From positions 248,001 through 312,000 of the forward strand of contig NZ_JAFDVE010000009.1 in NCBI RefSeq assembly GCF_016888005.1: 64,000 nucleotides of DNA. The letters are read 5' to 3'. Made by a program: the position numbers and the translations under genes. This stretch comes from Phycicoccus sp. CSK15P-2. Its GTDB lineage: Bacteria; Actinomycetota; Actinomycetes; Actinomycetales; Dermatophilaceae. Numbering within the stretch: the stretch's first letter is position 1; the number at the start of each line of letters is the position of its first letter. Of this stretch, positions 1 through 64,000 are shown piece after piece. Under the pieces are notes generated by a model. It made no database searches, had not been told where the DNA came from, and saw only the letters and a program-made list of their open reading frames with translations.

Positions 1-101
1 CCGTGCGTCCGGCTGCTCCGGCCGCCGGCGGTGGCGGCGAGGGCACCCTGGCCTCCGACGAGGCCTTGGCCGCGCTCCGCGAGAAGCTCACCGGCAACTG
101 A
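1..101 (+). CDS. rpsA: 30S ribosomal protein S1, C-terminal end (partial)
   Basis: The first 101 bases are the 3' end of a gene entering from the left. Read in frame from base 3 they give 32 residues: a Gly/Ala-rich stretch, then ASDEALAALREKLTGN and TGA at 99-101. This matches my memory of the C terminus of actinobacterial ribosomal protein S1, the mRNA-binding protein of the small subunit. The context agrees: in M. tuberculosis rpsA lies just upstream of coaE and uvrB, both found here. No S1 repeat is inside the window, so the call rests on the tail and on synteny. Confidence 0.8.
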   Translation, partial: VRPAAPAAGGGGEGTLASDEALAALREKLTGN

Positions 102-119
102 CGCCACCCGCGTCGGCAC

Positions 120-150
120 GACGGCCCCGGACCTGGTGTCCGGGGCCGTC
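120..150 (+). terminator. rho-independent-like terminator after rpsA
   Basis: A perfect 13-bp stem (120-132 pairs with 138-150) closes a 5-nt loop, starting 19 nt after the rpsA stop. There is no T-tract, as is usual for high-GC actinobacteria. Confidence 0.8.
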
Positions 151-286
151 GCGCGTCCGGCGCGGCCACGAACCGGCCTCGGCAAGGCTTCAGCGTGCCC
201 GCCCGCCCCACCGCTCGGAGCTGGGTCGGCGGCCTCGGTCTCTCGCTCGCCGTCCGGACCTGCGGTGTCCGGTCCTGACGGCACCC

Positions 287-292
287 TATGGT
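287..292 (+). promoter_or_regulatory. -10 element, leaderless DUF4184 gene
   Basis: TATGGT is followed by 6 nt and then the GTG at 299. No ribosome binding site is present, so transcription probably starts at the GTG itself. Confidence 0.6.
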
Positions 293-298
293 TGGCCG

Positions 299-997
299 GT
301 GCCGTTCACCCCCGCCCACGTGGCTGCCGTCCTCCCGGTGATCCGGGTGCGCAGCCGGTGGGTCGTCCCGGTGGCGTGGGTCGTCGGCTCGATGGTGCCG
401 GACCTCGCCTGGTTCCTCGTCGGCAGCCGCGCGTACGGTCTCGGCCACTCCGCGCTCGGTCTCGTCACGCTCGACCTCGCGCTCGGCGTGGTGCTCGTCG
501 CGGGGTGGCGGTTCGTCGCGCTCGGTCCGGTGCGCGACCTCGCGCCGACCGCTCTCGCCGAGCGCCTGCCCCGTCCGTCCGGGGTGACGGTTCGCGAGTG
601 GCCCGGCGTCGTCGTCGGCGTCGTCGCCGGGGCCGCGACCCATGTCGTCTGGGACTCCTTCACCCACCGCGGGCGGTGGGGTGCGCGGCACCTCGACCTG
701 CTCGCGGCGACGTACGGACCTCTGCCCGGGTACAAGTACGCGCAGTACGCGAGCGGCGTCGTCGGCGTCCTCCTCGTCGTCGTGGCCATGCGGCGCTGGT
801 GGCGCGTCACCGTCCGGGCCGAGGTGACGGACCGCCGGGTGGCACCTGCCCATCGCGTGACCGCACTGGCCGGAGTGTCGGTGCTCGCCGTCGTGCGGGC
901 CGTGGCCCGGGCCGGAGCAGCTCTCCTCGTCGGCGGCCTGGCGGTGTGTGGCGCCTGGTGGGCCCTGCCCCGGCGTGCGGCCGCTCCGGCGGGGTAG
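299..997 (+). CDS. DUF4184 family membrane protein
   Basis: Encodes 232 aa. The N terminus MPFTPAHVAAVLPVI, followed by a V-I-G-S-M-x-P-D-like segment (VVGSMVPDLAWFL, about residues 28-40), is the hallmark of DUF4184, a family of integral membrane proteins without established biochemical function. Four or five hydrophobic stretches are visible (about 22-40, 52-72, 100-118, 148-162, 185-225). A conserved-looking HVVWDSFTHRG lies near the middle and could be a metal or catalytic site, but this is inference. The GTG start at 299 is fixed by the family N terminus and by the -10 element 6 nt upstream. The TAG stop at 995 is shared with the -10 of the next gene. Confidence 0.75.
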   Translation: MPFTPAHVAAVLPVIRVRSRWVVPVAWVVGSMVPDLAWFLVGSRAYGLGHSALGLVTLDLALGVVLVAGWRFVALGPVRDLAPTALAERLPRPSGVTVREWPGVVVGVVAGAATHVVWDSFTHRGRWGARHLDLLAATYGPLPGYKYAQYASGVVGVLLVVVAMRRWWRVTVRAEVTDRRVAPAHRVTALAGVSVLAVVRAVARAGAALLVGGLAVCGAWWALPRRAAAPAG

Positions 998-1000
998 CGT
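995..1000 (+). promoter_or_regulatory. -10 element overlapping the upstream stop codon
   Basis: TAGCGT begins with the TAG stop of the DUF4184 gene and ends 7 nt before the ATG at 1008, giving a leaderless start. Confidence 0.6.
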
Positions 1001-1007
1001 CCAGGAC

Positions 1008-1478
1008 ATGCCACGATCCATCGCGACGAACACGACGGTCGACCTCGACGGGCTCCTCGAGTTCGTCCGGCCTCGGCACTCGATGGTCCTCATGACGACG
1101 CGGGCCTCGGACGGCCGGCCCCAGGCGTCCCCGGTCACCGGTGGCGTCGACGACTCCGGCCGGATCGTCGTCACGAGCTATCCCGAGCGCGCCAAGGTGC
1201 ACAACGCCCGCCGCGACCCCCGGTGCAGCGTGCTCGTCCTGTCAGACGACTTCGGCGACGCGTGGGTGCAGGTCGACGGCGACTGCGAGGTCATCGACGC
1301 CGCGGACGACGTCGAGCCGTTCGTCGAGTACTTCCGCAACATCTCGGGGGAGCACCCGGACTGGGACGAGTACCGGCAGGCGATGGTCGACCAGGGCAAG
1401 TCGCTGCTTCGGATGACGCCGACGCGGTGGTCGCCGGTCGCGACCGGTGGGTTCCCCGCCCGCCTGGCGGACGGCTGA
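1008..1478 (+). CDS. PPOX-class (pyridoxamine 5'-phosphate oxidase-like) protein
   Basis: A 156-aa split-barrel flavin/F420-binding fold protein. Family features seen are the N-terminal strand segment (LLEFVRPRHSMVLMTTRASDGRPQASPVTGGVDD), the KVHNARRDPRCSVLVL segment about residues 63-78 and the C-terminal RMTPTRWSPV. Actinobacterial members mostly bind F420 or FMN and reduce small molecules; which substrate applies here cannot be told from sequence. The ATG at 1008 lies 10 bp after the previous stop and is probably leaderless. The gene sits between the DUF4184 gene and coaE, each with its own -10, so it need not be in an operon with them. Confidence 0.8.
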   Translation: MPRSIATNTTVDLDGLLEFVRPRHSMVLMTTRASDGRPQASPVTGGVDDSGRIVVTSYPERAKVHNARRDPRCSVLVLSDDFGDAWVQVDGDCEVIDAADDVEPFVEYFRNISGEHPDWDEYRQAMVDQGKSLLRMTPTRWSPVATGGFPARLADG

Positions 1479-1491
1479 CCCCGAAGGCCGC

Positions 1492-1497
1492 TAGGGT
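1492..1497 (+). promoter_or_regulatory. -10 element, leaderless coaE
   Basis: TAGGGT followed by 7 nt and the coaE ATG at 1505; no Shine-Dalgarno sequence in between. Confidence 0.65.
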
Positions 1498-1504
1498 CGG
1501 CCGC

Positions 1505-2689
1505 ATGCTGCGCGTCGGGCTCACGGGAGGGATCGGGTCCGGCAAGTCCACCGCGGCTCGGGCGCTGGCCTCGCTCGGCGCGGTGGTCGTCGACGCCGAT
1601 GCGGTGGCTCGCGAGGTCGTCGAATCGGGGACCCCGGGCCTGCAGGCGGTCCGGCGGCGCTTCGGCGACGAGGTCGTCCGTCCCGACGGCACGCTGGACC
1701 GCCCCGCGCTCGGCCGGCTCGTCTTCGCGGACGGGGGTGCGCTGAAGGACCTCGAGGCGATCACTCATCCGGCCATCTGGGAGCGCACGGCAGAGCTGTT
1801 CGCGCAGGCCCCCGAGGACGCCGTCGTCGTCCACGACATGCCGCTGATCGTCGAGAAGGACATGGCGGGGGAGTACCACCTCGTCCTCGTCGTGGGTGCC
1901 TCGGAGGAGACCCGGCTGCGGCGGCTCGTCGACGACCGCGGGATGACCGAGGACGACGCCCGGTCCCGGATCTCGGCCCAGGCGGACGACGACGCCCGGC
2001 GGGCCGCTGCGGACGTGTGGCTCGACAACGAGGGCACCGTGACCGCGTTGGAGGTGGACGTCCTGCGGGTCTGGCACCGCCGGCTCGAGCCGTTCCTCGA
2101 CAACCTCCGGGCGGGCGCGCGCAGCCGTCTCGCCGGCCCGGTGCTCAGCCCACCCGACCCCGCGTGGCCGGGCCAGGCGGCCCGGCTGCTGGCGCGGGTG
2201 CGGCACGCTGTCGGCGACGTGGCCACCACCGGTGACCACGTCGGGTCGACCGCCGTCGACGGGCTGCCGGCCAAGGACGTCGTCGACCTCCAGGTCGGGG
2301 TCACGTCGATGGCCCGGGCGGACGAGCCCGGTTTCGTCGAGGCGATGACGCGGGCGGGCTTCGTCCTCGTCGAGGACGTCGTCGACGACCGCGGCAGGGA
2401 CGGCCGTCAATGGCCGAAGCGCCTCTACGGGTCGGCCGACCCGGGGCGGGTCACCCACGTGCACGTCCGGGAGGTGGGGTCAGCGGGCTGGGAGCTCGCC
2501 CTCCTGTTCCGGGACTGGCTGCGGGCCGAGGCGGGGGAACGGGCCGACTACGCGGCCATGAAGGCGGACCTCGCCGGGCGGCTCGCCGACACGACGGAGT
2601 ACGCGGAGGCCAAGGAGCCCTGGTTCGACCAGGCCTGGAACCGCGCACGGGCCTGGGCGGAGCAGACGGGGTGGTCCGCCACCACGTGA
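1505..2689 (+). CDS. coaE: Dephospho-CoA kinase fused to a GrpB-like (UPF0157) domain
   Basis: 394 aa in two parts. Residues 1-200 are dephospho-CoA kinase, which phosphorylates the 3'-OH of dephospho-CoA as the last step of CoA synthesis: P-loop GGIGSGKST at 8-16, DADAVAREV at 31-39, and the lid segment RLRRLVDDRGMTEDDARSRI. From about residue 215 to the end lies a GrpB/UPF0157 domain with the HVGSTAVDGLPAKDVVDLQV signature and HVHVREVGSAGWELALLFRDWLR. M. tuberculosis CoaE (Rv1631) has the same two-domain plan, so this is a lineage trait rather than an assembly artefact. The GrpB domain is related to nucleotidyltransferases; its role here is not established by the sequence. The ATG is leaderless by spacing. 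Confidence 0.95.
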   Translation: MLRVGLTGGIGSGKSTAARALASLGAVVVDADAVAREVVESGTPGLQAVRRRFGDEVVRPDGTLDRPALGRLVFADGGALKDLEAITHPAIWERTAELFAQAPEDAVVVHDMPLIVEKDMAGEYHLVLVVGASEETRLRRLVDDRGMTEDDARSRISAQADDDARRAAADVWLDNEGTVTALEVDVLRVWHRRLEPFLDNLRAGARSRLAGPVLSPPDPAWPGQAARLLARVRHAVGDVATTGDHVGSTAVDGLPAKDVVDLQVGVTSMARADEPGFVEAMTRAGFVLVEDVVDDRGRDGRQWPKRLYGSADPGRVTHVHVREVGSAGWELALLFRDWLRAEAGERADYAAMKADLAGRLADTTEYAEAKEPWFDQAWNRARAWAEQTGWSATT

Positions 2690-2752
2690 CGCGGCACGAT
2701 GCCTCCGGCCGGACGCCGAGACCACGGGATCCGCGCTGTCGGTGGCCCGGCA

Positions 2753-2758
2753 TACCGT
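2753..2758 (+). promoter_or_regulatory. -10 element, leaderless uvrB
   Basis: TACCGT, 6 nt, then ATG at 2765. No LexA-type SOS box (GAAC-N4-GTTC) is seen nearby. Confidence 0.6.
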
Positions 2759-2764
2759 AGGGGC

Positions 2765-4882
2765 ATGCGCCCCACCACCGAGCTCCAGCGCCGCGTCGCG
2801 CCGTTCGAGGTCATCTCCGAGTTCGCGCCGGCGGGCGACCAGCCGAAGGCCATCGCCGAGCTCGCGCGCCGGGTCGAGGCCGGTGAGCAGGACGTCGTGC
2901 TGCTCGGTGCCACCGGTACCGGCAAGTCCGCGACGACCGCGTGGCTCGTCGAGCAGGTGCAGCGCCCCACCCTGGTCATGGCGCCCAACAAGACGCTCGC
3001 CGCTCAGCTGGCCAACGAGTTCCGCGAGCTCCTGCCGAACAACGCCGTCGAGTACTTTGTCAGCTACTACGACTACTACCAGCCCGAGGCCTACGTCCCG
3101 CAGTCGGACACCTACATCGAGAAGGACTCCTCGATCAACGACGAGGTCGAGCGGCTGCGGCACAGTGCCACCAACAGCCTCCTGACCCGCCGCGACGTCG
3201 TCGTGGTCGCGTCCGTCTCGTGCATCTACGGCCTCGGCACGCCGCAGGAGTACGTCGACCGCATGGTCCCGCTGCGGGTCGGCGACGAGGTCGACCGCGA
3301 CGACCTGCTGCGCAAGTTCGTCCACATGCAGTACACCCGCAACGACCTCGCCTTCACCCGCGGCACGTTCCGGGTCCGGGGAGACACCGTCGAGATCATC
3401 CCGGTCTACGAGGAGCTCGCGCTCCGGATCGAGTTCTTCGGCGACGAGGTCGAGCGGCTCTACACGCTGCACCCGGTCACCGGCGAGGTGGTGCGCGAGG
3501 AGGACGAGATGTACGTCTTCCCGGCCTCGCACTACGTCGCCGGTCCGGCGCGGATGGAGCGCGCGATCGCCGGCATCGAGGCCGAGCTCGAGGAGCAGCT
3601 CGCGACCTTCGAGCGGCAGGGCAAGCTGCTCGAGGCGCAGCGGCTGCGGATGCGCACGACCTACGACATCGAGATGATGCGCCAGATCGGCTCCTGCTCG
3701 GGCATCGAGAACTACTCGATGCACATCGACGGCCGGTCCCCGGGCTCGGCACCGAACTGCCTGCTCGACTACTTCCCCGAGGACTTCCTGCTCGTCATCG
3801 ACGAGTCACACGTCACTGTGCCGCAGATCGGCGCGATGTACGAGGGCGACATGTCGCGCAAGCGTACGCTCGTCGAGCACGGCTTCCGGCTGCCCTCGGC
3901 CATGGACAACCGCCCGCTGAGGTGGGAGGAGTTCCTCGAGCGGATCGGTCAGACCGTCTACCTGTCGGCAACGCCGGGGGACTACGAGCGGGCGAAGTCC
4001 GACGGCGTCGTCGAGCAGATCATCCGTCCCACCGGGCTCGTCGACCCCGAGGTCGTCCTCAAGCCCACGAAGGGCCAGATCGACGACCTCCTGCACGAGA
4101 TCACCGTGCGCACCGAGCGCAACGAGCGGGTGCTCGTCACGACGCTCACGAAGAAGATGGCCGAGGACCTCACCGACTACCTCCTCGACAAGGGGGTCCG
4201 GGTCCGCTACCTGCACTCCGACATCGACACCCTGCGCAGGGTCGAGCTCCTCCGCGAGCTGCGGCTGGGGGAGTACGACGTCCTCGTCGGCATCAACCTG
4301 CTACGCGAAGGGCTCGACCTCCCCGAGGTCTCGCTCGTCGCCATCCTCGACGCCGACAAGGAGGGGTTCCTGCGCAGTACCCGGTCCCTCATCCAGACCA
4401 TCGGCCGCGCGGCGCGCAACGTCTCCGGTCAGGTCCACATGTACGCCGACACCGTCACGCCCTCGATGCGAGACGCGGTGGACGAGACCGGGAGGCGGCG
4501 TGAGAAGCAGCTCGCCTACAACCGGGAGAACGGCATCGACCCGCAGCCGCTGCGCAAGCGGATCGCCGACATCACCGACATGCTCCAGCGTGAGGACGCC
4601 GACACCGAGGCCCTGCTCGGCTCCGGCCGGGCGGTCTCCCGGGGCAAGGCCGACGGAGGGCGCGGGGGGCGGGGTCAGGTCGCAGCCGACGCCGACGCCG
4701 CGCTCGGGTCGCGTCGTGGGGAGGACCTGCCGGCGAGCGAGCTGGCCGGCCTCATCCAGGAGCTCACGACCCAGATGCACCAGGCCGCGGGGGACCTCCA
4801 CTTCGAGCTCGCGGCACGGCTGCGCGACGAGATCGGCGACCTCAAGAAGGAGCTCCGCCAGATGAGCGAGGCCACGCGCTGA
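2765..4882 (+). CDS. uvrB: Excinuclease ABC subunit B
   Basis: 705 aa. UvrB is the helicase-like damage-verifying subunit of nucleotide excision repair: it is loaded by UvrA and then recruits UvrC. Visible features are Walker A GATGTGKS at 48-55, the beta-hairpin region containing [21 protein letters not shown] (about 98-118), DESHVTVPQ (DEXH-type motif II) near residue 345, the helicase motif [31 protein letters not shown], and a C-terminal UVR domain (about 660-695) that contacts UvrC. A Gly/Arg-rich linker (about 620-650) precedes the UVR domain. Length is normal. The ATG at 2765 gives the standard N terminus and lies 6 nt after a -10 element. Confidence 0.97.
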
Positions 4883-4929
4883 GTCCGGAACCACCGGACA
4901 AGGAGTCTCGTCGGGCTCACCGCCCCCGG

Positions 4930-4935
4930 TAGGCT
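4930..4935 (+). promoter_or_regulatory. -10 element, leaderless TerC gene
   Basis: TAGGCT, 6 nt, GTG at 4942. Confidence 0.55.
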
Positions 4936-4941
4936 GTCGCG

Positions 4942-6000
4942 GTGCTCCCCACCACCCTTCCCACGGCGACCGCTGCCCTGGAGGTCCTGCCGTGGGTCTG
5001 GTGGCTGACCATCGGGGTCGCGGGGGTCGTCCTGGCCGTCGACGTCGTCGTCATCGCACGTCGGCCACACCGGCCGTCGACCCGCGAGCTCAGCGTCGCG
5101 CTCGGTGGGTACGTGGGTGCTGCGGTGCTCTTCGGACTGGGGCTGTGGTGGGTCGCGGGCGGTCGGCTGGCGGGGGAGTTCTTCGCCGGCTGGCTCACCG
5201 AGTACTCGCTCTCGGTCGACAACCTCTTCATCTTCATCCTCATCATGGCGGCCTTCTCCGTCCCGGAGAAGCTGCAGCAGTTCGCGCTCATGGTCGGCAT
5301 CGTCATCGCGATCGTCCTGCGCGGCATCTTCATCGCCGTCGGCGCGGCGGCGATCGAGCGGTTCAGCTGGGTCTTCTACGTCTTCGGGGCCTTCCTCGTC
5401 TACACGGCGGTGCAGCTCGTGCGCCAGGGGGAGAGCTCGGACGACGAGTACGAGGAGAGCCGCTTCATGCGGTTCGTGGAGCGCCGTCTCCCGGCGACGA
5501 AGTCGTTCGACGGCACGAGCCTGTTCACCGTGGAGAACGGCAAGCGTCTCGCCACCCCGCTGCTCTTCGTGATCATCGCCCTCGGCACCACCGACCTCCT
5601 GTTCGCGCTCGACTCCATCCCCGCCATCTACGGGCTGACCCGCGAGCCCTACCTCGTCCTCACCGCGAACCTGTTCGCGCTCATGGGCCTGCGACAGCTG
5701 TACTTCCTCATCGGCGGCCTGCTCAAGAAGCTCGTCTACCTCAGCTACGGGCTCGCGCTCCTGCTCGCGTTCATCGGCGTCAAGCTGGTCCTCCACGCCC
5801 TGCACGAGAACGACCTGCCGTTCGTCAACGGGGGAGAGAACGTGCCGGTCCCGGAGATCCCCATTGCGGTGTCGCTCGGGGCGATCGTCGTCATCCTCGG
5901 CGTCACGACCGCGCTCAGCCTGTGGCGTACCCGGCGTGGACCCGAGCCGACCCCGGAGGAGGAGGCCGGACCGCGGCGGACCTCCGGCGACCCGGTCTGA
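4942..6000 (+). CDS. TerC family integral membrane protein
   Basis: 352 aa with about eight or nine hydrophobic segments. The two TerC signatures are present: LTEYSLSVDNLFIFILIM near residue 90 and TDLLFALDSIPAIYGLT near residue 215, each with the intramembrane acidic residues of the family. TerC/Alx proteins are linked to metal (Mn2+) homeostasis and tellurite resistance; in this family the chromosomal copies are thought to export manganese, for example during metalation of exported enzymes. No tellurite cluster is nearby, so I favour a housekeeping metal role. It ends 4 bp before the convergent EamA gene. The C-terminal 25 residues are charged and poorly conserved. Confidence 0.88.
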   Translation: MLPTTLPTATAALEVLPWVWWLTIGVAGVVLAVDVVVIARRPHRPSTRELSVALGGYVGAAVLFGLGLWWVAGGRLAGEFFAGWLTEYSLSVDNLFIFILIMAAFSVPEKLQQFALMVGIVIAIVLRGIFIAVGAAAIERFSWVFYVFGAFLVYTAVQLVRQGESSDDEYEESRFMRFVERRLPATKSFDGTSLFTVENGKRLATPLLFVIIALGTTDLLFALDSIPAIYGLTREPYLVLTANLFALMGLRQLYFLIGGLLKKLVYLSYGLALLLAFIGVKLVLHALHENDLPFVNGGENVPVPEIPIAVSLGAIVVILGVTTALSLWRTRRGPEPTPEEEAGPRRTSGDPV

Positions 6001-6004
6001 CCCC

Positions 6005-6874
6005 TCAGGAGCCGGTCGACGCGGGCGCCTTGCGCGCTCCGAGCCCGAGGACGATCGCCGAGGCCACCACGACGAGGGCCATCCCCAGCAGCTGGCTCGG
6101 CGCCAGCCGCTGGCCGAGCACGACGAGGCCCGCGAGCGCTGCCGCCGCGGGCTCGAGGCTGAGCAGGATGCCGAACACCTGGGCGCGCAGGCGGCGCAGC
6201 GCGAGGAGCTCGAGGGAGTAGGGGAGCACCGAGGACAGGACGGCGATCCCGAGCCCCTTGGCGAGGATCGTGGGGTCCCACTGCGGCACGCTCGCGACCC
6301 CGAACGGCAGCGTCACGGCCGTCGCGAAGACCATGGCGAGAGCGAGGCCCTCGAGGTGGGGGAACTCCGCGCCGGTCCGGCGGCTCAGCACGATGTAGGT
6401 GGCCCAGAACCCGCCTGCTGTGAGGGCGAGGAGGATGCCGACCCACTCGAGCTCGCCGAGCGGGACGTGCAGCGCCTCGGAGATGAGGACCACGCCCCCT
6501 GCGGCGGCGAGGACGGCGACGCCGTCCAGCACCCGGCGGGAGAGCGCGGCGGCGAGGGCCAGGGGCCCGATGAACTCGATCGTCACAGCCACCCCGATGG
6601 GCAGGTGCCCGAGGGAGCCGTAGAACGCGAAGTTCATCAACCCGAGCGCGACGCCGAACGCCGCCACGGTGGCCCAGGCGCGGCGCGAGTGGCCGCGCCA
6701 CCGCGGACGGACGACGGCGAGCAGCAGCGCGGTGGCGAAGAGGAGCCGCAGGACGACGGACCCGCCGGCACCGATCGACGGGACGAGGGTGGCGGCGAGG
6801 GCCCCGCCGAACTGGACCGAGACGATCCCGCCGAGGACGAGGACCGGTGCGGGGACACGGTCGGCGGTCGTCAC
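6005..6874 (-). CDS. EamA/RhtA-type drug/metabolite exporter
   Basis: 289 aa with ten hydrophobic segments in two repeats, the plan of EamA (DMT superfamily) exporters. The first repeat begins LVLGGIVSVQFGGALAATL and ends before ALHVPLGELEWVGILLALTAGGFWATYIVLS, where the second begins. Overall it resembles RhtA, the threonine/homoserine exporter, but substrates in this family are not predictable from sequence. The gene is convergent with the TerC gene. The GTG start at 6874 is 6 nt after a TAGCCT hexamer. Confidence 0.85.
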   Translation of the reverse strand: MTTADRVPAPVLVLGGIVSVQFGGALAATLVPSIGAGGSVVLRLLFATALLLAVVRPRWRGHSRRAWATVAAFGVALGLMNFAFYGSLGHLPIGVAVTIEFIGPLALAAALSRRVLDGVAVLAAAGGVVLISEALHVPLGELEWVGILLALTAGGFWATYIVLSRRTGAEFPHLEGLALAMVFATAVTLPFGVASVPQWDPTILAKGLGIAVLSSVLPYSLELLALRRLRAQVFGILLSLEPAAAALAGLVVLGQRLAPSQLLGMALVVVASAIVLGLGARKAPASTGS

Positions 6875-6880
6875 CGCGCC

Positions 6881-6886
6881 AGGCTA
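6881..6886 (-). promoter_or_regulatory. -10 element, leaderless EamA gene
   Basis: On the minus strand TAGCCT, 6 nt, GTG at 6874. Confidence 0.55.
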
Positions 6887-6999
6887 GCGACGGGGCCGGA
6901 CGTACGGCCCCACGGGTCCAGGTGCCGCGGTCGTCGAGCGTCCGTGGCCCGCGAGCGCGGCGTCCCCGGGCTTCGACCGCGACGTCGGCCCCCGACTGT

Positions 7000-7644
7000 C
7001 TAGGGGCGGGCGGGCACCGCGTCGAGCACGACGTCCAGGGTGGCGAGGAAGCTCTCGCGGGTGTATCCGGTGGGTTCGAGCCGACGTGCGTAGTGCGCCA
7101 GGGCGGGGAACTCCGCCGGGTCGGCGCCCAGGGTGATGACCCGGAAGGACTCCAGCCTCCGCTGCCGGTCGCTCGTGCTGGAGGTCCGGGCCGCCGCGTG
7201 CGCGGAGATCAGCGACACGGACAGGGTCACGAGCCGGTGGTACCACTCGGGGACGATCTCCTCGGGAAGCCCGGCGTCGGTGAGGGCCTGGAGGGTCTCC
7301 TCGATGACGAGTTGGGTGCCCGGCCCGCTCCCGGGGTAGTGGCTCGTGTCCTTGGCCAACTGTGGCAGCGCGGCGTACGCGTCCCACGAGCGCAGGATGA
7401 GGTCGACGAGCCGCGCGCGCCAGGGCCCCTCCCGCCGGTAGCCGGCCATGGCCTGGACGAGCACGTGGTCCACGACCGCGAGCATCAGCTCGGTGCGGTT
7501 GTGGAAGTGGCGGTACAGGCTGGAGGAGTCGGTACCCAGCTCCGCGGCCAGCCTGCGCATGCTGAAGGTCTCGTCACCGTCGGAGTGGGACAGCAGCTCG
7601 ACCGCGGCGTCGAGGATGGTCTGCCGGTCCCAGCGCTGGCGCAT
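7000..7644 (-). CDS. TetR family transcriptional regulator
   Basis: 214 aa. The N-terminal helix-turn-helix (about 27-46, FSMRRLAAELGTDSSSLYRHF) is typical TetR; the remaining ~150 residues form the ligand-binding half and show no family signature I recognise. The ATG at 7644 is chosen over the longer reading to 7728 because it gives the usual TetR N terminus (RQTILDAAVELL) and lies 6 nt after TACGCT. It diverges from a decayed P450 gene and a thioesterase-like gene; a perfect palindrome between them (7711-7727) is a candidate operator. It may have controlled the now broken oxidation gene. Confidence 0.88.
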   Translation of the reverse strand: MRQRWDRQTILDAAVELLSHSDGDETFSMRRLAAELGTDSSSLYRHFHNRTELMLAVVDHVLVQAMAGYRREGPWRARLVDLILRSWDAYAALPQLAKDTSHYPGSGPGTQLVIEETLQALTDAGLPEEIVPEWYHRLVTLSVSLISAHAAARTSSTSDRQRRLESFRVITLGADPAEFPALAHYARRLEPTGYTRESFLATLDVVLDAVPARP

Positions 7645-7650
7645 GGCGCC

Positions 7651-7656
7651 AGCGTA
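7651..7656 (-). promoter_or_regulatory. -10 element, leaderless tetR
   Basis: Minus strand TACGCT, 6 nt, ATG at 7644. Confidence 0.55.
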
Positions 7657-7710
7657 GTGGAGCGGAAACAGCGGGTTCGTGGGGGTTCGGGGCCTTACTG
7701 AACGCGGTGT

Positions 7711-7727
7711 TGCACGCAGCGCGTGCA
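7711..7727. promoter_or_regulatory. Candidate TetR operator
   Basis: A perfect 7+3+7 inverted repeat, tgcacgc-agc-gcgtgca, in the divergent gap between the TetR gene and the P450 remnant. Its arms continue imperfectly on both sides. Size and position fit a TetR dimer site; binding by this TetR is inferred. Confidence 0.5.
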
Positions 7728-7774
7728 TAACGCTTCAATGGAGCCATGGCCGATCTGCCCGAGCTGGTGTCCCT

Positions 7775-8041
7775 CCGCGACGGTTCGACCTCGACCCCGG
7801 CCTGCGGAGCGGGCGGGACGCCGGGGAGGTCTACCGGGTCCGCACGCCGCTCGGGCAGGCGTTCGGCCACGGCATCCAGCACAGTCTCGGCGCGACCCTG
7901 GCGCGTCTCGAGCTGCGGCTGGCCCTGCCGGCCCTGCTGCGACGGTTCCCGGGGCTGCGCCTTGCGGACCCCGGCACGCCGCCCGCCTTCGATCACCGTG
8001 CGCTGGTGCACGGTCTGCAGTCCCTGCCCGTCACCTGGTAA
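7775..8041 (+). pseudogene. Cytochrome P450 remnant (C-terminal fragment, haem cysteine lost)
   Basis: Reading the frame that ends in TAA at 8039-8041 gives a recognisable P450 C terminus: RRFDLDP, then AFGHGIQHSLGATLARLELRL, then ALLRRFPGLRLADPG and a final HGLQSLPVTW. In intact bacterial P450s the haem loop is FGxGxHxCxGxxLAR. Here the cysteine that ligates haem is serine (codon agt, one base from tgt). The roughly 300 residues that should precede it are absent; upstream sequence in all frames is unrelated. No start codon suits the fragment. It must be a relic. It lies between a TetR gene and a thioesterase-like gene, 18 bp before the latter. Confidence 0.75.
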
Positions 8042-8059
8042 CCGTCACGAGGAGCCCCG

Positions 8060-8914
8060 TTGACCACCGACGCACCGCCCGACTCCGCACTACTCACCGA
8101 AGAGGACTTCCCGGACCGCCAGGACGTCGTGCAGCGGTTCGGCGACCTCGCCCCGGACGGCACGACGAGCACGGTCGCCCTGTCCCGGCTCTTCGAGCAC
8201 CCCCGGGTCGGCCTGCGCTTCCCCCGCTTCGCCTGCCTCGTCGCGGACGGCGGGTTCGGGTCGTACCAGATCCTGTTCGTGGGCCAGCGGGTGGAACGGC
8301 ACGCCGCCTTCGGCCGGGTCGGCGCCGAGGTCCGGGTCGGCACGGGAATCCGTGCCGTCGGCCGGTCCTCCTACACCTACGGCCAGGGGATGTTCGTCGA
8401 CGGGCGTCCCGTCGCCACCGCCGAGGCCACCATCGTCCTCGCCGACAGGTCCGGGCCGGTCGCCCTGCCCGACGAGCTGCTCGCCGACCTCGAGGAGCTG
8501 CAGCTGCCGGGAGGCGCACCGAAGGCGGCGTCGAGGCCCGACCCGCGTCGCCGGGAACGGGAGTACTACCCTGCCGTCGCCACCGTCCACAGCCGGGTCG
8601 GGGACGTCGACCTGAACCGGCACGTCAACTACATCGCCCAGCTGGGCTGGTACGACGACGCGGTCGCGTCGCACGCCCACGACGTGCTCGGGGACGACGC
8701 GGCGCGCACGCTCACCCGGTACCTGCCGTGGCGCTACCAGGTGGCCTACCTCGGCGAGGTCCTCCACCCCCGCTCCTACGACATCGGGATCGCCGCCAGC
8801 GGGCAGGACGAGAACACCGTGCAGTACGAGCTGGGGATGTTCGACGGCGGACGGTGCCTGGGCACCGCCGACGCCTCCGCGCCACGACCCGTGGGCCTGG
8901 ATGCCGCCGCGTGA
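8060..8914 (+). CDS. Acyl-ACP thioesterase-like double-hotdog protein
   Basis: 284 aa. It looks like two hotdog domains joined by an Arg-rich linker (about 155-168), the plan of FatA/FatB-type acyl-ACP thioesterases and of related acyl-CoA thioesterases. The second half carries VGDVDLNRHVNYIAQLGWYDD (about 180-200), the N-x-H-V-N-type hotdog motif of the catalytic domain. The first half (RLFEHPRVGLRFPRFACL...EVRVGTGIRAVGRSSYTY) resembles the substrate-gating domain. It would release fatty acids or other acyl groups; the substrate is unknown. A TTG start at 8060 is preceded by GAGGAG. The P450 relic lies just upstream, so the two may once have shared a transcript. Confidence 0.6.
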   Translation: MTTDAPPDSALLTEEDFPDRQDVVQRFGDLAPDGTTSTVALSRLFEHPRVGLRFPRFACLVADGGFGSYQILFVGQRVERHAAFGRVGAEVRVGTGIRAVGRSSYTYGQGMFVDGRPVATAEATIVLADRSGPVALPDELLADLEELQLPGGAPKAASRPDPRRREREYYPAVATVHSRVGDVDLNRHVNYIAQLGWYDDAVASHAHDVLGDDAARTLTRYLPWRYQVAYLGEVLHPRSYDIGIAASGQDENTVQYELGMFDGGRCLGTADASAPRPVGLDAAA

Positions 8915-8939
8915 CCGCGTCGTAGGCGGCGGTGGCCGG

Positions 8940-9602
8940 CTACCAGCCCCGGGCCCGCCACTCGGGCAACGCCGGGCGCTCGGCACCGAGGGTGCCGTCG
9001 TTGCCGTGGCCGGGGTAGAACCACGTGTCGTCGTCGTAGGCGCCGAAGAGGCGCTCGACGACGTCGGTGTAGAGCGCGTCGAAGTCCTGTCCGGGTTGCT
9101 TGGTGTTGCCGACGCCACCGGGGAAGAGCGCGTCGCCCGTGAAGAGGTGCGTGACACCCTCGGGGTCGCTCCAGGCCAGCGCCACCGAGCCGGGGGTGTG
9201 GCCGCGGAGGTGCACGACGTCGAGCTCGAGCTCCCCGACCCTCAGGGTGTCGCCCTGCCGCAGCCGGACGTCGGGCGCGAGCGGAAGCGCGTCCGCGTCG
9301 TCCTCCCCGGCGTAGGTACGTGCGCCGGTGGCCGTGGCGACCTCCTCCAGCGCCCGGACGTGGTCCCAGTGCTGGTGTGTCGTCACCAGGTGGTCGAGGC
9401 GACCGGTGCCCTCCCCGACGAGCGCGAGGCAGCGCTCGGCGTCGTCGGCAGCGTCGATCAGCAGCTGCGCGCCGGTGGCGGTGCACGTGAGGAGGTAGAC
9501 GTTGTTGTGCATGTCGGACACGGCCCTCTTGCGGATGGTGGCCGGTCCCAGCTCCCGGACGTCGCTCGGCCCGCCGGGAGTGACCTCACCGGTGTAGGCC
9601 AT
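8940..9602 (-). CDS. Metallo-beta-lactamase-fold hydrolase, glyoxalase II-like
   Basis: 220 aa. The dinuclear-metal motif THQHWDH occurs at 75-81 (His76, His78, Asp80, His81); further ligands are in HLRGHTPGS, FTGDALFPGG and the C-terminal YPGHG. This is the MBL subgroup of thioester hydrolases such as glyoxalase II. It starts 3 nt after the stop of the mycothiol-type isomerase gene upstream, so the two are co-transcribed. In mycothiol-using bacteria a sensible reading is hydrolysis of a mycothiol thioester made by, or related to, the neighbour; that is inference. Confidence 0.82.
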   Translation of the reverse strand: MAYTGEVTPGGPSDVRELGPATIRKRAVSDMHNNVYLLTCTATGAQLLIDAADDAERCLALVGEGTGRLDHLVTTHQHWDHVRALEEVATATGARTYAGEDDADALPLAPDVRLRQGDTLRVGELELDVVHLRGHTPGSVALAWSDPEGVTHLFTGDALFPGGVGNTKQPGQDFDALYTDVVERLFGAYDDDTWFYPGHGNDGTLGAERPALPEWRARGW

Positions 9603-9605
9603 CGG

Positions 9606-10298
9606 TCAGCGTCCTGCGGGCAGGGCGGGCAACGGGTCCGCGGTCACGCCGTCGGTGAGGCCGCGGGCGAGCCAGGCCAAGACGGCCGCCCGGTCGCCGC
9701 TGACCTCGGTCGTCCCGAGGCCGATCGTCCACTCGTCGCCCTCCGTCGTGCGCAGCGTGACGTCGGGGGTGTCGGTGACGCCGCGCAACCGGTCGAGCTC
9801 GTCGGCCAGGAGGAGCTCCACCAGCTCCGGCTCGACGTCGGCGAAGCCGAACCCGGCATCGAGGTCGACGTGGTGGTACACGACCTCACGCAGCCGCATG
9901 TAGGGCAGGTTCTCGGCCGTGACCACGGCGACGCCCGGGGTGCGCGCGAGCAGCCGGCCCTCGTGCTCGGGGCCGATCCGGCGCAGGGCGGCCGGCAGCG
10001 GACGGGCGGTGCGGCGCAGGTCCTCGAGCTGGACGTCCCGGTCGCGGGTCGCGCCGGCCTCGATGTCGGCGTCCCGGGCCTCCGGGGAGGGGTACATCGT
10101 CTCGCCGGTGCGGTCGACCGCCGCGCGGACCAGGGCGAGGAACGCGTCGGCGTTGCGTGCCACGTGGGTGACGACATGGCCGCGGGTCCATCCGGCACAC
10201 AGGCTCGGGGCGGCGAGGTCGTCGACGCGTTGAACGGTCGTGAGCAAGCGCTCGGTGTGGCGGTCGAGGAGGGTGAGGAGGTCGACATCGGAGGCCAT
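9606..10298 (-). CDS. Maleylpyruvate isomerase family (mycothiol-dependent, DinB-like) protein
   Basis: 230 aa with the DinB/MDMPI four-helix fold: LLDRHTERLLTTVQRVDD at the N terminus, the metal-ligand helix SLCAGWTRGHVVTHVARNADAF (His41, His45), and a second ligand segment MRLREVVYHHVDLDAGF. Members include mycothiol-dependent maleylpyruvate isomerase and many uncharacterised mycothiol transferases. The ATG at 10298 lies 7 nt downstream of TAGCGT, whose TAG is the stop of the GH15 gene. The MBL-fold hydrolase follows 3 nt downstream. No aromatic ring-cleavage genes are near, so a detoxification role seems likelier than gentisate catabolism. Confidence 0.82.
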   Translation of the reverse strand: MASDVDLLTLLDRHTERLLTTVQRVDDLAAPSLCAGWTRGHVVTHVARNADAFLALVRAAVDRTGETMYPSPEARDADIEAGATRDRDVQLEDLRRTARPLPAALRRIGPEHEGRLLARTPGVAVVTAENLPYMRLREVVYHHVDLDAGFGFADVEPELVELLLADELDRLRGVTDTPDVTLRTTEGDEWTIGLGTTEVSGDRAAVLAWLARGLTDGVTADPLPALPAGR

Positions 10299-10305
10299 GA
10301 CCGCG

Positions 10306-10311
10306 ACGCTA
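10306..10311 (-). promoter_or_regulatory. -10 element overlapping the GH15 stop codon
   Basis: Minus strand TAGCGT at 10311-10306: its TAG is the stop of the GH15 gene and it ends 7 nt before the isomerase ATG at 10298. Same hexamer and geometry as at 995-1000. Confidence 0.55.
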
Positions 10312-12099
10312 CTCCCCGGCGGCCTTCTCGGCCCCGACGATCGCGTCGGCGGCCTGCACGAGCGCCAGGTGCGAGAAGGCCTGCGGGAAGTTGCCGAGGA
10401 GCCGCCCCGTGGCCGGGTCGTACTCCTCGGACAGCAGCCCGAGGTCGTTGCGGACGGCCAGCAACCGGTCCATGAGGCCGCGGGCGTCGTCGAGGCGGCC
10501 GCACCGGGCGTAGGACTCGGCGAGCCAGAACGAGCACGCGAGGAAGGGGTTCTCCTCGCCGTCCAGCCCGTCGACCCCGCTGGAGGTCCGGTAGCGCAGC
10601 AGGAAGCCGCCGTGGAGGAGGTCCTCCTCCACGGCCCGGATCGTCCCCTGGACGCGCTCGTCGTCGGCGGGGAGGAACCCCACCGTCGGGATGAGGAGGA
10701 GCGCGGCGTCCACCTCGGTCGTGTCGTAGTGCTGGGTGAAGGTGTTGCGGTCGGCGTCGTACCCCCGGTCGCAGACCTCCGCGTGGACCTGGTCGCGCAG
10801 CGCACGCCAGCGGTCGACGTCTCCGTGGTGGCCGTCCTCCTCGACCGCACGAACGGCCCGGTCGAAGGCTGCCCACACCATGACCCGGGAGTGCGTGAAG
10901 TGCCGCGCGGGGCCGCGGATCTCCCACAGCCCGTGGTCGGTCTGGTCCCAGTGGTCGGCGAGGTCGTCGACCAGCGCACGCTGGACCGCCCAGGACTCGC
11001 CGGACTCCTCGACCCCGAGCTCGCGCGCCCGGGCGAGCGCGATCATCACCTCTCCGAGCACGTCGCTCTGGCGCTGGTGCACGGCACCGTTGCCGACCCG
11101 GACCGGCCGTGAGCCCGCGTAGCCGGGAAGGTGGTCGAGCTCGCGCTCGGGCAGCTCGCGCCCGCCGTCCACCGCGTACATGATCTGGAGGTCACCGGGG
11201 TCACCGGCGACGGCACGCACGAGCCAGTCGCGCCACAGCCTGGTCTCGTCGACGTAGCCGCAGCCGAGCAGCGCCTCCAGCGTGAGCGAGGCGTCCCGGA
11301 GCCAGCAGTACCGGTAGTCCCAGTTCCGGCTCCCGCCGACGTCCTCGGGAAGGCTCGTCGTGGGAGCGGCGACGATGCCGCCGCGGAGCTCGTCGGTGAG
11401 CAGCCGCAGCACGAGGAGGGACCGGGTCACCGCCTCGCGGTACCGCCCCTGGTGGGTGTGCCGCGACGCCCACTCGTCGAAGTGCTGGACGGTGTCCTCG
11501 ACGCGGGAGCGGACCTCGAGCGCCTCGGGCACGTCGCACCAGGACGGGCTCCAGGTCATCGAGAACGCCAGGCGGTCACCGGCGCCGACGGTGAACCGGT
11601 CCCGGTGGTGGTGGTCCTCGGGCTCGGGGAGGCGGTCGCCGCGGAGGACGAGCATGTCGGGGCCGGCGATCGCGCGGATGGCCTGGCGTCCGTCGGAGTC
11701 CTCGACGCGCGAGACCCACGGCAGGACCTTGCCGTACCCGGTGCGGACCACCCACTCGTGGTCCATCTCGACGTCGCCGTCGAGACCCTCGACGACGCGT
11801 ACGAGGTCGGCCCGGCCGTCGCCGAACGGCATGAGGTCGGTGACCCGTACCCGGCCCGTCGCGGTCTCGTGGACGGTGTCGAGGACGAAGCTGTTCCCCC
11901 GGTAGGAACGGGTCGCGGTGGCCTCCTCGACGGGGCCGAGGAACCACCGGCCGTGGTCGTCGGTGCCGAGAACGGCGGCGAAGCACGCGGGGGAGTCGAA
12001 GCGGGGAAGGCACATCCAGTCGACCGCGCCGTGACGGCTCACGAGGGCGGCGCGCTCGGTGTCGCCGAGGAGGGCGTACTCGCCGATCGGGGTGTTCAC
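10309..12099 (-). CDS. Glycoside hydrolase family 15 protein (trehalase/glucoamylase-like)
   Basis: 596 aa, cytosolic (no signal peptide). Begins with the family signature IGEYALLGDTERAALVSRHGAVDWMCLPRFDSPACFAAVLG. The (alpha/alpha)6 barrel shows the first catalytic region GGSRNWDYRYCWLRDASLTLEAL (about 285-310) and the second, LSEEYDPATGRLLGNFPQAFSHLALVQAA (about 552-582), with the acidic residues of GH15. Mycobacterial homologues hydrolyse trehalose; glucoamylase or dextranase activity cannot be excluded. The GTG start is 7 nt after TAGGGT. It runs divergently from uvrA. Confidence 0.85.
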   Translation of the reverse strand: MNTPIGEYALLGDTERAALVSRHGAVDWMCLPRFDSPACFAAVLGTDDHGRWFLGPVEEATATRSYRGNSFVLDTVHETATGRVRVTDLMPFGDGRADLVRVVEGLDGDVEMDHEWVVRTGYGKVLPWVSRVEDSDGRQAIRAIAGPDMLVLRGDRLPEPEDHHHRDRFTVGAGDRLAFSMTWSPSWCDVPEALEVRSRVEDTVQHFDEWASRHTHQGRYREAVTRSLLVLRLLTDELRGGIVAAPTTSLPEDVGGSRNWDYRYCWLRDASLTLEALLGCGYVDETRLWRDWLVRAVAGDPGDLQIMYAVDGGRELPERELDHLPGYAGSRPVRVGNGAVHQRQSDVLGEVMIALARARELGVEESGESWAVQRALVDDLADHWDQTDHGLWEIRGPARHFTHSRVMVWAAFDRAVRAVEEDGHHGDVDRWRALRDQVHAEVCDRGYDADRNTFTQHYDTTEVDAALLLIPTVGFLPADDERVQGTIRAVEEDLLHGGFLLRYRTSSGVDGLDGEENPFLACSFWLAESYARCGRLDDARGLMDRLLAVRNDLGLLSEEYDPATGRLLGNFPQAFSHLALVQAADAIVGAEKAAGE

Positions 12100-12106
12100 C
12101 TCTCCG

Positions 12107-12112
12107 ACCCTA
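12107..12112 (-). promoter_or_regulatory. -10 element, leaderless GH15 gene
   Basis: Minus strand TAGGGT, 7 nt, GTG at 12099. Confidence 0.6.
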
Positions 12113-12154
12113 GACGGTGTCGGTGCTGGTGAGAGGGCTGTCGGTGGTCACACC

Positions 12155-12160
12155 TAGCAT
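12155..12160 (+). promoter_or_regulatory. -10 element, leaderless uvrA
   Basis: TAGCAT, 7 nt, GTG at 12168. The ATG at 12159 lies inside the hexamer and so is a less likely start. Confidence 0.6.
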
Positions 12161-12167
12161 GTCGGAT

Positions 12168-15155
<2,988 letters not shown>

Positions 15156-15182
15156 GCGGCCGCGCGTTCCCCGCGGTGGCCG

Positions 15183-15617
15183 TCAGGGCTCGCGGGCGTC
15201 GTGGCCGGCGCGGTGCTCGACGACCTCGTCCATGTTCGCCTGTGCCCAGGACCTGAGCCCGCGGGTGAGCTCGTGCAGCGAGAGGCCGAGGTCGGTCAGC
15301 TCGTACGAGACGGTCACCGGGACGGTGGGCGTCACGGTGCGCGTCACGAGTCCGTCGCGCTCCAGGGACCGCAGCGTCTGGGTCAGCATCTTCTGGCTCA
15401 CCCCGGCCAGCAGTCGCGCGATCTCCGAGTAGCGCATGGCCCTGGGCGTTCCGTCCGCGTCGGGGAGGGCGGATTCGCCTCCGAGCGCACAGAGAACCAG
15501 CACCACCCACTTGTTCGAGATGCGGTCGAGGAGCTGGCGGCTGGGGCACACCGCGAGGAACGCGTCGTACTCCTGTTTGGCCTGCGCCCGCTGCCCCGCC
15601 GAGTTCGTCGTCGACAT
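15183..15617 (-). CDS. HxlR family transcriptional regulator
   Basis: 144 aa. The winged helix typical of HxlR runs from CPSRQLLDRISNKWVVLVLCAL (Cys24 at the position many redox/electrophile-sensing HxlR proteins use) through RYSEIARLLAGVSQKMLTQTLRSLERDGLVTRTV and ends VSYELTDLGLSLHELTRGLRSWA. It is divergent from an aldo/keto reductase and shares a 130-bp gap that holds two palindromes. Control of the reductase, perhaps in response to reactive aldehydes or quinones, is a reasonable inference. Confidence 0.88.
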   Translation of the reverse strand: MSTTNSAGQRAQAKQEYDAFLAVCPSRQLLDRISNKWVVLVLCALGGESALPDADGTPRAMRYSEIARLLAGVSQKMLTQTLRSLERDGLVTRTVTPTVPVTVSYELTDLGLSLHELTRGLRSWAQANMDEVVEHRAGHDAREP

Positions 15618-15647
15618 CCGACGTCACCTTCTCCAGGAGAGACCTAC

Positions 15648-15680
15648 GCACTCGAAAGTGCCTACTTCCTCAGAGGAAGT
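15648..15680. promoter_or_regulatory. Candidate HxlR operator (two palindromes)
   Basis: Within the divergent gap lie a perfect 7+3+7 inverted repeat, acttcct-cag-aggaagt (15664-15680), and next to it gcact-cgaa-agtgc (15648-15661). Position between the two starts fits a shared operator for hxlR and the reductase. Confidence 0.55.
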
Positions 15681-15747
15681 TACTCCTTCATGGTGGTCGG
15701 TGGTGGCGACGGTCGCCATCCACGACGACGGACAGGATGACACCACG

Positions 15748-16626
15748 ATGAACGCGACCTCACTCCCCGGCGGCGAGTGGACTCTCGGCGACTCTGTCGT
15801 CGACCGGTTCGGTTACGGCGCGATGCAGCTCGCAGGTCCCTGGGTCATGGGGCCGCCCGCCGACCACGATGGCGCCGTCGCGGTGCTGCGTGAGGCTGTC
15901 GCCTCGGGAGTCACACACATCGACACCAGCGACGCGTACGGGCCTCGGGTGACCAACGAGCTGGTCCGCGAGGCGCTGCACCCCTACCCGGAGTCGCTGC
16001 TCGTCGCGACCAAGGTGGGCGCGACCCGGGACGCAGAAGGAGGCTGGCCGGTGGCCCGCCGCCCCGAGCAGCTGCGTGCGCAGGTGCACGACAACCTGAG
16101 GTCCCTCGATCTCGAGGCTCTCGACCTGGTCAACCTCCGCATGGGCGACGCGTATGGCCCACGGCAGGGCTCTCTCTCGGAGCCCTTCGGGGCCCTCGTG
16201 CAGCTCCAGCAGGAGGGCCTCGTCCGTCACCTCGGGGTCAGCAACGTCACCCCCGAACAGGTCGCCGAGGCACGGAGCATCGCCCCGGTCGTGTGCGTCC
16301 AGAACATGTACAACGTGGCGCACCGGCACGACGACGAGCTCGTCGACCGTCTCGCGTCCGACGGCATCGCGTACGTGCCGTTCTTCCCGCTCGGAGGTTT
16401 CACGCCACTGCAGTCGGACACGTTGTCCTCCGTGGCCGCCCGGGCGGGGGCCACCCGGATGTCGGTGGCGCTGGCGTGGCTGCTCCAGCGGTCGCCAAAC
16501 ATCCTGCTCATCCCGGGCACGTCGTCCGTCGCACACCTGCGCGAGAACATCACCGGTGCCGGTCTCGTCCTGGGCGCCGAGGACCTCGCGGCACTGGACG
16601 GCCTCGCCTCCGGGGCGGTGGCCTGA
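15748..16626 (+). CDS. Aldo/keto reductase
   Basis: 292 aa NADPH-dependent TIM-barrel oxidoreductase. Visible: FGYGAMQLAGP start of the barrel, catalytic segment THIDTSDAYGP (Asp59, Tyr64), Lys89 in LLVATKVGA, then LDLVNLRMGD where the usual catalytic His is Asn129, and the cofactor-binding IPGTSSVAHLRENI near the C terminus. The His-to-Asn change occurs in an AKR subgroup with altered substrate preference; activity is still likely. The ATG at 15748 has ACAGGA upstream. It is divergent from hxlR across a palindromic gap. Confidence 0.88.
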   Translation: MNATSLPGGEWTLGDSVVDRFGYGAMQLAGPWVMGPPADHDGAVAVLREAVASGVTHIDTSDAYGPRVTNELVREALHPYPESLLVATKVGATRDAEGGWPVARRPEQLRAQVHDNLRSLDLEALDLVNLRMGDAYGPRQGSLSEPFGALVQLQQEGLVRHLGVSNVTPEQVAEARSIAPVVCVQNMYNVAHRHDDELVDRLASDGIAYVPFFPLGGFTPLQSDTLSSVAARAGATRMSVALAWLLQRSPNILLIPGTSSVAHLRENITGAGLVLGAEDLAALDGLASGAVA

Positions 16627-16652
16627 CGTCGGCCGGAGGCGCGGGATCCCAA

Positions 16653-16679
16653 GCGTGGGCGTGGGACCCGCGCCCACGC
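16653..16679. terminator. Bidirectional terminator between the reductase and livF
   Basis: A 9-bp perfect stem (16653-16661 with 16671-16679) with a 9-nt loop lies between two convergent genes. It contains the 14-mer gcgtgggacccgcg (16659-16672), which recurs at 52668-52681. Confidence 0.6.
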
Positions 16680-16697
16680 AGACCGTGGGACCCGGCC

Positions 16698-17411
16698 TCA
16701 GTCCTCGCCGAGGTAGGCCTTGCGGACGTCGTCGCTGTCGAGCAGCTCACGACCACTGCCCGAGAGCACGATCGAGCCGACCTCGAGCACGTAGCCCTTC
16801 GTCGCCCGCTTGAGCGCCGCCTGGGCGTTCTGCTCCACGAGCAGGATCGTCGTGCCCTGCTCCTGCAGTGTCGTGACGGTCGTCATGATCCGCTTCATCA
16901 TGATCGGCGAGAGCCCCATCGACGGCTCGTCGAGCATGAGCATCTTGGGCCGGCTCATCATCGCCCGGCCCATGGCGAGCATCTGCTGCTCACCACCGGA
17001 GAACGTCCCAGCGGGCTGGCTGCGGCGCTCCTTCAGGATCGGGAAGAGCTCGAAGGCGGCCGCGAGGTCGTCCCGGATGCCCTTGTCGTGGCGCGCGAAA
17101 GCGCCGAGCATGAGGTTCTCCTCGACCGTCATCTTGGGGAAGATCCGCCGGCCCTCGGGGGAGTGGGCGAGCCCGAGCTGGACGATCTCGTGGGCCGGCA
17201 CCTTCGTCAGGTCCCGTCCGTCGAACATGATCGAGCCGGAGCTGGGCCGGAGCAGACCGGAGATCGTCCGCAGCGTCGTCGTCTTGCCGGCACCGTTGGT
17301 CCCGATGAGGGTGACGACCTCACCCTGCTCCACGGAGAAGCTGATCCCCTTGACGGCCTTGATCTTTCCGTAGGAGACGACGAGGTCCTTGACCTCCAGC
17401 ATGGCGCTCAC
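16698..17411 (-). CDS. livF: Branched-chain amino acid ABC transporter, ATPase LivF
   Basis: 237 aa ATPase, the second of two nucleotide-binding subunits that power uptake of leucine, isoleucine and valine (or related amides). Walker A GTNGAGKTT at 37-45, the LivF-type HSPEGRRIFPKMTVEENL, signature FSGGEQQMLAMGRAM near 137 and Walker B MLMLDEPSMGLSP. The GTG at 17411 overlaps the livG stop by 4 bp; an ATG three codons in is an alternative. Last gene of livHMGF, followed by the bidirectional hairpin. Confidence 0.93.
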   Translation of the reverse strand: MSAMLEVKDLVVSYGKIKAVKGISFSVEQGEVVTLIGTNGAGKTTTLRTISGLLRPSSGSIMFDGRDLTKVPAHEIVQLGLAHSPEGRRIFPKMTVEENLMLGAFARHDKGIRDDLAAAFELFPILKERRSQPAGTFSGGEQQMLAMGRAMMSRPKMLMLDEPSMGLSPIMMKRIMTTVTTLQEQGTTILLVEQNAQAALKRATKGYVLEVGSIVLSGSGRELLDSDDVRKAYLGED

Positions 17412-18244
17412 GCGTGCTCCTCCTCGTCCTCGTCCTCGTCGGTGTCGTCGCCGCCGATGTAGGCCTCGATGACCCGTGGGTCGGACTGCACCTCGGCCGG
17501 AGTGCCCTCGACGAGCACCGAACCGCGCACGAGGCAGAGCACGCGGTCGCACAGGGTGAAGATGAACCGCATGTCGTGCTCGATGACGACGACGGCCAGC
17601 CCGCTCTCCCGGATCTTGAAGATCAGCTGCATGGTCTCCTCGGTCTCGCGCGGGTTCATCCCCGCGGTCGGCTCGTCGAGGAGCAGCAGCTGGGGGTCCG
17701 TCGCCAGAGCCCGGGCGATCTCCAGGCGGCGCTGGTCGCCGTACGGCAGGTTGCGCGCCAGGACCTCGGTCGACCTCCCCAGCCCGACGTACTCGAGCAG
17801 CTCCTGGGCCCGGGCCCGGGTGGCCTTCTCCTCGCGCCGGAACTTCGGGCCGCGGAGGATCGAGGTCAGCGCCATAGAGGACGTCCGGCAGTACCGGCCG
17901 ACCATGACGTTCTCGAGTGCGGTCATGTTGGCGAACAGCCGGATGTTCTGGAACGTCCGCGCCATCCCGGCCCGGACGACCTTGAGCGGCTTGGGTGGCA
18001 GCTGCGCGCCGTTCAGCGTGACCCGTCCCTCGGTCGGGATGTACAGCCCGGTGAGGCAGTTGAAGAAGGTGGTCTTTCCGGCCCCGTTGGGCCCGATGAG
18101 GCCGACGATCTCGCCCTCGCGGACCTGCATGCTCACCGTGTCGACGGCGGTGAGACCGCCGAAGCGCATGGTGACGTCGGACGCCTCGAGGACGACCTTG
18201 TCGCCGACGTGGTGGCCCTGGTTCTCGGTCTCGGTGACGGTCAC
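17408..18244 (-). CDS. livG: Branched-chain amino acid ABC transporter, ATPase LivG
   Basis: 278 aa ATPase. Walker A GPNGAGKTT at 51-59, RTFQNIRLFANMTALENVMVG, the LivG-type signature NLPYGDQRRLEIARAL, Walker B LLLLDEPTAGMNP and H-loop VIEHDMRFIF. It has a strongly acidic tail (DDTDEDEDEEEHA) not needed for the fold. GTG start overlaps the livM stop by 4 bp and its own stop overlaps livF by 4 bp, so translation of the three is probably coupled. Confidence 0.93.
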   Translation of the reverse strand: MTVTETENQGHHVGDKVVLEASDVTMRFGGLTAVDTVSMQVREGEIVGLIGPNGAGKTTFFNCLTGLYIPTEGRVTLNGAQLPPKPLKVVRAGMARTFQNIRLFANMTALENVMVGRYCRTSSMALTSILRGPKFRREEKATRARAQELLEYVGLGRSTEVLARNLPYGDQRRLEIARALATDPQLLLLDEPTAGMNPRETEETMQLIFKIRESGLAVVVIEHDMRFIFTLCDRVLCLVRGSVLVEGTPAEVQSDPRVIEAYIGGDDTDEDEDEEEHA

Positions 18245-19937
18245 TTGGCCTCCTCCAGGTGCTCGGTCTGGGCGAGGTCGACGAGATGCTCGTCCTCCTC
18301 GTGGAACTCCAGCTGGCGCCGCTTGCTCGGGACGAGGCCCTCGGGGCGGAAGCGCATCATGAGGACGAGCAGCAACCCGAACGCCATGAGCCGGTACTCG
18401 TTGACCTCACGCAGCTTCTCGGGGAGCAGCTTGAGGATCGTTGCGCCCACGAGGACGCCGGCCACTGTGCCCATGCCGCCCAGCACGACGGCGGCGAGGA
18501 GGAAGGCGGACTCGAGGAAGATGTACTGGTCGGGTGTCACCGACGTGTCCTGGTGGGCCTTGATGGTCCCCGCCAGCCCTGCCAGCGAGGCACCGACGGC
18601 GAAGGCGAGCAGCTTGAGGCCGAAGACGTTGACTCCCATCGCCTCCGCGGCGCGCTCGTCCTCCCGGATCGCGACCCAGCCGCGGCCGATGCGGCTGTCG
18701 TTGAGCCGCGCGAACACGAGGATGACCACGCCGATGAGCAGGAGCAGCAGGAAGTAGTAGTTGCTGAACCGTCCGAGTGGGACGCCCGCCAGCGTGTGCG
18801 TCTCCCCGAAGTCGAACCCGAAGAAGTTCAGGTCGGGGATGCCGGGGATGCCGTTCGGGCCGTTCGTGAGGTCCGGCCCGGTGTTGCCGTCGAGGTTGAA
18901 CATCGCCAGCCGGAAGATCTCGCCGAAACCGAGGGTCACGATGGCCAGGTAGTCGCCGGACACGCGCAGCGTCGGGGAGCCGATGACCAGCCCGAAGATG
19001 GAGGCGACGACCATCCCGCAGAGCATGACGACGAAGAACGGCGGCTTCCAGCCGACCGTCGCGAACGCCGAGTTGGAGAGCATGGCGCCGACGTACGCGC
19101 CGGTGCCGAGGAAGGCGATGTAGCCGAGGTCGAGGAGGCCGGCGAGGCCCACGACGATGTTCAGGCCCAGCGCCGTGGCCGCGAAGATGAGGATCTGCAC
19201 GGCGATCGACATGTTCGCGCTCGACCCGCCCTGGGTGAACGGGAAGAGGAACGCCACGAGGAAGGCCGCGAGCACGAGGGGACGACGGTTGTTCTGCCCG
19301 ATGAAGCCGATGTACTCACCGAAGCCGGCGGTGAGCAGCGCCACCACGACGCCGAGGATGGTGAGGATCAGGAGGAAGAAGGTCCACGAGTCGTCCATGT
19401 CGAGGGTGTACGCCGTGAGGAACAGCAGCGCAGCGAGGGCGACGACGATGATGACGATCTCGAGAGTGCTGGACAGACGCGGCCAGGCGTGCACGTCGAG
19501 GTCGACCGGGGCGGTGAGGTAACCGGCGGCCACGACGAGGACCGCGCCGACGAGGGCGACCCAGCCGCCCTCGTTGGCGTTGATCAGCCCATCGGTGGTC
19601 ACCCCGATGGCGAGCAGCGCCATCGCGACGAAGACCACGGCGGCGGTACCGGTGGCGCGGAGGCCGCGTCCCGGGTCGAGCCACGGGGTCTTGCGCAGGA
19701 GCAGGACGCCGAGCACGAGGGCGACGACGCCGAGCACCATCGCGTAGATCTGGATACCCGCGGGCCAGAAGCGCACGCTGATGTTCTGCAGCACGCGGTC
19801 GATGTGGGACCACGAGAGGAGGCCGCTGACAACGAGGACGGCGCCGCCAGCGATCGCCAGGAAGGGCGCCAGGGGACCGTACTTCTCGCGGAGGGCGTGG
19901 AGTACGTCGTCCCTCCGCTCGCTGAGGGTCGAGGTGC

Positions 19938-19941
<4 letters not shown>
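18241..19941 (-). CDS. livM: Branched-chain amino acid ABC transporter permease LivM, with long N-terminal membrane extension
   Basis: 566 aa. The canonical LivM permease occupies about residues 220-545: [40 protein letters not shown], then SPTLRVSGDYLAIVTLGFGEIFRLA and the EAA-like loop WVAIREDERAAEAMGVNVFGLKLLAFA. Before it are about 215 extra residues with roughly six hydrophobic segments (about 23-44, 62-82, 98-115, 127-143, 160-180, 186-206). E. coli LivM is about 425 aa, so this protein is about 140 longer. No frameshift or internal start is evident; ATG at 19941 overlaps the livH stop (ATGA). A charged C-terminal tail ends the protein. Confidence 0.9.
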
Positions 19942-20903
<962 letters not shown>

Positions 20904-20931
20904 CGACGACCTCCTAGGGCGCGGTCAGCGA

Positions 20932-20988
20932 GACTGGCGGGGGAGCACCGCGGTGCTCCCGGACTGGCGGGGGCAGCGCAGCGGTGCT
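20932..20988. repeat. Tandem imperfect repeat with palindrome in the livK-livH gap
   Basis: Two copies of a ~26-nt unit beginning gactggcggggg and ending ggtgct start at 20932 and 20962. The first contains the fully self-complementary 20-mer at 20941-20960. In the transcript it lies between the livK-like gene and the livH ribosome binding site. Confidence 0.6.
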
Positions 20989-21040
20989 ACAGGAAGCGGC
21001 CGGGACGCGGTACCGGGCCCGCTACCCGGGCCCGGATGTC

Positions 21041-21076
21041 GACGGCGGGGGTGGCATGTCCACCACCCCCGCCGTC
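21041..21076 (-). terminator. Terminator/attenuator hairpin after the livK-like gene
   Basis: A perfect 14-bp stem (21041-21054 with 21063-21076) and an 8-nt loop, 40 nt downstream of the binding-protein stop and 138 nt before livH. Probably a partial terminator that limits read-through. Confidence 0.75.
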
Positions 21077-21116
21077 GGTGTCACATCACGTCAGAGCAGG
21101 TGCCGCACGGGGCGGC

Positions 21117-22346
21117 TCAGTTGAACTCCTCGGTGTTGACCGGCTTCCACTCCTCGCCGTCGACCTCGTTGACGGTGAGGACCTTGGAGGTCGTGTCGCC
21201 GTACTCGTCGAACGCGACGGCGCCGGTGATGCCGTCGAACGAGACACCGGACATGGCCTCGACGGTCGCCTGGCGGGCGTCCTCGGCGGTCTCGGCGTCC
21301 GCGAGGGACGTCTTGAGGGCCTCGATGATGGCGTTGGCCGCGTCGTAGGCGTAGGCGCCGTAGGCGTCGTAGCTCTCCTTGTACCCGGCCTCCTCGTACG
21401 CCGCGACGAAGTCCTTGGCGGAGTCGAGCGAGTCGATCGGAGCGCCCACCGAGGTGGAGAGGTCGCCCGAGGCGTTGTCGCCGGCGAGCTTGAGGTACTC
21501 ACCGGAGAAGATGCCGTCGCCACCCATGAGCGGGACGTTGAGCCCGGCCGCCTTCATCTGCTGCGAGAACGGCGCGGCCTGCGGGAACTCACCGCCGTAG
21601 TAGACCAGGCCGGGCTTGCTCGGCTTGATCTTGCTGATGACGGCGTCGTACTTGTCGTCGTCCGGGTTGATGGTCTCGGCCGCGACGACCTTGCCACCGA
21701 GCTTGGTGTACTCCTGCGTGAAGGCGTCGACCAGGCCCTGGCCGTAGGTCTTCTTGTCGTGGACCGTCGCGATCTCCTTGATGCCGGCCTTCTCGAAGAC
21801 GTAGCGCGCCGCGAACGGGCCCTGGATCGAGTCGGTCGTGCAGGTGCGGAAGTAGTTCGGGTACGCCCGCTCGGGAGCCGTCGCGAAGTCCGCACCCTGG
21901 GTGAGCGCCGGGTTGGTGTTCGCCGGGGAGACCATCGTGATGTTCGCGCTGGCCAGCACGGGCTGCACGGTCTGGGCGACCGAGGAGTTCAGGGTGCCGA
22001 CCACCGCGACGACCTCGGCGTCCGAGGCGAGGTTGGTGGCGGCGTTCTTGCCGACGTCGGGGGAGGCCTGGTCGTCGCCGGCCTCGAGCTCGAGGGTCCA
22101 GCCGGGGATGGCGTTGGACTCGTTGGCCTGCTTGATCGCGAGGTCGACGGAGTTCTTGATGCCGAGGCCGAGGGCCGCGAGGTCCTGCGACAGGGGCGAG
22201 ATGACGCCGATCTTGGCGACCTTGTTGTCGCTGGAACCGCCGCCGGTCTCGCCGTCGTCGTCGCCGCCCCGCGTGCCGCAGCCGGCGAGCGCGAGGGAGG
22301 CCACGAGGAGCGAGGCGCCAACGGCGACCACGGAACGCTGAGGCAC
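21117..22346 (-). CDS. Branched-chain amino acid ABC transporter substrate-binding lipoprotein (LivK-like)
   Basis: 409 aa. A signal peptide ends in the lipobox LALAGC with Cys23 as the lipidated residue, followed by a Gly/Asp linker. The mature part is a type I periplasmic-binding fold: KIGVISPLSQDLAALGLGIKNSVDLAI, VAVVGTLNSSVAQTVQPVLASANITMVSPANTNPALT, and YDAYGAYAYDAANAIIEALK. It captures the amino acid outside the membrane for LivHMGF. The start is the GTG at 22346 with AGGAGG 4 nt upstream; longer readings lack a signal peptide at the N terminus. First gene of the locus, transcribed from the promoter at 22416-22445. Confidence 0.92.
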   Translation of the reverse strand: MPQRSVVAVGASLLVASLALAGCGTRGGDDDGETGGGSSDNKVAKIGVISPLSQDLAALGLGIKNSVDLAIKQANESNAIPGWTLELEAGDDQASPDVGKNAATNLASDAEVVAVVGTLNSSVAQTVQPVLASANITMVSPANTNPALTQGADFATAPERAYPNYFRTCTTDSIQGPFAARYVFEKAGIKEIATVHDKKTYGQGLVDAFTQEYTKLGGKVVAAETINPDDDKYDAVISKIKPSKPGLVYYGGEFPQAAPFSQQMKAAGLNVPLMGGDGIFSGEYLKLAGDNASGDLSTSVGAPIDSLDSAKDFVAAYEEAGYKESYDAYGAYAYDAANAIIEALKTSLADAETAEDARQATVEAMSGVSFDGITGAVAFDEYGDTTSKVLTVNEVDGEEWKPVNTEEFN

Positions 22347-22415
22347 GTTTCCTCCTGGTTGGTTACTGGTTGGTGAGCACGATGGCTCGGGCCCGCGAGG
22401 AGAGCGAGCAGGAGG

Positions 22416-22445
22416 ACTGTAACCATCCGAGTGCTCCCTGGTCAG
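22416..22445 (-). promoter_or_regulatory. Promoter of the livK-like gene
   Basis: On the minus strand CTGACC (-35, 22445-22440), 18-nt spacer, TACAGT (-10, 22421-22416), leaving a leader of about 60 nt before the GTG. Confidence 0.5.
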
Positions 22446-22465
22446 CACCGACCCCAGGTCGGTGC
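22445..22465. promoter_or_regulatory. Inverted repeat at the -35 edge of the livK promoter
   Basis: gcaccgac-N5-gtcggtgc, a perfect 8-bp inverted repeat abutting the proposed -35. It could be an operator for a nutritional regulator; none is encoded nearby. Confidence 0.4.
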
Positions 22466-22634
22466 GCATTTGTTACCTGGCCGACACACGCGGTGCGGGG
22501 CGTAGTGCCGGACGGGACCCGGCCGGACCGTGGCCGGGTGGGACCCCGGGACGGTGTCCGGAGGTCCACAGGCGGCTCACGGGAACCACCGGGATACTGG
22601 TCCCACCATGGCAACGGACGGAAGGACCAGCCCG

Positions 22635-23120
22635 ATGATCAGCGAGCACGGCACCACCCCCGCCCCCGACCGCTCCGGCCTCAGCCGGCGTCAGACGTTC
22701 CGAGCGGCGGGCGCCGTCGGCGTCGGCGCACTCGGCGCAGGCACGCTCGCCGCGTGCGGCAGCGAGGCCGAGGAGGCCGTCGAGTCCGCCGCCGGCTCCG
22801 CGTCCTCGGCCGCGTCGTCCGCCGCCTCGGGGGCGGCGGACGCCATCAAGGCCGCGGACGTCCCCGTGGGCGGGGGCGTGGTCGTCGAGTCGCTCGAGAC
22901 CGTCGTCACCCAGCCGACCGAGGGTGAGTACAAGGCGTTCTCGTCGGTGTGCACCCACCAGGGGTGCCAGGTCGACTCGGTGGAGGAGAACACGATCAGG
23001 TGCCCCTGCCACGGCAGCACCTTCGACGCGTCGACCGGCGAGGTCCTCACCGGGCCGGCCGACAAGCCTCTTCCGGAGAAGTCCGTGACGGTGGACGGCG
23101 ACGGCCTGACCGTCACCTGA
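22635..23120 (+). CDS. Rieske [2Fe-2S] lipoprotein, Tat-exported
   Basis: 161 aa. Twin-arginine signal [13 protein letters not shown] (residues 17-29) ends in a lipobox LAAC with Cys41. After an Ala/Ser-rich spacer (about 45-75) comes a small Rieske domain: CTHQGC (Cys106, His108, Cys111) and CPCHGSTF (Cys123, Cys125, His126). By analogy to bc1 Rieske proteins, Cys106/His108/Cys123/His126 ligate the cluster and Cys111/Cys125 form a disulfide. It would be folded in the cytosol, exported by Tat and anchored outside; its electron partner is unknown. ATG at 22635 is preceded by GGAAGGA with 8-nt spacing; an in-frame ATG at 22608 is possible. Confidence 0.85.
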
Positions 23121-23137
23121 GCCGCTCTGTCCACCTC

Positions 23138-23164
23138 GACATTTCGGGGTCACCCCGAAATGTC
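23138..23164. repeat. Palindrome, left copy (also a likely terminator of the Rieske gene)
   Basis: gacatttcggggt-c-accccgaaatgtc, a perfect 13-bp inverted repeat with a 1-nt centre, 17 nt after the Rieske stop. A nearly identical copy lies at 24312-24336. Followed by cacgagacac, also echoed on the other side. Confidence 0.75.
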
Positions 23165-23332
23165 CACGAGACACCGGTTCCGAAGTCATGTCCGGCGGAC
23201 GAACCGGGGTCTCGGGGTCGGCTGCCCTCCGTCGAGCCGGGTCTGTCCACAGGGATACGCGGTCCGGGCTCCGTCCACAGGCCGGTGCGCGGTCCTGGGG
23301 TCTGCCGGGCGCGACCGGGCATGGTCGTCGGT

Positions 23333-24256
23333 ATGGATGCGATCTCCGTGCTGGGCCAGCTGCACGACGGCGTCTTCACCACGGCGGAAGCGATGTCGCT
23401 CGGGGTGTCCCGCGACGTGCTGGCCCATGGCGTCCGCGACGGCGGGCTGCGGCGGCTCGCCCGCGGCCTGTACGCGACAGGTTCCCGACCTGACCTGCCC
23501 GAGGCCCGCCACGTGGAGCTGTGCCGGGCGCTGCTCGTCGAGTACCCGGACGCGGTCCTGGCGGGTCGCTCGGCGGCGGTCGCCTTCGGCCTCCCGACCT
23601 GGGGTGTCCCCCTCGGGACGGGCCTGCTCCATCGGCCGGTGGACCGTCAGGTGCGCCGCAGCGGAGCGGTCATCCGCGACCTCGACCCGGTCGCGGACGT
23701 CGTCGCGACCACGGCCGGTCCCGCGACCCTGCCGGCGGTCGCCGTCGTCGGGGTCGCGCTCGACCACGGCAGCATCGCCGGCGTGGTGACCGCTGACGCG
23801 GCGCTGCACCGGGGGCTCGTGTGCGAGGCGGACCTCGAGCAGGAGGTGGCGCAGCGGGCCGGGCATCGTCGGGTGCAGCAGGCGCTGGCCATGCTGCGCC
23901 TCGCGGACGCGAAGGCCGAGAGCCCCGGTGAGAGTCGCCTCCGAGTCCTCCTCCGTGCCGGCGGCATCGAGCTGGAGCCGCAGTACGACGTCCGGGACGC
24001 GACAGGAGAGCTGGTGGGACGCGCGGACTTCCGGGTCGCCGGGGCCCGGGTGCTGGTGGAGTTCGACGGGGTCGTCAAGTACTCGAACGGTGGCGTCGAC
24101 GCCCTCGTGGCGGAGAAGCGCCGGGAGGACCGGCTGCGGGCGCTCGGGTGGGTCGTGGTCCGAGTGACATGGGCGGACCTCGCGCATCCGGCCCGCGTAC
24201 TGGCCGAGGTCCGGCGGGCGATGGCCGTCGGCGAGCGGCTCGTCCCGGCGGTCTGA
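23333..24256 (+). CDS. AbiEi-type antitoxin-like / DUF559 endonuclease-fold protein
   Basis: 307 aa. The N terminus ([49 protein letters not shown], residues 2-50) is the winged-helix of AbiEi family type IV antitoxin-domain proteins. The C terminus (about 195-300) is DUF559/Vsr-like: [34 protein letters not shown] with Asp232, Glu243 and Asp245, and Lys249, then [14 protein letters not shown], a PD-(D/E)xK-like arrangement. No AbiEii toxin gene is adjacent. Such genes are common and often multi-copy in actinobacteria; their function is unproven. The gene is bracketed by inverted copies of a 35-bp repeat. The ATG at 23333 is 7 nt after CATGGT; an in-frame ATG at 23321 is an alternative. Confidence 0.7.
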
Positions 24257-24276
24257 GCGATCGAGACACGCGCTCG

Positions 24277-24313
24277 TCATCGAGACACGACCTCGGATGT
24301 CGTGTCTCGATGA
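24277..24313. terminator. Strong hairpin after the AbiEi/DUF559 gene
   Basis: A perfect 15-bp stem (24277-24291 with 24299-24313) with a 7-nt loop, 21 nt after the stop. The arm contains cgagacac, which also occurs at 23167-23174 and 24261-24268, so this is both a terminator and part of a repeat family. Confidence 0.75.
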
Positions 24314-24336
24314 CATTTCGGGGTCACCCCGAAATG
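24312..24336. repeat. Palindrome, right copy
   Basis: gacatttcggggt-c-accccgaaatg, matching 23138-23162 base for base. With the preceding gtgtctcg it forms an inverted counterpart of 23140-23174 (32 of 35 positions identical when 24302-24336 is read on the minus strand). Confidence 0.75.
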
Positions 24337-24365
24337 CGGAGGTCGGTGGGGTCGGTGGGGCGGAT

Positions 24366-24371
24366 TAGGGT
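24366..24371 (+). promoter_or_regulatory. -10 element, leaderless uvrC
   Basis: TAGGGT, 7 nt, ATG at 24379. Confidence 0.65.
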
Positions 24372-24378
24372 CGATGAC

Positions 24379-26319
24379 ATGGCCGACCCGTCGACGTACC
24401 GCCCGAAACCGGGCGAGATCCCCACCGAACCGGGCGTGTACCGGTTCCGGGACGCGGACGGGCGCGTCATCTACGTCGGCAAGGCCAAGAGCCTGCGGTC
24501 CCGGCTCTCGTCGTACTTCCAGGACATCGGGGCACTGCACCACCGCACCGCGACGATGGTGCGTACCGGCGCGAGCGTCGAGTGGACCGTCGTGTCGACG
24601 GAGGTCGAGGCGCTCCAGCTGGAGTACGCGTGGATCAAGGAGTTCGACCCACGCTTCAACGTCAGGTACCGCGACGACAAGTCCTACCCGTACCTCGCCG
24701 TGACCATGGGCGAGGAGTACCCGCGGGCGATGGTCATGCGCGGCGCGAAGCGCAAGGGCACCCGGTACTTCGGTCCGTACGCGCACGCCTGGGCCATCCG
24801 CGAGACGCTCGACCTCGCCATGCGGGTGTTCCCCATGCGGACGTGCTCCACGGGCGTGTTCAAGCGTGCCGGGCAGGTCGGACGCCCCTGCCTCCTCGGG
24901 TACATCGACAAGTGCAGCGCCCCCTGCGTCGGCCGGGTCGACGCCGCCCACCACCGAGAGATCGCCGAGGACTTCTGCGACTTCATGGCCGGCAACTCCG
25001 GGCGCTTCCTCTCCCGGATGACACGGGAGATGAAGGACGCCGCCGGCGAGCTCGACTTCGAGCGGGCCGCCCGGCTGCGCGACGACGTCGGAGCCCTCGA
25101 GCGGGTCCTCGAGAAGTCCGCGGTCGTCCTCCCCGACGCCACCGACGCCGACGTCTTCGGCCTCGCCGAGGACGAGCTCGAGGTGGCCGTCCAGCTCTTC
25201 CACGTGCGCGGCGGCCGGGTCCGGGGCCAGCGCGGCTGGGTGGCCGAGCGGGACGCCGAGTCGACTCCCGAGGTGGTCGAGCACCTCCTCCAGCAGGTGT
25301 ACGGCGGAGAGTCGAGCGACGGTGTGCCCCGCGAGGTGCTCGTGCCCGTCCTCCCCGACGACCCCGACACCCTCGCCGCCTGGCTCGCGGGCATCCGGGG
25401 CAGCCGCGTCGACCTCCGGGTCCCGCAGCGTGGCGACAAGCGCACCCTCATGGAGACCGTGGGACGCAACGCGACGCAGAGCCTCGCGCGCCACAAGGTC
25501 ACCCGGGCGGGCGACCTCACGACCCGCAGCCAGGCGCTGCAGCAGCTCCAGGAGGTCCTCGACCTCGACGAGGCACCCCTGCGCGTCGAGTGCTTCGACA
25601 TCAGCCACGTCCAGGGCACGCAGGTGGTGGGGTCGATGGTCGTGTTCGAGGACGGCCTGCCCCGCAAGTCGGAGTACCGGCGGTTCGTCGTGCGCGGGGA
25701 CGAGACCGGCGCCACCGACGACACGGCCGCGATGCACGAGGTCCTGACGCGGCGCTTCCGGCGGGGCCGCAAGGAGGCCGAGGAGCGCGAGCAGGAGACC
25801 GCGGAGGGTCGTGAGCGCCCGGCCCGGTTCGCGTACCGGCCGAACCTCGTCGTCGTGGACGGGGGTCTGCCGCAGGTCAACGCCGCGGCCCGTGCCCTCG
25901 AGGAGGCCGGGGCCGTGGACGTCGCCGTCGTGGGTCTGGCGAAGCGGCTGGAGGAGGTCTGGGTGCCGGGGGAGGAGCACCCCGTCGTGCTGCCCCGCAC
26001 GAGCGAGGGGCTCTACCTGCTGCAACGGCTGCGGGACGAGGCGCACCGGTTCGCCATCGCCTTCCACCGGCAGCGACGCTCGAAGGCGATGACGCAGAGT
26101 GCCCTCGACGCCGTCCCGGGGCTGGGGGAGAAGCGGCGCACGGCGCTGCTCAAGCACTTCGGCTCGGTGAAGCGGGTCCGGTCGGCGACACCCGAGGAGA
26201 TCGCGGCCGTCCCGGGCATAGGGCCTGCGCTCGCCGCCACGGTTGCGGCAGAGTTGGGGACGGCCGAGCCGGCCACCCCGGCGGTCGACCCCGCCACCGG
26301 CGAGGTCCTGGGCGAGTGA
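24379..26319 (+). CDS. uvrC: Excinuclease ABC subunit C
   Basis: 646 aa. UvrC makes both incisions in nucleotide excision repair. Domains in order: GIY-YIG nuclease (PGVYRF and [18 protein letters not shown], about 17-55; 3' incision), a Cys-containing segment [16 protein letters not shown], a UVR domain ([20 protein letters not shown], about 224-243) that binds UvrB, the RNase H-like nuclease ([24 protein letters not shown], about 408-431; 5' incision) and a tandem helix-hairpin-helix at the C terminus ([33 protein letters not shown]). The ATG is leaderless by spacing. rapZ follows after 9 nt. Confidence 0.97.
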
Positions 26320-26328
26320 GGAGAGCCA

Positions 26329-27228
26329 GTGTCTGAGACAGCCGCGCCGGAGCACCGCGAGCACGCCGACTTCCTCGTCGTGACGGGGATGAGCGGGGCC
26401 GGGCGCTCGACTGCCGCGAACGTGCTCGAGGACCACGGCTGGTACGTCGTCGACAACCTCCCACCCCAGCTCATCCCCGCGATGGCCGAGCTGGCCTCGA
26501 AGGCACGGGACACCGGCGCCGGTGACCTGCGCATCGCCGCGGTCGTCGACGTCCGTGCCCGTCCGTTCACGGCGCACCTGCGGGAGGGCCTGGCCTCGGT
26601 ACGTGCCTTCGGGTGGAGCCCGCAGCTGATGTTCCTCGACGCCACGGACGAGTCGCTGGTCCGGCGCTTCGAGTCCGTCCGCCGTCCCCACCCGCTCCAG
26701 AGGGACGGCCGACTGCTCGACGGCATCCTCGAGGAGCGCGAGGTCCTCGGAGACCTCCGGGCCGACGCGCACGTCGTCATCGACACCTCGGGGCTCAACG
26801 TCCACCAGCTGCGGCGCAAGCTGACCCCCATCGTGGGCGTCCAGGGCGGCCCCAGCCTGCGTCTCGCGGTCATGTCGTTCGGCTTCAAGTACGGAGTCCC
26901 GCTGGACGCCGACTTCGTCTTCGACATGCGCTTCCTCCCCAACCCGTTCTGGGTCCCCGAGCTCCGTACCCTCACCGGCGTGGACCGCCCGGTGGCCGAG
27001 TACGTCATGTCCCAGGAGGGGGCCACGAGCTTCGTCGACCGGGTCGTCGCCGTCATGGACCCGGTGACCGCCGGGTACCGCCGGGAGGGACGCAGCTACG
27101 CCACCGTGGCCGTCGGCTGCACCGGAGGGAAGCACCGGTCGGTGGCGGTGGCGCAGGCGCTCGTCGAGCGGCTCGGCGACGACGACGTCGCGACGTTCGT
27201 CGTCCACCGGGACCTGGGGCGCGAGTGA
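26329..27228 (+). CDS. rapZ: RNase adapter/nucleotide-binding protein RapZ
   Basis: 299 aa. N-terminal P-loop GMSGAGRST at 20-28 and VVDNLPP at 44-50; C-terminal domain with MSFGFKYGVP, DFVFDMRFLPNPFW and CTGGKHRSVAVAQ near 264. In E. coli RapZ directs RNase E to the small RNA GlmZ; actinobacteria lack that sRNA, so the role here is likely a nucleotide or metabolite sensor linked to cell-wall precursor supply. GTG start with GAGGAG upstream; 4-bp overlap with yvcK. uvrC-rapZ-yvcK-whiA order is conserved in actinobacteria and partly in Firmicutes. Confidence 0.93.
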   Translation: MSETAAPEHREHADFLVVTGMSGAGRSTAANVLEDHGWYVVDNLPPQLIPAMAELASKARDTGAGDLRIAAVVDVRARPFTAHLREGLASVRAFGWSPQLMFLDATDESLVRRFESVRRPHPLQRDGRLLDGILEEREVLGDLRADAHVVIDTSGLNVHQLRRKLTPIVGVQGGPSLRLAVMSFGFKYGVPLDADFVFDMRFLPNPFWVPELRTLTGVDRPVAEYVMSQEGATSFVDRVVAVMDPVTAGYRREGRSYATVAVGCTGGKHRSVAVAQALVERLGDDDVATFVVHRDLGRE

Positions 27229-28181
27229 GCGGCCCGGTCGTCACGGCGCTCGGGGGCGGGCACGGCCTCTCGGCCACGCTCACCGCGCTGCGCTTCGTCA
27301 CCGACGAGGTCACGGCGGTCGTGACCGTGGCCGACGACGGCGGCTCGAGCGGTCGTCTCCGCGACGAGTTCGGCGTCCTTCCCCCCGGTGACCTACGGAT
27401 GGCCCTGGCGGCTCTGTGCGACGACAGCGAGTGGGGCCACACGTGGCGGGACGTCCTCCAGCACCGGTTCGAGGGTGACGGCCCGCTCGGCGGCCATGCG
27501 CTCGGCAACCTGCTCATCGTGGCCCTCTGGGAGCTCCACGACGACCCCGTCGCCGGGCTCGACCTCGTCGGCCGGCTGCTCCAGGCGCAGGGCCGGGTGC
27601 TGCCGGCGGCCGCCGTCCCGCTCGCGATCGAGGCGGACGTCTCGGGGCTGGACCCGGCGGACCCCACCGCGCGGCGGCTCGTCAGCGGTCAGTCCCACGT
27701 GGCGGTCACCCCCGGGACGGTGGAGGAGGTGCGGCTCGTCCCGGCAGACCCGCCGGCCTACCCCGAGTCCGTGGCGGCCATCCGTGCGGCGGACTGGGTC
27801 GTGCTCGGCCCCGGGTCGTGGTTCACCTCGGTGATGACCCACCTCCTCGTCCCCGAGGTCCTCGAGGCGATGCAGGTGACCCGGGCCCGGCGCCTGCTCG
27901 TCCTCAACCTCGACCCCGGGACGGGGGAGACCGCGGGTTACAGCGCGGCCCGGCACCTCGAGGTCTTCGCCGGGATGGCGCCGGGTCTGCACCTCGACGC
28001 CGTGCTCGCCGACCCGGCCGTCATCGACGACGAGCCGGGGCTGCGCGAGACGGCGGCCGGGCTCGGCGCGGAGCTCCACGTCGTGCCCGTCGCGGGGCGT
28101 GAGCACCCCGGCCAGCACGACTCGCTGCGCTACGCCGCGGCCCTCCGGGACATCATGTACAGCCCGCGGCCCACGCCCTGA
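27225..28181 (+). CDS. YvcK/CofD-like gluconeogenesis factor
   Basis: 318 aa. Motifs: GGGHG at 10-14, ADDGGSSGRLRDEFG at 36-50, GGHALGNLLIVAL near 86-98, and LGPGSWFTSVMTHLLVPEV around 195-213. The fold is that of CofD (2-phospho-lactate transferase), but this branch, in synteny with rapZ and whiA, is YvcK/CuvA (Rv1422 in M. tuberculosis), which binds UDP-sugars and is needed for cell shape and growth on gluconeogenic carbon. GTG overlaps the rapZ stop by 4 bp. Slightly shorter than CuvA. Confidence 0.9.
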   Translation: MSGPVVTALGGGHGLSATLTALRFVTDEVTAVVTVADDGGSSGRLRDEFGVLPPGDLRMALAALCDDSEWGHTWRDVLQHRFEGDGPLGGHALGNLLIVALWELHDDPVAGLDLVGRLLQAQGRVLPAAAVPLAIEADVSGLDPADPTARRLVSGQSHVAVTPGTVEEVRLVPADPPAYPESVAAIRAADWVVLGPGSWFTSVMTHLLVPEVLEAMQVTRARRLLVLNLDPGTGETAGYSAARHLEVFAGMAPGLHLDAVLADPAVIDDEPGLRETAAGLGAELHVVPVAGREHPGQHDSLRYAAALRDIMYSPRPTP

Positions 28182-28189
28182 CCCCGTGG

Positions 28190-28195
28190 CAGGAT
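28190..28195 (+). promoter_or_regulatory. Possible variant -10 before whiA
   Basis: CAGGAT ends 7 nt before the ATG at 28203: same spacing as the leaderless genes but with C in the first position. Confidence 0.35.
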
Positions 28196-28202
28196 GGCGG
28201 GC

Positions 28203-29183
28203 ATGGCGATGACGGCGAAGGTGAAGGACGAGCTGAGTCGGCACGTCGTGACCAAGCCTTGTTGCCGCAAGGCCGAGGTGGCCGCCATGCTGCGGTTCGC
28301 CGGGGGGCTGCACATCATCGGGGGGCGCATCGTCGTCGAGGCCGAGCTCGACACCGCCAGCGCTGCCCGGCGGTTGCGGCGCGAGCTGGCCGAGGTCTAC
28401 GGCCACACGCCCGAGGTGCTCGTCCTCGCGGCGGGCGGCCTGCGGAAGGGGACGCGCTACGTCGTGCGGGTCGTCCAGGACGGCGAGGCGCTGGCGCGTC
28501 AGACCGGTCTGATCGACAGTCGTGGGCGCCCGGTCCGCGGGCTGCCGGCGAAGGTCGTCAGCGGATCGGTCTGCGACGCCGAGGCCGCGTGGCGCGGGGC
28601 GTTCCTCGCCCACGGCTCGCTCACCGAGCCCGGCCGGTCGTCGGCGCTCGAGGTCACCTGTCCGGGGCCCGAGGCGGCCCTTGCCCTCGTCGGCGCGGCC
28701 CGGCGGCTCGGCATCCAGTCCAAGGCCCGTGAGGTACGGGGCGTCGACCGCGTCGTCATCCGCGACGGCGACGCCATCGGCGCCATGCTCACCCGGCTCG
28801 GCGCGCACGACGCCGTCCTGGCCTGGGAGGAGCGGCGCATCCGGCGCGAGGTGCGCGCCACGGCCAACCGCCTGGCGAACTTCGACGACGCCAACCTGCG
28901 GCGTTCCGCCCGGGCTGCTGTGGCGGCCGGGGCGCGGGTCGAGCGGGCGCTGGAGATCCTCGCCGACGACGTGCCGGACCACCTGCGCGAGGCCGGGCAG
29001 CTCCGGCTCACGCACAAGCAGGCCTCGCTCGAGGAGCTCGGCCAGCTCGCCGACCCGCCGATGACCAAGGACGCCGTCGCCGGGCGCATCCGGCGGCTGC
29101 TCGCGATGGCCGACAAGAAGGCCCAGGACGAGGGCATCCCGGACACCGAGGCGTTCCTCACCCCGGAGATGCTCGAGGGCTGA
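28203..29183 (+). CDS. whiA: Sporulation/cell-division regulator WhiA
   Basis: 326 aa. WhiA combines a degenerate LAGLIDADG homing-endonuclease fold (about 1-215; [34 protein letters not shown] at the front) with a C-terminal helix-turn-helix ([30 protein letters not shown], about 275-305). In Streptomyces it works with WhiB to switch on division genes; in non-sporulating actinobacteria it is kept for division. [11 protein letters not shown] at ATG 28203 matches the family start. It follows yvcK by 21 nt. Confidence 0.95.
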
Positions 29184-29237
29184 GCGGGCCCTGAGCCACC
29201 CATGAGGGGGTGCTCGGACGGGGTGACCGGACCGTAG

Positions 29238-30350
<1,113 letters not shown>

Positions 30351-30370
30351 GCACCGGGGACCGACACCAC

Positions 30371-31576
30371 ATGACAGACATCGCCTCGCTGGGCGACGTG
30401 CGCGGTATGCGCGTCCTCGTCCGGTCCGACCTCAACGTGCCCCTGGACGGCACGACGATCACCGACGACGGTCGCGTCCGGGCGTCGGTCCCGACCATCT
30501 CGCAGCTCGCCGAGGCGGGCGCCCACGTCATCGTGTGCGCCCACCTCGGCCGGCCCAAGGGCGAGCCGGAGGAGAGGTACTCCCTGCGGCCCGTCGCCGA
30601 CCGCCTCTCCGAGCTGCTCGGCCGGCCGGTGACCTTCGCCGAGGACACCGTCGGCCCGTACGCGCAGGTCGCGGTCGAGGAGATGTCCGACGGTGACGTC
30701 GTCCTCCTCGAGAACCTGCGGTTCAACGCCGGGGAGACCGGCAGGACCGCGGCGGACCGCGCCCGCTTCGCCGACGCCCTCGCCCGGCTCGCCGACGCGT
30801 ACGTGTCCGACGGTTTCGGGGTCGTCCACCGCGAGCAGGCCTCGGTCTACGACATCGCGACGCGCCTGCCGTCCGCGATGGGCGGTCTCGTCCGCGCCGA
30901 GGTCGAGGTCCTCGAGCGTCTCACCGAGGAACCGGAGCGCCCCTACGCCGTCGTCCTCGGTGGCGCCAAGGTGGCCGACAAGCTCGCGGTCATCGACAAC
31001 CTCATGGGCACCGCGGACCGGCTGCTCATCGGCGGCGGGATGCTCTTCACCTTCCTCGCGGCCCAGGGCCACGAGATCGGCACGAGCCTGTTCGACGCCG
31101 ACAGCGTCGAGGCCTGCAAGGGCTACCTGGAGCGGGCCGAGCGCGAGGGCGTCGAGATCGTCCTGCCCGTCGACGTCGTCGTCGGCAAGGAGTTCAGCGC
31201 CGACACCGAGATCGACACGGTGCGCGCCGACGCGATGCCCGCGGACGCGATGGGCCTGGACATCGGCCCCGAGTCCGCCCGGTTGTACGCCGAGAAGCTC
31301 GCCGACGCCCGCACGGTCTTCTGGAACGGCCCGATGGGTGCGTTCGAGATGGCGCCCTTCGCGGCAGGGACCCGGGCGGTCGCCCAGGCCCTCGTCGAGG
31401 CCACGGCCGGCGGCGCGCTCACCGTCGTCGGTGGTGGTGACTCGGCCGCCGCCGTCCGTCAGCTCGGCTTCGACGACGCGCAGTTCGGCCACATCTCCAC
31501 CGGCGGCGGTGCCTCCCTCGAGTACCTCGAGGGCAAGGAGCTGCCCGGCATCGCCATCCTCACGAAGGAGAACTGA
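30371..31576 (+). CDS. pgk: Phosphoglycerate kinase
   Basis: 401 aa. Transfers phosphate from 1,3-bisphosphoglycerate to ADP. Substrate-site motif [13 protein letters not shown] near 15-27, AHLGRPKG near 58, the nucleotide-domain [20 protein letters not shown] (about 316-326) and [13 protein letters not shown]. Lies 20 bp after gap and 3 bp before tpiA, so co-transcribed. The ATG gives the expected N terminus; its ribosome binding site is weak. Confidence 0.97.
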
Positions 31577-31579
31577 CCC

Positions 31580-32377
31580 ATGGCCTCGGGCCGCACCCCT
31601 CTCATGGCGGGCAACTGGAAGATGAACCTGGACCACCTCCAGGCCACCCATCTCGTCCAGAAGCTCGACTGGACCCTGCGCGACGGCAAGCACGACCACA
31701 GCGCCGTCGAGGTCGCCGTCCTGCCGCCGTTCACCGACATCCGCAGCGTCCAGACGCTCATCGACGGTGACCGCCTCGAGCTCAGGCACGGCGCGCAGGA
31801 CCTCTCCGTGCACGCCTCCGGGGCGTACACGGGTGAGGTCAGCGGAGCCTTTCTCGCCAAGCTCGGCTGCACGTACGTCGTCGTCGGGCACAGCGAGCGG
31901 CGCGAGTACCACGCCGAGGGTGACGACGTCGTCAACCTCAAGCTCAAGGCCGCGTACACGCACGGGCTGACGCCCATCTTCTGCGTCGGGGAGGGTCTCG
32001 AGGTCCGCCAGGCCGGCACGCACGTCGAACATGTGCTCGCCCAGGTCGAGGCCGGGCTGGACGGCGTCACCGCCGACCAGGCGAAGAGCGTCGTCGTCGC
32101 GTACGAACCCGTCTGGGCCATCGGCACCGGTGAGGTCGCGACGCCGGAGGACGCCCAGGAGGTCTGCGCGGCCATCCGCACCAAGCTCGCCGAGCTCTAC
32201 AGCGGCGACGTCGCCGACGGCATCCGGATCCTCTACGGCGGCTCGGTGAAGTCGGGCAACGTCGCGGCGATCATGGCCCAGGAGGACGTCGACGGCGCCC
32301 TCGTGGGCGGGGCGTCGCTCGAGGCCCCGGAGTTCGCGGCCATCTGCCGCTACCGGGACCACCTGACCACCGGCTGA
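31580..32377 (+). CDS. tpiA: Triose-phosphate isomerase
   Basis: 265 aa TIM barrel interconverting dihydroxyacetone phosphate and glyceraldehyde 3-phosphate. Active-site residues Asn12 and Lys14 in AGNWKMN, His104 in VVVGHSERR, Glu176 in [11 protein letters not shown], and phosphate-binding YGGSVKSGN near the end. AAGGAG lies just upstream, inside the end of pgk. Confidence 0.97.
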
Positions 32378-32380
32378 CGT

Positions 32381-32423
32381 CCCGGGGCGCCGAGACCACC
32401 CCCTGTCGTCGCGGCGCCCCGGG
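32381..32423 (+). terminator. Terminator after tpiA
   Basis: A 12-bp perfect stem (32381-32392 with 32412-32423) closing a 19-nt loop, immediately after the tpiA stop. Confidence 0.6.
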
Positions 32424-32434
32424 CCGGCTGTGGT

Positions 32435-32440
32435 TATCCT
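32435..32440 (+). promoter_or_regulatory. -10 element of secG
   Basis: TATCCT, about 33 nt of leader, then GAAGGA and GTG at 32480. Confidence 0.45.
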
Positions 32441-32479
32441 TGTCCGGTTGTCCCCGACCCCCACTCGAAGGATCCACCC

Positions 32480-32722
32480 GTGGACGCGGTTCGTATCGGC
32501 CTCCAGGTCCTGCTGGTCCTGTCGGGGCTCTTCATCACCTTGCTCATCCTGCTGCACAAGGGCAAGGGCGGTGGCCTGTCGGACATGTTCGGTGGGGGGA
32601 TGTCCAGCTCCCTCGGCGGCTCGTCCGTGGCCGAGCGCAACCTCGACCGGATCACGGTGGGGGTGGCGCTCGTCTGGTTCACGACGATCGTCGGCCTCGG
32701 GGTCCTCGAGCGTTTCGCCTGA
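32480..32722 (+). CDS. secG: Preprotein translocase subunit SecG
   Basis: 80 aa, two transmembrane segments (about 3-23 and 56-76) joined by the conserved loop LLHKGKGGGLSDMFGGGMSSSLGGSSVAERNLDRIT. SecG is the small subunit of the SecYEG channel and helps SecA cycling. GTG start with GAAGGA 7 nt upstream. The position after tpiA matches M. tuberculosis. rbpA follows after 13 bp and is probably co-transcribed. Confidence 0.95.
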   Translation: MDAVRIGLQVLLVLSGLFITLLILLHKGKGGGLSDMFGGGMSSSLGGSSVAERNLDRITVGVALVWFTTIVGLGVLERFA

Positions 32723-32735
32723 GAGGGGTACGACG

Positions 32736-33086
32736 ATGACTGGTGGCAACGCGATCCGGGGCTCGCGCGTCGGTGCCGGGCCCATGGGCGAGGCCGAGCG
32801 CGGGGAGGCCGCCCCTCGTCGTTTCGTCTCCTTCTGGTGCTCGAACGGTCACGAGACGCGGCCGAGCTTCGCCGAGGAGGAGGGCCTCGTCATCCCCGAG
32901 CAGTGGGACTGCCCGCGCTGTGGCTTCCCCGCCGGCCAGGACAAGGACGCCCCTCCGGCACCGCCGAAGGTGGAGCCCTACAAGACCCATCTGGCGTACG
33001 TGAAGGAGCGCCGCTCGGACGAGGACGGTGCTGCCATCCTCGACGAGGCGCTCGAGACGCTGCGGGGGCGCGGCCTCATCCAGTGA
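32736..33086 (+). CDS. rbpA: RNA polymerase-binding protein RbpA
   Basis: 116 aa. An actinobacteria-specific transcription factor that binds RNA polymerase holoenzyme and stabilises the open complex with sigma-A. Recognised by GGNAIRGSRVGAGPMGE at the N terminus (basic linker), the core YVSFWCSNGHETRPSF-like segment (here FVSFWCSNGHETRPSFAEE) with Cys/His and CPRCGFPAG, and the C-terminal sigma-interacting helix (KTHLAYVKERRSDEDGAAILDEALETLRGRG). ATG with GAGAGGGG upstream. Relevant here because RbpA/CarD-dependent promoters often consist of little more than a good -10. Confidence 0.96.
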   Translation: MTGGNAIRGSRVGAGPMGEAERGEAAPRRFVSFWCSNGHETRPSFAEEEGLVIPEQWDCPRCGFPAGQDKDAPPAPPKVEPYKTHLAYVKERRSDEDGAAILDEALETLRGRGLIQ

Positions 33087-33110
33087 GGTCTCCGCACCTG
33101 CACAGCTCCC

Positions 33111-33135
33111 CGACCCCGGCCCCGTGCCGGGGTCG
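33111..33135. terminator. Terminator after rbpA
   Basis: A perfect 10-bp stem (33111-33120 with 33126-33135) with a 5-nt loop, between convergent rbpA and the DUF3806 gene. Confidence 0.75.
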
Positions 33136-33161
33136 TCGTGCGTCCTGCGCCCGTCGCGCCG

Positions 33162-33626
33162 TCAGCGGCGGGCGGACCGCGCGAGGTGCCCGACGACGCC
33201 CTCGACCCACCCTCGCTCGCGCTGCATCCAGCGCACGGCCACGAGGGTCCGCAGCACGACGGGGACGCCGCGCCGCGGCGGCTCGACGGCGAGGTCGGTC
33301 CCGAAGGGGTCCGTGCTCATGACCCAGCGGTACCCACAGCCGACGAGATGGTCCCCGATGGCGGTCGCGACGACCGTGACGACCTCGGAGGCCTCGGCCT
33401 CGTCGTCGCGGCCGACGGCGGCCTCCCAGGCGGCGGAGATGGTCGACAGCTCGGTGGGCACGATCTCGTGGGACGGGTACCGGACGCGGTAGGCCTCGAG
33501 ACGGGCTTCCTCGTCGGCCGTCAGGGGGCGCGAGACGATGTCCTCCACGGGCTCGAGGTCGGCGAACCCGGCCGGCCCCGTGGCCGGGTTGGGGGTGCGG
33601 CGGCGCCAGCGGTCGAGGAGTCCCAT
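33162..33626 (-). CDS. DUF3806 family protein
   Basis: 154 aa, soluble. The family segment YRWVMSTDPFGTDLAVEPPRRGVPVVLRTLVAVRWMQRERGWVEGVVGHL fills the C-terminal half. Function unknown. The ATG at 33626 is only 2 bp downstream of the pgl stop, so it is the last gene of the tkt operon; this may mean no more than shared expression. Confidence 0.75.
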   Translation of the reverse strand: MGLLDRWRRRTPNPATGPAGFADLEPVEDIVSRPLTADEEARLEAYRVRYPSHEIVPTELSTISAAWEAAVGRDDEAEASEVVTVVATAIGDHLVGCGYRWVMSTDPFGTDLAVEPPRRGVPVVLRTLVAVRWMQRERGWVEGVVGHLARSARR

Positions 33627-33628
33627 CG

Positions 33629-34363
33629 TCAGCCCAGGTCTGTGGCCGCGTCGGCGTCGACGAGCCACAGCGTCCGGTCCCGGCCCTGCACGTGTGCGGC
33701 CGGGGTCTTCGCGAACGGCGAGCCCTCCACGCCGCGGCGGACGGCGTCGGCCTTGTCCGAGCCGGAGACGAGGAACCACACCTCACGGGAGCGTTCGAGG
33801 CGCTCGCGGGTGAGCGACACGCGGTCCGGCGGTGGCTTGGGGGAGTCGTGGACGGCGACGGTGGCGGCTCCGGTCGTGGCCGCTGCCGGGTGGTGCGGGA
33901 ACAGCGAGGCGACGTGACCGTCGGGGCCGACCCCGAGAACCATGACGTCGAAGGCGTCCCCGCCGTGCTCGTGGAGGGCGTCGGCATAGGCCTGTGCGGC
34001 CTCCTCGGCCGAGGAGGAGGCGTCCGGGCCGGGGACCCGGTGGACGTGGTCGGGATCGAGACCGAGCCCCGCGAGGCCGGCGTCGTCGTTCTGGGTGTCG
34101 TTGCGGTCGGCGTCTCCCGCGGGCAGGTAGCGCTCGTCGCCCCACCACACGTGGACCGCACTCCAGTCGACCGCCCCGCGCGCCGGCTCGGCGGCCAGGG
34201 ACCGGATGATCTCCGAGCCCATCGAGCCGCCGGTCATCGAGACGTGCGCGACGCCGCGCGCCTCGACGGCGTCGAGGAGGGCGACCGCGAGCCGCGCGGC
34301 CGCGGCGTCCGCCAGGGACTGCCTCGTCGGGTGGACGACGACGGTGGGGGACGGGTGGCTCAC
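33629..34363 (-). CDS. pgl: 6-phosphogluconolactonase
   Basis: 244 aa (DevB type). Hydrolyses 6-phosphogluconolactone, the second step of the oxidative pentose phosphate pathway. Motifs: HVSMTGGSMGSEIIRSL (about 38-54), VWWGDERYLPAGDADRND (about 72-89), VLGVGPDGHVASLFPHHP (about 140-157) and a late VWFLVSGSDKADAV. GTG start overlaps the opcA stop by 4 bp (GTGA). Confidence 0.93.
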   Translation of the reverse strand: MSHPSPTVVVHPTRQSLADAAAARLAVALLDAVEARGVAHVSMTGGSMGSEIIRSLAAEPARGAVDWSAVHVWWGDERYLPAGDADRNDTQNDDAGLAGLGLDPDHVHRVPGPDASSSAEEAAQAYADALHEHGGDAFDVMVLGVGPDGHVASLFPHHPAAATTGAATVAVHDSPKPPPDRVSLTRERLERSREVWFLVSGSDKADAVRRGVEGSPFAKTPAAHVQGRDRTLWLVDADAATDLG

Positions 34364-35496
34364 GACCGGCGCTCCTTGACCTCGGCGAGCCGCGCGGCGG
34401 CCGCCTCCTTGACCGACTCCGACGACGCCGCCTCGGAGGGCATGGGCATCTTGTCGACCACCGCACTGCTGCCGAGCGCACGCGCGCTGCGCCGGAGACG
34501 GGTGGTGGTCGCCAGGGCCTCCGCCGGCGAGGGGGCCAGGCCGGCCCGGACGGCCTCGCTCGCCGTCCGGCTCGTCGCGGACACGGTGGCGAGGCCCGTG
34601 GCCAAGGACTCCGCGTAGACCTCGTCGGGGTCCAGGCGTCGCAGCTCGTCCGCGAGGCACTCGGCATCGCTGCGATGGGGCAGGGCGAGGGTTCGCTCGG
34701 GCTGACCGGGCTGGCTGAGGACCGAGGTGTTGCCGTCCTCGGGACGGACGAGGTCGACCGTCCCGCTGGCCCGTGCGAGGCGGACCGAGATGACTCCGGT
34801 GCCGGCGCGGGACCGGGCGATCGACGTCGGGCAGCGGAGCCTGGCCGCCAGCCACCCGGCGAGCAGATGGCCGGACGGCGAGTCCGGGGCGGCCACCACG
34901 ACCGCCTCGGTGACGGGCTCGTACGGCGGCTGGTCGAGCGCGGCAGCCAGCAGGGCGCGCCAGTGCGTGACCCTGGACCACGCGAGGTCGGTGTCGCCGG
35001 GGCTGTACGCGGTGGCCAGACGCTTGAGGACCGTGCGTGGTGCTCCCTCGGTGCGTGCGGAGTCGGTGATCCGCCGTTGGCCCATCGCGCCGATGGGGTC
35101 GGCCGAGGGGGCCTTGGGGGCGTCCTTGGGCCACCACACGACGATGGGAGAGTCCGCGAGGAGCAACGGCGTGGCCACGGACTTGCCGTGCGTTGCGAGC
35201 GGCCCGTAGAGGCGGAGCACGACGATCTCGGACGCGCCGGCGTCCCCACCGACCCGGATCTGGCCGTCGAGGCGTGCCGCACCGCGTCGGTTGCCCGTGA
35301 CGACGACGATGATCCGGCACGGATGCTGCCTGCTGGCGTCGTTGGCGACCTCGATGGCGTCCTCGGCCGCGTCGTCGGTGACGACGACCACGAGGGTGAG
35401 GACGCGGGAGAGTGCCATCGCCCCGGTGTCGGCCCGCAGCTGGACGAGCCGCTTGGAGACCGCTGCGGTGGTCGTGTTGGGTAGGTCGACGATCAC
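34360..35496 (-). CDS. opcA: Glucose-6-phosphate dehydrogenase assembly protein OpcA
   Basis: 378 aa. OpcA binds and activates glucose-6-phosphate dehydrogenase in cyanobacteria and actinobacteria. The N terminus IVDLPNTTTAAVSKRLVQLRADTGAMALSRVLTLVVV is diagnostic; RIIVVVTGNRRG, LADSPIVVWWPKDAPKAPSADPIGAMGQRRITDS and ARSRAGTGVISVRLAR also fit. GTG at 35496 is chosen over GTG 35511 because GGAGGGGG lies just before it and the family starts with VIVDLP. zwf is 67 bp upstream. Confidence 0.93.
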   Translation of the reverse strand: MIVDLPNTTTAAVSKRLVQLRADTGAMALSRVLTLVVVVTDDAAEDAIEVANDASRQHPCRIIVVVTGNRRGAARLDGQIRVGGDAGASEIVVLRLYGPLATHGKSVATPLLLADSPIVVWWPKDAPKAPSADPIGAMGQRRITDSARTEGAPRTVLKRLATAYSPGDTDLAWSRVTHWRALLAAALDQPPYEPVTEAVVVAAPDSPSGHLLAGWLAARLRCPTSIARSRAGTGVISVRLARASGTVDLVRPEDGNTSVLSQPGQPERTLALPHRSDAECLADELRRLDPDEVYAESLATGLATVSATSRTASEAVRAGLAPSPAEALATTTRLRRSARALGSSAVVDKMPMPSEAASSESVKEAAAARLAEVKERRS

Positions 35497-35563
35497 CGGG
35501 GCCCCCTCCACGGATCGGAGCCGTGCCCCACGGTCCGCGTGGGAGAACGTGGTGGGGTGGTCG

Positions 35564-37108
35564 TCACGGCAGCCTCCACTCGCGTCCGTCGCGGTGCATG
35601 AGGTCGTCGGCCGATGCCGGTCCCCACGTGCCCGCCGCGTACTGGTCCGGCGTGGCGCCCTTGCGGCTCCAGTAGCGCTCGACGGGGTCGAGGATCCGCC
35701 AGGACTGCTCGACCTCCTCGTGCCGGGGGAAGAGCGGCGGCTCTCCGAGGAGGACGTCGAGGATGAGCCGCTCGTAGGCCTCGGGGGAGGACTCGGTGAA
35801 CGAGCGGCCGTAGCCGAAGTCCATGCTGACGTCCCGGACCTCCATCTGGGCGCCGGGTACCTTCGCGCCGAACCTCAGCGTCACGCCCTCGTCGGGCTGG
35901 ACGCGGATCACGACGGCGTTCTGGCCGAGCTCCTCGGTGGCGGTGTCGTTGAACGGCAGGTGCGGGGCCCGGGTGAACACGACGGCGATCTCGGTGACCC
36001 GCTTGCCCAGGCGCTTCCCGGTGCGCAGGTAGAACGGGACCCCGGCCCATCGACGGCTGTCGACGCCGAGCCGGACGGCCGCGTAGGTCTCGGTGCGCGA
36101 CCCCGCGGCGACCCCGTCCTCCTGGAGGTAGCCGACGACCTTGTCACCGCCCTGCCACCCGGCGGCGTACTGACCCCGCGCGGTGCCAGTGGCGAGGTCA
36201 TCGGGGAGGGTGACGGCCGAGAGGACCTTCTCCTTCTCCAGGCGGACGTTGTGCGCGTCGAAGGAGACCGGCTCCTCCATCGCCGTGAGCGCGAGGAGCT
36301 GGAGGAGGTGGTTCTGGATGACGTCGCGGGCTGCGCCGATGCCGTCGTAGTAGCCGGCCCGGCCGCCGATGCCGATGTCCTCGGCCATCGTGATCTGCAC
36401 GTGGTCGACGTAGCGGTTGTTCCACACCGGCTCGAACATCGTGTTGGCGAACCGCACGGCGAGGAGGTTCTGGACGGTCTCCTTGCCGAGGTAGTGGTCG
36501 ATGCGGAAGACACAGTCGGCCGGGAAGACGCCCTCGACGACGGCGTTCAGCTCGCGCGCGGACTCCAGGTCGTGCCCGAACGGCTTCTCGATGACGACCC
36601 GGCGCCACGCGCCCTGCTGCGGGGCGGACAGCCCGGACCGCTCGAGCTGCTCGCACACGGTGGCGAACGAGCCGGGCGGGATGGAGAGGTAGAACGCGTG
36701 GTTCCCGCCGGTGCCGCGCTGCTCGTCGAGCTCTGCCACCGTCTCGGCGAGGAGGTCGAAGGCGGCGTCGTCGTCGAACGCCCCGGGGACGAAGCGGATC
36801 CCCTCGGCGAGGCTGCGCCAGACCTCCTCGCGGAACGGCGTCCGGGCGTACTGCCTGACCGCCTCGTAGACGATCTTGCCGAAGTCCTGGTCCTCCCAGT
36901 CACGGCGCGCGAACCCGACGAGCGAGAAGCCCGGCGGCAGGAGGCCTCGGTTCGCGAGGTCGTAGATGGCCGGCATGAGCTTCTTGCGGGCGAGGTCGCC
37001 GGTCACGCCGAACATCACCATCGAGCACGGCCCTGCGATGCGGGGGAGCCGCTTGTCGCGTGGGTCACGCAGCGGGTTGGACCGGGCCGTGACGCGTGTG
37101 GGGCTCAT
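35564..37108 (-). CDS. zwf: Glucose-6-phosphate 1-dehydrogenase
   Basis: 514 aa. First step of the oxidative pentose phosphate pathway, producing NADPH. Nucleotide-binding FGVTGDLARKKL at 33-44, substrate/catalytic RIDHYLGKE near 202-210, EKPFGHDLESARELN near 174, and the C-terminal domain with YERLILDVLLGEPPLF. The ATG at 37108 overlaps the pgi stop (ATGA). The gap to opcA (67 bp) is the widest within the operon. Confidence 0.96.
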   Translation of the reverse strand: MSPTRVTARSNPLRDPRDKRLPRIAGPCSMVMFGVTGDLARKKLMPAIYDLANRGLLPPGFSLVGFARRDWEDQDFGKIVYEAVRQYARTPFREEVWRSLAEGIRFVPGAFDDDAAFDLLAETVAELDEQRGTGGNHAFYLSIPPGSFATVCEQLERSGLSAPQQGAWRRVVIEKPFGHDLESARELNAVVEGVFPADCVFRIDHYLGKETVQNLLAVRFANTMFEPVWNNRYVDHVQITMAEDIGIGGRAGYYDGIGAARDVIQNHLLQLLALTAMEEPVSFDAHNVRLEKEKVLSAVTLPDDLATGTARGQYAAGWQGGDKVVGYLQEDGVAAGSRTETYAAVRLGVDSRRWAGVPFYLRTGKRLGKRVTEIAVVFTRAPHLPFNDTATEELGQNAVVIRVQPDEGVTLRFGAKVPGAQMEVRDVSMDFGYGRSFTESSPEAYERLILDVLLGEPPLFPRHEEVEQSWRILDPVERYWSRKGATPDQYAAGTWGPASADDLMHRDGREWRLP

Positions 37109-38724
37109 GCGCCGCCCTGGCCCAGCAGGTCGCGGACCTGGGCCAGTCCGGCGTCGTGGTCGGTGAGGTGGAGGCGCAGCACGGGCCGGCCGTGCTCGGC
37201 GAGGACGGCAGCGTCGCCACCGGCCTGGGCCGCGATGAACTGGCCGAAGGTGAAGTCCCGGCCGGGGACGGCGAGGTCCTCCGCTGGAGTCGCCGTGACC
37301 TGCACGTACACGCCGGTGGCAGGACCGCCCTTGTGGTACTGCCCGGTGGAGTGCAGGAAGCGCGGCCCCCATCCGAAGGTCACCGGCCGGCCGGTGCGGT
37401 CGAAGAGGTCCCGGGCGACGTTCTCGAGGTCGGCGTCGCCCTCGCGGTCGAGGTAGGCCATGACGGCCACGTACCCGTGCTGGCCGTCGAGCTGCGCGAG
37501 GAGGTCGTCGAGGGCGGTCGCCAGCGTGTGCGTGCCACCGAGCCAGTCACCGCCGAGCGCGCGGACCTCCACCGCCCCGTCGGTGAACACCGGAGCGTCG
37601 GCGTCGTCCATCCCCTGGCCGAGGAGGTCGCGAGCGGCGGCCTTGGCGCTCTCGACGTCGGGCTGGTCGAACGGGTTGATCCCGAGGAGCCGGCCGGCCA
37701 CGGCGGTGGCGGCCTCCCAGAGGAGGAGCTGGGCGCCGAGCGGCCCGGCGACGGTGACGACGGACGGGGCGCCGGACGCGGGCTCGTCGTCGGCGTCGCT
37801 CGCGAGGAGCCGGGCGACCGTGCCGTCGGCGTACATCGATGTGGGCTCGCTGCCGACGGCCACGACCGGCAGGATGCCGGTGCCCTCCTTGCCGGTCGAC
37901 TCGGCGATGAGCTGCTCGGCCCATGCGGGGAAGCCGACGTTCTCGGTCCCGGCGTCGACGAGCACGAGCTTGTCGCGCAGCGGTGAGGTGCCGGCCATGG
38001 CGGCGCCGAGCCGCAGCGCGGGGTTGGCCTCGTCGTCGGCGGCGAGGAGGTCCGCGACCGCCTCGGCGTCGTCGAGCAGGCCCTCGACGTCGGCGCCGGC
38101 GAGCCCGCTCGGGACGAGCCCGAAGGCGGTGAGCGCCGAGTAGCGCCCGCCCACGGCGGGGTCGGCGTTGACGACCCGGTAGCCGTCGGCGCGGGCCTGC
38201 TCGTCGAGCGGTGAGCCTGGGTCCGTGACGACCACGAGGCGGGTCGTGGGGTCCAGGCCCGCCTCCTCGAAGGCGTGGACGAACGCACGGCGCTGGCTGT
38301 CGGTCTCGACGGTGGACCCGGACTTGCTCGACACGACGACGACGGTGCGCTCGAGGTCGGTGAGGGCTCCGCGCACGACGTCGGGGTCGGACGAGTCGAG
38401 GACGACGATGGGGACCCCGGCGGTCGCACAGATGACCTCCGGAGCCAGCGACGAGCCGCCCATCCCACACAGGACGACGCGGTCGTAGCCGACGTCCTCG
38501 AGGGCCGCCTTGAGGGCCGCGACCTCACCGAGGAGCGGTCGGGAGGACCTCGGCAGCCCCGTCCAGGAGAGCCGTTCGGCGGCCTCGTCCTCGGCGGCCT
38601 CCCCCCAGAGCGTGTGGTCCTGCGCGAACAGGCGCCCCGCGACCCCGTCGGACACGAGGACCGGGACGTGGGCGGCGACCGCGTCGGCCGCCGCCCCTGT
38701 CGCGGAGACGTCGAGTGTGCTCAC
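37105..38724 (-). CDS. pgi: Glucose-6-phosphate isomerase
   Basis: 539 aa SIS-fold isomerase interconverting glucose 6-phosphate and fructose 6-phosphate. Seen: [14 protein letters not shown] (about 103-116), [16 protein letters not shown] (about 146-161), [29 protein letters not shown], and [18 protein letters not shown] close to the C terminus. This is the actinobacterial type often encoded in pentose-phosphate clusters. GTG overlaps the tal stop by 4 bp. Confidence 0.92.
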
Positions 38725-39836
38725 GCGGTGGCCTTCTCGAGCTCGCGCGTGACGCCCTGTAGGAGCTCCTCCCAGGACTTCTCGAACTTCTCGACTCCCT
38801 CCCGCTCGAGCTGGTCGACGACCTCGGAGTACGAGATCCCGAGCCGCTCGAGGGTGTCGAGGACCTCGGTGGCCTCGTCGTAGCCGCTGGTCACCGTGTC
38901 GCCGGTGACCTGGGCGTGGTCGGCCGTGGCCTCCAGCGTCTTCTCGGGCATCGTGTTGACGGTGCCCGGCGCGACGAGCTCGGTGACGTACATCGTGTCG
39001 GGGTAGTCCGGGTCCTTCACGCCGGTGGAGGCCCACAGCGGTCGCTGTCGGTGGGCTCCTGCGGCCTCCAGGGACGCCCAGCGGGGCGTGGCGAAGACCT
39101 CCTCGTAGGCCTGGTAGGCCAGCCGGGCGTTGGCGATGCCCGCCCGGCCACGGACGGCAGCGGCCTCGTCGGTGCCGATGGCGTCGAGCCGCTCGTCGAC
39201 CTCGGAGTCGACACGCGAGACGAAGAACGACGCGACGGACCGGATGAGGGAGAGGTCCTTGCCGTGCTCGCGGGCCTGCTCCAGCCCGGTGAGGAACGCG
39301 TTCATGACGGCCCGGTACCGGTCGAGCGAGAAGATGAGCGTCACGTTGACCGAGATGCCCTCGGCGAGAACCTGCGAGATGGCGGGCAGCCCTTCGACGG
39401 TGGCCGGGATCTTGACGAACACGTTCGGCTGGTCGACCGCGGCGGCCAGCGCCTTGGCCTCCTCGACCGTGCGGGCGGTGTCGTGGGCGGCGCGGGGGTC
39501 GACCTCGATCGAGACCCGCCCGTCCTCGCCGTCGGTGCGCTCGAACACCGGCTTCATGATCTCGCAGGCGTCGTGGACGTCCTTGGTCGTGAGCGCGAAC
39601 ACGGACTCGTCGACGCTCTTGCCCGCCGCGGCCAGCTCGTCGACCTGGTCGTCGTACGCGTCGCCCTCGGACAGCGCAGCCTGGAAGATCGACGGGTTGG
39701 TCGTGACGCCGACGACGCCGCGCTCGTCGATGAGCTGCTGGAGGTTCCCGGAGCTGATCCGCTCGCGGGAGAGGTCGTCGAGCCAGACCGAGACGCCCTC
39801 GGCGGCCAGGTCCTGGATGGGCTGGGGTGCTGTCAT
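38721..39836 (-). CDS. tal: Transaldolase
   Basis: 371 aa. Moves a dihydroxyacetone unit between sugar phosphates through a Schiff base at Lys142 ([13 protein letters not shown]). Other family segments: [26 protein letters not shown] (43-55), [18 protein letters not shown] and [25 protein letters not shown] at 39836 is 8 nt after the tkt stop, with GGAG between them. MRST upstream is in frame but less likely. Confidence 0.95.
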
Positions 39837-39844
39837 GGTGCTCC

Positions 39845-42127
39845 TCACTTCCCCGCCGAGGCCTTCTGGCTCGGCGTCACCGTGTCACCTGCGGCGCGCG
39901 ACCGCTTGGCCCGCGGAGAGGTGTCGTTGACGGCGGGGACCCCGTGGGCCGCGCGCGCCGCCTTGAGCGAGTCCTTGGCCGCCTTGACCACGGCCTCCGG
40001 CGTGAACCCGAACTCGCGGTAGAGCGTCGCCTGGTCGGCGGAGGCCCCGAAGTGCTCGATGCTGACGCAGCGTCCGGAGTCGCCCACGAGGTCGTGCCAT
40101 CCCATGGACACACCCGCCTCCACGCTGACGCGGGCCTTGACCTCTGGGGGCAGGACCTTGCTCTGGTAGGAGCGCGACTGCTCCTCGAACCATTCCCGGC
40201 ACGGCATCGAGACCACGCGGGTGGGGATCCTCGCCTTCTCGAGCCGCTCGCGGGCGGCCAGCGCGATCGCCACCTCGGAGCCGGTGGCGACGAGGACGAC
40301 CTCGGGGGCCTCGTCCCCGTTCGGGCCGCCGTCGACCAGGACGTAGGCGCCCTTGCGGGCCCCGCTCGCCTTGGCGTGCGTGGAGCGGTCGACGATGCGC
40401 AGCGGCTGGCGCGACAGCGCCAGGCCCGCGGTCCGGCGACGGCGCAGTACCTCGGCCCAGACCTCGGCCGTCTCGTTGGCGTCCGCCGGGCGCACGACGT
40501 CGAGCTGGGGGATGGCCCGCAGCGACGCCAGGTGCTCGATGGGCTGGTGGGTGGGACCGTCCTCACCGAGGCCGATGGAGTCGTGTGTCCACACGAACGT
40601 CACCGGCAGCTCCTGGAGGGCGGCGAGCCGCACCGCGGGGCGCATGTAGTCGGAGAAGACGAGGAACGTCCCGCCGTACGGGCGGGTGAGGCCCTCGAGG
40701 GCGATCCCGTTGAGGATCATGCCCATCCCGTTCTCGCGGATGCCGAAGTGGAGGGTGCGGCCGTACGGACCACCCTTCCACGCGTCGGTCTGCTTGCCCG
40801 TGGGGATGAAGGACTGGACGCCCTCCATCGTCGTGTTGTTCGACTCCGCGAGGTCGGCCGAGCCGCCCCAGAGCTCGGGAAGGACCTCCCCGAGGGCGCC
40901 GAGGACCTTGCCGGAAGCGGCCCGGGTAGCGATGCCCTTGTCGTCGGCCTCGAAGGTCGGGAGCGCTGCAGCGAAACCCTCCGGGAGCTCTCCGGCCACG
41001 AGCCGGTCGAGCAGCGCGGCGCGCTCGGTGTTGCCCTTGCGCCACGTCTTGTAGCCCTTGTCCCACTCGCGGTGGGCCGCCTTGCCGCGCTTCTTGACCT
41101 CGCGGGAGTGGTTGAGTACCGCGCGGTCGACCTCGAAGGTCTTGCCCGGGTCGAAGCCGAGGAGCTCCTTGGTGGCGGCGACCTCGTCCTTGCCGAGGGC
41201 CGAGCCGTGCGACTTGCCGGTGCCGCGGGCCTGCGGCGCGGGCCAGGCGATGACGGTGCGGAGCCGGACGAGGGTGGGGCGCTTGCCCGGACGGCGGCTC
41301 TTCTCGAGGGCGACGAGCAGCGCGTCGACGTCCTCGGTGTACTCGGGGGTGCCGGCCGGGTCGTCCGAGCGGCGCCAGTCGATGTCGACGACCTCCCAGC
41401 CGTAGGCCTCGAAGCGCTTGCCGACGTCCTCGCTGAACGAGATGTCGGTGTCGTCCTCGATGGAGATCTGGTTGGCGTCGTAGACGACGGTGAGGTTGCC
41501 CAGCTCCTGGTGCCCCGCGAGCGAGCAGGCCTCGGAGGCGACGCCCTCCATGAGGTCGCCGTCGGAGGCCAGCACCCAGACGTGGTGGTCGAAGGGGCTC
41601 TCGCCGGCCTTGGCGTCGGGGTCGAGCATCCCGCGCTGGCGGCGCTGGGCCATCGCCATGCCGACCGCGGACGCGAGCCCGGACCCGAGCGGGCCGGTCG
41701 TGATCTCGACCCCGGCGGTGTGGTGGACCTCGGGGTGTCCGGGGGTGAGCGAGCCCCAGGTGCGCAGCGACTTGAGGTCCCCGAGCTCGAGGCCGTAGCC
41801 CGAGAGGTACAGCTGGATGTACTGGGTGAGCGACGAGTGGCCGCAGGAGAGCACGAACCGGTCCCGGCCCAGCCACGCGGGGTCCGTGGGGTCGTGCCGC
41901 ATGACCTGTTGGTAGAGCAGGTAGGCGACCGGGGCGAGGCTCATCGCGGTGCCCGGGTGACCGTTGCCCGCCTTCTGCACCGCGTCGGCCGCGAGGACGC
42001 GCACGGTGTCGACGGCACGGACGTCGAGGTCCGTCCACCCCGCCTTCTTGGCGACGGGCCGCGTGAGCTCCGACGAACGGCCGGCCAGGGGGGACGCGGA
42101 GCGCTTGCTGGTGGTGGTGGGGGGCAA
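39845..42127 (-). CDS. tkt: Transketolase
   Basis: 760 aa thiamine-diphosphate enzyme of the non-oxidative pentose phosphate pathway. TPP-binding [13 protein letters not shown]...YDANQIS near 190-220, [21 protein letters not shown] near 52, [14 protein letters not shown], and the pyrimidine-domain [31 protein letters not shown] start at 42127 has AGAGG 7 nt before it; the first in-frame alternatives are inside the conserved fold. First gene of tkt-tal-pgi-zwf-opcA-pgl-DUF3806. The C-terminal ~25 residues are an Ala/Arg/Lys-rich tail. Confidence 0.95.
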
Positions 42128-42202
42128 GGGGGAACCTCTCTCGCAGGGACGTGACCAGGCGGACCACCGGCGGTAGGGCGCCGTGTGACGCTTCTGCGAC
42201 CC

Positions 42203-42208
42203 ACCCTA
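42203..42208 (-). promoter_or_regulatory. -10 element of the tkt operon
   Basis: Minus strand TAGGGT, giving a leader of about 70 nt before the TTG at 42127. The divergent ctaB -10 is about 60 bp away. Confidence 0.5.
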
Positions 42209-42265
42209 GACCCGGGCGACCGGGTGAGGACGGGGGCGCTCGGCGAGGGTGCTGTCGTGGGCCGT

Positions 42266-42271
42266 TAGAAT
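42266..42271 (+). promoter_or_regulatory. -10 element of ctaB
   Basis: TAGAAT, then about 30 nt of leader containing GAAGGA before the GTG at 42309. Confidence 0.5.
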
Positions 42272-42308
42272 CCCGGTGCACCGTTTCGGCCGACCCGCGA
42301 AGGACGAC

Positions 42309-43250
42309 GTGGCCACGACCTCCCTCCCGACCGCGGCGGCACCCACCGCCTACCGGGACGCCCGGAGCAGGGTCGCCGCCTTCGTCGCGCTCACCAAGCC
42401 CCGGATCATCGAGCTCCTGCTCGTCACCACGGTGCCCGTGATGTTCCTCGCCGAGCGCGGTGTCCCGTCCCTGTGGCTCGTCGTCGCCACCCTCGTCGGC
42501 GGCACGCTCAGCGCAGGCGCGGCGAACACCTTCAACTCCGTCTACGACCGCGACATCGACCGCCTCATGCACCGCACGAGCACCCGACCGATGGTCACCG
42601 GTGCGGTCGGTGTCCGGGAGGCCCTGGTCTTCGGCGCGGTGCTGACCGTCGGGTCCACGCTCTGGTTCGCGCTCGTCGTCAACCTCGTGTCGGCCGTGCT
42701 GTCGCTCGTCGCCGTCGCGCTGTACGCCGTCGGCTACACGATGCTGCTCAAGCGGCGTACGTCGCAGAACATCGTGTGGGGCGGCATCGCCGGATGCATG
42801 CCCACGCTCATCGGCTGGTCGGCCGTCACGGGCACGGTGGGCTGGCCTGCGTTCGTGCTGTTCCTGGTCGTCTTCTTCTGGACCCCGCCGCACTACTGGC
42901 CGCTGTCGATGGCGTTCCGCGAGGACTACGCGTCGGCCGACGTGCCGATGCTGCCCGTCGAGCAGGGGCCCGTCACCGTCGGTCGCCGCATCGTGGCCTA
43001 CTCGTGGGTGATGGTCGCGACCTCCCTGGCCCTGGTCCCGGTCGCGTCGATGGGCTGGGTCTACCTCGTCGCCGCCGTGGTCGCGGGGGTGGTCTTCGTG
43101 GCCGAGGCGCACCGGCTGCTGGGGTCGGCACGTCGCGGCGTCACCGGGACCGCCCTGAAGCCGATGCGGCTCTTCCACTACTCGATCACCTACGTGACCG
43201 TGGTGTTCCTCGCCGTGGCCGTCGACCCTCTGCTCCACCTTCCGCTCTGA
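42309..43250 (+). CDS. ctaB: Protoheme IX farnesyltransferase (heme O synthase)
   Basis: 313 aa UbiA-type membrane prenyltransferase that adds a farnesyl group to heme B for cytochrome oxidase. About nine hydrophobic segments. Prenyl-diphosphate motif [15 protein letters not shown] (Asn76, Asp80, Asp84), [15 protein letters not shown] at 27-41, and [25 protein letters not shown] in the second metal-binding loop. GTG 42309 has AAGGA 4-5 nt upstream. Its last 65 bp overlap the convergent MFS gene. Confidence 0.94.
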
Positions 43251-44523
43251 CCTCCGACGCCCCGCCGCCGACGCGTCCGGTGGGCAGGTCGCGGCGAGCG
43301 CGGTACGGCCCGACGTACACGAGCATCGAGAACACTGTGTGCAGGGCCGCCATCACGAAGATGGTGGACCGCAGGCCCGCGGCCGACCCGAGCCAGCCCG
43401 CTGCGAGCCCGGCGGCCGGCATCGTCCCGAAGTTCAGGACCGAGGAGGCCGACGCGGCGCGGCCGAGCAGCTCCGGCGGGGTGTAGCGCTGCCGGAACGC
43501 CGACCGCACCACGTTGGCACCGACGACGCCGGCCCCGACGAGGGCAGCGCCGAGCGGCACGAGGAGGACGCCAGGTCCCGGCGTCGCGAGGGCGACGAGG
43601 AGCGCGGTCGGTCCGCCGAGCACCTGCAGCCACCGCATGGCCCGGGCCGTACCGACCCGACCCGCGAGCCGGCCGGCGGCGCTCGCCCCGGCGAGCCCGC
43701 CGAGGCTGCCGGCCGACATGAGTGCACCGACCGTCGTCGGGCCGACACCGAGGTCGCGGACGAGGAAGAGCACGAGGAGCGTCTGGTACCCGGTGAGGGC
43801 GAAGTTCGAGGCGGCCCCCTGGAGCGTGAAGAAGCGCAGGAAGGGGTCTGCCGTCACGACGCGGACGCCCTCCGCGATCTCGCGGCGCAAGCTCGTGCGC
43901 CCGGCACGGTGCTCGTGCCGGCGCAGCGACCGTGGGTCGATCCGCCACAGGCAGACGGCCGAGACGAGGAAGCTCACGACGTCGAGGAGCAGCGCGACCG
44001 CGCCGCCGAAGAGCTGGACGGCGAGCCCACCGACGCCGGGCCCGGCCACCTGCATCGCCGACTCGGTCCCGTAGAGCCGGCCGTTCGCGGCGTCGAGGTC
44101 GGGCTCGCGCACGGCGGTGGGGACGAAGGCGCCGTAGGCGGTCCGGAAGAAGACCGTGCACGCCCCGTTGACCAGCGCCGCGGCCGCGAGATGCGGCAGG
44201 GTGAGGACGCCTGCGACCCACGCCACGGGGACCGAGCCGACGGCGGTGGCGCCCACGAGGTCGGCAGCGACCATGACCCGCCGCGCGTCGAGACGGTCGA
44301 CCCAGGCGCCCGCGGGCAGCCCGACGAACAGCCACGGGAGCCAGGCGGCGGCCGTGAGCAGGCCCATCCACCCCGGCCCGGCGTCGAAGTCGGTGACCGC
44401 GAGCAGTGGTATGACGACGACGGTCGTCATGGCGCCGAGCACACTCACGCCCTCGCCGAACCACAGCAGGCGGAAGGACCGGTTGCGGGGGAGGGGCGCC
44501 GGTCCGGCGACCGGGGGTGTCAC
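43186..44523 (-). CDS. MFS transporter
   Basis: 445 aa with about 12 hydrophobic segments; begins [29 protein letters not shown], with the loop [25 protein letters not shown] between helices 2 and 3 typical of the enterobactin-exporter-like/MFS_3 group. Substrate unknown. GTG overlaps the arsR-type gene's stop by 4 bp, so the regulator and the transporter are co-expressed. The last ~22 residues (Glu/Arg/Gly-rich) are encoded antisense to the 3' end of ctaB and are probably not part of the fold. Confidence 0.85.
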
Positions 44524-45089
44524 GGCTGGCAGGGGAAGCCGCGCGAGAAGACGAGCACGGGCTCGCGCTCCGCGCCGTCGTCGGGGACGTCCCGGTCGGA
44601 CCACCGCTCGAAGACGGCCATGACCTCCTCGGCGACCTCGCGCAGCTCGGCGGGCGAGACGCGCAGCCAGGTCTGCGTCGCGTAGGCCGCGTCGTCCCAC
44701 TCGGGGTCGCTGCCCTCGTTGGCGAGCCAGGCCAGGACCCGCTCGGTCTGCCGTCTGGCTCCGAGTGCGACGGCCTCCCGGGCGGCGTCGACGGCCGCGA
44801 GGTCCTCGAGGTCGACGCTGCTCCACCGCGTCCCCGCGTTCACGAGGCGCCACCAGCGCTCCCGCCGGTCGCGAGCGAGCTCCGGGGCCTCCTCGACCAG
44901 GCCCGCAGCGGCGAGCACCTTGAGGTGGTGGCTGGCGTTGCCGACCGCCTGGCCGGTGCGTGCGGCGAGTGCGGAGGCCGTCGACGGGCCGTCGACCTTC
45001 AGCGCGTCCATCATCCGGGCCCGGAAGGGATGGGCCAGCGCGGCCAGGGGGGCGGCGTCGCGCAGGGTGCGGATCTCCGGCTTCGTCAT
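44520..45089 (-). CDS. ArsR-type winged-helix transcriptional regulator
   Basis: 189 aa. Helix-turn-helix at about 10-75: LAALAHPFRARMMDALKVDGPSTASALAARTGQAVGNASHHLKVLAAAGLVEEA, followed by WWRLVNAGTRWSS. The C-terminal half is helical without metal-binding cysteines of the classic ArsR metal sensors, so it more likely responds to an organic ligand. It is translationally coupled to the MFS exporter. ATG 45089 is leaderless by spacing; repeats of gcacaa just upstream are its likely operator. Confidence 0.85.
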   Translation of the reverse strand: MTKPEIRTLRDAAPLAALAHPFRARMMDALKVDGPSTASALAARTGQAVGNASHHLKVLAAAGLVEEAPELARDRRERWWRLVNAGTRWSSVDLEDLAAVDAAREAVALGARRQTERVLAWLANEGSDPEWDDAAYATQTWLRVSPAELREVAEEVMAVFERWSDRDVPDDGAEREPVLVFSRGFPCQP

Positions 45090-45096
45090 GGTGTCG

Positions 45097-45102
45097 ACGA
45101 TA
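45097..45102 (-). promoter_or_regulatory. -10 element, leaderless arsR-type gene
   Basis: Minus strand TATCGT, 7 nt, ATG at 45089. Confidence 0.6.
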
Positions 45103-45105
45103 GAA

Positions 45106-45137
45106 GCACAAGTGTTATTGCACAAGAGATGTTGTGC
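45106..45137. promoter_or_regulatory. Candidate operator of the ArsR-type regulator
   Basis: Three related half-sites: gcacaa at 45106-45111 and 45120-45125, and its inverse ttgtgc at 45132-45137. The last two form a 6-6-6 inverted repeat. They cover the -35 zone of the regulator's own promoter in an otherwise unusually AT-rich patch. Confidence 0.5.
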
Positions 45138-45207
45138 GAAGGGGGACGCTCACCCCGGGGTGTGGCGATGAGGCCCCGGACGTCCGGCCGGGCGGTGTGG
45201 TGAGCGG

Positions 45208-46125
45208 TCAGGCGGCCAGCGTGGCGTGGTCCTCGGCGCGTGGCGCCGGGACGGCGACCGGGCGCGCGTCCAGGAGGAGCCACGTGGCGGCCGAGACGAA
45301 GACCGCGGAGCCGAGGAGGTGGACCGCGACGAGCGGCACCGGCAGCCCGGTGAGGTACTGCGCGAACCCGACTGCTCCCTGCGCGAGCTCGACGCCGAGG
45401 ACGACGGCCGCCGTGCGCCGCAGCGCGGTGTGCCGGGTCAGCCACAGGACGAGGAGCGTGGCCGCGACGACCGCGTACACGGACCAGGCGTGCAGGCGGC
45501 TCAGCAGCTCGGGGTCGAGGCCGTTGCGCGGCACGTCCGCGTCCCCCGCGTGCGGGCCGCTGCCGGTGACGACCGTGCCGAGGTACACGACGACCCACGC
45601 GAGGGCGTACAGGGCGAGGACGAAGGACCGGACGCGCCCGGACACATCTGCCGGCCGGTGGTCGTGCACCCGGGCGACGAGCCACGTCGCGAGGGCCACG
45701 AGGACGAGCGAGAGCAGCAGGTGCACCGCGACGACCCACGGGTTGAGGTCGGTGAGGACGCTGATGCCCCCGACGACCGCCTGGAGCGGGATGCCGAGCG
45801 CGAGGACGACGGCATGGGTGCGCAGCGACCGGCTCGAGCGGGCCCATCGCCACACCGCGACGACCGTGCCGACGGCGACGGCGACGAGGACGTAGGTGAG
45901 CAGCCGGTTGCCGAACTCGATGACCCCGTGTGCGCCGAGCTCGCGGTGCGGGGTGAACGAGGCGTCCGTGCAGCGCGGCCACGTGGGGCAGCCGAGGCCC
46001 GAGCCCGTGAGCCGCACCAGTGCACCGGTGACGATGATGACCACGTTCGCCACCAGGGAGCCCCAGGCCCAGCGCCGGACCGTCCGGGTGGAGACCTCGG
46101 CGGGGATCAGGGGCGTGCGGACCAC
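45208..46125 (-). CDS. ctaA: Heme A synthase (COX15/CtaA)
   Basis: 305 aa, eight hydrophobic segments in two pseudo-repeats, oxidising the C8 methyl of heme O to give heme A. Haem-ligand regions: GLGCPTWPRCTDASFTPH with HRELGAHGVIEFGNRLLTYVL in the first repeat, AVHLLLSLVLVALAT, then SRLHAWSVYAVVAATLLVL and AVHLLGSAVFVSAATWL in the second. It works with ctaB, 3 kb away on the other strand. GTG 46125 is 6 nt after TACGAT (leaderless). Confidence 0.92.
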   Translation of the reverse strand: MVRTPLIPAEVSTRTVRRWAWGSLVANVVIIVTGALVRLTGSGLGCPTWPRCTDASFTPHRELGAHGVIEFGNRLLTYVLVAVAVGTVVAVWRWARSSRSLRTHAVVLALGIPLQAVVGGISVLTDLNPWVVAVHLLLSLVLVALATWLVARVHDHRPADVSGRVRSFVLALYALAWVVVYLGTVVTGSGPHAGDADVPRNGLDPELLSRLHAWSVYAVVAATLLVLWLTRHTALRRTAAVVLGVELAQGAVGFAQYLTGLPVPLVAVHLLGSAVFVSAATWLLLDARPVAVPAPRAEDHATLAA

Positions 46126-46131
46126 GTCCAG

Positions 46132-46137
46132 ATCGTA
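46132..46137 (-). promoter_or_regulatory. -10 element, leaderless ctaA
   Basis: Minus strand TACGAT, 6 nt, GTG at 46125. It lies in the 38-bp gap after the ABC permease gene, so ctaA can be expressed independently of it. Confidence 0.55.
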
Positions 46138-46163
46138 CGTGGGGCGAGGGCGGGGCCCGCCGG

Positions 46164-46907
46164 TCACCCTTCCCACCGGAACCAGCGAGCGACCGCCGCC
46201 GCACCGCCCGCGAGCCACACGGAGAGCACCCCCCACTCGCGCCAGGGCCACGAGCCGTCGACGAGCGTCCCGCGGACCGCGTCCCCCAGTGCGCCCGACG
46301 GCAGGAGCGCGGCCGGCGTGCCGACGGCCTCGGGCAGCACCGCGGTGGGGACGAGGACCCCGAGCCCCAGCAGCACCACCCAGACGAGGTTGGCGAGGGC
46401 CAGCACGGCCTCGGCGCGCACCGTGCCGGCGAGCAGCAGCGCCAGCGACACGAAGCACGCGGAGCCGAGCACGAGGGTCACGAGCGCGAGGGCGAGCCCC
46501 GCGGCACCGGGCCGCCAACCGAGGGCTGCTCCGAGACCACCGAGGACGACCACCTGGACGCCGAGCACCACGAGCACGGCCACGCTCCTGCCCGCCAGCA
46601 GGCCGCCCCGTCCGAGGGGTGTCGTGCCGAGGAGCCGGAGGACCCCCGAGCGCCGGTCGAACCCGGTGGCGATGGCCTGGCCGGTGAACGCGGTGGAGAC
46701 GACGGCCAGCGTCAGCGCCCCCGCCGTCGCGAGGTCGACCCGCCGGCCGGCCCCGAGGTCCGGCACGCTCGTGAGCGCGAGGGCGGCGAGGGCCAGGGCG
46801 GGGAGGACGACGGAGACGAGGAGCTGCTCGCCGTTGGACAGGAGGAGCCGGGTCTCGAAGGCCGCCTGCGCGAGGACCCGCGACCGCGGTGGCGCCGGGA
46901 GGCTCAT
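46164..46907 (-). CDS. ABC transporter permease (ABC-2 type)
   Basis: 247 aa with about six hydrophobic segments (starting LLVSVVLPALALAALAL). Family of ABC-2 exporter permeases. Encoded 4 bp overlapping (ATGA) with its ATPase. The pair next to ctaA and upstream of the suf region is syntenic with Rv1457c-Rv1458c of M. tuberculosis, where the substrate is also unknown; a link to haem or cytochrome oxidase assembly is suggested by position only. Confidence 0.85.
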   Translation of the reverse strand: MSLPAPPRSRVLAQAAFETRLLLSNGEQLLVSVVLPALALAALALTSVPDLGAGRRVDLATAGALTLAVVSTAFTGQAIATGFDRRSGVLRLLGTTPLGRGGLLAGRSVAVLVVLGVQVVVLGGLGAALGWRPGAAGLALALVTLVLGSACFVSLALLLAGTVRAEAVLALANLVWVVLLGLGVLVPTAVLPEAVGTPAALLPSGALGDAVRGTLVDGSWPWREWGVLSVWLAGGAAAVARWFRWEG

Positions 46908-47614
46908 CGCTCGGCCTCCGCCGTGAGCCCGAAGTAGACGTCCTCGAGGCTGCGCCCCCCACGGACGGCGTCGAGCGACCCCGCGGCGGCCACCCGGCCG
47001 GCGGTGAGGACGACGACGTCGTCGGCGATCCGCTCGGCCTCCTCGAAGGAATGGGTCGTGAGGACGACGCACGTTCCTCCGCCGGCCTCCGAGCGGAGGA
47101 GGTCCCACACCTCCCGCCGGGCGTGCGGGTCGAGTCCCGCGGTCGGCTCGTCGAGGAAGAGCACCTGCGGGCGGCCGACCAGCGCTGTGGCCAGCGCCAC
47201 CCGCTGGCGCTGGCCCCCGGACATCCGGCGGACGGTGGTCCGGGCGAAGGCGTCGATGCCGAGGCGGGCGGCGAGGTCGTCCACGGGCCACGGGTCCGCG
47301 TAGAGGGCCGCGAGGTGGCGCAGGAGCGGCAGGGGCCGCGTGGTCGTGGGCAGACCGCCGTCCTGGAGCATGACGCCCACCGCGGCCCGGTGCTCGGCCG
47401 ACGCCCGCCAAGGGTCGGTGCCCAGGACTCGGGCCTCTCCCGCATCCGGGCGCCGGAGGCCTTCGAGACACTCGACGGTCGTCGTCTTCCCCGCGCCGTT
47501 CGGGCCGAGCACGGCGGTCACCCGGCCCGAGGAGGCGCTCCAGGAGGCGCCGTCGACCGCGGTCGTCCGCCCGAACGCGTGGCGCAGGTCGTGCACGAGG
47601 ACCGCCGGCGCCAT
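46904..47614 (-). CDS. ABC transporter ATP-binding protein
   Basis: 236 aa. Walker A GPNGAGKTT at 37-45, signature MSGGQRQR at 131-138, Walker B LFLDEPTAG at 152-160, H-loop TTHSF. Partner of the following permease; the CcmA/DrrA-like subgroup of exporters. ATG 47614 lies 8 nt from TAGGAT, so it is nearly leaderless. Its promoter overlaps that of psd on the other strand. Confidence 0.9.
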   Translation of the reverse strand: MAPAVLVHDLRHAFGRTTAVDGASWSASSGRVTAVLGPNGAGKTTTVECLEGLRRPDAGEARVLGTDPWRASAEHRAAVGVMLQDGGLPTTTRPLPLLRHLAALYADPWPVDDLAARLGIDAFARTTVRRMSGGQRQRVALATALVGRPQVLFLDEPTAGLDPHARREVWDLLRSEAGGGTCVVLTTHSFEEAERIADDVVVLTAGRVAAAGSLDAVRGGRSLEDVYFGLTAEAER

Positions 47615-47622
47615 GGCCCGAC

Positions 47623-47632
47623 ATCCTAGGCT
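47623..47632. promoter_or_regulatory. Overlapping divergent -10 elements (ABC ATPase / psd)
   Basis: The 10 bp atcctaggct hold TAGGAT on the minus strand (47628-47623) and TAGGCT on the plus strand (47627-47632), sharing 2 bp. The first serves the ABC genes, the second ends 7 nt before the psd ATG at 47640. Confidence 0.6.
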
Positions 47633-47639
47633 GGCGCCC

Positions 47640-48311
47640 ATGCCACGCATCGACCGGGAGGCCGCTCCCGCCACCGCCGTCGCGGCCGTCCCCGCCGTGA
47701 CCGCACTGCTCGCCGGACGCGTCCGGGCCGCCCTCGTGCTCGCCGCACTGCCCGTCGCGGTCGCCGCGTTCTTCCGGGACCCGGACCGCACCCCGGACGT
47801 CCGCCCCGCGCCGGTCGACGACGTCCTGGCGCCTGCCGACGGCAAGGTGATGTACGCGGGCCCCGGGCAGGACGGCGTCGCGCCCGAGGGGGAGTGGCAG
47901 CAGGTGAGCATCTTCCTGTCCGCGTTCGACGTGCACATGAACCGCGCTCCCTACGGTGGCAGCGTCGTCGAGGTCGTCGAGCGGCCGGGCCGGTGGCTCG
48001 CCGCGTACCGGCACGAGAGCGCCCATCTCAACGAGCGCAGCGACATCACCGTGGAGCGTGAGGTCGACGGTGGGGTGCGTCGCGTCCACTTCCGGCAGAT
48101 CGTCGGGCTGATGGCCCGCCGGGTCGTCACCCGGGTCTCCGTGGGCGACGACGTCGCCACCGGTCAGCGCATCGGCCTGATGAAGTTCGGGTCGCGGATG
48201 GACGTCTTCGTCCCGGCGGAGTGCGACCTCCTCGTCCGGACCGGGGAGCGGGTCGTGGCCGGCGAGACGGTCATCGCGCGGTGGCGCGCCGCGTCCGTGG
48301 TTCCCCGATGA
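47640..48311 (+). CDS. psd: Phosphatidylserine decarboxylase
   Basis: 223 aa, the short (archaeal/actinobacterial) type. Makes phosphatidylethanolamine from phosphatidylserine using a pyruvoyl group formed by self-cleavage at the Gly-Ser of MKFGSRMDV (Ser185). Hydrophobic N terminus (about 10-44) anchors it in the membrane; FRDPDR, VLAPADGKV, IFLSAFDVHMNRAP and HESAHLNERS are conserved. ATG 47640 is leaderless by spacing. The pssA start overlaps its stop by 4 bp. Confidence 0.94.
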   Translation: MPRIDREAAPATAVAAVPAVTALLAGRVRAALVLAALPVAVAAFFRDPDRTPDVRPAPVDDVLAPADGKVMYAGPGQDGVAPEGEWQQVSIFLSAFDVHMNRAPYGGSVVEVVERPGRWLAAYRHESAHLNERSDITVEREVDGGVRRVHFRQIVGLMARRVVTRVSVGDDVATGQRIGLMKFGSRMDVFVPAECDLLVRTGERVVAGETVIARWRAASVVPR

Positions 48312-49270
48312 GCAGCGGCGAACCGGCCACCGGGCGGCGGCGCATCCTGGACCGCTGGCGCCTGGTCTCGCCCACCGGAGCCCGGGTCGTCTCGCTCCGG
48401 CAGCTCCGCAAGCGCGAGCGGGCCCGCCTCCTGGCGCCGAGTGCCTTCACGACGCTCAACCTCGTCAGCGGGTTCTCGTCGGTGCTGCTGGCCTTCCGGG
48501 GTCATTTCACGCTTGCGGCGGTGCTCATCGCCTTCTCGATCGTCATGGACATCGCGGACGGCTTCGTCGCCCGGCTCGTCGGTGCAACCTCGCCGTTCGG
48601 GCTGCAGCTGGACTCGCTGGCGGACCTCATTTCGTTCGGCGTCGCACCTGCCGTGCTCGTCCACACGTGGGCCCTGGACGACTGGCCCTACCTGGCGTGG
48701 CTCGTCGCCTTCCTGTGGCTCTCCTGCGCGGCCTTCCGGCTCGCCCGCTTCAACGTGACCATCGACCCGGCTGCCGACAAGCGTTACTTCGTGGGCCTGC
48801 CGTCACCCGGTGCCGCGAGCGTCGTCATCGCGACCATCTTCGCCCTGGACTCACCGCACTTCGGGCCGGGCACCGGCCCGTGGCTGGCGTGGTTCCCGCT
48901 CATCGTCAGCGTGGGCCCGGCGCTCCTCATGGTCATGACCATCCGCTTCCGGTCGTTCCGCAACCTCCTGTCGCCGCGGACGCGACGAGCCCGGCTCGGC
49001 ACCGCCGCGGTCGCGCTCGCCATCGTCGTCGGGCTGGCGGTCGCGCCGGGGCTCACCGGTCTCGTCGTCGCCTACGGCTACGTCCTTACGGCACCGCTCG
49101 GGGTCCTCTCCGCGCCGCTGCGCGAGCGCTGGCTCGGCCCCGACGCCGTGGCGCCGCCGCGCCATCGGATGCCGTCGGTGTTCCTGCCCTTCGACGAGGA
49201 CGACGACATCGACGGACCCGCGGTCGAGAACGACGCGTGCGGGCCGGAGCCGGACACGCCGGCAGGCTAA
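48308..49270 (+). CDS. pssA: CDP-diacylglycerol-serine O-phosphatidyltransferase
   Basis: 320 aa. Makes phosphatidylserine, the substrate of Psd. The CDP-alcohol phosphotransferase signature is complete: Asp81, Asp84-Gly85, Ala88-Arg89, Gly98, Asp102 and Asp106 in MDIADGFVARLVGATSPFG...LDSLAD. Six or more transmembrane segments (about 44-110, 118-240). A ~65-residue hydrophilic tail is rich in Asp/Glu. ATGA overlap with psd. Confidence 0.94.
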   Translation: MSSGEPATGRRRILDRWRLVSPTGARVVSLRQLRKRERARLLAPSAFTTLNLVSGFSSVLLAFRGHFTLAAVLIAFSIVMDIADGFVARLVGATSPFGLQLDSLADLISFGVAPAVLVHTWALDDWPYLAWLVAFLWLSCAAFRLARFNVTIDPAADKRYFVGLPSPGAASVVIATIFALDSPHFGPGTGPWLAWFPLIVSVGPALLMVMTIRFRSFRNLLSPRTRRARLGTAAVALAIVVGLAVAPGLTGLVVAYGYVLTAPLGVLSAPLRERWLGPDAVAPPRHRMPSVFLPFDEDDDIDGPAVENDACGPEPDTPAG

Positions 49271-49287
49271 GGGGAGCCCGGCTCCCC
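49271..49287 (+). terminator. Short hairpin after pssA
   Basis: ggggagc-ccg-gctcccc, a 7-bp stem with 3-nt loop, starting at the base after the pssA stop. Confidence 0.5.
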
Positions 49288-49299
49288 CTGCTGACCTGG

Positions 49300-49318
49300 T
49301 TAGGTGAGCCTTCCTTGG
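49300..49318. promoter_or_regulatory. DtxR/IdeR-like iron box before sufR
   Basis: TTAGGTGAGCCTTCCTTGG matches the DtxR/IdeR consensus TTAGGTTAGCCTAACCTAA at 13 of 19 positions, with 11 of the first 12 identical. It lies about 21-39 bp upstream of the sufR -10. An inverse TTAGGT half-site (plus strand acctaa, 49336-49341) overlaps the -10 itself. Confidence 0.55.
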
Positions 49319-49338
49319 GCGGGCCCGGGACAATTACC

Positions 49339-49344
49339 TAACAT
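49339..49344 (+). promoter_or_regulatory. -10 element, leaderless sufR
   Basis: TAACAT, 6 nt, GTG at 49351. Confidence 0.6.
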
Positions 49345-49350
49345 GGCTGT

Positions 49351-50043
49351 GTGGTTAATGCCGATGCCCACCTCGAGTCGCGGACGCGCGACCGGGTGCT
49401 GCGCGTCGTGAGCCAGGCGGGCCCGGTCAGCATCGCGGGCCTCGTCGACCAGCTCGGCCTCACCGAGACCGCCGTCCGCCGGCACGTGTCCACCCTCCAC
49501 GCCGACGGTCTCGTCGAGCCCCGCGAGGGTACGGCGCCGCGTCGGCGCGGTCGCCCCGCCAAGGTCTGGGTGCTCTCCGAGGCGGGTCACCGGGCGCTCG
49601 CATCCGACTACGACCACCTCGCCGGAGACGCCCTGCGCTTCCTGCGCCGCACCGGTGGCGAGAGCGCCGTCCAGGCTTTCGCCGAGGAGCGCGTCGCCGG
49701 TCTCGAGGCGCGCATCGCGGGCCGCCTCGTCAGCGCGGGCGACGACCCCCGGGCCCGCGCGGACGCCCTCGTCGACGCCCTCAACACCGAGGGCTACTCC
49801 GCGTCCACCCGTCCCGTGGGAACACCTGACGCCCCTCCGGCGCTGACCGGGGTGCAGCTGTGCCAGGGGCACTGTCCCATCCAGCACGTCGCATCCGAGT
49901 TCCCCGAGCTGTGCGAGGCCGAGACCGAGGCGTTCTCGCGTCTGCTCGGCGTCCACGTCCAGCGCCTGGCGACCCTCGCCCACGGCGACCACGTCTGCAC
50001 CACGTTCGTCCCGACCCCGACCACCGAGAGGCCATCGCGATGA
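49351..50043 (+). CDS. sufR: SufR-type [4Fe-4S] transcriptional regulator of the SUF operon
   Basis: 230 aa. N-terminal winged helix (about 12-60; [45 protein letters not shown]) followed by [21 protein letters not shown]-terminal cysteines Cys171, Cys175, Cys188 and Cys216 ([18 protein letters not shown]) can ligate an iron-sulfur cluster, as in known SufR repressors, which release DNA when the cluster is lost. First gene of the suf operon; its ATGA-type overlap with sufB (4 bp) couples them. A DtxR-like box lies upstream, adding iron control. Confidence 0.93.
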
Positions 50044-51461
50044 CGAGCCACATCGAAGAGCTCAACCCGGGTCTGAAGGACCTCGGCCGCTACGAGTACG
50101 GCTGGGCCGACAGCGACGCCGCCGGCGCCTCGGCGCGGCGCGGCCTGTCCGACGAGGTCGCCCGCGACATCTCGCGGCTGAAGAGCGAGCCGCAGTGGAT
50201 GGAGGACCTCCGCCTCAAGGCCCTGCGGCTCTTCGACAAGAAGCCCATGCCCAGCTGGGGCAGCGACCTCACCGGCATCGACTTCCAGAACATCAAGTAC
50301 TTCGTGCGCTCCACGGAGAAGCAGGCGACGACCTGGGACGAGCTGCCCGAGGACATCAAGCGCACCTACGACAAGCTCGGGATCCCCGAGGCCGAGAAGC
50401 AGCGCCTCATCGCGGGCGTCGCGGCCCAGTACGAGTCCGAGGTCGTCTACCACCAGATCCGCGAGGACCTCGAGGAGAAGGGTGTCGTCTTCGTCGACAC
50501 CGACACCGGCCTGCGCGAGCACGAGGACCTGTTCCGCGAGTACTTCGGCAGCGTCATCCCCGTCGGCGACAACAAGTTCGCGGCGCTCAACACCGCGGTG
50601 TGGTCCGGCGGCTCGTTCATCTACGTCCCGCCGGGGGTCCACGTCGACATCCCGCTCCAGGCCTACTTCCGGATCAACACCGAGAACATGGGCCAGTTCG
50701 AGCGGACCCTGATCATCGCCGACGAGGGCTCCTCGGTGCACTACGTCGAGGGCTGCACCGCGCCGATCTACAAGTCCGACAGCCTGCACAGCGCGGTCGT
50801 CGAGATCGTCGTCAAGAAGAACGCGCGGGTGCGGTACACGACCATCCAGAACTGGTCGAACAACGTCTACAACCTCGTGACCAAGCGCGCCACGTGCGCC
50901 GAGGGCGCGACGATGGAGTGGATCGACGGCAACATCGGCTCCAAGGTGACCATGAAGTACCCGGCCGTCTTCCTCCTCGGTGAGCACGCCAAGGGCGAGA
51001 CGCTCTCGATCGCGTTCGCCGGCGAGGGCCAGCACCAGGACGCGGGCTCGAAGATGGTCCACGCGGCCCCGCACACGTCGTCCTCGATCGTCAGCAAGTC
51101 GGTCGCGCGCGGCGGCGGGCGCACGTCCTACCGCGGGCTGGTGCAGGTCATGGAGGGCGCGCACGGGTCGAGGAGCAACGTCGTCTGCGACGCGCTGCTC
51201 GTCGACACGATCAGCCGCTCCGACACCTACCCGTACGTCGACATCCGCGAGGACGACGTCCAGATGGGCCACGAGGCCACGGTCTCGAAGGTGTCCGAGG
51301 ACCAGCTGTTCTACCTCATGTCCCGCGGGATGACCGAGGAGGAGGCGATGGCGATGATCGTGCGCGGCTTCGTCGAGCCCATCGCCAAGGAGCTCCCGAT
51401 GGAGTACGCCCTCGAGCTCAACCGACTCATCGAGCTGCAGATGGAAGGAGCGGTCGGCTGA
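50040..51461 (+). CDS. sufB: Fe-S cluster assembly scaffold SufB
   Basis: 473 aa. SufB with SufC and SufD forms the scaffold on which clusters are built. Recognised by [81 protein letters not shown] and [29 protein letters not shown], the segment that carries the conserved late Cys. ATG 50040 has GAGAGG 8 nt upstream. TGATG overlap with sufD. Confidence 0.96.
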
Positions 51462-52636
51462 TGAGCCTGCTGACCCCCGCCCCCACCCAGGGGGAGCACA
51501 CGCACAGCGCCGCGACGATGGTCCCGGACGCCTCGCGCGCCGAGCGCACGGCGTCCTTCGACGTCGCCGCGTTCCCGGTGCCGAACGGCCGCGAGGAGGA
51601 GTGGCGCTTCAGCCCGGTCGACCGGCTCGGGGCCTTCTTCCGGGACGAGGCCACCGGTGCCGGCCTGGGCTGGGACGAGACGCTGCCCGAGGGCGTGACG
51701 GTCGCGACGATGCCCGTCGCCGACTGGCAGGCGCTCGGCGTGCCCGCGCCGCAGGACCGCGCCGCGGCCGTTGCCGCCGCGCACAGTGGCGGGGTCGGCG
51801 TGCTCGACGTCCCCGCGGAGGCCGAGCTGACCGAGCCGGTACGGATCCGGCTGTCCGGGCACGAGCACGAGCTCGTGCACGGGCACCTGCTCGTGCGGGC
51901 CGGGCGCTTCGCGAAGGCCACTGTCGTCATCGAGCACACGGGCGTGTCCGACTACTCCGAGATGCTCACCGTGCTCGCCGGGGACGGCAGCGACGTCACG
52001 GTCGTCAGCGTGCAGGAGTGGGACGACGCCAGCCACCACCTCGCGCAGCACGACGTCGTCGTGGGCCGCGACGCCCGCGTCCGGCACATCGCCGTGACCC
52101 TCGGAGGTGGGGTCGTCCGGCTCAACACGAACGCCTCGTACACCGGTCCCGGCGGGTCGTTCGAGGGGCTCGGCGTCTACTTCGCCGACGCCGGCCAGCA
52201 CCAGGAGCACCGGCTGTTCGTCGACCACGAGGCGCCGCACTGTCGCAGCAACGTCGAGTACAAGGGGGCGCTGCAGGGCGAGACCGCGCGCACCGTCTGG
52301 GTCGGCGACGTGCTCATCAGGGCCGCCGCCGAGGGCACCGACACCTATGAGCTCAACCGCAACCTCGTGCTCACCGACGGCGCCCGCGCCGACTCGGTCC
52401 CGAACCTCGAGATCGAGACCGGCGAGATCGAGGGTGCCGGGCACGCGTCGGCCACCGGCCGCTTCGACGACGAGCAGCTGTTCTACCTCCAGGCCCGGGG
52501 CATCCCCGAGGACGAGGCCCGCCGGCTCGTCGTCCGGGGCTTCTTCGCGAGCGTCGTGGGCCGGATCGGCGTCCCCGAGGTCCAGGAGCACCTCATGGAG
52601 GCCATCGAGCGCGAGCTCGCCGGAGGTGCCGAGTGA
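51461..52636 (+). CDS. sufD: Fe-S cluster assembly protein SufD
   Basis: 391 aa beta-helix protein paralogous to SufB. Conserved: NGREEEWRFSPVDRLGAFF near 43-61, VVSVQEWDDASHHLAQHDVVVGRDA, VDHEAPHCRSNVEYKGAL, ARADSVPNLEIETGEIEGAGHASATGRFDDEQLFYLQARGI, and VVGRIGVPEV. ATG 51461 overlaps the sufB stop by 1 base. It is followed by an unusual 79-bp spacer before the Rieske gene. Confidence 0.95.
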   Translation: MSLLTPAPTQGEHTHSAATMVPDASRAERTASFDVAAFPVPNGREEEWRFSPVDRLGAFFRDEATGAGLGWDETLPEGVTVATMPVADWQALGVPAPQDRAAAVAAAHSGGVGVLDVPAEAELTEPVRIRLSGHEHELVHGHLLVRAGRFAKATVVIEHTGVSDYSEMLTVLAGDGSDVTVVSVQEWDDASHHLAQHDVVVGRDARVRHIAVTLGGGVVRLNTNASYTGPGGSFEGLGVYFADAGQHQEHRLFVDHEAPHCRSNVEYKGALQGETARTVWVGDVLIRAAAEGTDTYELNRNLVLTDGARADSVPNLEIETGEIEGAGHASATGRFDDEQLFYLQARGIPEDEARRLVVRGFFASVVGRIGVPEVQEHLMEAIERELAGGAE

Positions 52637-52657
52637 GTACCCCACGACGCTCCTCCG

Positions 52658-52674
52658 CCCACGCGATGCGTGGG
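52658..52674. repeat. Palindrome in the sufD-Rieske spacer
   Basis: cccacgc-gat-gcgtggg, perfect 7-bp stem. The 14-mer gcgtgggacccgcg (52668-52681) also occurs in the hairpin at 16659-16672. The only sizeable gap inside the suf operon. Confidence 0.5.
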
Positions 52675-52715
52675 ACCCGCGTTGCGCTCGGCCAGATGGT
52701 TCGCGAGGACCCGGC

Positions 52716-53057
52716 ATGAGCGAGCAGCTGACCACCGAGGGGTTCGTGCGGGTCTGCCGGCTCGACGAGCTGCCCGCCGTGGGCGCCGCGGCCGCCGAGA
52801 TCGACGGCCGGCGCGTCTCGATCGTCCGCACCGAGGACGGCGAGGTGCACTGTGTCGACGACACGTGCACGCACGCGAACGTCTCGCTGTCCGAGGGCGA
52901 GCTCGACGGCTGCACCCTCGAGTGCTGGCTGCACGGCTCGCGCTTCGACCTCCGGTCCGGCGAGCCCACGGGCCCGCCCGCCGTCACCCCCATCGCCGTC
53001 CACACCGTCCGTACCGAGGGCGACGAGGTCTTCGTCGCCCTGTCCGAGGAGAGCTGA
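52716..53057 (+). CDS. Rieske-type ferredoxin subunit in the SUF operon
   Basis: 113 aa, single Rieske domain. Ligand motifs Cys51-x-His53 (CTHANVSL) and Cys70-x2-His73 (CWLHGSRFD), 17 residues apart; no extra disulfide cysteines, so it is of the soluble dioxygenase-ferredoxin kind. No dioxygenase subunits are near. Lying between sufD and sufC, a position used by other actinobacteria, it probably donates electrons to cluster assembly or is a housekeeping redox carrier; this is inference. sufC begins 2 bp after it. Confidence 0.9.
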   Translation: MSEQLTTEGFVRVCRLDELPAVGAAAAEIDGRRVSIVRTEDGEVHCVDDTCTHANVSLSEGELDGCTLECWLHGSRFDLRSGEPTGPPAVTPIAVHTVRTEGDEVFVALSEES

Positions 53058-55120
<2,063 letters not shown>

Positions 55121-55121
<1 letters not shown>

Positions 55122-55567
55122 TGGACCTCTACCAGGAGCTCATCCTCGACCACTACAAGAACCCCGTCCGGCACGGCCTCCGAGAGCCGTTCCAGGGGGA
55201 GAGCCACCAGGTGAACCCCACGTGCGGCGACGAGGTCACCCTGCGGGTCCACGTGACCGGCGAGGGTGAGGACGCCGTCGTCGAGGACGTCTCGTACGAC
55301 TCGATGGGCTGCTCGATCAGCGTCGCCTCCGCCTCCATCCTCGCCGAGGAGCTCACCGGCGGCACGGTCGCGCATGCCCGGACGACGTACGAGGCGATGC
55401 GCACCATGCTCACGAGCAAGGGCGAGGACCCCGGCGACGAGGACGTCATCGGGGACGGCGTGGCCCTCTCCGGTGTCGCGAAGTACCCCGCCCGCGTCAA
55501 GTGCGCCCTGCTGTCCTGGGCCGCGTTCACCGATGCCCTCTACCAGGCCGAAGGAGCGAAGCTGTGA
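55121..55567 (+). CDS. sufU: SufU-type sulfur acceptor/zinc protein
   Basis: 148 aa. Zinc or scaffold ligands Cys35 (PTCGDEV, with Asp37), Cys64 (SMGCSISVASAS) and Cys128 (RVKCALLSW). SufU accepts the persulfide from SufS. It has the 18-21-residue insertion between Cys64 and Cys128 that separates SufU from IscU. Overlaps sufS and sufT (GTGA) by 1 and 4 bp. Confidence 0.95.
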
Positions 55568-55890
55568 CCGATACCGCCACCCCCGCCAACGTCGCGGACG
55601 TCGAGGAGGCCATGCGCGACGTCGTCGACCCCGAGCTCGGGATCAACGTCGTCGACCTCGGGCTCGTCTACGGCATCACCGTCGACCCGCAGAACCACGC
55701 CGTCATCGACATGACGCTCACGTCCGCGGCCTGCCCGCTGACCGACGTCATCGAGGACCAGACCGCAGCCTCGCTCGAGGGCGTCGTCGTGTCGCACCGG
55801 ATCAACTGGGTCTGGATGCCGCCGTGGGGCCCGGACAAGATCACCGACGACGGCCGCGAGCAGCTGCGGGCGCTGGGCTTCAACATCTGA
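55564..55890 (+). CDS. sufT: SufT-like MIP18/DUF59 family protein
   Basis: 108 aa. DUF59 core VEEAMRDVVDPELGINVVDLGLVYGI (about 12-37) and DMTLTSAACPLTDVIEDQ with the conserved Cys near residue 57. Such proteins help mature Fe-S enzymes, acting after SufBCD. GTG 55564 overlaps the sufU stop by 4 bp; acVLRF1 follows after 1 bp. Confidence 0.92.
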   Translation: MTDTATPANVADVEEAMRDVVDPELGINVVDLGLVYGITVDPQNHAVIDMTLTSAACPLTDVIEDQTAASLEGVVVSHRINWVWMPPWGPDKITDDGREQLRALGFNI

Positions 55891-55891
55891 G

Positions 55892-56425
55892 GTGAGCACC
55901 CGCGTCGTCGAGGTCGCGCCCGAGCGCTACGACCGCTGGCGGACGCGCTTCGACGAGAACAACGTCCACGGCCCACAGCGGGTCGCCGGTGTGGATCACT
56001 TCGACCACGACCCGCTGGCGCTCGTCCTCGTGCGCCGCGGCGGCTACGCGGTGGGCGTCGCCGTCGCCGGCCGCCTGACCGCGCACAAGACGGGAACCCG
56101 GTACGTCCAGTCGCGGACGGCGGCCGGCGGATGGTCCCAGCAGCGGTTCGCCCGGCGCCGCGGCAACCAGGCCGACGAGCTGGTCGGGGCGGTGGCGGAC
56201 CATGCGGCGCGGGTCCTGCGGGGGAGCGGGGCACATGGTCTCGTCCTCGGCGGCGACCGGGCCCTCGCCGGGGCGGTGCTCGACGACGATCGCCTGGCCG
56301 CGCTGCGCGGCCTACCGCGGCGCGAGATCTACGACCTGCCCGACCCGCGCCTGGCGGTCCTGGAGAAGGCGGTCCTGCGGGCGCGTGCCGTCCGGGTCAC
56401 CATCGAGGAGGAGCGGCAGGGTTGA
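55892..56425 (+). CDS. acVLRF1 family peptidyl-tRNA hydrolase
   Basis: 177 aa. Actinobacterial member of the Vms1/eRF1-like release-factor group (VLRF1), which in eukaryotes frees nascent chains from stalled 60S subunits. The family's catalytic-loop segment QSRTAAGGWSQQRFARRR is present at 73-90, with KTGTRYV before it and HGLVLGGDRALAGAVL after. The predicted job is rescue of peptidyl-tRNA; no direct evidence is in the sequence. GTG 55892 is 1 bp after the sufT stop, so it is transcribed with the SUF genes. Confidence 0.85.
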   Translation: MSTRVVEVAPERYDRWRTRFDENNVHGPQRVAGVDHFDHDPLALVLVRRGGYAVGVAVAGRLTAHKTGTRYVQSRTAAGGWSQQRFARRRGNQADELVGAVADHAARVLRGSGAHGLVLGGDRALAGAVLDDDRLAALRGLPRREIYDLPDPRLAVLEKAVLRARAVRVTIEEERQG

Positions 56426-56434
56426 CCACCTTGT

Positions 56435-56474
56435 GGTTTGTAGTGCAAACTCAAATTACTTTGCACCGCAAACC
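56435..56474. promoter_or_regulatory. Long palindromic operator candidate
   Basis: Two 15-nt arms (56435-56449 and 56460-56474) are inverse complements at 13 of 15 positions, with a 10-nt centre; the inner gtgcaaa/tttgcac is perfect. The patch is markedly AT-rich and lies just before the membrane protein-winged helix pair. Confidence 0.6.
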
Positions 56475-56489
56475 GAAGGGTTGGTCACC

Positions 56490-57107
56490 ATGAGCGACGC
56501 CACAGGACTCACCGCGCACGCCGCCCGCGCGCTGCTGGACGACAGCGAGGACGCGGCACGACGGGCCATCGACGTTCCCGGCGCCCCGCTCTTCGGGGCG
56601 TGGGGTGTCTTCTGGGCGGGCGGGTACGGGGCCGTGTGGCTGTCCGTGCGCGACCAGGTGGTCTACACGGGGCCCGCCGGCTGGTCGCTGGCCGTCATGG
56701 GTGTGTTGGGTGCACTGGCCCTCGCCGTCACCGCCGTCGTCATCGGGCGGGCCACTCGCGGGGTCTGGGGCCCCTCGGCGCGGGCGGGCATGTTCTACGG
56801 GCTCGCCTGGCCGGTGTCGTTCGCCGCCGGACAGGTGGTCGCGGTGGGGATCGCCCGTGCGGGCGGAGGAGCGCCGGAGCTCGTCGGCGTCGTGTCCGCC
56901 ACCCTCCCGGCGCTCGTCGTCGCGGTCATCTACTGCGTCTCCGCGGCGGTGTGGGGCGGGGCCGAGTTCTTCGTCGCCGGCGCGGCCCTCGCCGTCGCCG
57001 CCTCGGGGGGCGCGCTCCTGGGACCGGTCGACGGCCTGCTCTGGCTCCTGCTCGTCGGGGCGACCGGGTTCGCCGCCGCCGCCGTCATGAGCGCGCGCAC
57101 CCGATGA
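56490..57107 (+). CDS. Integral membrane protein of unknown function
   Basis: 205 aa. A ~30-residue soluble start (LTAHAARALLDDSEDAARRAI) is followed by six hydrophobic segments at about 34-52, 63-86, 99-122, 130-150, 156-175 and 180-200. I recognise no family with a known activity. ATG 56490 has GAAGGG upstream. The ATGA overlap with the winged-helix gene and the large palindrome in front of it indicate a small self-regulated module, perhaps a membrane stress or envelope factor. Confidence 0.7.
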   Translation: MSDATGLTAHAARALLDDSEDAARRAIDVPGAPLFGAWGVFWAGGYGAVWLSVRDQVVYTGPAGWSLAVMGVLGALALAVTAVVIGRATRGVWGPSARAGMFYGLAWPVSFAAGQVVAVGIARAGGGAPELVGVVSATLPALVVAVIYCVSAAVWGGAEFFVAGAALAVAASGGALLGPVDGLLWLLLVGATGFAAAAVMSARTR

Positions 57108-57424
57108 GCGTGGACCCCCGCGACCTCGCGGACGTCGAGCTCGACCCGGTCATCCACACCCCGGCGCGGCTGCGCATCGTGGCCACCTTGAACTCGCTCG
57201 GCCCGGGTGACTCGCTGAGCTTCACCCGGCTCCAGGGCATCCTCGGTCTCACGGCGGGCAACCTCATCACCCACCTGCGCCGGCTCGAGGAGGCCGGCTA
57301 CGTGCGGGTCGAGCGCAGCGGGGAGGGCCGCTCCGCCCGGTCCAGCACGGCGCTCACGGACGTGGGGCGGGCTGCGCTCACCACCTACCGCCGGTCGCTG
57401 GCGGCCATCCTCGACCAACCGTGA
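57104..57424 (+). CDS. Winged-helix transcriptional regulator (MarR/PadR-like small protein)
   Basis: 106 aa, essentially just a winged helix: PARLRIVATLNSLGPGDSLSFTRLQGILGLTAGNLITHLRRLEEAGYVRVERSGEGRSARSSTALTDVGRAALTTY. This is the HTH_27-type family found beside small membrane proteins. It starts inside the stop of the membrane gene, so it is made together with it; the palindrome at 56435-56474 is the obvious site for self-repression. Confidence 0.88.
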   Translation: MSVDPRDLADVELDPVIHTPARLRIVATLNSLGPGDSLSFTRLQGILGLTAGNLITHLRRLEEAGYVRVERSGEGRSARSSTALTDVGRAALTTYRRSLAAILDQP

Positions 57425-57450
57425 CCGCGCACGGCCGCTCCGCCCCGGCG

Positions 57451-57852
57451 TCAGGGCGCCGGCGTGACGCGGACGATGACGCGGTCGGTGTGGCCGCGCC
57501 GCATGAGCCACTCGACGCCGAGCACGAGCCGGACCTGGACGCCGTACTTCTCCCGCAGGACCCGGTGGGCGGCGTCCACGGCCTCGCGGCCCTGCCTGAC
57601 CTCGGCGACCCCGGCCAGCACCGGGGCGTCGTCGGCCACCCGGCCCCGTCGCGAGCAGGGGCGCAGCTCCACCCGGGGGTCGCGGCGCAGCCGCCGCACC
57701 TTGTAGGAGTCCGCGGGCGTCGTGACGACGAGTGCGCCCTCCCCGTCCGGAGCCGCCCACACCGGCGTCGCGACCCCGCTGCCGTCACGGCGGAACGTCG
57801 TCAGCGAGACGAACTGCTCCTCCGCCATCTCGGTCCAGGACGCGTCGCTCAT
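57451..57852 (-). CDS. PPOX-class F420-dependent oxidoreductase-like protein
   Basis: 133 aa split-barrel protein: FVSLTTFRRDGSGVATPVWAAPDGEGALVVTTPADSYKVRRLRRDPRVELRPCSRRG is the family core, ending in RHTDRVIVRVTP-like (here GHTDRVIVRV). Members of this subfamily (TIGR03666-like) bind F420. Second PPOX gene in the window, not closely similar to the first. Upstream, CACGAT ends 6 nt before the ATG, a possible variant leaderless promoter. Confidence 0.82.
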   Translation of the reverse strand: MSDASWTEMAEEQFVSLTTFRRDGSGVATPVWAAPDGEGALVVTTPADSYKVRRLRRDPRVELRPCSRRGRVADDAPVLAGVAEVRQGREAVDAAHRVLREKYGVQVRLVLGVEWLMRRGHTDRVIVRVTPAP

Positions 57853-58007
57853 GACGCCATCGTGTCACTCCCGGTGGCGCGCCACGTCGGTGGCCGTGCG
57901 TCCGAAGCCCGGACTCGCTCGCCCGTCCACCCGTCAGGATCGGAGAAGCGGCGCCGGGATCGGGCGGGGGACGATGGGAGGAGTCACGACCGAGCGAGAG
58001 GACCGCC

Positions 58008-58445
58008 ATGAGCGCTGCGAAGGACACCGAGGGGACGCTGACGGCCGAGGAGAAGGCGGCCATGAAGGAGCTGGCGCAGGAGCGACGAGCACGCAAGAAG
58101 GGGGCCAAGGCCGAGGACGACCTCAAGGCCGTGCTCGACAAGATCGCCGAGATGCCCGACGAGGAGCGCGAGCTCTGTACCCGCCTCCACGAGGTCATCA
58201 CCGGGGCTGCACCCGGGCTCGCACCACGGACCTGGTACGGGATGCCGGCCTACGCCAAGGACGGCACGGTGCTCTGCTTCATGCAGAACCCCACGAAGTT
58301 CGGGGTCCGCTACACGACGCTCGGTTTCCAGGACGTCGCCGCCCTCGACGACGGCCCGATGTGGCCCACGGGCTTTGCGATCGTCCGGCTGACGAAGACC
58401 GTCGAGAAGGACGTCGCGGCCCTCGTCCGCCGCGCCGTGGGCTGA
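58008..58445 (+). CDS. DUF1801-like protein
   Basis: 145 aa. An N-terminal charged helix (about 12-50, Lys/Glu/Ala-rich) precedes the core PRTWYGMPAYAKDGTVLCFMQNPTKFGVRYTTLGFQDVAALDDGPMWPTGFAIVRLT, the YdhG/DUF1801 type. Members are small soluble proteins, one of which (YdhG) is an iron chaperone in Bacillus; function here unknown. GAGAGGA upstream of ATG 58008. Ends 1 bp before the convergent metallopeptidase gene. Confidence 0.75.
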   Translation: MSAAKDTEGTLTAEEKAAMKELAQERRARKKGAKAEDDLKAVLDKIAEMPDEERELCTRLHEVITGAAPGLAPRTWYGMPAYAKDGTVLCFMQNPTKFGVRYTTLGFQDVAALDDGPMWPTGFAIVRLTKTVEKDVAALVRRAVG

Positions 58446-58446
58446 C

Positions 58447-59364
58447 TCAGCGCTCGTAGACGGACTGCACCGCGAAGGTGTCGCAACGGTTGAGGTCGCC
58501 GGTGCGGAACCCGGTCATGAACCACTGCTGACGCGCCTCCGCCGACCCGTGGGTCCACGACTCCGGGGTGACGCGGCCGGAGGTCTTCTCCTGGATCCGG
58601 TCGTCGCCGACCGCGGCCGCCGCGGACAGGGCCGAGTCGATGTCGCTCTGGGTGAGCTGCTTCAGGAACGGCGTCCCGGTGTCCTCGTCGGCCACCGCGC
58701 TGGCGTGCTGGGCCCAGACCCCTGCGAGGCAGTCGGCCATGAGCTCGACCCGGACGGCGCCGGACTCGGCGCCCTGCGGGTCCTGCTGGGCGCGGCCGAG
58801 GAGCCCGAGCTGGTCCTGCAGCGCGTGCCCGTACTCGTGCGCGACCACGTACTCCTGGGCCAGCGCACCGTCGTCGGCGCCGAACCGCTGGGTGAGGACC
58901 TCGAAGAAGCTGGCGTCGATGTAGACGCTCTTGTCGAGCGGACAGTAGAAGGGCCCGACCTGGTTGCTCGCGGTGCCGCACCCCGACTGGGTCGTCCCGC
59001 TGTAGAGGACCGTCTGCGTGGGCTGCCACTCCCGCTTGAAGCGGACGAGCTCGCCCTCCCAGAACGCCTGCACGGAGTTGACCGTGCCGATGACCCGGCA
59101 CTCGACATCGGCGTTGGCGTCCGCGCCGGTCTGGCACCGCGAGAACGCGTCACCGTCCTGCTGCCCTCCCGCCTGGACCTGGCCGGGGTCGAGCTGTCCG
59201 CCCCCGGTCGGCAGCTGGCTCGGGTCGATACCGAAGATCATCGCGAGGATGACGAGGACGATGCCGCCGATCCCCCCACCGACGACCATCCCGCCCGGGC
59301 CCCCGCCCCGCCCACCCGACCTCACCTGCGAGGTGTCGAGCGTGACGTTCTCGTTGAAGCTCAT
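58447..59364 (-). CDS. Neutral zinc metallopeptidase, membrane anchored
   Basis: 305 aa, YpfJ family. One transmembrane segment at about 25-46 after a Gly-rich start, then a Gln/Gly-rich linker and the peptidase domain with HEYGH near residue 175 (two His ligands and the catalytic Glu) and AVRVELMADCLAGVWAQH, which supplies the third ligand (Glu/Asp). Probably acts outside the membrane; substrates unknown. ATG 59364 has GGAAGG upstream. Divergent from the ABC-F gene with overlapping -10s. Confidence 0.9.
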   Translation of the reverse strand: MSFNENVTLDTSQVRSGGRGGGPGGMVVGGGIGGIVLVILAMIFGIDPSQLPTGGGQLDPGQVQAGGQQDGDAFSRCQTGADANADVECRVIGTVNSVQAFWEGELVRFKREWQPTQTVLYSGTTQSGCGTASNQVGPFYCPLDKSVYIDASFFEVLTQRFGADDGALAQEYVVAHEYGHALQDQLGLLGRAQQDPQGAESGAVRVELMADCLAGVWAQHASAVADEDTGTPFLKQLTQSDIDSALSAAAAVGDDRIQEKTSGRVTPESWTHGSAEARQQWFMTGFRTGDLNRCDTFAVQSVYER

Positions 59365-59412
59365 CGGGCCGCCTTCCGGTTCGCCGTGGCCGGACGGGTC
59401 TCCGGCGGGACC

Positions 59413-59419
59413 TAGACTA
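59413..59419. promoter_or_regulatory. Overlapping divergent -10 elements (metallopeptidase / ABC-F)
   Basis: The 7 bp tagacta read TAGACT on the plus strand (59413-59418) and TAGTCT on the minus strand (59419-59414), sharing 5 bp. Leaders would be about 65 nt (ABC-F) and 40 nt (metallopeptidase). Confidence 0.55.
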
Positions 59420-59491
59420 GAGGGGACGCCGGGCCGCTGCGCCGCCGCACGCGGCCCGTTCGCGCGTCCACCCCCGACCGAGAGGTACCCC

Positions 59492-61090
<1,599 letters not shown>

Positions 61091-61162
61091 GGCAGACCGA
61101 TGACTTCGGCGTGGGAGCCGGGTCGGTACGGGTGAGGATGTCCCCGACGACAGGAGCCCGAC

Positions 61163-61633
61163 ATGCCGACCATCACGCCCAGCCTCTGGTTCGACGACGA
61201 CCTCGAGGAGGCGATGGCGTTCTACGCGTCCGTCTTCCCGAACTCCCGAGTCCACGACGTCGTGCGCTACACCGAGGCCGGGCCGGGTGAGCCCGGCACG
61301 GTCGTCACCGCCACGTTCGACCTCGACGGCACGCGGTTCAGCGGGATCAACGGCGGTCCGATGTTCCGGTTCACCGAGGCCGTGTCGTTCGTCGTCGACT
61401 GCGCCGACCAGGACGAGGTCGACCACTACTGGAGCGCCCTCACCGACGGCGGGGAGGAGTCGCAGTGCGGGTGGCTCAAGGACAGGTTCGGCCTCAGCTG
61501 GCAGGTGGTCCCGCGGCGGCTCGGGGAGCTGTTGTCCGATCCCGACCCGGCGCGAGCAGCCCGCGCCACTCAGGCGATGCTCGGGATGCGCAGGATCGTG
61601 GTCAGCGAGCTCGAGGCCGCCGCGGCGGGCTGA
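61163..61633 (+). CDS. VOC family protein (PhnB/3-demethylubiquinone-type)
   Basis: 156 aa. TPSLWFDDDLEEAMAFYASVFPNSRV at the start, FSGINGGPMFRFTEAVSFVVDCADQDEVDHYWSALTDGGEESQCGWLKDRFGLSWQVVP in the middle: the PhnB-like glyoxalase fold. Enzymes of this branch are mostly uncharacterised. CAGGAG precedes ATG 61163. 72 bp separate it from the ABC-F gene; a separate promoter is not obvious. Confidence 0.85.
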   Translation: MPTITPSLWFDDDLEEAMAFYASVFPNSRVHDVVRYTEAGPGEPGTVVTATFDLDGTRFSGINGGPMFRFTEAVSFVVDCADQDEVDHYWSALTDGGEESQCGWLKDRFGLSWQVVPRRLGELLSDPDPARAARATQAMLGMRRIVVSELEAAAAG

Positions 61634-61674
61634 AACCCCACCGACGGACCTGGCCGACTGCGGTCGGGCGGGTG

Positions 61675-62709
61675 TCAACGCGGAGCGGCGGTGGACGCGC
61701 GGACGACCAGCCGGGTGGCGAGGGCCACGTGTGGTGCGTCGACCTCGTGTCCGTCGACGAGGCGCAGGAGCGTCCGGAGACCGAGCGACCCCATCTCCAG
61801 CAGCGGCTGACGCACCGTCGTGAGCGGCGGGGACGCCGTCATGGCCAGCGGGACGTCGTCGAAGCCCAGCACGGAGAGGTCCTCGGGAACCCGCAGCCCC
61901 TGCCTGCGAGCGGCCTCGATCACCCCGAGCGCCACCTCGTCCGACCCCGCGAAGACGGCGGTCGGTCGGTCGTCCCGGTCGAGCAGCCGGACGCCGCCCC
62001 GGAGGCCGGTCTCGAAGTCGAAGACCTGCCCGCCCGTCACGAGGTCGGGCAGCAGCGCGTGGCCCTCGGCCTCCAGCGCGGCGCGTAGCCCGCCCACCCG
62101 GGCGGCGTTGCACGCGGCGCGCAGGGCGCCGCCGACGTAGCCGATCCGGTGGTGTCCGAGCGCGAGAAGATGCTGCCCCGCGCTCAGCCCGCCCGTGAAG
62201 TTCGTCGAGCCGATGCTCGGAGCCCCGGACGTCTGCGGGTCGACGGGGTCGACGAGGACCACCGGCAGACCGGCCTTGCGCAGGGCTCCGACCTGGGCCC
62301 GGGTCATCTCGCCAGTGACGCCGACCACCCCGGTCCGCCCCTCGCCGACGAGCCGTCGGGCCCAGGCCGTGGCGTCCTCGGGCCGTCTCGTGGCCTCGGA
62401 CTCTCGCGTGCTCATGGCGACGACGACGCCGAGCTCGACGGCGGCGTTGAGGACGCCCTGGACGACCTGCCCCGTGAAGGCGGAGTGCAGGTGGTCGCAC
62501 AGCAGCTCCACGCTGCGGGTGGGGTCGGGACGGTGCCGTGACGCCGTGGGGTAGTCGTGCTCGTCGAGCAGGACGCGGACGCGGGCACGGGTCCCCTCGG
62601 CGACGTCACGGCGGTTGTTGAGCACCTTGCTCACGGTCGCGACGGACACCCCGGCGGACTCGGCGATCGTCGCGAGGGTCGGTCGGGTGCTCCCGGTCAC
62701 CCCGGGCAC
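61675..62709 (-). CDS. LacI family transcriptional regulator
   Basis: 344 aa. N-terminal HTH (TLATIAESAGVSVATVSKVLNNRRDVAEGTRARVRVLLDEHDY, about 11-54) then a sugar-binding periplasmic-type domain ending VLGFDDVPLAMTASPPLTTVRQPLLEMG. GTG 62709 is 1 bp after the GH3 gene's stop, so the two are one transcript and the regulator likely controls the glycosidase. Their promoter and operator lie beyond the right end of the window. Confidence 0.92.
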   Translation of the reverse strand: MPGVTGSTRPTLATIAESAGVSVATVSKVLNNRRDVAEGTRARVRVLLDEHDYPTASRHRPDPTRSVELLCDHLHSAFTGQVVQGVLNAAVELGVVVAMSTRESEATRRPEDATAWARRLVGEGRTGVVGVTGEMTRAQVGALRKAGLPVVLVDPVDPQTSGAPSIGSTNFTGGLSAGQHLLALGHHRIGYVGGALRAACNAARVGGLRAALEAEGHALLPDLVTGGQVFDFETGLRGGVRLLDRDDRPTAVFAGSDEVALGVIEAARRQGLRVPEDLSVLGFDDVPLAMTASPPLTTVRQPLLEMGSLGLRTLLRLVDGHEVDAPHVALATRLVVRASTAAPR

Positions 62710-62710
62710 G

Positions 62711-64000
62711 TCACCCGCTCCGTTCGACGGGGGTCACGGCCGTGGGCGTCGTGAGCCGGCGCCCGGTGCCGACCGTGCGCCGGTCGCCCACGAGCTCGAG
62801 ATCGGTTCGGCACGGAAGGTCCTCCGCAGAGGTGCCGACGAGCACCTGGAGCGTCCCGGGCTCGACGACGTGCTCCAGCTCCGGTCCGACGAACGCGGTG
62901 CGGTCGGCATGGAGGGTGAAGGTGACGTCGGCGGACCCGCCGGGCTCCAGGGGGACCCGGGTGAACCCCACGAGCTGGCGGACCGGCCGCACCACCGAGG
63001 CGACCGCGTCGCGCAGGTACAGCTGGACGAGCTCCTCCCCGGCCCGTCCGCCCGTGTTGGTGACCCGCACGGTCACCTCGACCTCCCCGTCGGCGACGAG
63101 CTCGTCGGCGGACAGCCGCAGGTCGTCGACGGTGAACGTGGTGTAGCTGCGGCCGAACCCGAACGGGAAGAGCGGCGTGGGGTCGAGGCTGCTGATGCCG
63201 GCGCTTTCCTCCGAGGCCAGAGGTGGCCGCAGGTACGTCCCGGGCTGGCCCCCGGGGGTCCGCGGCACCTGCACCGGAAGGTGCCCGGTGGGCTGGACCC
63301 GGCCGGAGAGTATCCCCGCGACGGCCGGGCCGCCCTCCTCGCCCGGCATGAACGCCTGGACGAGGCCGGCGACGCGCCCGGCCCAGTCCCCGAGGGCGTA
63401 GGGGCGGCCGGACACGACGACGAGGACCACGGGTGTGCCGGTCTCGAGAAGGGTGTCGACGAGCCGGCCCTGGACCCCCGGGAGTGCGAGGTCGTCGGCG
63501 TCACAGCCCTCCCCGGAGGTGCCGATGCCGAAGAGGCCGGCGCGGTCGCCGACGTAGGCGACGACGAGGTCGGCCGAGGCGGCGGCGTCGACGGCCGCGG
63601 CGATGCCCGAGGTGTCGTCACCCTCGACGGTGCACCCGGGCTCGTGGACGACCTCGGCGTCCGGCAGCTCGGCCCGCAGCGACTCGAGCATCGTGGGAAC
63701 CTCGATACCGGGCCCACGTTCGGGGTAGCGGGGGAGGACGTGGTTGGGGAAGGCGTAGCAGCCCATGTGCGTGCGAGGGTCGTCCGCGCACGGGCCGACG
63801 ACGGCCACCCGTGCCGGGAGCTCGCGTGCGTCACCGGTGAGCGGGAGAGCCGTGCCGGGGTCGAGGAGCACGACGGAGCGCTCCGCCATCCGGCGGGCGA
63901 GGTCGCGGTTGGCCGGGGAGTCGAGGTCCACCGAGCCGGCACGCTCGACCGACGCCTCCGGTGACCAGCCCGGGTCGAGCAGCCCGAGCTGGACCTTCTG
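62711..64000 (-). CDS. Glycoside hydrolase family 3 (beta-glucosidase-like), C-terminal 429 residues (partial)
   Basis: The gene runs off the right edge; the reading frame is open to base 64000. Seen: the end of the TIM barrel (KVQLGLLDPGW), then the alpha/beta sandwich with RRMAERSVVLLDPGTALPL, VAVVGPCADDPRTHMGCYAFPNHV, YVGDRAGLFGIGTSGEGCDADDLALPG and VVVVSGRPYALGDW-like, and a C-terminal fibronectin type III-like domain (about the last 150 residues, FPFGFGRSYTTFTVDDLRLS...GEELVQLYLRDAVASVVRPVRQLVGFTRV). The catalytic Asp of the barrel is outside the window. Regulated with lacI. Substrate likely a beta-glucoside or xyloside. Confidence 0.9.
   Translation of the reverse strand, partial: QKVQLGLLDPGWSPEASVERAGSVDLDSPANRDLARRMAERSVVLLDPGTALPLTGDARELPARVAVVGPCADDPRTHMGCYAFPNHVLPRYPERGPGIEVPTMLESLRAELPDAEVVHEPGCTVEGDDTSGIAAAVDAAASADLVVAYVGDRAGLFGIGTSGEGCDADDLALPGVQGRLVDTLLETGTPVVLVVVSGRPYALGDWAGRVAGLVQAFMPGEEGGPAVAGILSGRVQPTGHLPVQVPRTPGGQPGTYLRPPLASEESAGISSLDPTPLFPFGFGRSYTTFTVDDLRLSADELVADGEVEVTVRVTNTGGRAGEELVQLYLRDAVASVVRPVRQLVGFTRVPLEPGGSADVTFTLHADRTAFVGPELEHVVEPGTLQVLVGTSAEDLPCRTDLELVGDRRTVGTGRRLTTPTAVTPVERSG

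Follow-up and report, generated by a model that had tools for sequence, protein, structure and literature searches.

A TANNNT hexamer at a nearly fixed distance from the start codon very probably marks leaderless genes in Phycicoccus

The question raised by this locus is why hexamers of the form TANNNT stand at a nearly constant distance before so many of its start codons. In the window (the whole stretch of DNA analysed, 64 kb), the sequence-only reading had named 15 hexamer/start pairs, and all 15 are present as given: the first T of the hexamer lies 12 nt (7 sites) or 13 nt (8 sites) 5' of an in-frame ATG or GTG. We call this distance d, with d = 12 and 13 corresponding to spacers of 6 and 7 nt. 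No Shine-Dalgarno sequence fits between hexamer and start at any of these sites, as the same reading had held; site 10298 has a GGAG, but directly 5' of the hexamer. The sites are listed here together with one further gene discussed below; fractions give the orthologues that keep the arrangement.

287..301, +: TATGGT, 6-nt spacer, GTG; DUF4184 protein (Pfam); orthologues 1/1
995..1010, +: TAGCGT, 7-nt spacer, ATG; PNPOx-like protein (Pfam); orthologues 1/4
1492..1507, +: TAGGGT, 7-nt spacer, ATG; coaE (dephospho-CoA kinase + GrpB); orthologues 5/6
2753..2767, +: TACCGT, 6-nt spacer, ATG; uvrB; orthologues 10/10
4930..4944, +: TAGGCT, 6-nt spacer, GTG; TerC-family membrane protein; orthologues 9/9
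6872..6886, -: TAGCCT, 6-nt spacer, GTG; EamA transporter; orthologues 9/9
7642..7656, -: TACGCT, 6-nt spacer, ATG; TetR regulator; no match at E 1e-20 among 11 other genus genomes
10296..10311, -: TAGCGT, 7-nt spacer, ATG; MDMPI_N protein; orthologues 8/8 (spacer 6 nt in four, 7 nt in four)
12097..12112, -: TAGGGT, 7-nt spacer, GTG; GH15/trehalase-like, divergent from uvrA; orthologues 9/9
12155..12170, +: TAGCAT, 7-nt spacer, GTG; uvrA; orthologues 9/9
24366..24381, +: TAGGGT, 7-nt spacer, ATG; uvrC; orthologues 9/9, seven with a 6-nt spacer
45087..45102, -: TATCGT, 7-nt spacer, ATG; ArsR-type HTH regulator; orthologues 5/5
46123..46137, -: TACGAT, 6-nt spacer, GTG; COX15/CtaA; orthologues 2/2 in the stretches compared
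47612..47628, -: TAGGAT, 8-nt spacer, ATG; ABC transporter ATPase, 46904-47614
47627..47642, +: TAGGCT, 7-nt spacer, ATG; phosphatidylserine decarboxylase (psd); orthologues 6/6 with aligned start
49339..49353, +: TAACAT, 6-nt spacer, GTG; SufR-like HTH gene; orthologues 11/11

TANNNT occurs 44 times on the two strands of the window, 17 times at 12-13 nt before ATG or GTG. Six more hexamer/RTG pairs are found at d = 11-15:

12166: d = 11; 1 aa
26980: d = 13; lies inside gene 26329-27228 and shares its frame
29283: d = 11; 63 nt upstream of the start of gene 29346-30350, whose frame it shares
49257, -: d = 12; 59 aa, opposite a gene
3852, -: d = 14; 27 aa
47614, -: d = 14; 236-aa ABC ATPase

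Only 47614 (-) is taken as a missed leaderless gene; it had escaped both the sequence-only reading and the gene finder used here.

The 15 sites were hand-picked, and their starts might have been chosen because a hexamer stood upstream; five of them (1008, 12168, 45089, 47640 and 49351) do differ from the start given by coding potential, which agrees at the other ten. Starts set blind to the hexamer refute such an artefact and leave it practically no probability. With starts placed by coding potential alone, 10 of 60 genes in the window show it, whereas 1000 shuffles average 0.22 and reach at most 2. In a genome sample of 850 kb (22% of the genome, 755 genes), 109 genes carry TANNNT with a 6-7 nt spacer, against 2.3 +/- 1.6 after shuffling (maximum 8 in 300 shuffles). 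The distance distribution that had been proposed as a check has a sharp peak, clearly enriched over shuffled upstream regions: 74, 35 and 14 of the 755 genes lie at d = 12, 13 and 14, and 0-5 at any other distance from 6 to 59. The earlier wording, a spacer of exactly 6-7 nt, thus fits all 15 sites and is slightly too strict for the sample, where those 14 genes have 8 nt.

The spacing can also be seen without a gene finder. RTG follows the 689 TANNNT of the sample at d = 12, 13 and 14 in 109, 81 and 31 cases, and at other distances from 6 to 39 in 11-27. Across the whole genome TASSST-N6-ATG has 130 matches and the reversed pattern 24 (with N9, 16 versus 12). Codon and frame specificity are equally direct observations: in the sample, hexamers with permuted letters produce nothing like this peak at d = 12-14, the two other reading frames give none, and ATG and GTG are the only strongly enriched codons out of 64. 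AGA, GTA and AAT reach ratios of 2.5-2.9, but with only 1-5 occurrences each, which we take as noise. ATG is the start in 91 of 171 candidate genes; TTG is the start in 0 of 172 candidates and in 25 of the 584 remaining genes. Shine-Dalgarno motifs of five or more bases are absent from the 171 candidates and present in 159 of the 584 others; seven candidates have a four-base motif.

We consider it very probable, from the sequence patterns, that these sites are leaderless genes transcribed from TANNNT -10 elements. The hexamer would be the -10 element of a housekeeping-type promoter, from which RNA polymerase would start 7 or 8, and more rarely 9, positions 3', on the A or G of ATG or GTG. Since transcription would start on that base, the mRNA would begin with the start codon, and its translation would proceed in the absence of a Shine-Dalgarno sequence. 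On this view the nearly fixed distance would reflect the start-site geometry of RNA polymerase and not a ribosome signal. Three steps are inferred from the sequence patterns: promoter activity of the hexamer, a 5' end lying on the start codon, and initiation by the ribosome at that codon. Leaderless genes would make up roughly a sixth to a quarter of all genes in this actinobacterium. A base table of the candidates reveals no conserved -35 element, which counts against the leaderless reading, although M. tuberculosis lacks one too; a search for an extended -10 (TGN) at d = 12-14 was negative. Relaxing the hexamer at single positions gives a modest excess only without the first T, about 32 genes over background.

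A hexamer locked to the start codon is also what a ribosome signal would look like, and TANNNT might act in translation inside a longer 5' leader. TANNNT is, however, scarce elsewhere (689 seen in the sample versus 1750 expected from the TA count), and its T-A-T pattern is that of a -10 element. The candidates favour the heads of transcription units: they account for 86 of the 226 divergent genes, 56 of the 228 on the same strand with a gap of at least 40, 27 of the 296 that stand closer, and 2 of the 5 unplaced. The bases around the start, moreover, obey RNA polymerase start-site rules, and a translation signal is accordingly very improbable.

These base rules bear equally on how exactly leaderless the transcripts would be. 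Position -1 is C in 67% and A in 1% of the 171 candidates, compared with 48% and 5% in the 584 others. Its dependence on spacing is directly seen: a pyrimidine stands at -1 in 54 of 60 cases at d = 13 versus 59 of 92 at d = 12 (purine 6/60 versus 33/92), and this effect is replicated. At d = 14 purines are depleted at -2 (3/19), an effect significant only in the discovery genome, which is counted against the reading. So is the GH15/trehalase-like gene at 12099, which has G at -1 with d = 13, against the -1 rule, as do five of its six d = 13 orthologues; because of this G, a 1-nt leader is possible there. On a rival reading, transcription begins 1-3 nt upstream of the codon, leaving most mRNAs with tiny leaders and a spacing only roughly fixed. 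Spacers of 6-8 nt that vary between orthologues, and gene 12099 itself, would fit such a state, and the actinobacterial family f39 resembles it: its spacing is relaxed to d = 12-18, and purines are commoner at positions 7-9 when d is at least 15, on small numbers. The depletion of purines at -1 for d = 13 and at -2 for d = 14 in the own genome, and the nearly empty range d = 15-18 (4 of 755 genes), make this near-leaderless state unlikely. Within the leaderless reading we lean slightly towards the view that, where the start codon lies beyond the position preferred by RNA polymerase, purines at the preferred positions have been purged and the discriminator moved to pyrimidines, selection enforcing a zero leader, and that f39 has relaxed this rule and would translate mRNAs with leaders of 1-6 nt routinely. 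Such spacing-dependent base rules would tie leaderless translation to start-site selection by RNA polymerase, and f39, as a natural contrast, lends itself to asking how long a leader the ribosomes of actinobacteria can tolerate.

The arrangement is directly seen to be conserved, being kept in 94 of 98 comparable orthologues of the genus. Three distant families, G056, G104 and G022, have little or no peak, with gene models that started from the own-genome model. All five starts that differ from coding potential are backed by orthologues, 1008 weakly: a full hexamer is found in one of its four, which counts against the reading, and the other three carry xAGGCT at roughly the same position. The spacing had been said to fix the ambiguous starts of uvrA, uvrC, tetR and coaE. 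This holds for uvrA, where coding potential alone gave 12117 and 12168 is the start in 9/9 orthologues; for uvrC, coaE and tetR coding potential had already given the same start. Hexamer position thus corrects starts overlooked by coding statistics (5/15 in the window), and start codons for about one gene in five may be readable straight from DNA. The start at 49351 heads sufB, sufD, sufC and sufS. Although it is the first gene of this operon, we call it SufR-like only, because its protein scores 67.3 bits with the NCBIfam SufR_cyano equivalog, below the cut-off of 178.8.

Divergent leaderless genes may stand only 23-37 bp apart. In the 25-bp divergent promoter of psd (+) and the ABC ATPase (-) the two hexamers have one TA in common, and the pair is present in 6/6 genus loci that have both ORFs open.

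The leaderless habit is already known in Actinobacteria and is unusually clean here. The less ordinary additions are the purine depletion at displaced starts, the relaxed spacing of f39 and the closely set divergent leaderless genes. A literature search found no paper joining 'leaderless' with 'Intrasporangiaceae' and no TSS map for the family. TA-led and leaderless genes of Actinobacteria have been described (Zheng et al., 2011, PMC3160421); the present analysis adds classes of spacing and the base rules that go with them. For M. tuberculosis, a leaderless share of 26% is reported among genes that have a primary TSS; as here, the -10 element is TANNNT, a -35 consensus is lacking, and C at -1 precedes a purine at +1 (PMC3898074). 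Those TSSs were measured, whereas ours are predicted from sequence alone. Mycobacteria are reported to use both ATG and GTG at the leaderless position, as seen here, with RTG concentrated at +1 (1098) over +2 to +5 (558) (PMC4633059), unlike the spread of f39 over d = 12-18. For Corynebacterium glutamicum the figures given are 33% leaderless, with starts all AUG or GUG as here, and an AUG share of 79% (PMC3890552) versus ATG in 91/171 of our candidates. E. coli RNA polymerase is described as starting at positions 6-9 downstream of the -10 element in 8/55/29/7% of cases, a purine-rich discriminator favouring upstream starts, a rule taken as shared with the present genome (PMC5730371). Here the same positions hold 1/74/35/14 genes; position 6 (d = 11) is almost unused, with one gene against 8% in E. 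coli, and the order 7 > 8 > 9 is the same as in that species.

All 15 hexamer/start pairs claimed in the sequence-only reading are confirmed: with every site printed by script, each is a TANNNT, the putative -10 element, whose first T lies 12 or 13 nt 5' of an in-frame ATG or GTG (hereafter RTG; this distance is d, and d = 12, 13 and 14 leave spacers of 6, 7 and 8 nt). Both that observation and its leaderless interpretation are upheld. The window holds 44 copies of TANNNT on both strands, and an RTG stands at d = 12 or 13 in 17, including these 15; the others are 26980(+), in frame within the gene at 26329-27228, and 49257(-), 59 aa long and opposite a gene. A site missed earlier, the 236-aa ABC ATPase at 47614(-) with an 8-nt spacer, looks real. 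Elsewhere, a TAGGGT (29272-29285) lies 11 nt 5' of an in-frame GTG at 29283. Gene 29346-30350 begins 63 nt downstream of this GTG and is preceded by GAGG; the hexamer is more likely an ordinary leadered promoter.

The earlier suggestion to compare hexamer distances with shuffled upstream regions was followed in 849,576 of the genome's 3,915,746 bases, window included; the closest named UvrB among 80 loci compared is that of Phycicoccus sonneratiae (92%). A home-made hexamer gene finder called 761 genes here (coding 88-93% per stretch), 755 with sufficient upstream sequence. With starts taken from coding potential only, d is 12, 13 and 14 in 74, 35 and 14 genes, and every other distance within 6-59 occurs in 0-5. 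The 109 genes at d = 12-13 compare with 2.3 +/- 1.6 (maximum 8) in 300 dinucleotide shuffles of the 60 nt upstream, and the claim stands. In this sample no similar peak at d = 12-14 arises with permuted hexamers and none at all with start codons in the two other frames, and strong enrichment is confined to ATG and GTG among the 64 codons tested. Counted free of gene models, 221 of the 689 TANNNT have an RTG at d = 12-14 versus about 54 predicted by the background at other distances, and TASSST-N6-ATG has 130 matches genome-wide, its reversed control 24. The hexamer is rare in these 850 kb, the 689 copies on both strands comparing with 1750 expected from the TA count and 4257 from base composition; its scarcity may reflect avoidance of spurious promoters.

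When any in-frame start within 150 nt is allowed, 171 of the 755 genes are leaderless candidates; with coding-potential starts alone, the excess amounts to 15.6% of genes. Among divergent genes 86 of 226 are candidates, against 56 of 228 with a same-strand gap of at least 40, 27 of 296 that are closer and 2 of 5 unplaced; a 5-base Shine-Dalgarno sequence precedes no candidate (0/171) versus 159/584 other genes. Leaderless genes are already well known to be common in Actinobacteria (PMC3160421, PMC3898074, PMC4633059, PMC3890552), and the present finding is therefore a clean further instance.

The arrangement is conserved in the genus. For 14 of the 15 genes, compared with up to 11 other genus genomes, a TANNNT at d = 12-14 before an in-frame ATG or GTG, at most 60 nt from the aligned start, is found in 94 of 98 comparable orthologues, a total that leaves out rows for which the stretch fetched gave no match, alignments that were only partial and two psd fragments of one compared genome, G008 (alignment from residue 84). 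It is lacking in three orthologues of 1008 and in one coaE orthologue; 7644 has no match in the other genus genomes at E 1e-20. All three uvr genes, uvrB (2753), uvrA (12155) and uvrC (24366), share the arrangement, in the window as in all comparable genomes of the genus (10/10, 9/9 and 9/9). Orthologues differ in having a 6-nt or a 7-nt spacer (4 and 4 for 10298, 7 and 2 for uvrC, 3 and 6 for 12099, 3 and 2 for 45089), and the start of uvrC is ATG in the window and GTG in 9 genus orthologues, with the arrangement kept. In genus genome G011 (locus L159), coaE has neither hexamer nor ATG at the aligned start, and a GTG lies right behind the stop of the upstream gene; judged from the sequence, initiation seems to have become coupled there.

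Features of the window at or near such starts are:
47612-47642, both strands: divergent starts of the ABC ATPase (47614, minus) and psd (47640, plus), 25 bp apart, with one TA common to both hexamers (ATCCTAGGCT)
45089-45148, minus strand: TTGTGCAA and TTGTGC direct repeats immediately upstream of the -10 element of an ArsR-like gene
49332-49359: interrupted dyad ATTnACCnnACA-N4-TGTnnGGTnAAT over the -10 element and GTG start of a SufR-like gene

The psd/ABC-ATPase pair is kept in 6/6 genus loci with both ORFs open, and its DNA motif is visible in G008 too; psd has no match in four genus genomes. Elsewhere in our sample there is a second shared-TA pair at 23 bp, and six further pairs lie at 32-37 bp. 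By geometry, the -35 region of each gene in these compact pairs falls inside its partner's coding sequence. The median gap between divergent neighbours is 65 bp with two leaderless members (18 pairs, from which the psd pair is missing because the gene finder mis-modelled it), 137 with one (52 pairs) and 121 with none (43 pairs). The dyad has 0-2 mismatches in the window and 11 genus copies, and is the sole match in our sample at up to 4 mismatches. Since the SufR site of S. avermitilis, CAAC-N6-GTTG, overlaps the -10 element and transcription start (PMC11995493), the dyad may by analogy be an autoregulatory operator, one that would also constrain the first codons of the SufR-like gene. The direct repeats, which recur with variants in 5 orthologues of the ArsR-like gene, are a possible operator.

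Spacing is broader in an actinobacterial family, f39 (G115, L279-L283, L289-L293). In G115, whose nearest UvrB among the 80 loci is that of Candidatus Gaiellasilicea (67%), TANNNT stands at d = 12, 13, 14, 15, 16, 17 and 18 in 4, 8, 8, 11, 6, 4 and 5 of 182 genes, with one gene each at eleven other distances. The distribution over 12-18 has the same shape without a gene model, and in pattern counts d = 15 is as common as d = 12 (76 and 75; controls 9 and 5). Across 61 genomes of its class, the six of f39 have 333 matches at d = 15 vs 105 controls, every one above its own control (weakest G147, 47 vs 28), and the other 55 have 1611 vs 1852. Excesses outside f39 include G173 (27 vs 8), G141 (27 vs 11), G130 (37 vs 19) and G121 (30 vs 17); the trait is not strictly confined to the family. 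In G115 few purines stand at positions 7-8 when d = 13-14, and they are commoner, unevenly, at 7-9 for longer d (4-11 genes per class), from which we infer probable leaders of 1-6 nt.

The spacings in our sample, with start codons at positions 6, 7, 8 and 9 downstream of the hexamer in 1, 74, 35 and 14 genes, may be compared with an E. coli system, in which RNAP starts at these positions in 8, 55, 29 and 7% (PMC5730371). Assuming that transcripts must start exactly at the initiation codon, purines at favoured positions closer to the hexamer would be detrimental to genes whose codon lies further out. The base directly before the codon (-1) is a pyrimidine in 59/92, 54/60 and 16/19 candidates at d = 12, 13 and 14, and the base before that (-2) in 39/92, 28/60 and 16/19 (17/20 for both at d = 14 when one more candidate is counted); control TANNNT away from starts have a pyrimidine at position 7 in 52% of 114 sites. 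For this rule, spotted post hoc, Fisher tests give p=0.0003 at -1 (d = 13 vs 12) and p=0.001 at -2 (d = 14 vs the rest), or 0.019 and 0.010 for exact coding-potential starts only. Four other sampled Actinomycetes replicate the -1 effect (49/57 vs 62/87, p=0.045), and the -2 effect is absent there (p=1.0); poorer gene models of the same four give p=0.029 and 0.62, or 0.33 and 0.50 when restricted to exact starts. Another 22 named loci (32 considered, ten dropped for GC <0.66 or length <10 kb), not fully independent because they have orthologous genes in common and one is from this genus, give 32/38 vs 36/56 at -1 (p=0.038). The two replication sets combined yield 81/95 vs 98/143 at -1 (p=0.004) and 11/18 vs 108/238 at -2 (p=0.23); together with the discovery set, 135/155 vs 157/235 (p=5e-6) and 27/37 vs 175/390 (p=0.002). 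The -1 effect is 90/95 vs 98/132 for ATG and weaker for GTG, 43/58 vs 59/102. We found no earlier description of this spacing-dependent rule in the parts of the literature consulted. Pyrimidines occupy the first discriminator position in 88/235 at d = 12 vs 89/155 at d = 13 (p=0.0001), an excess that agrees with the rule, given in PMC5730371, that pyrimidine-rich discriminators favour downstream starts.
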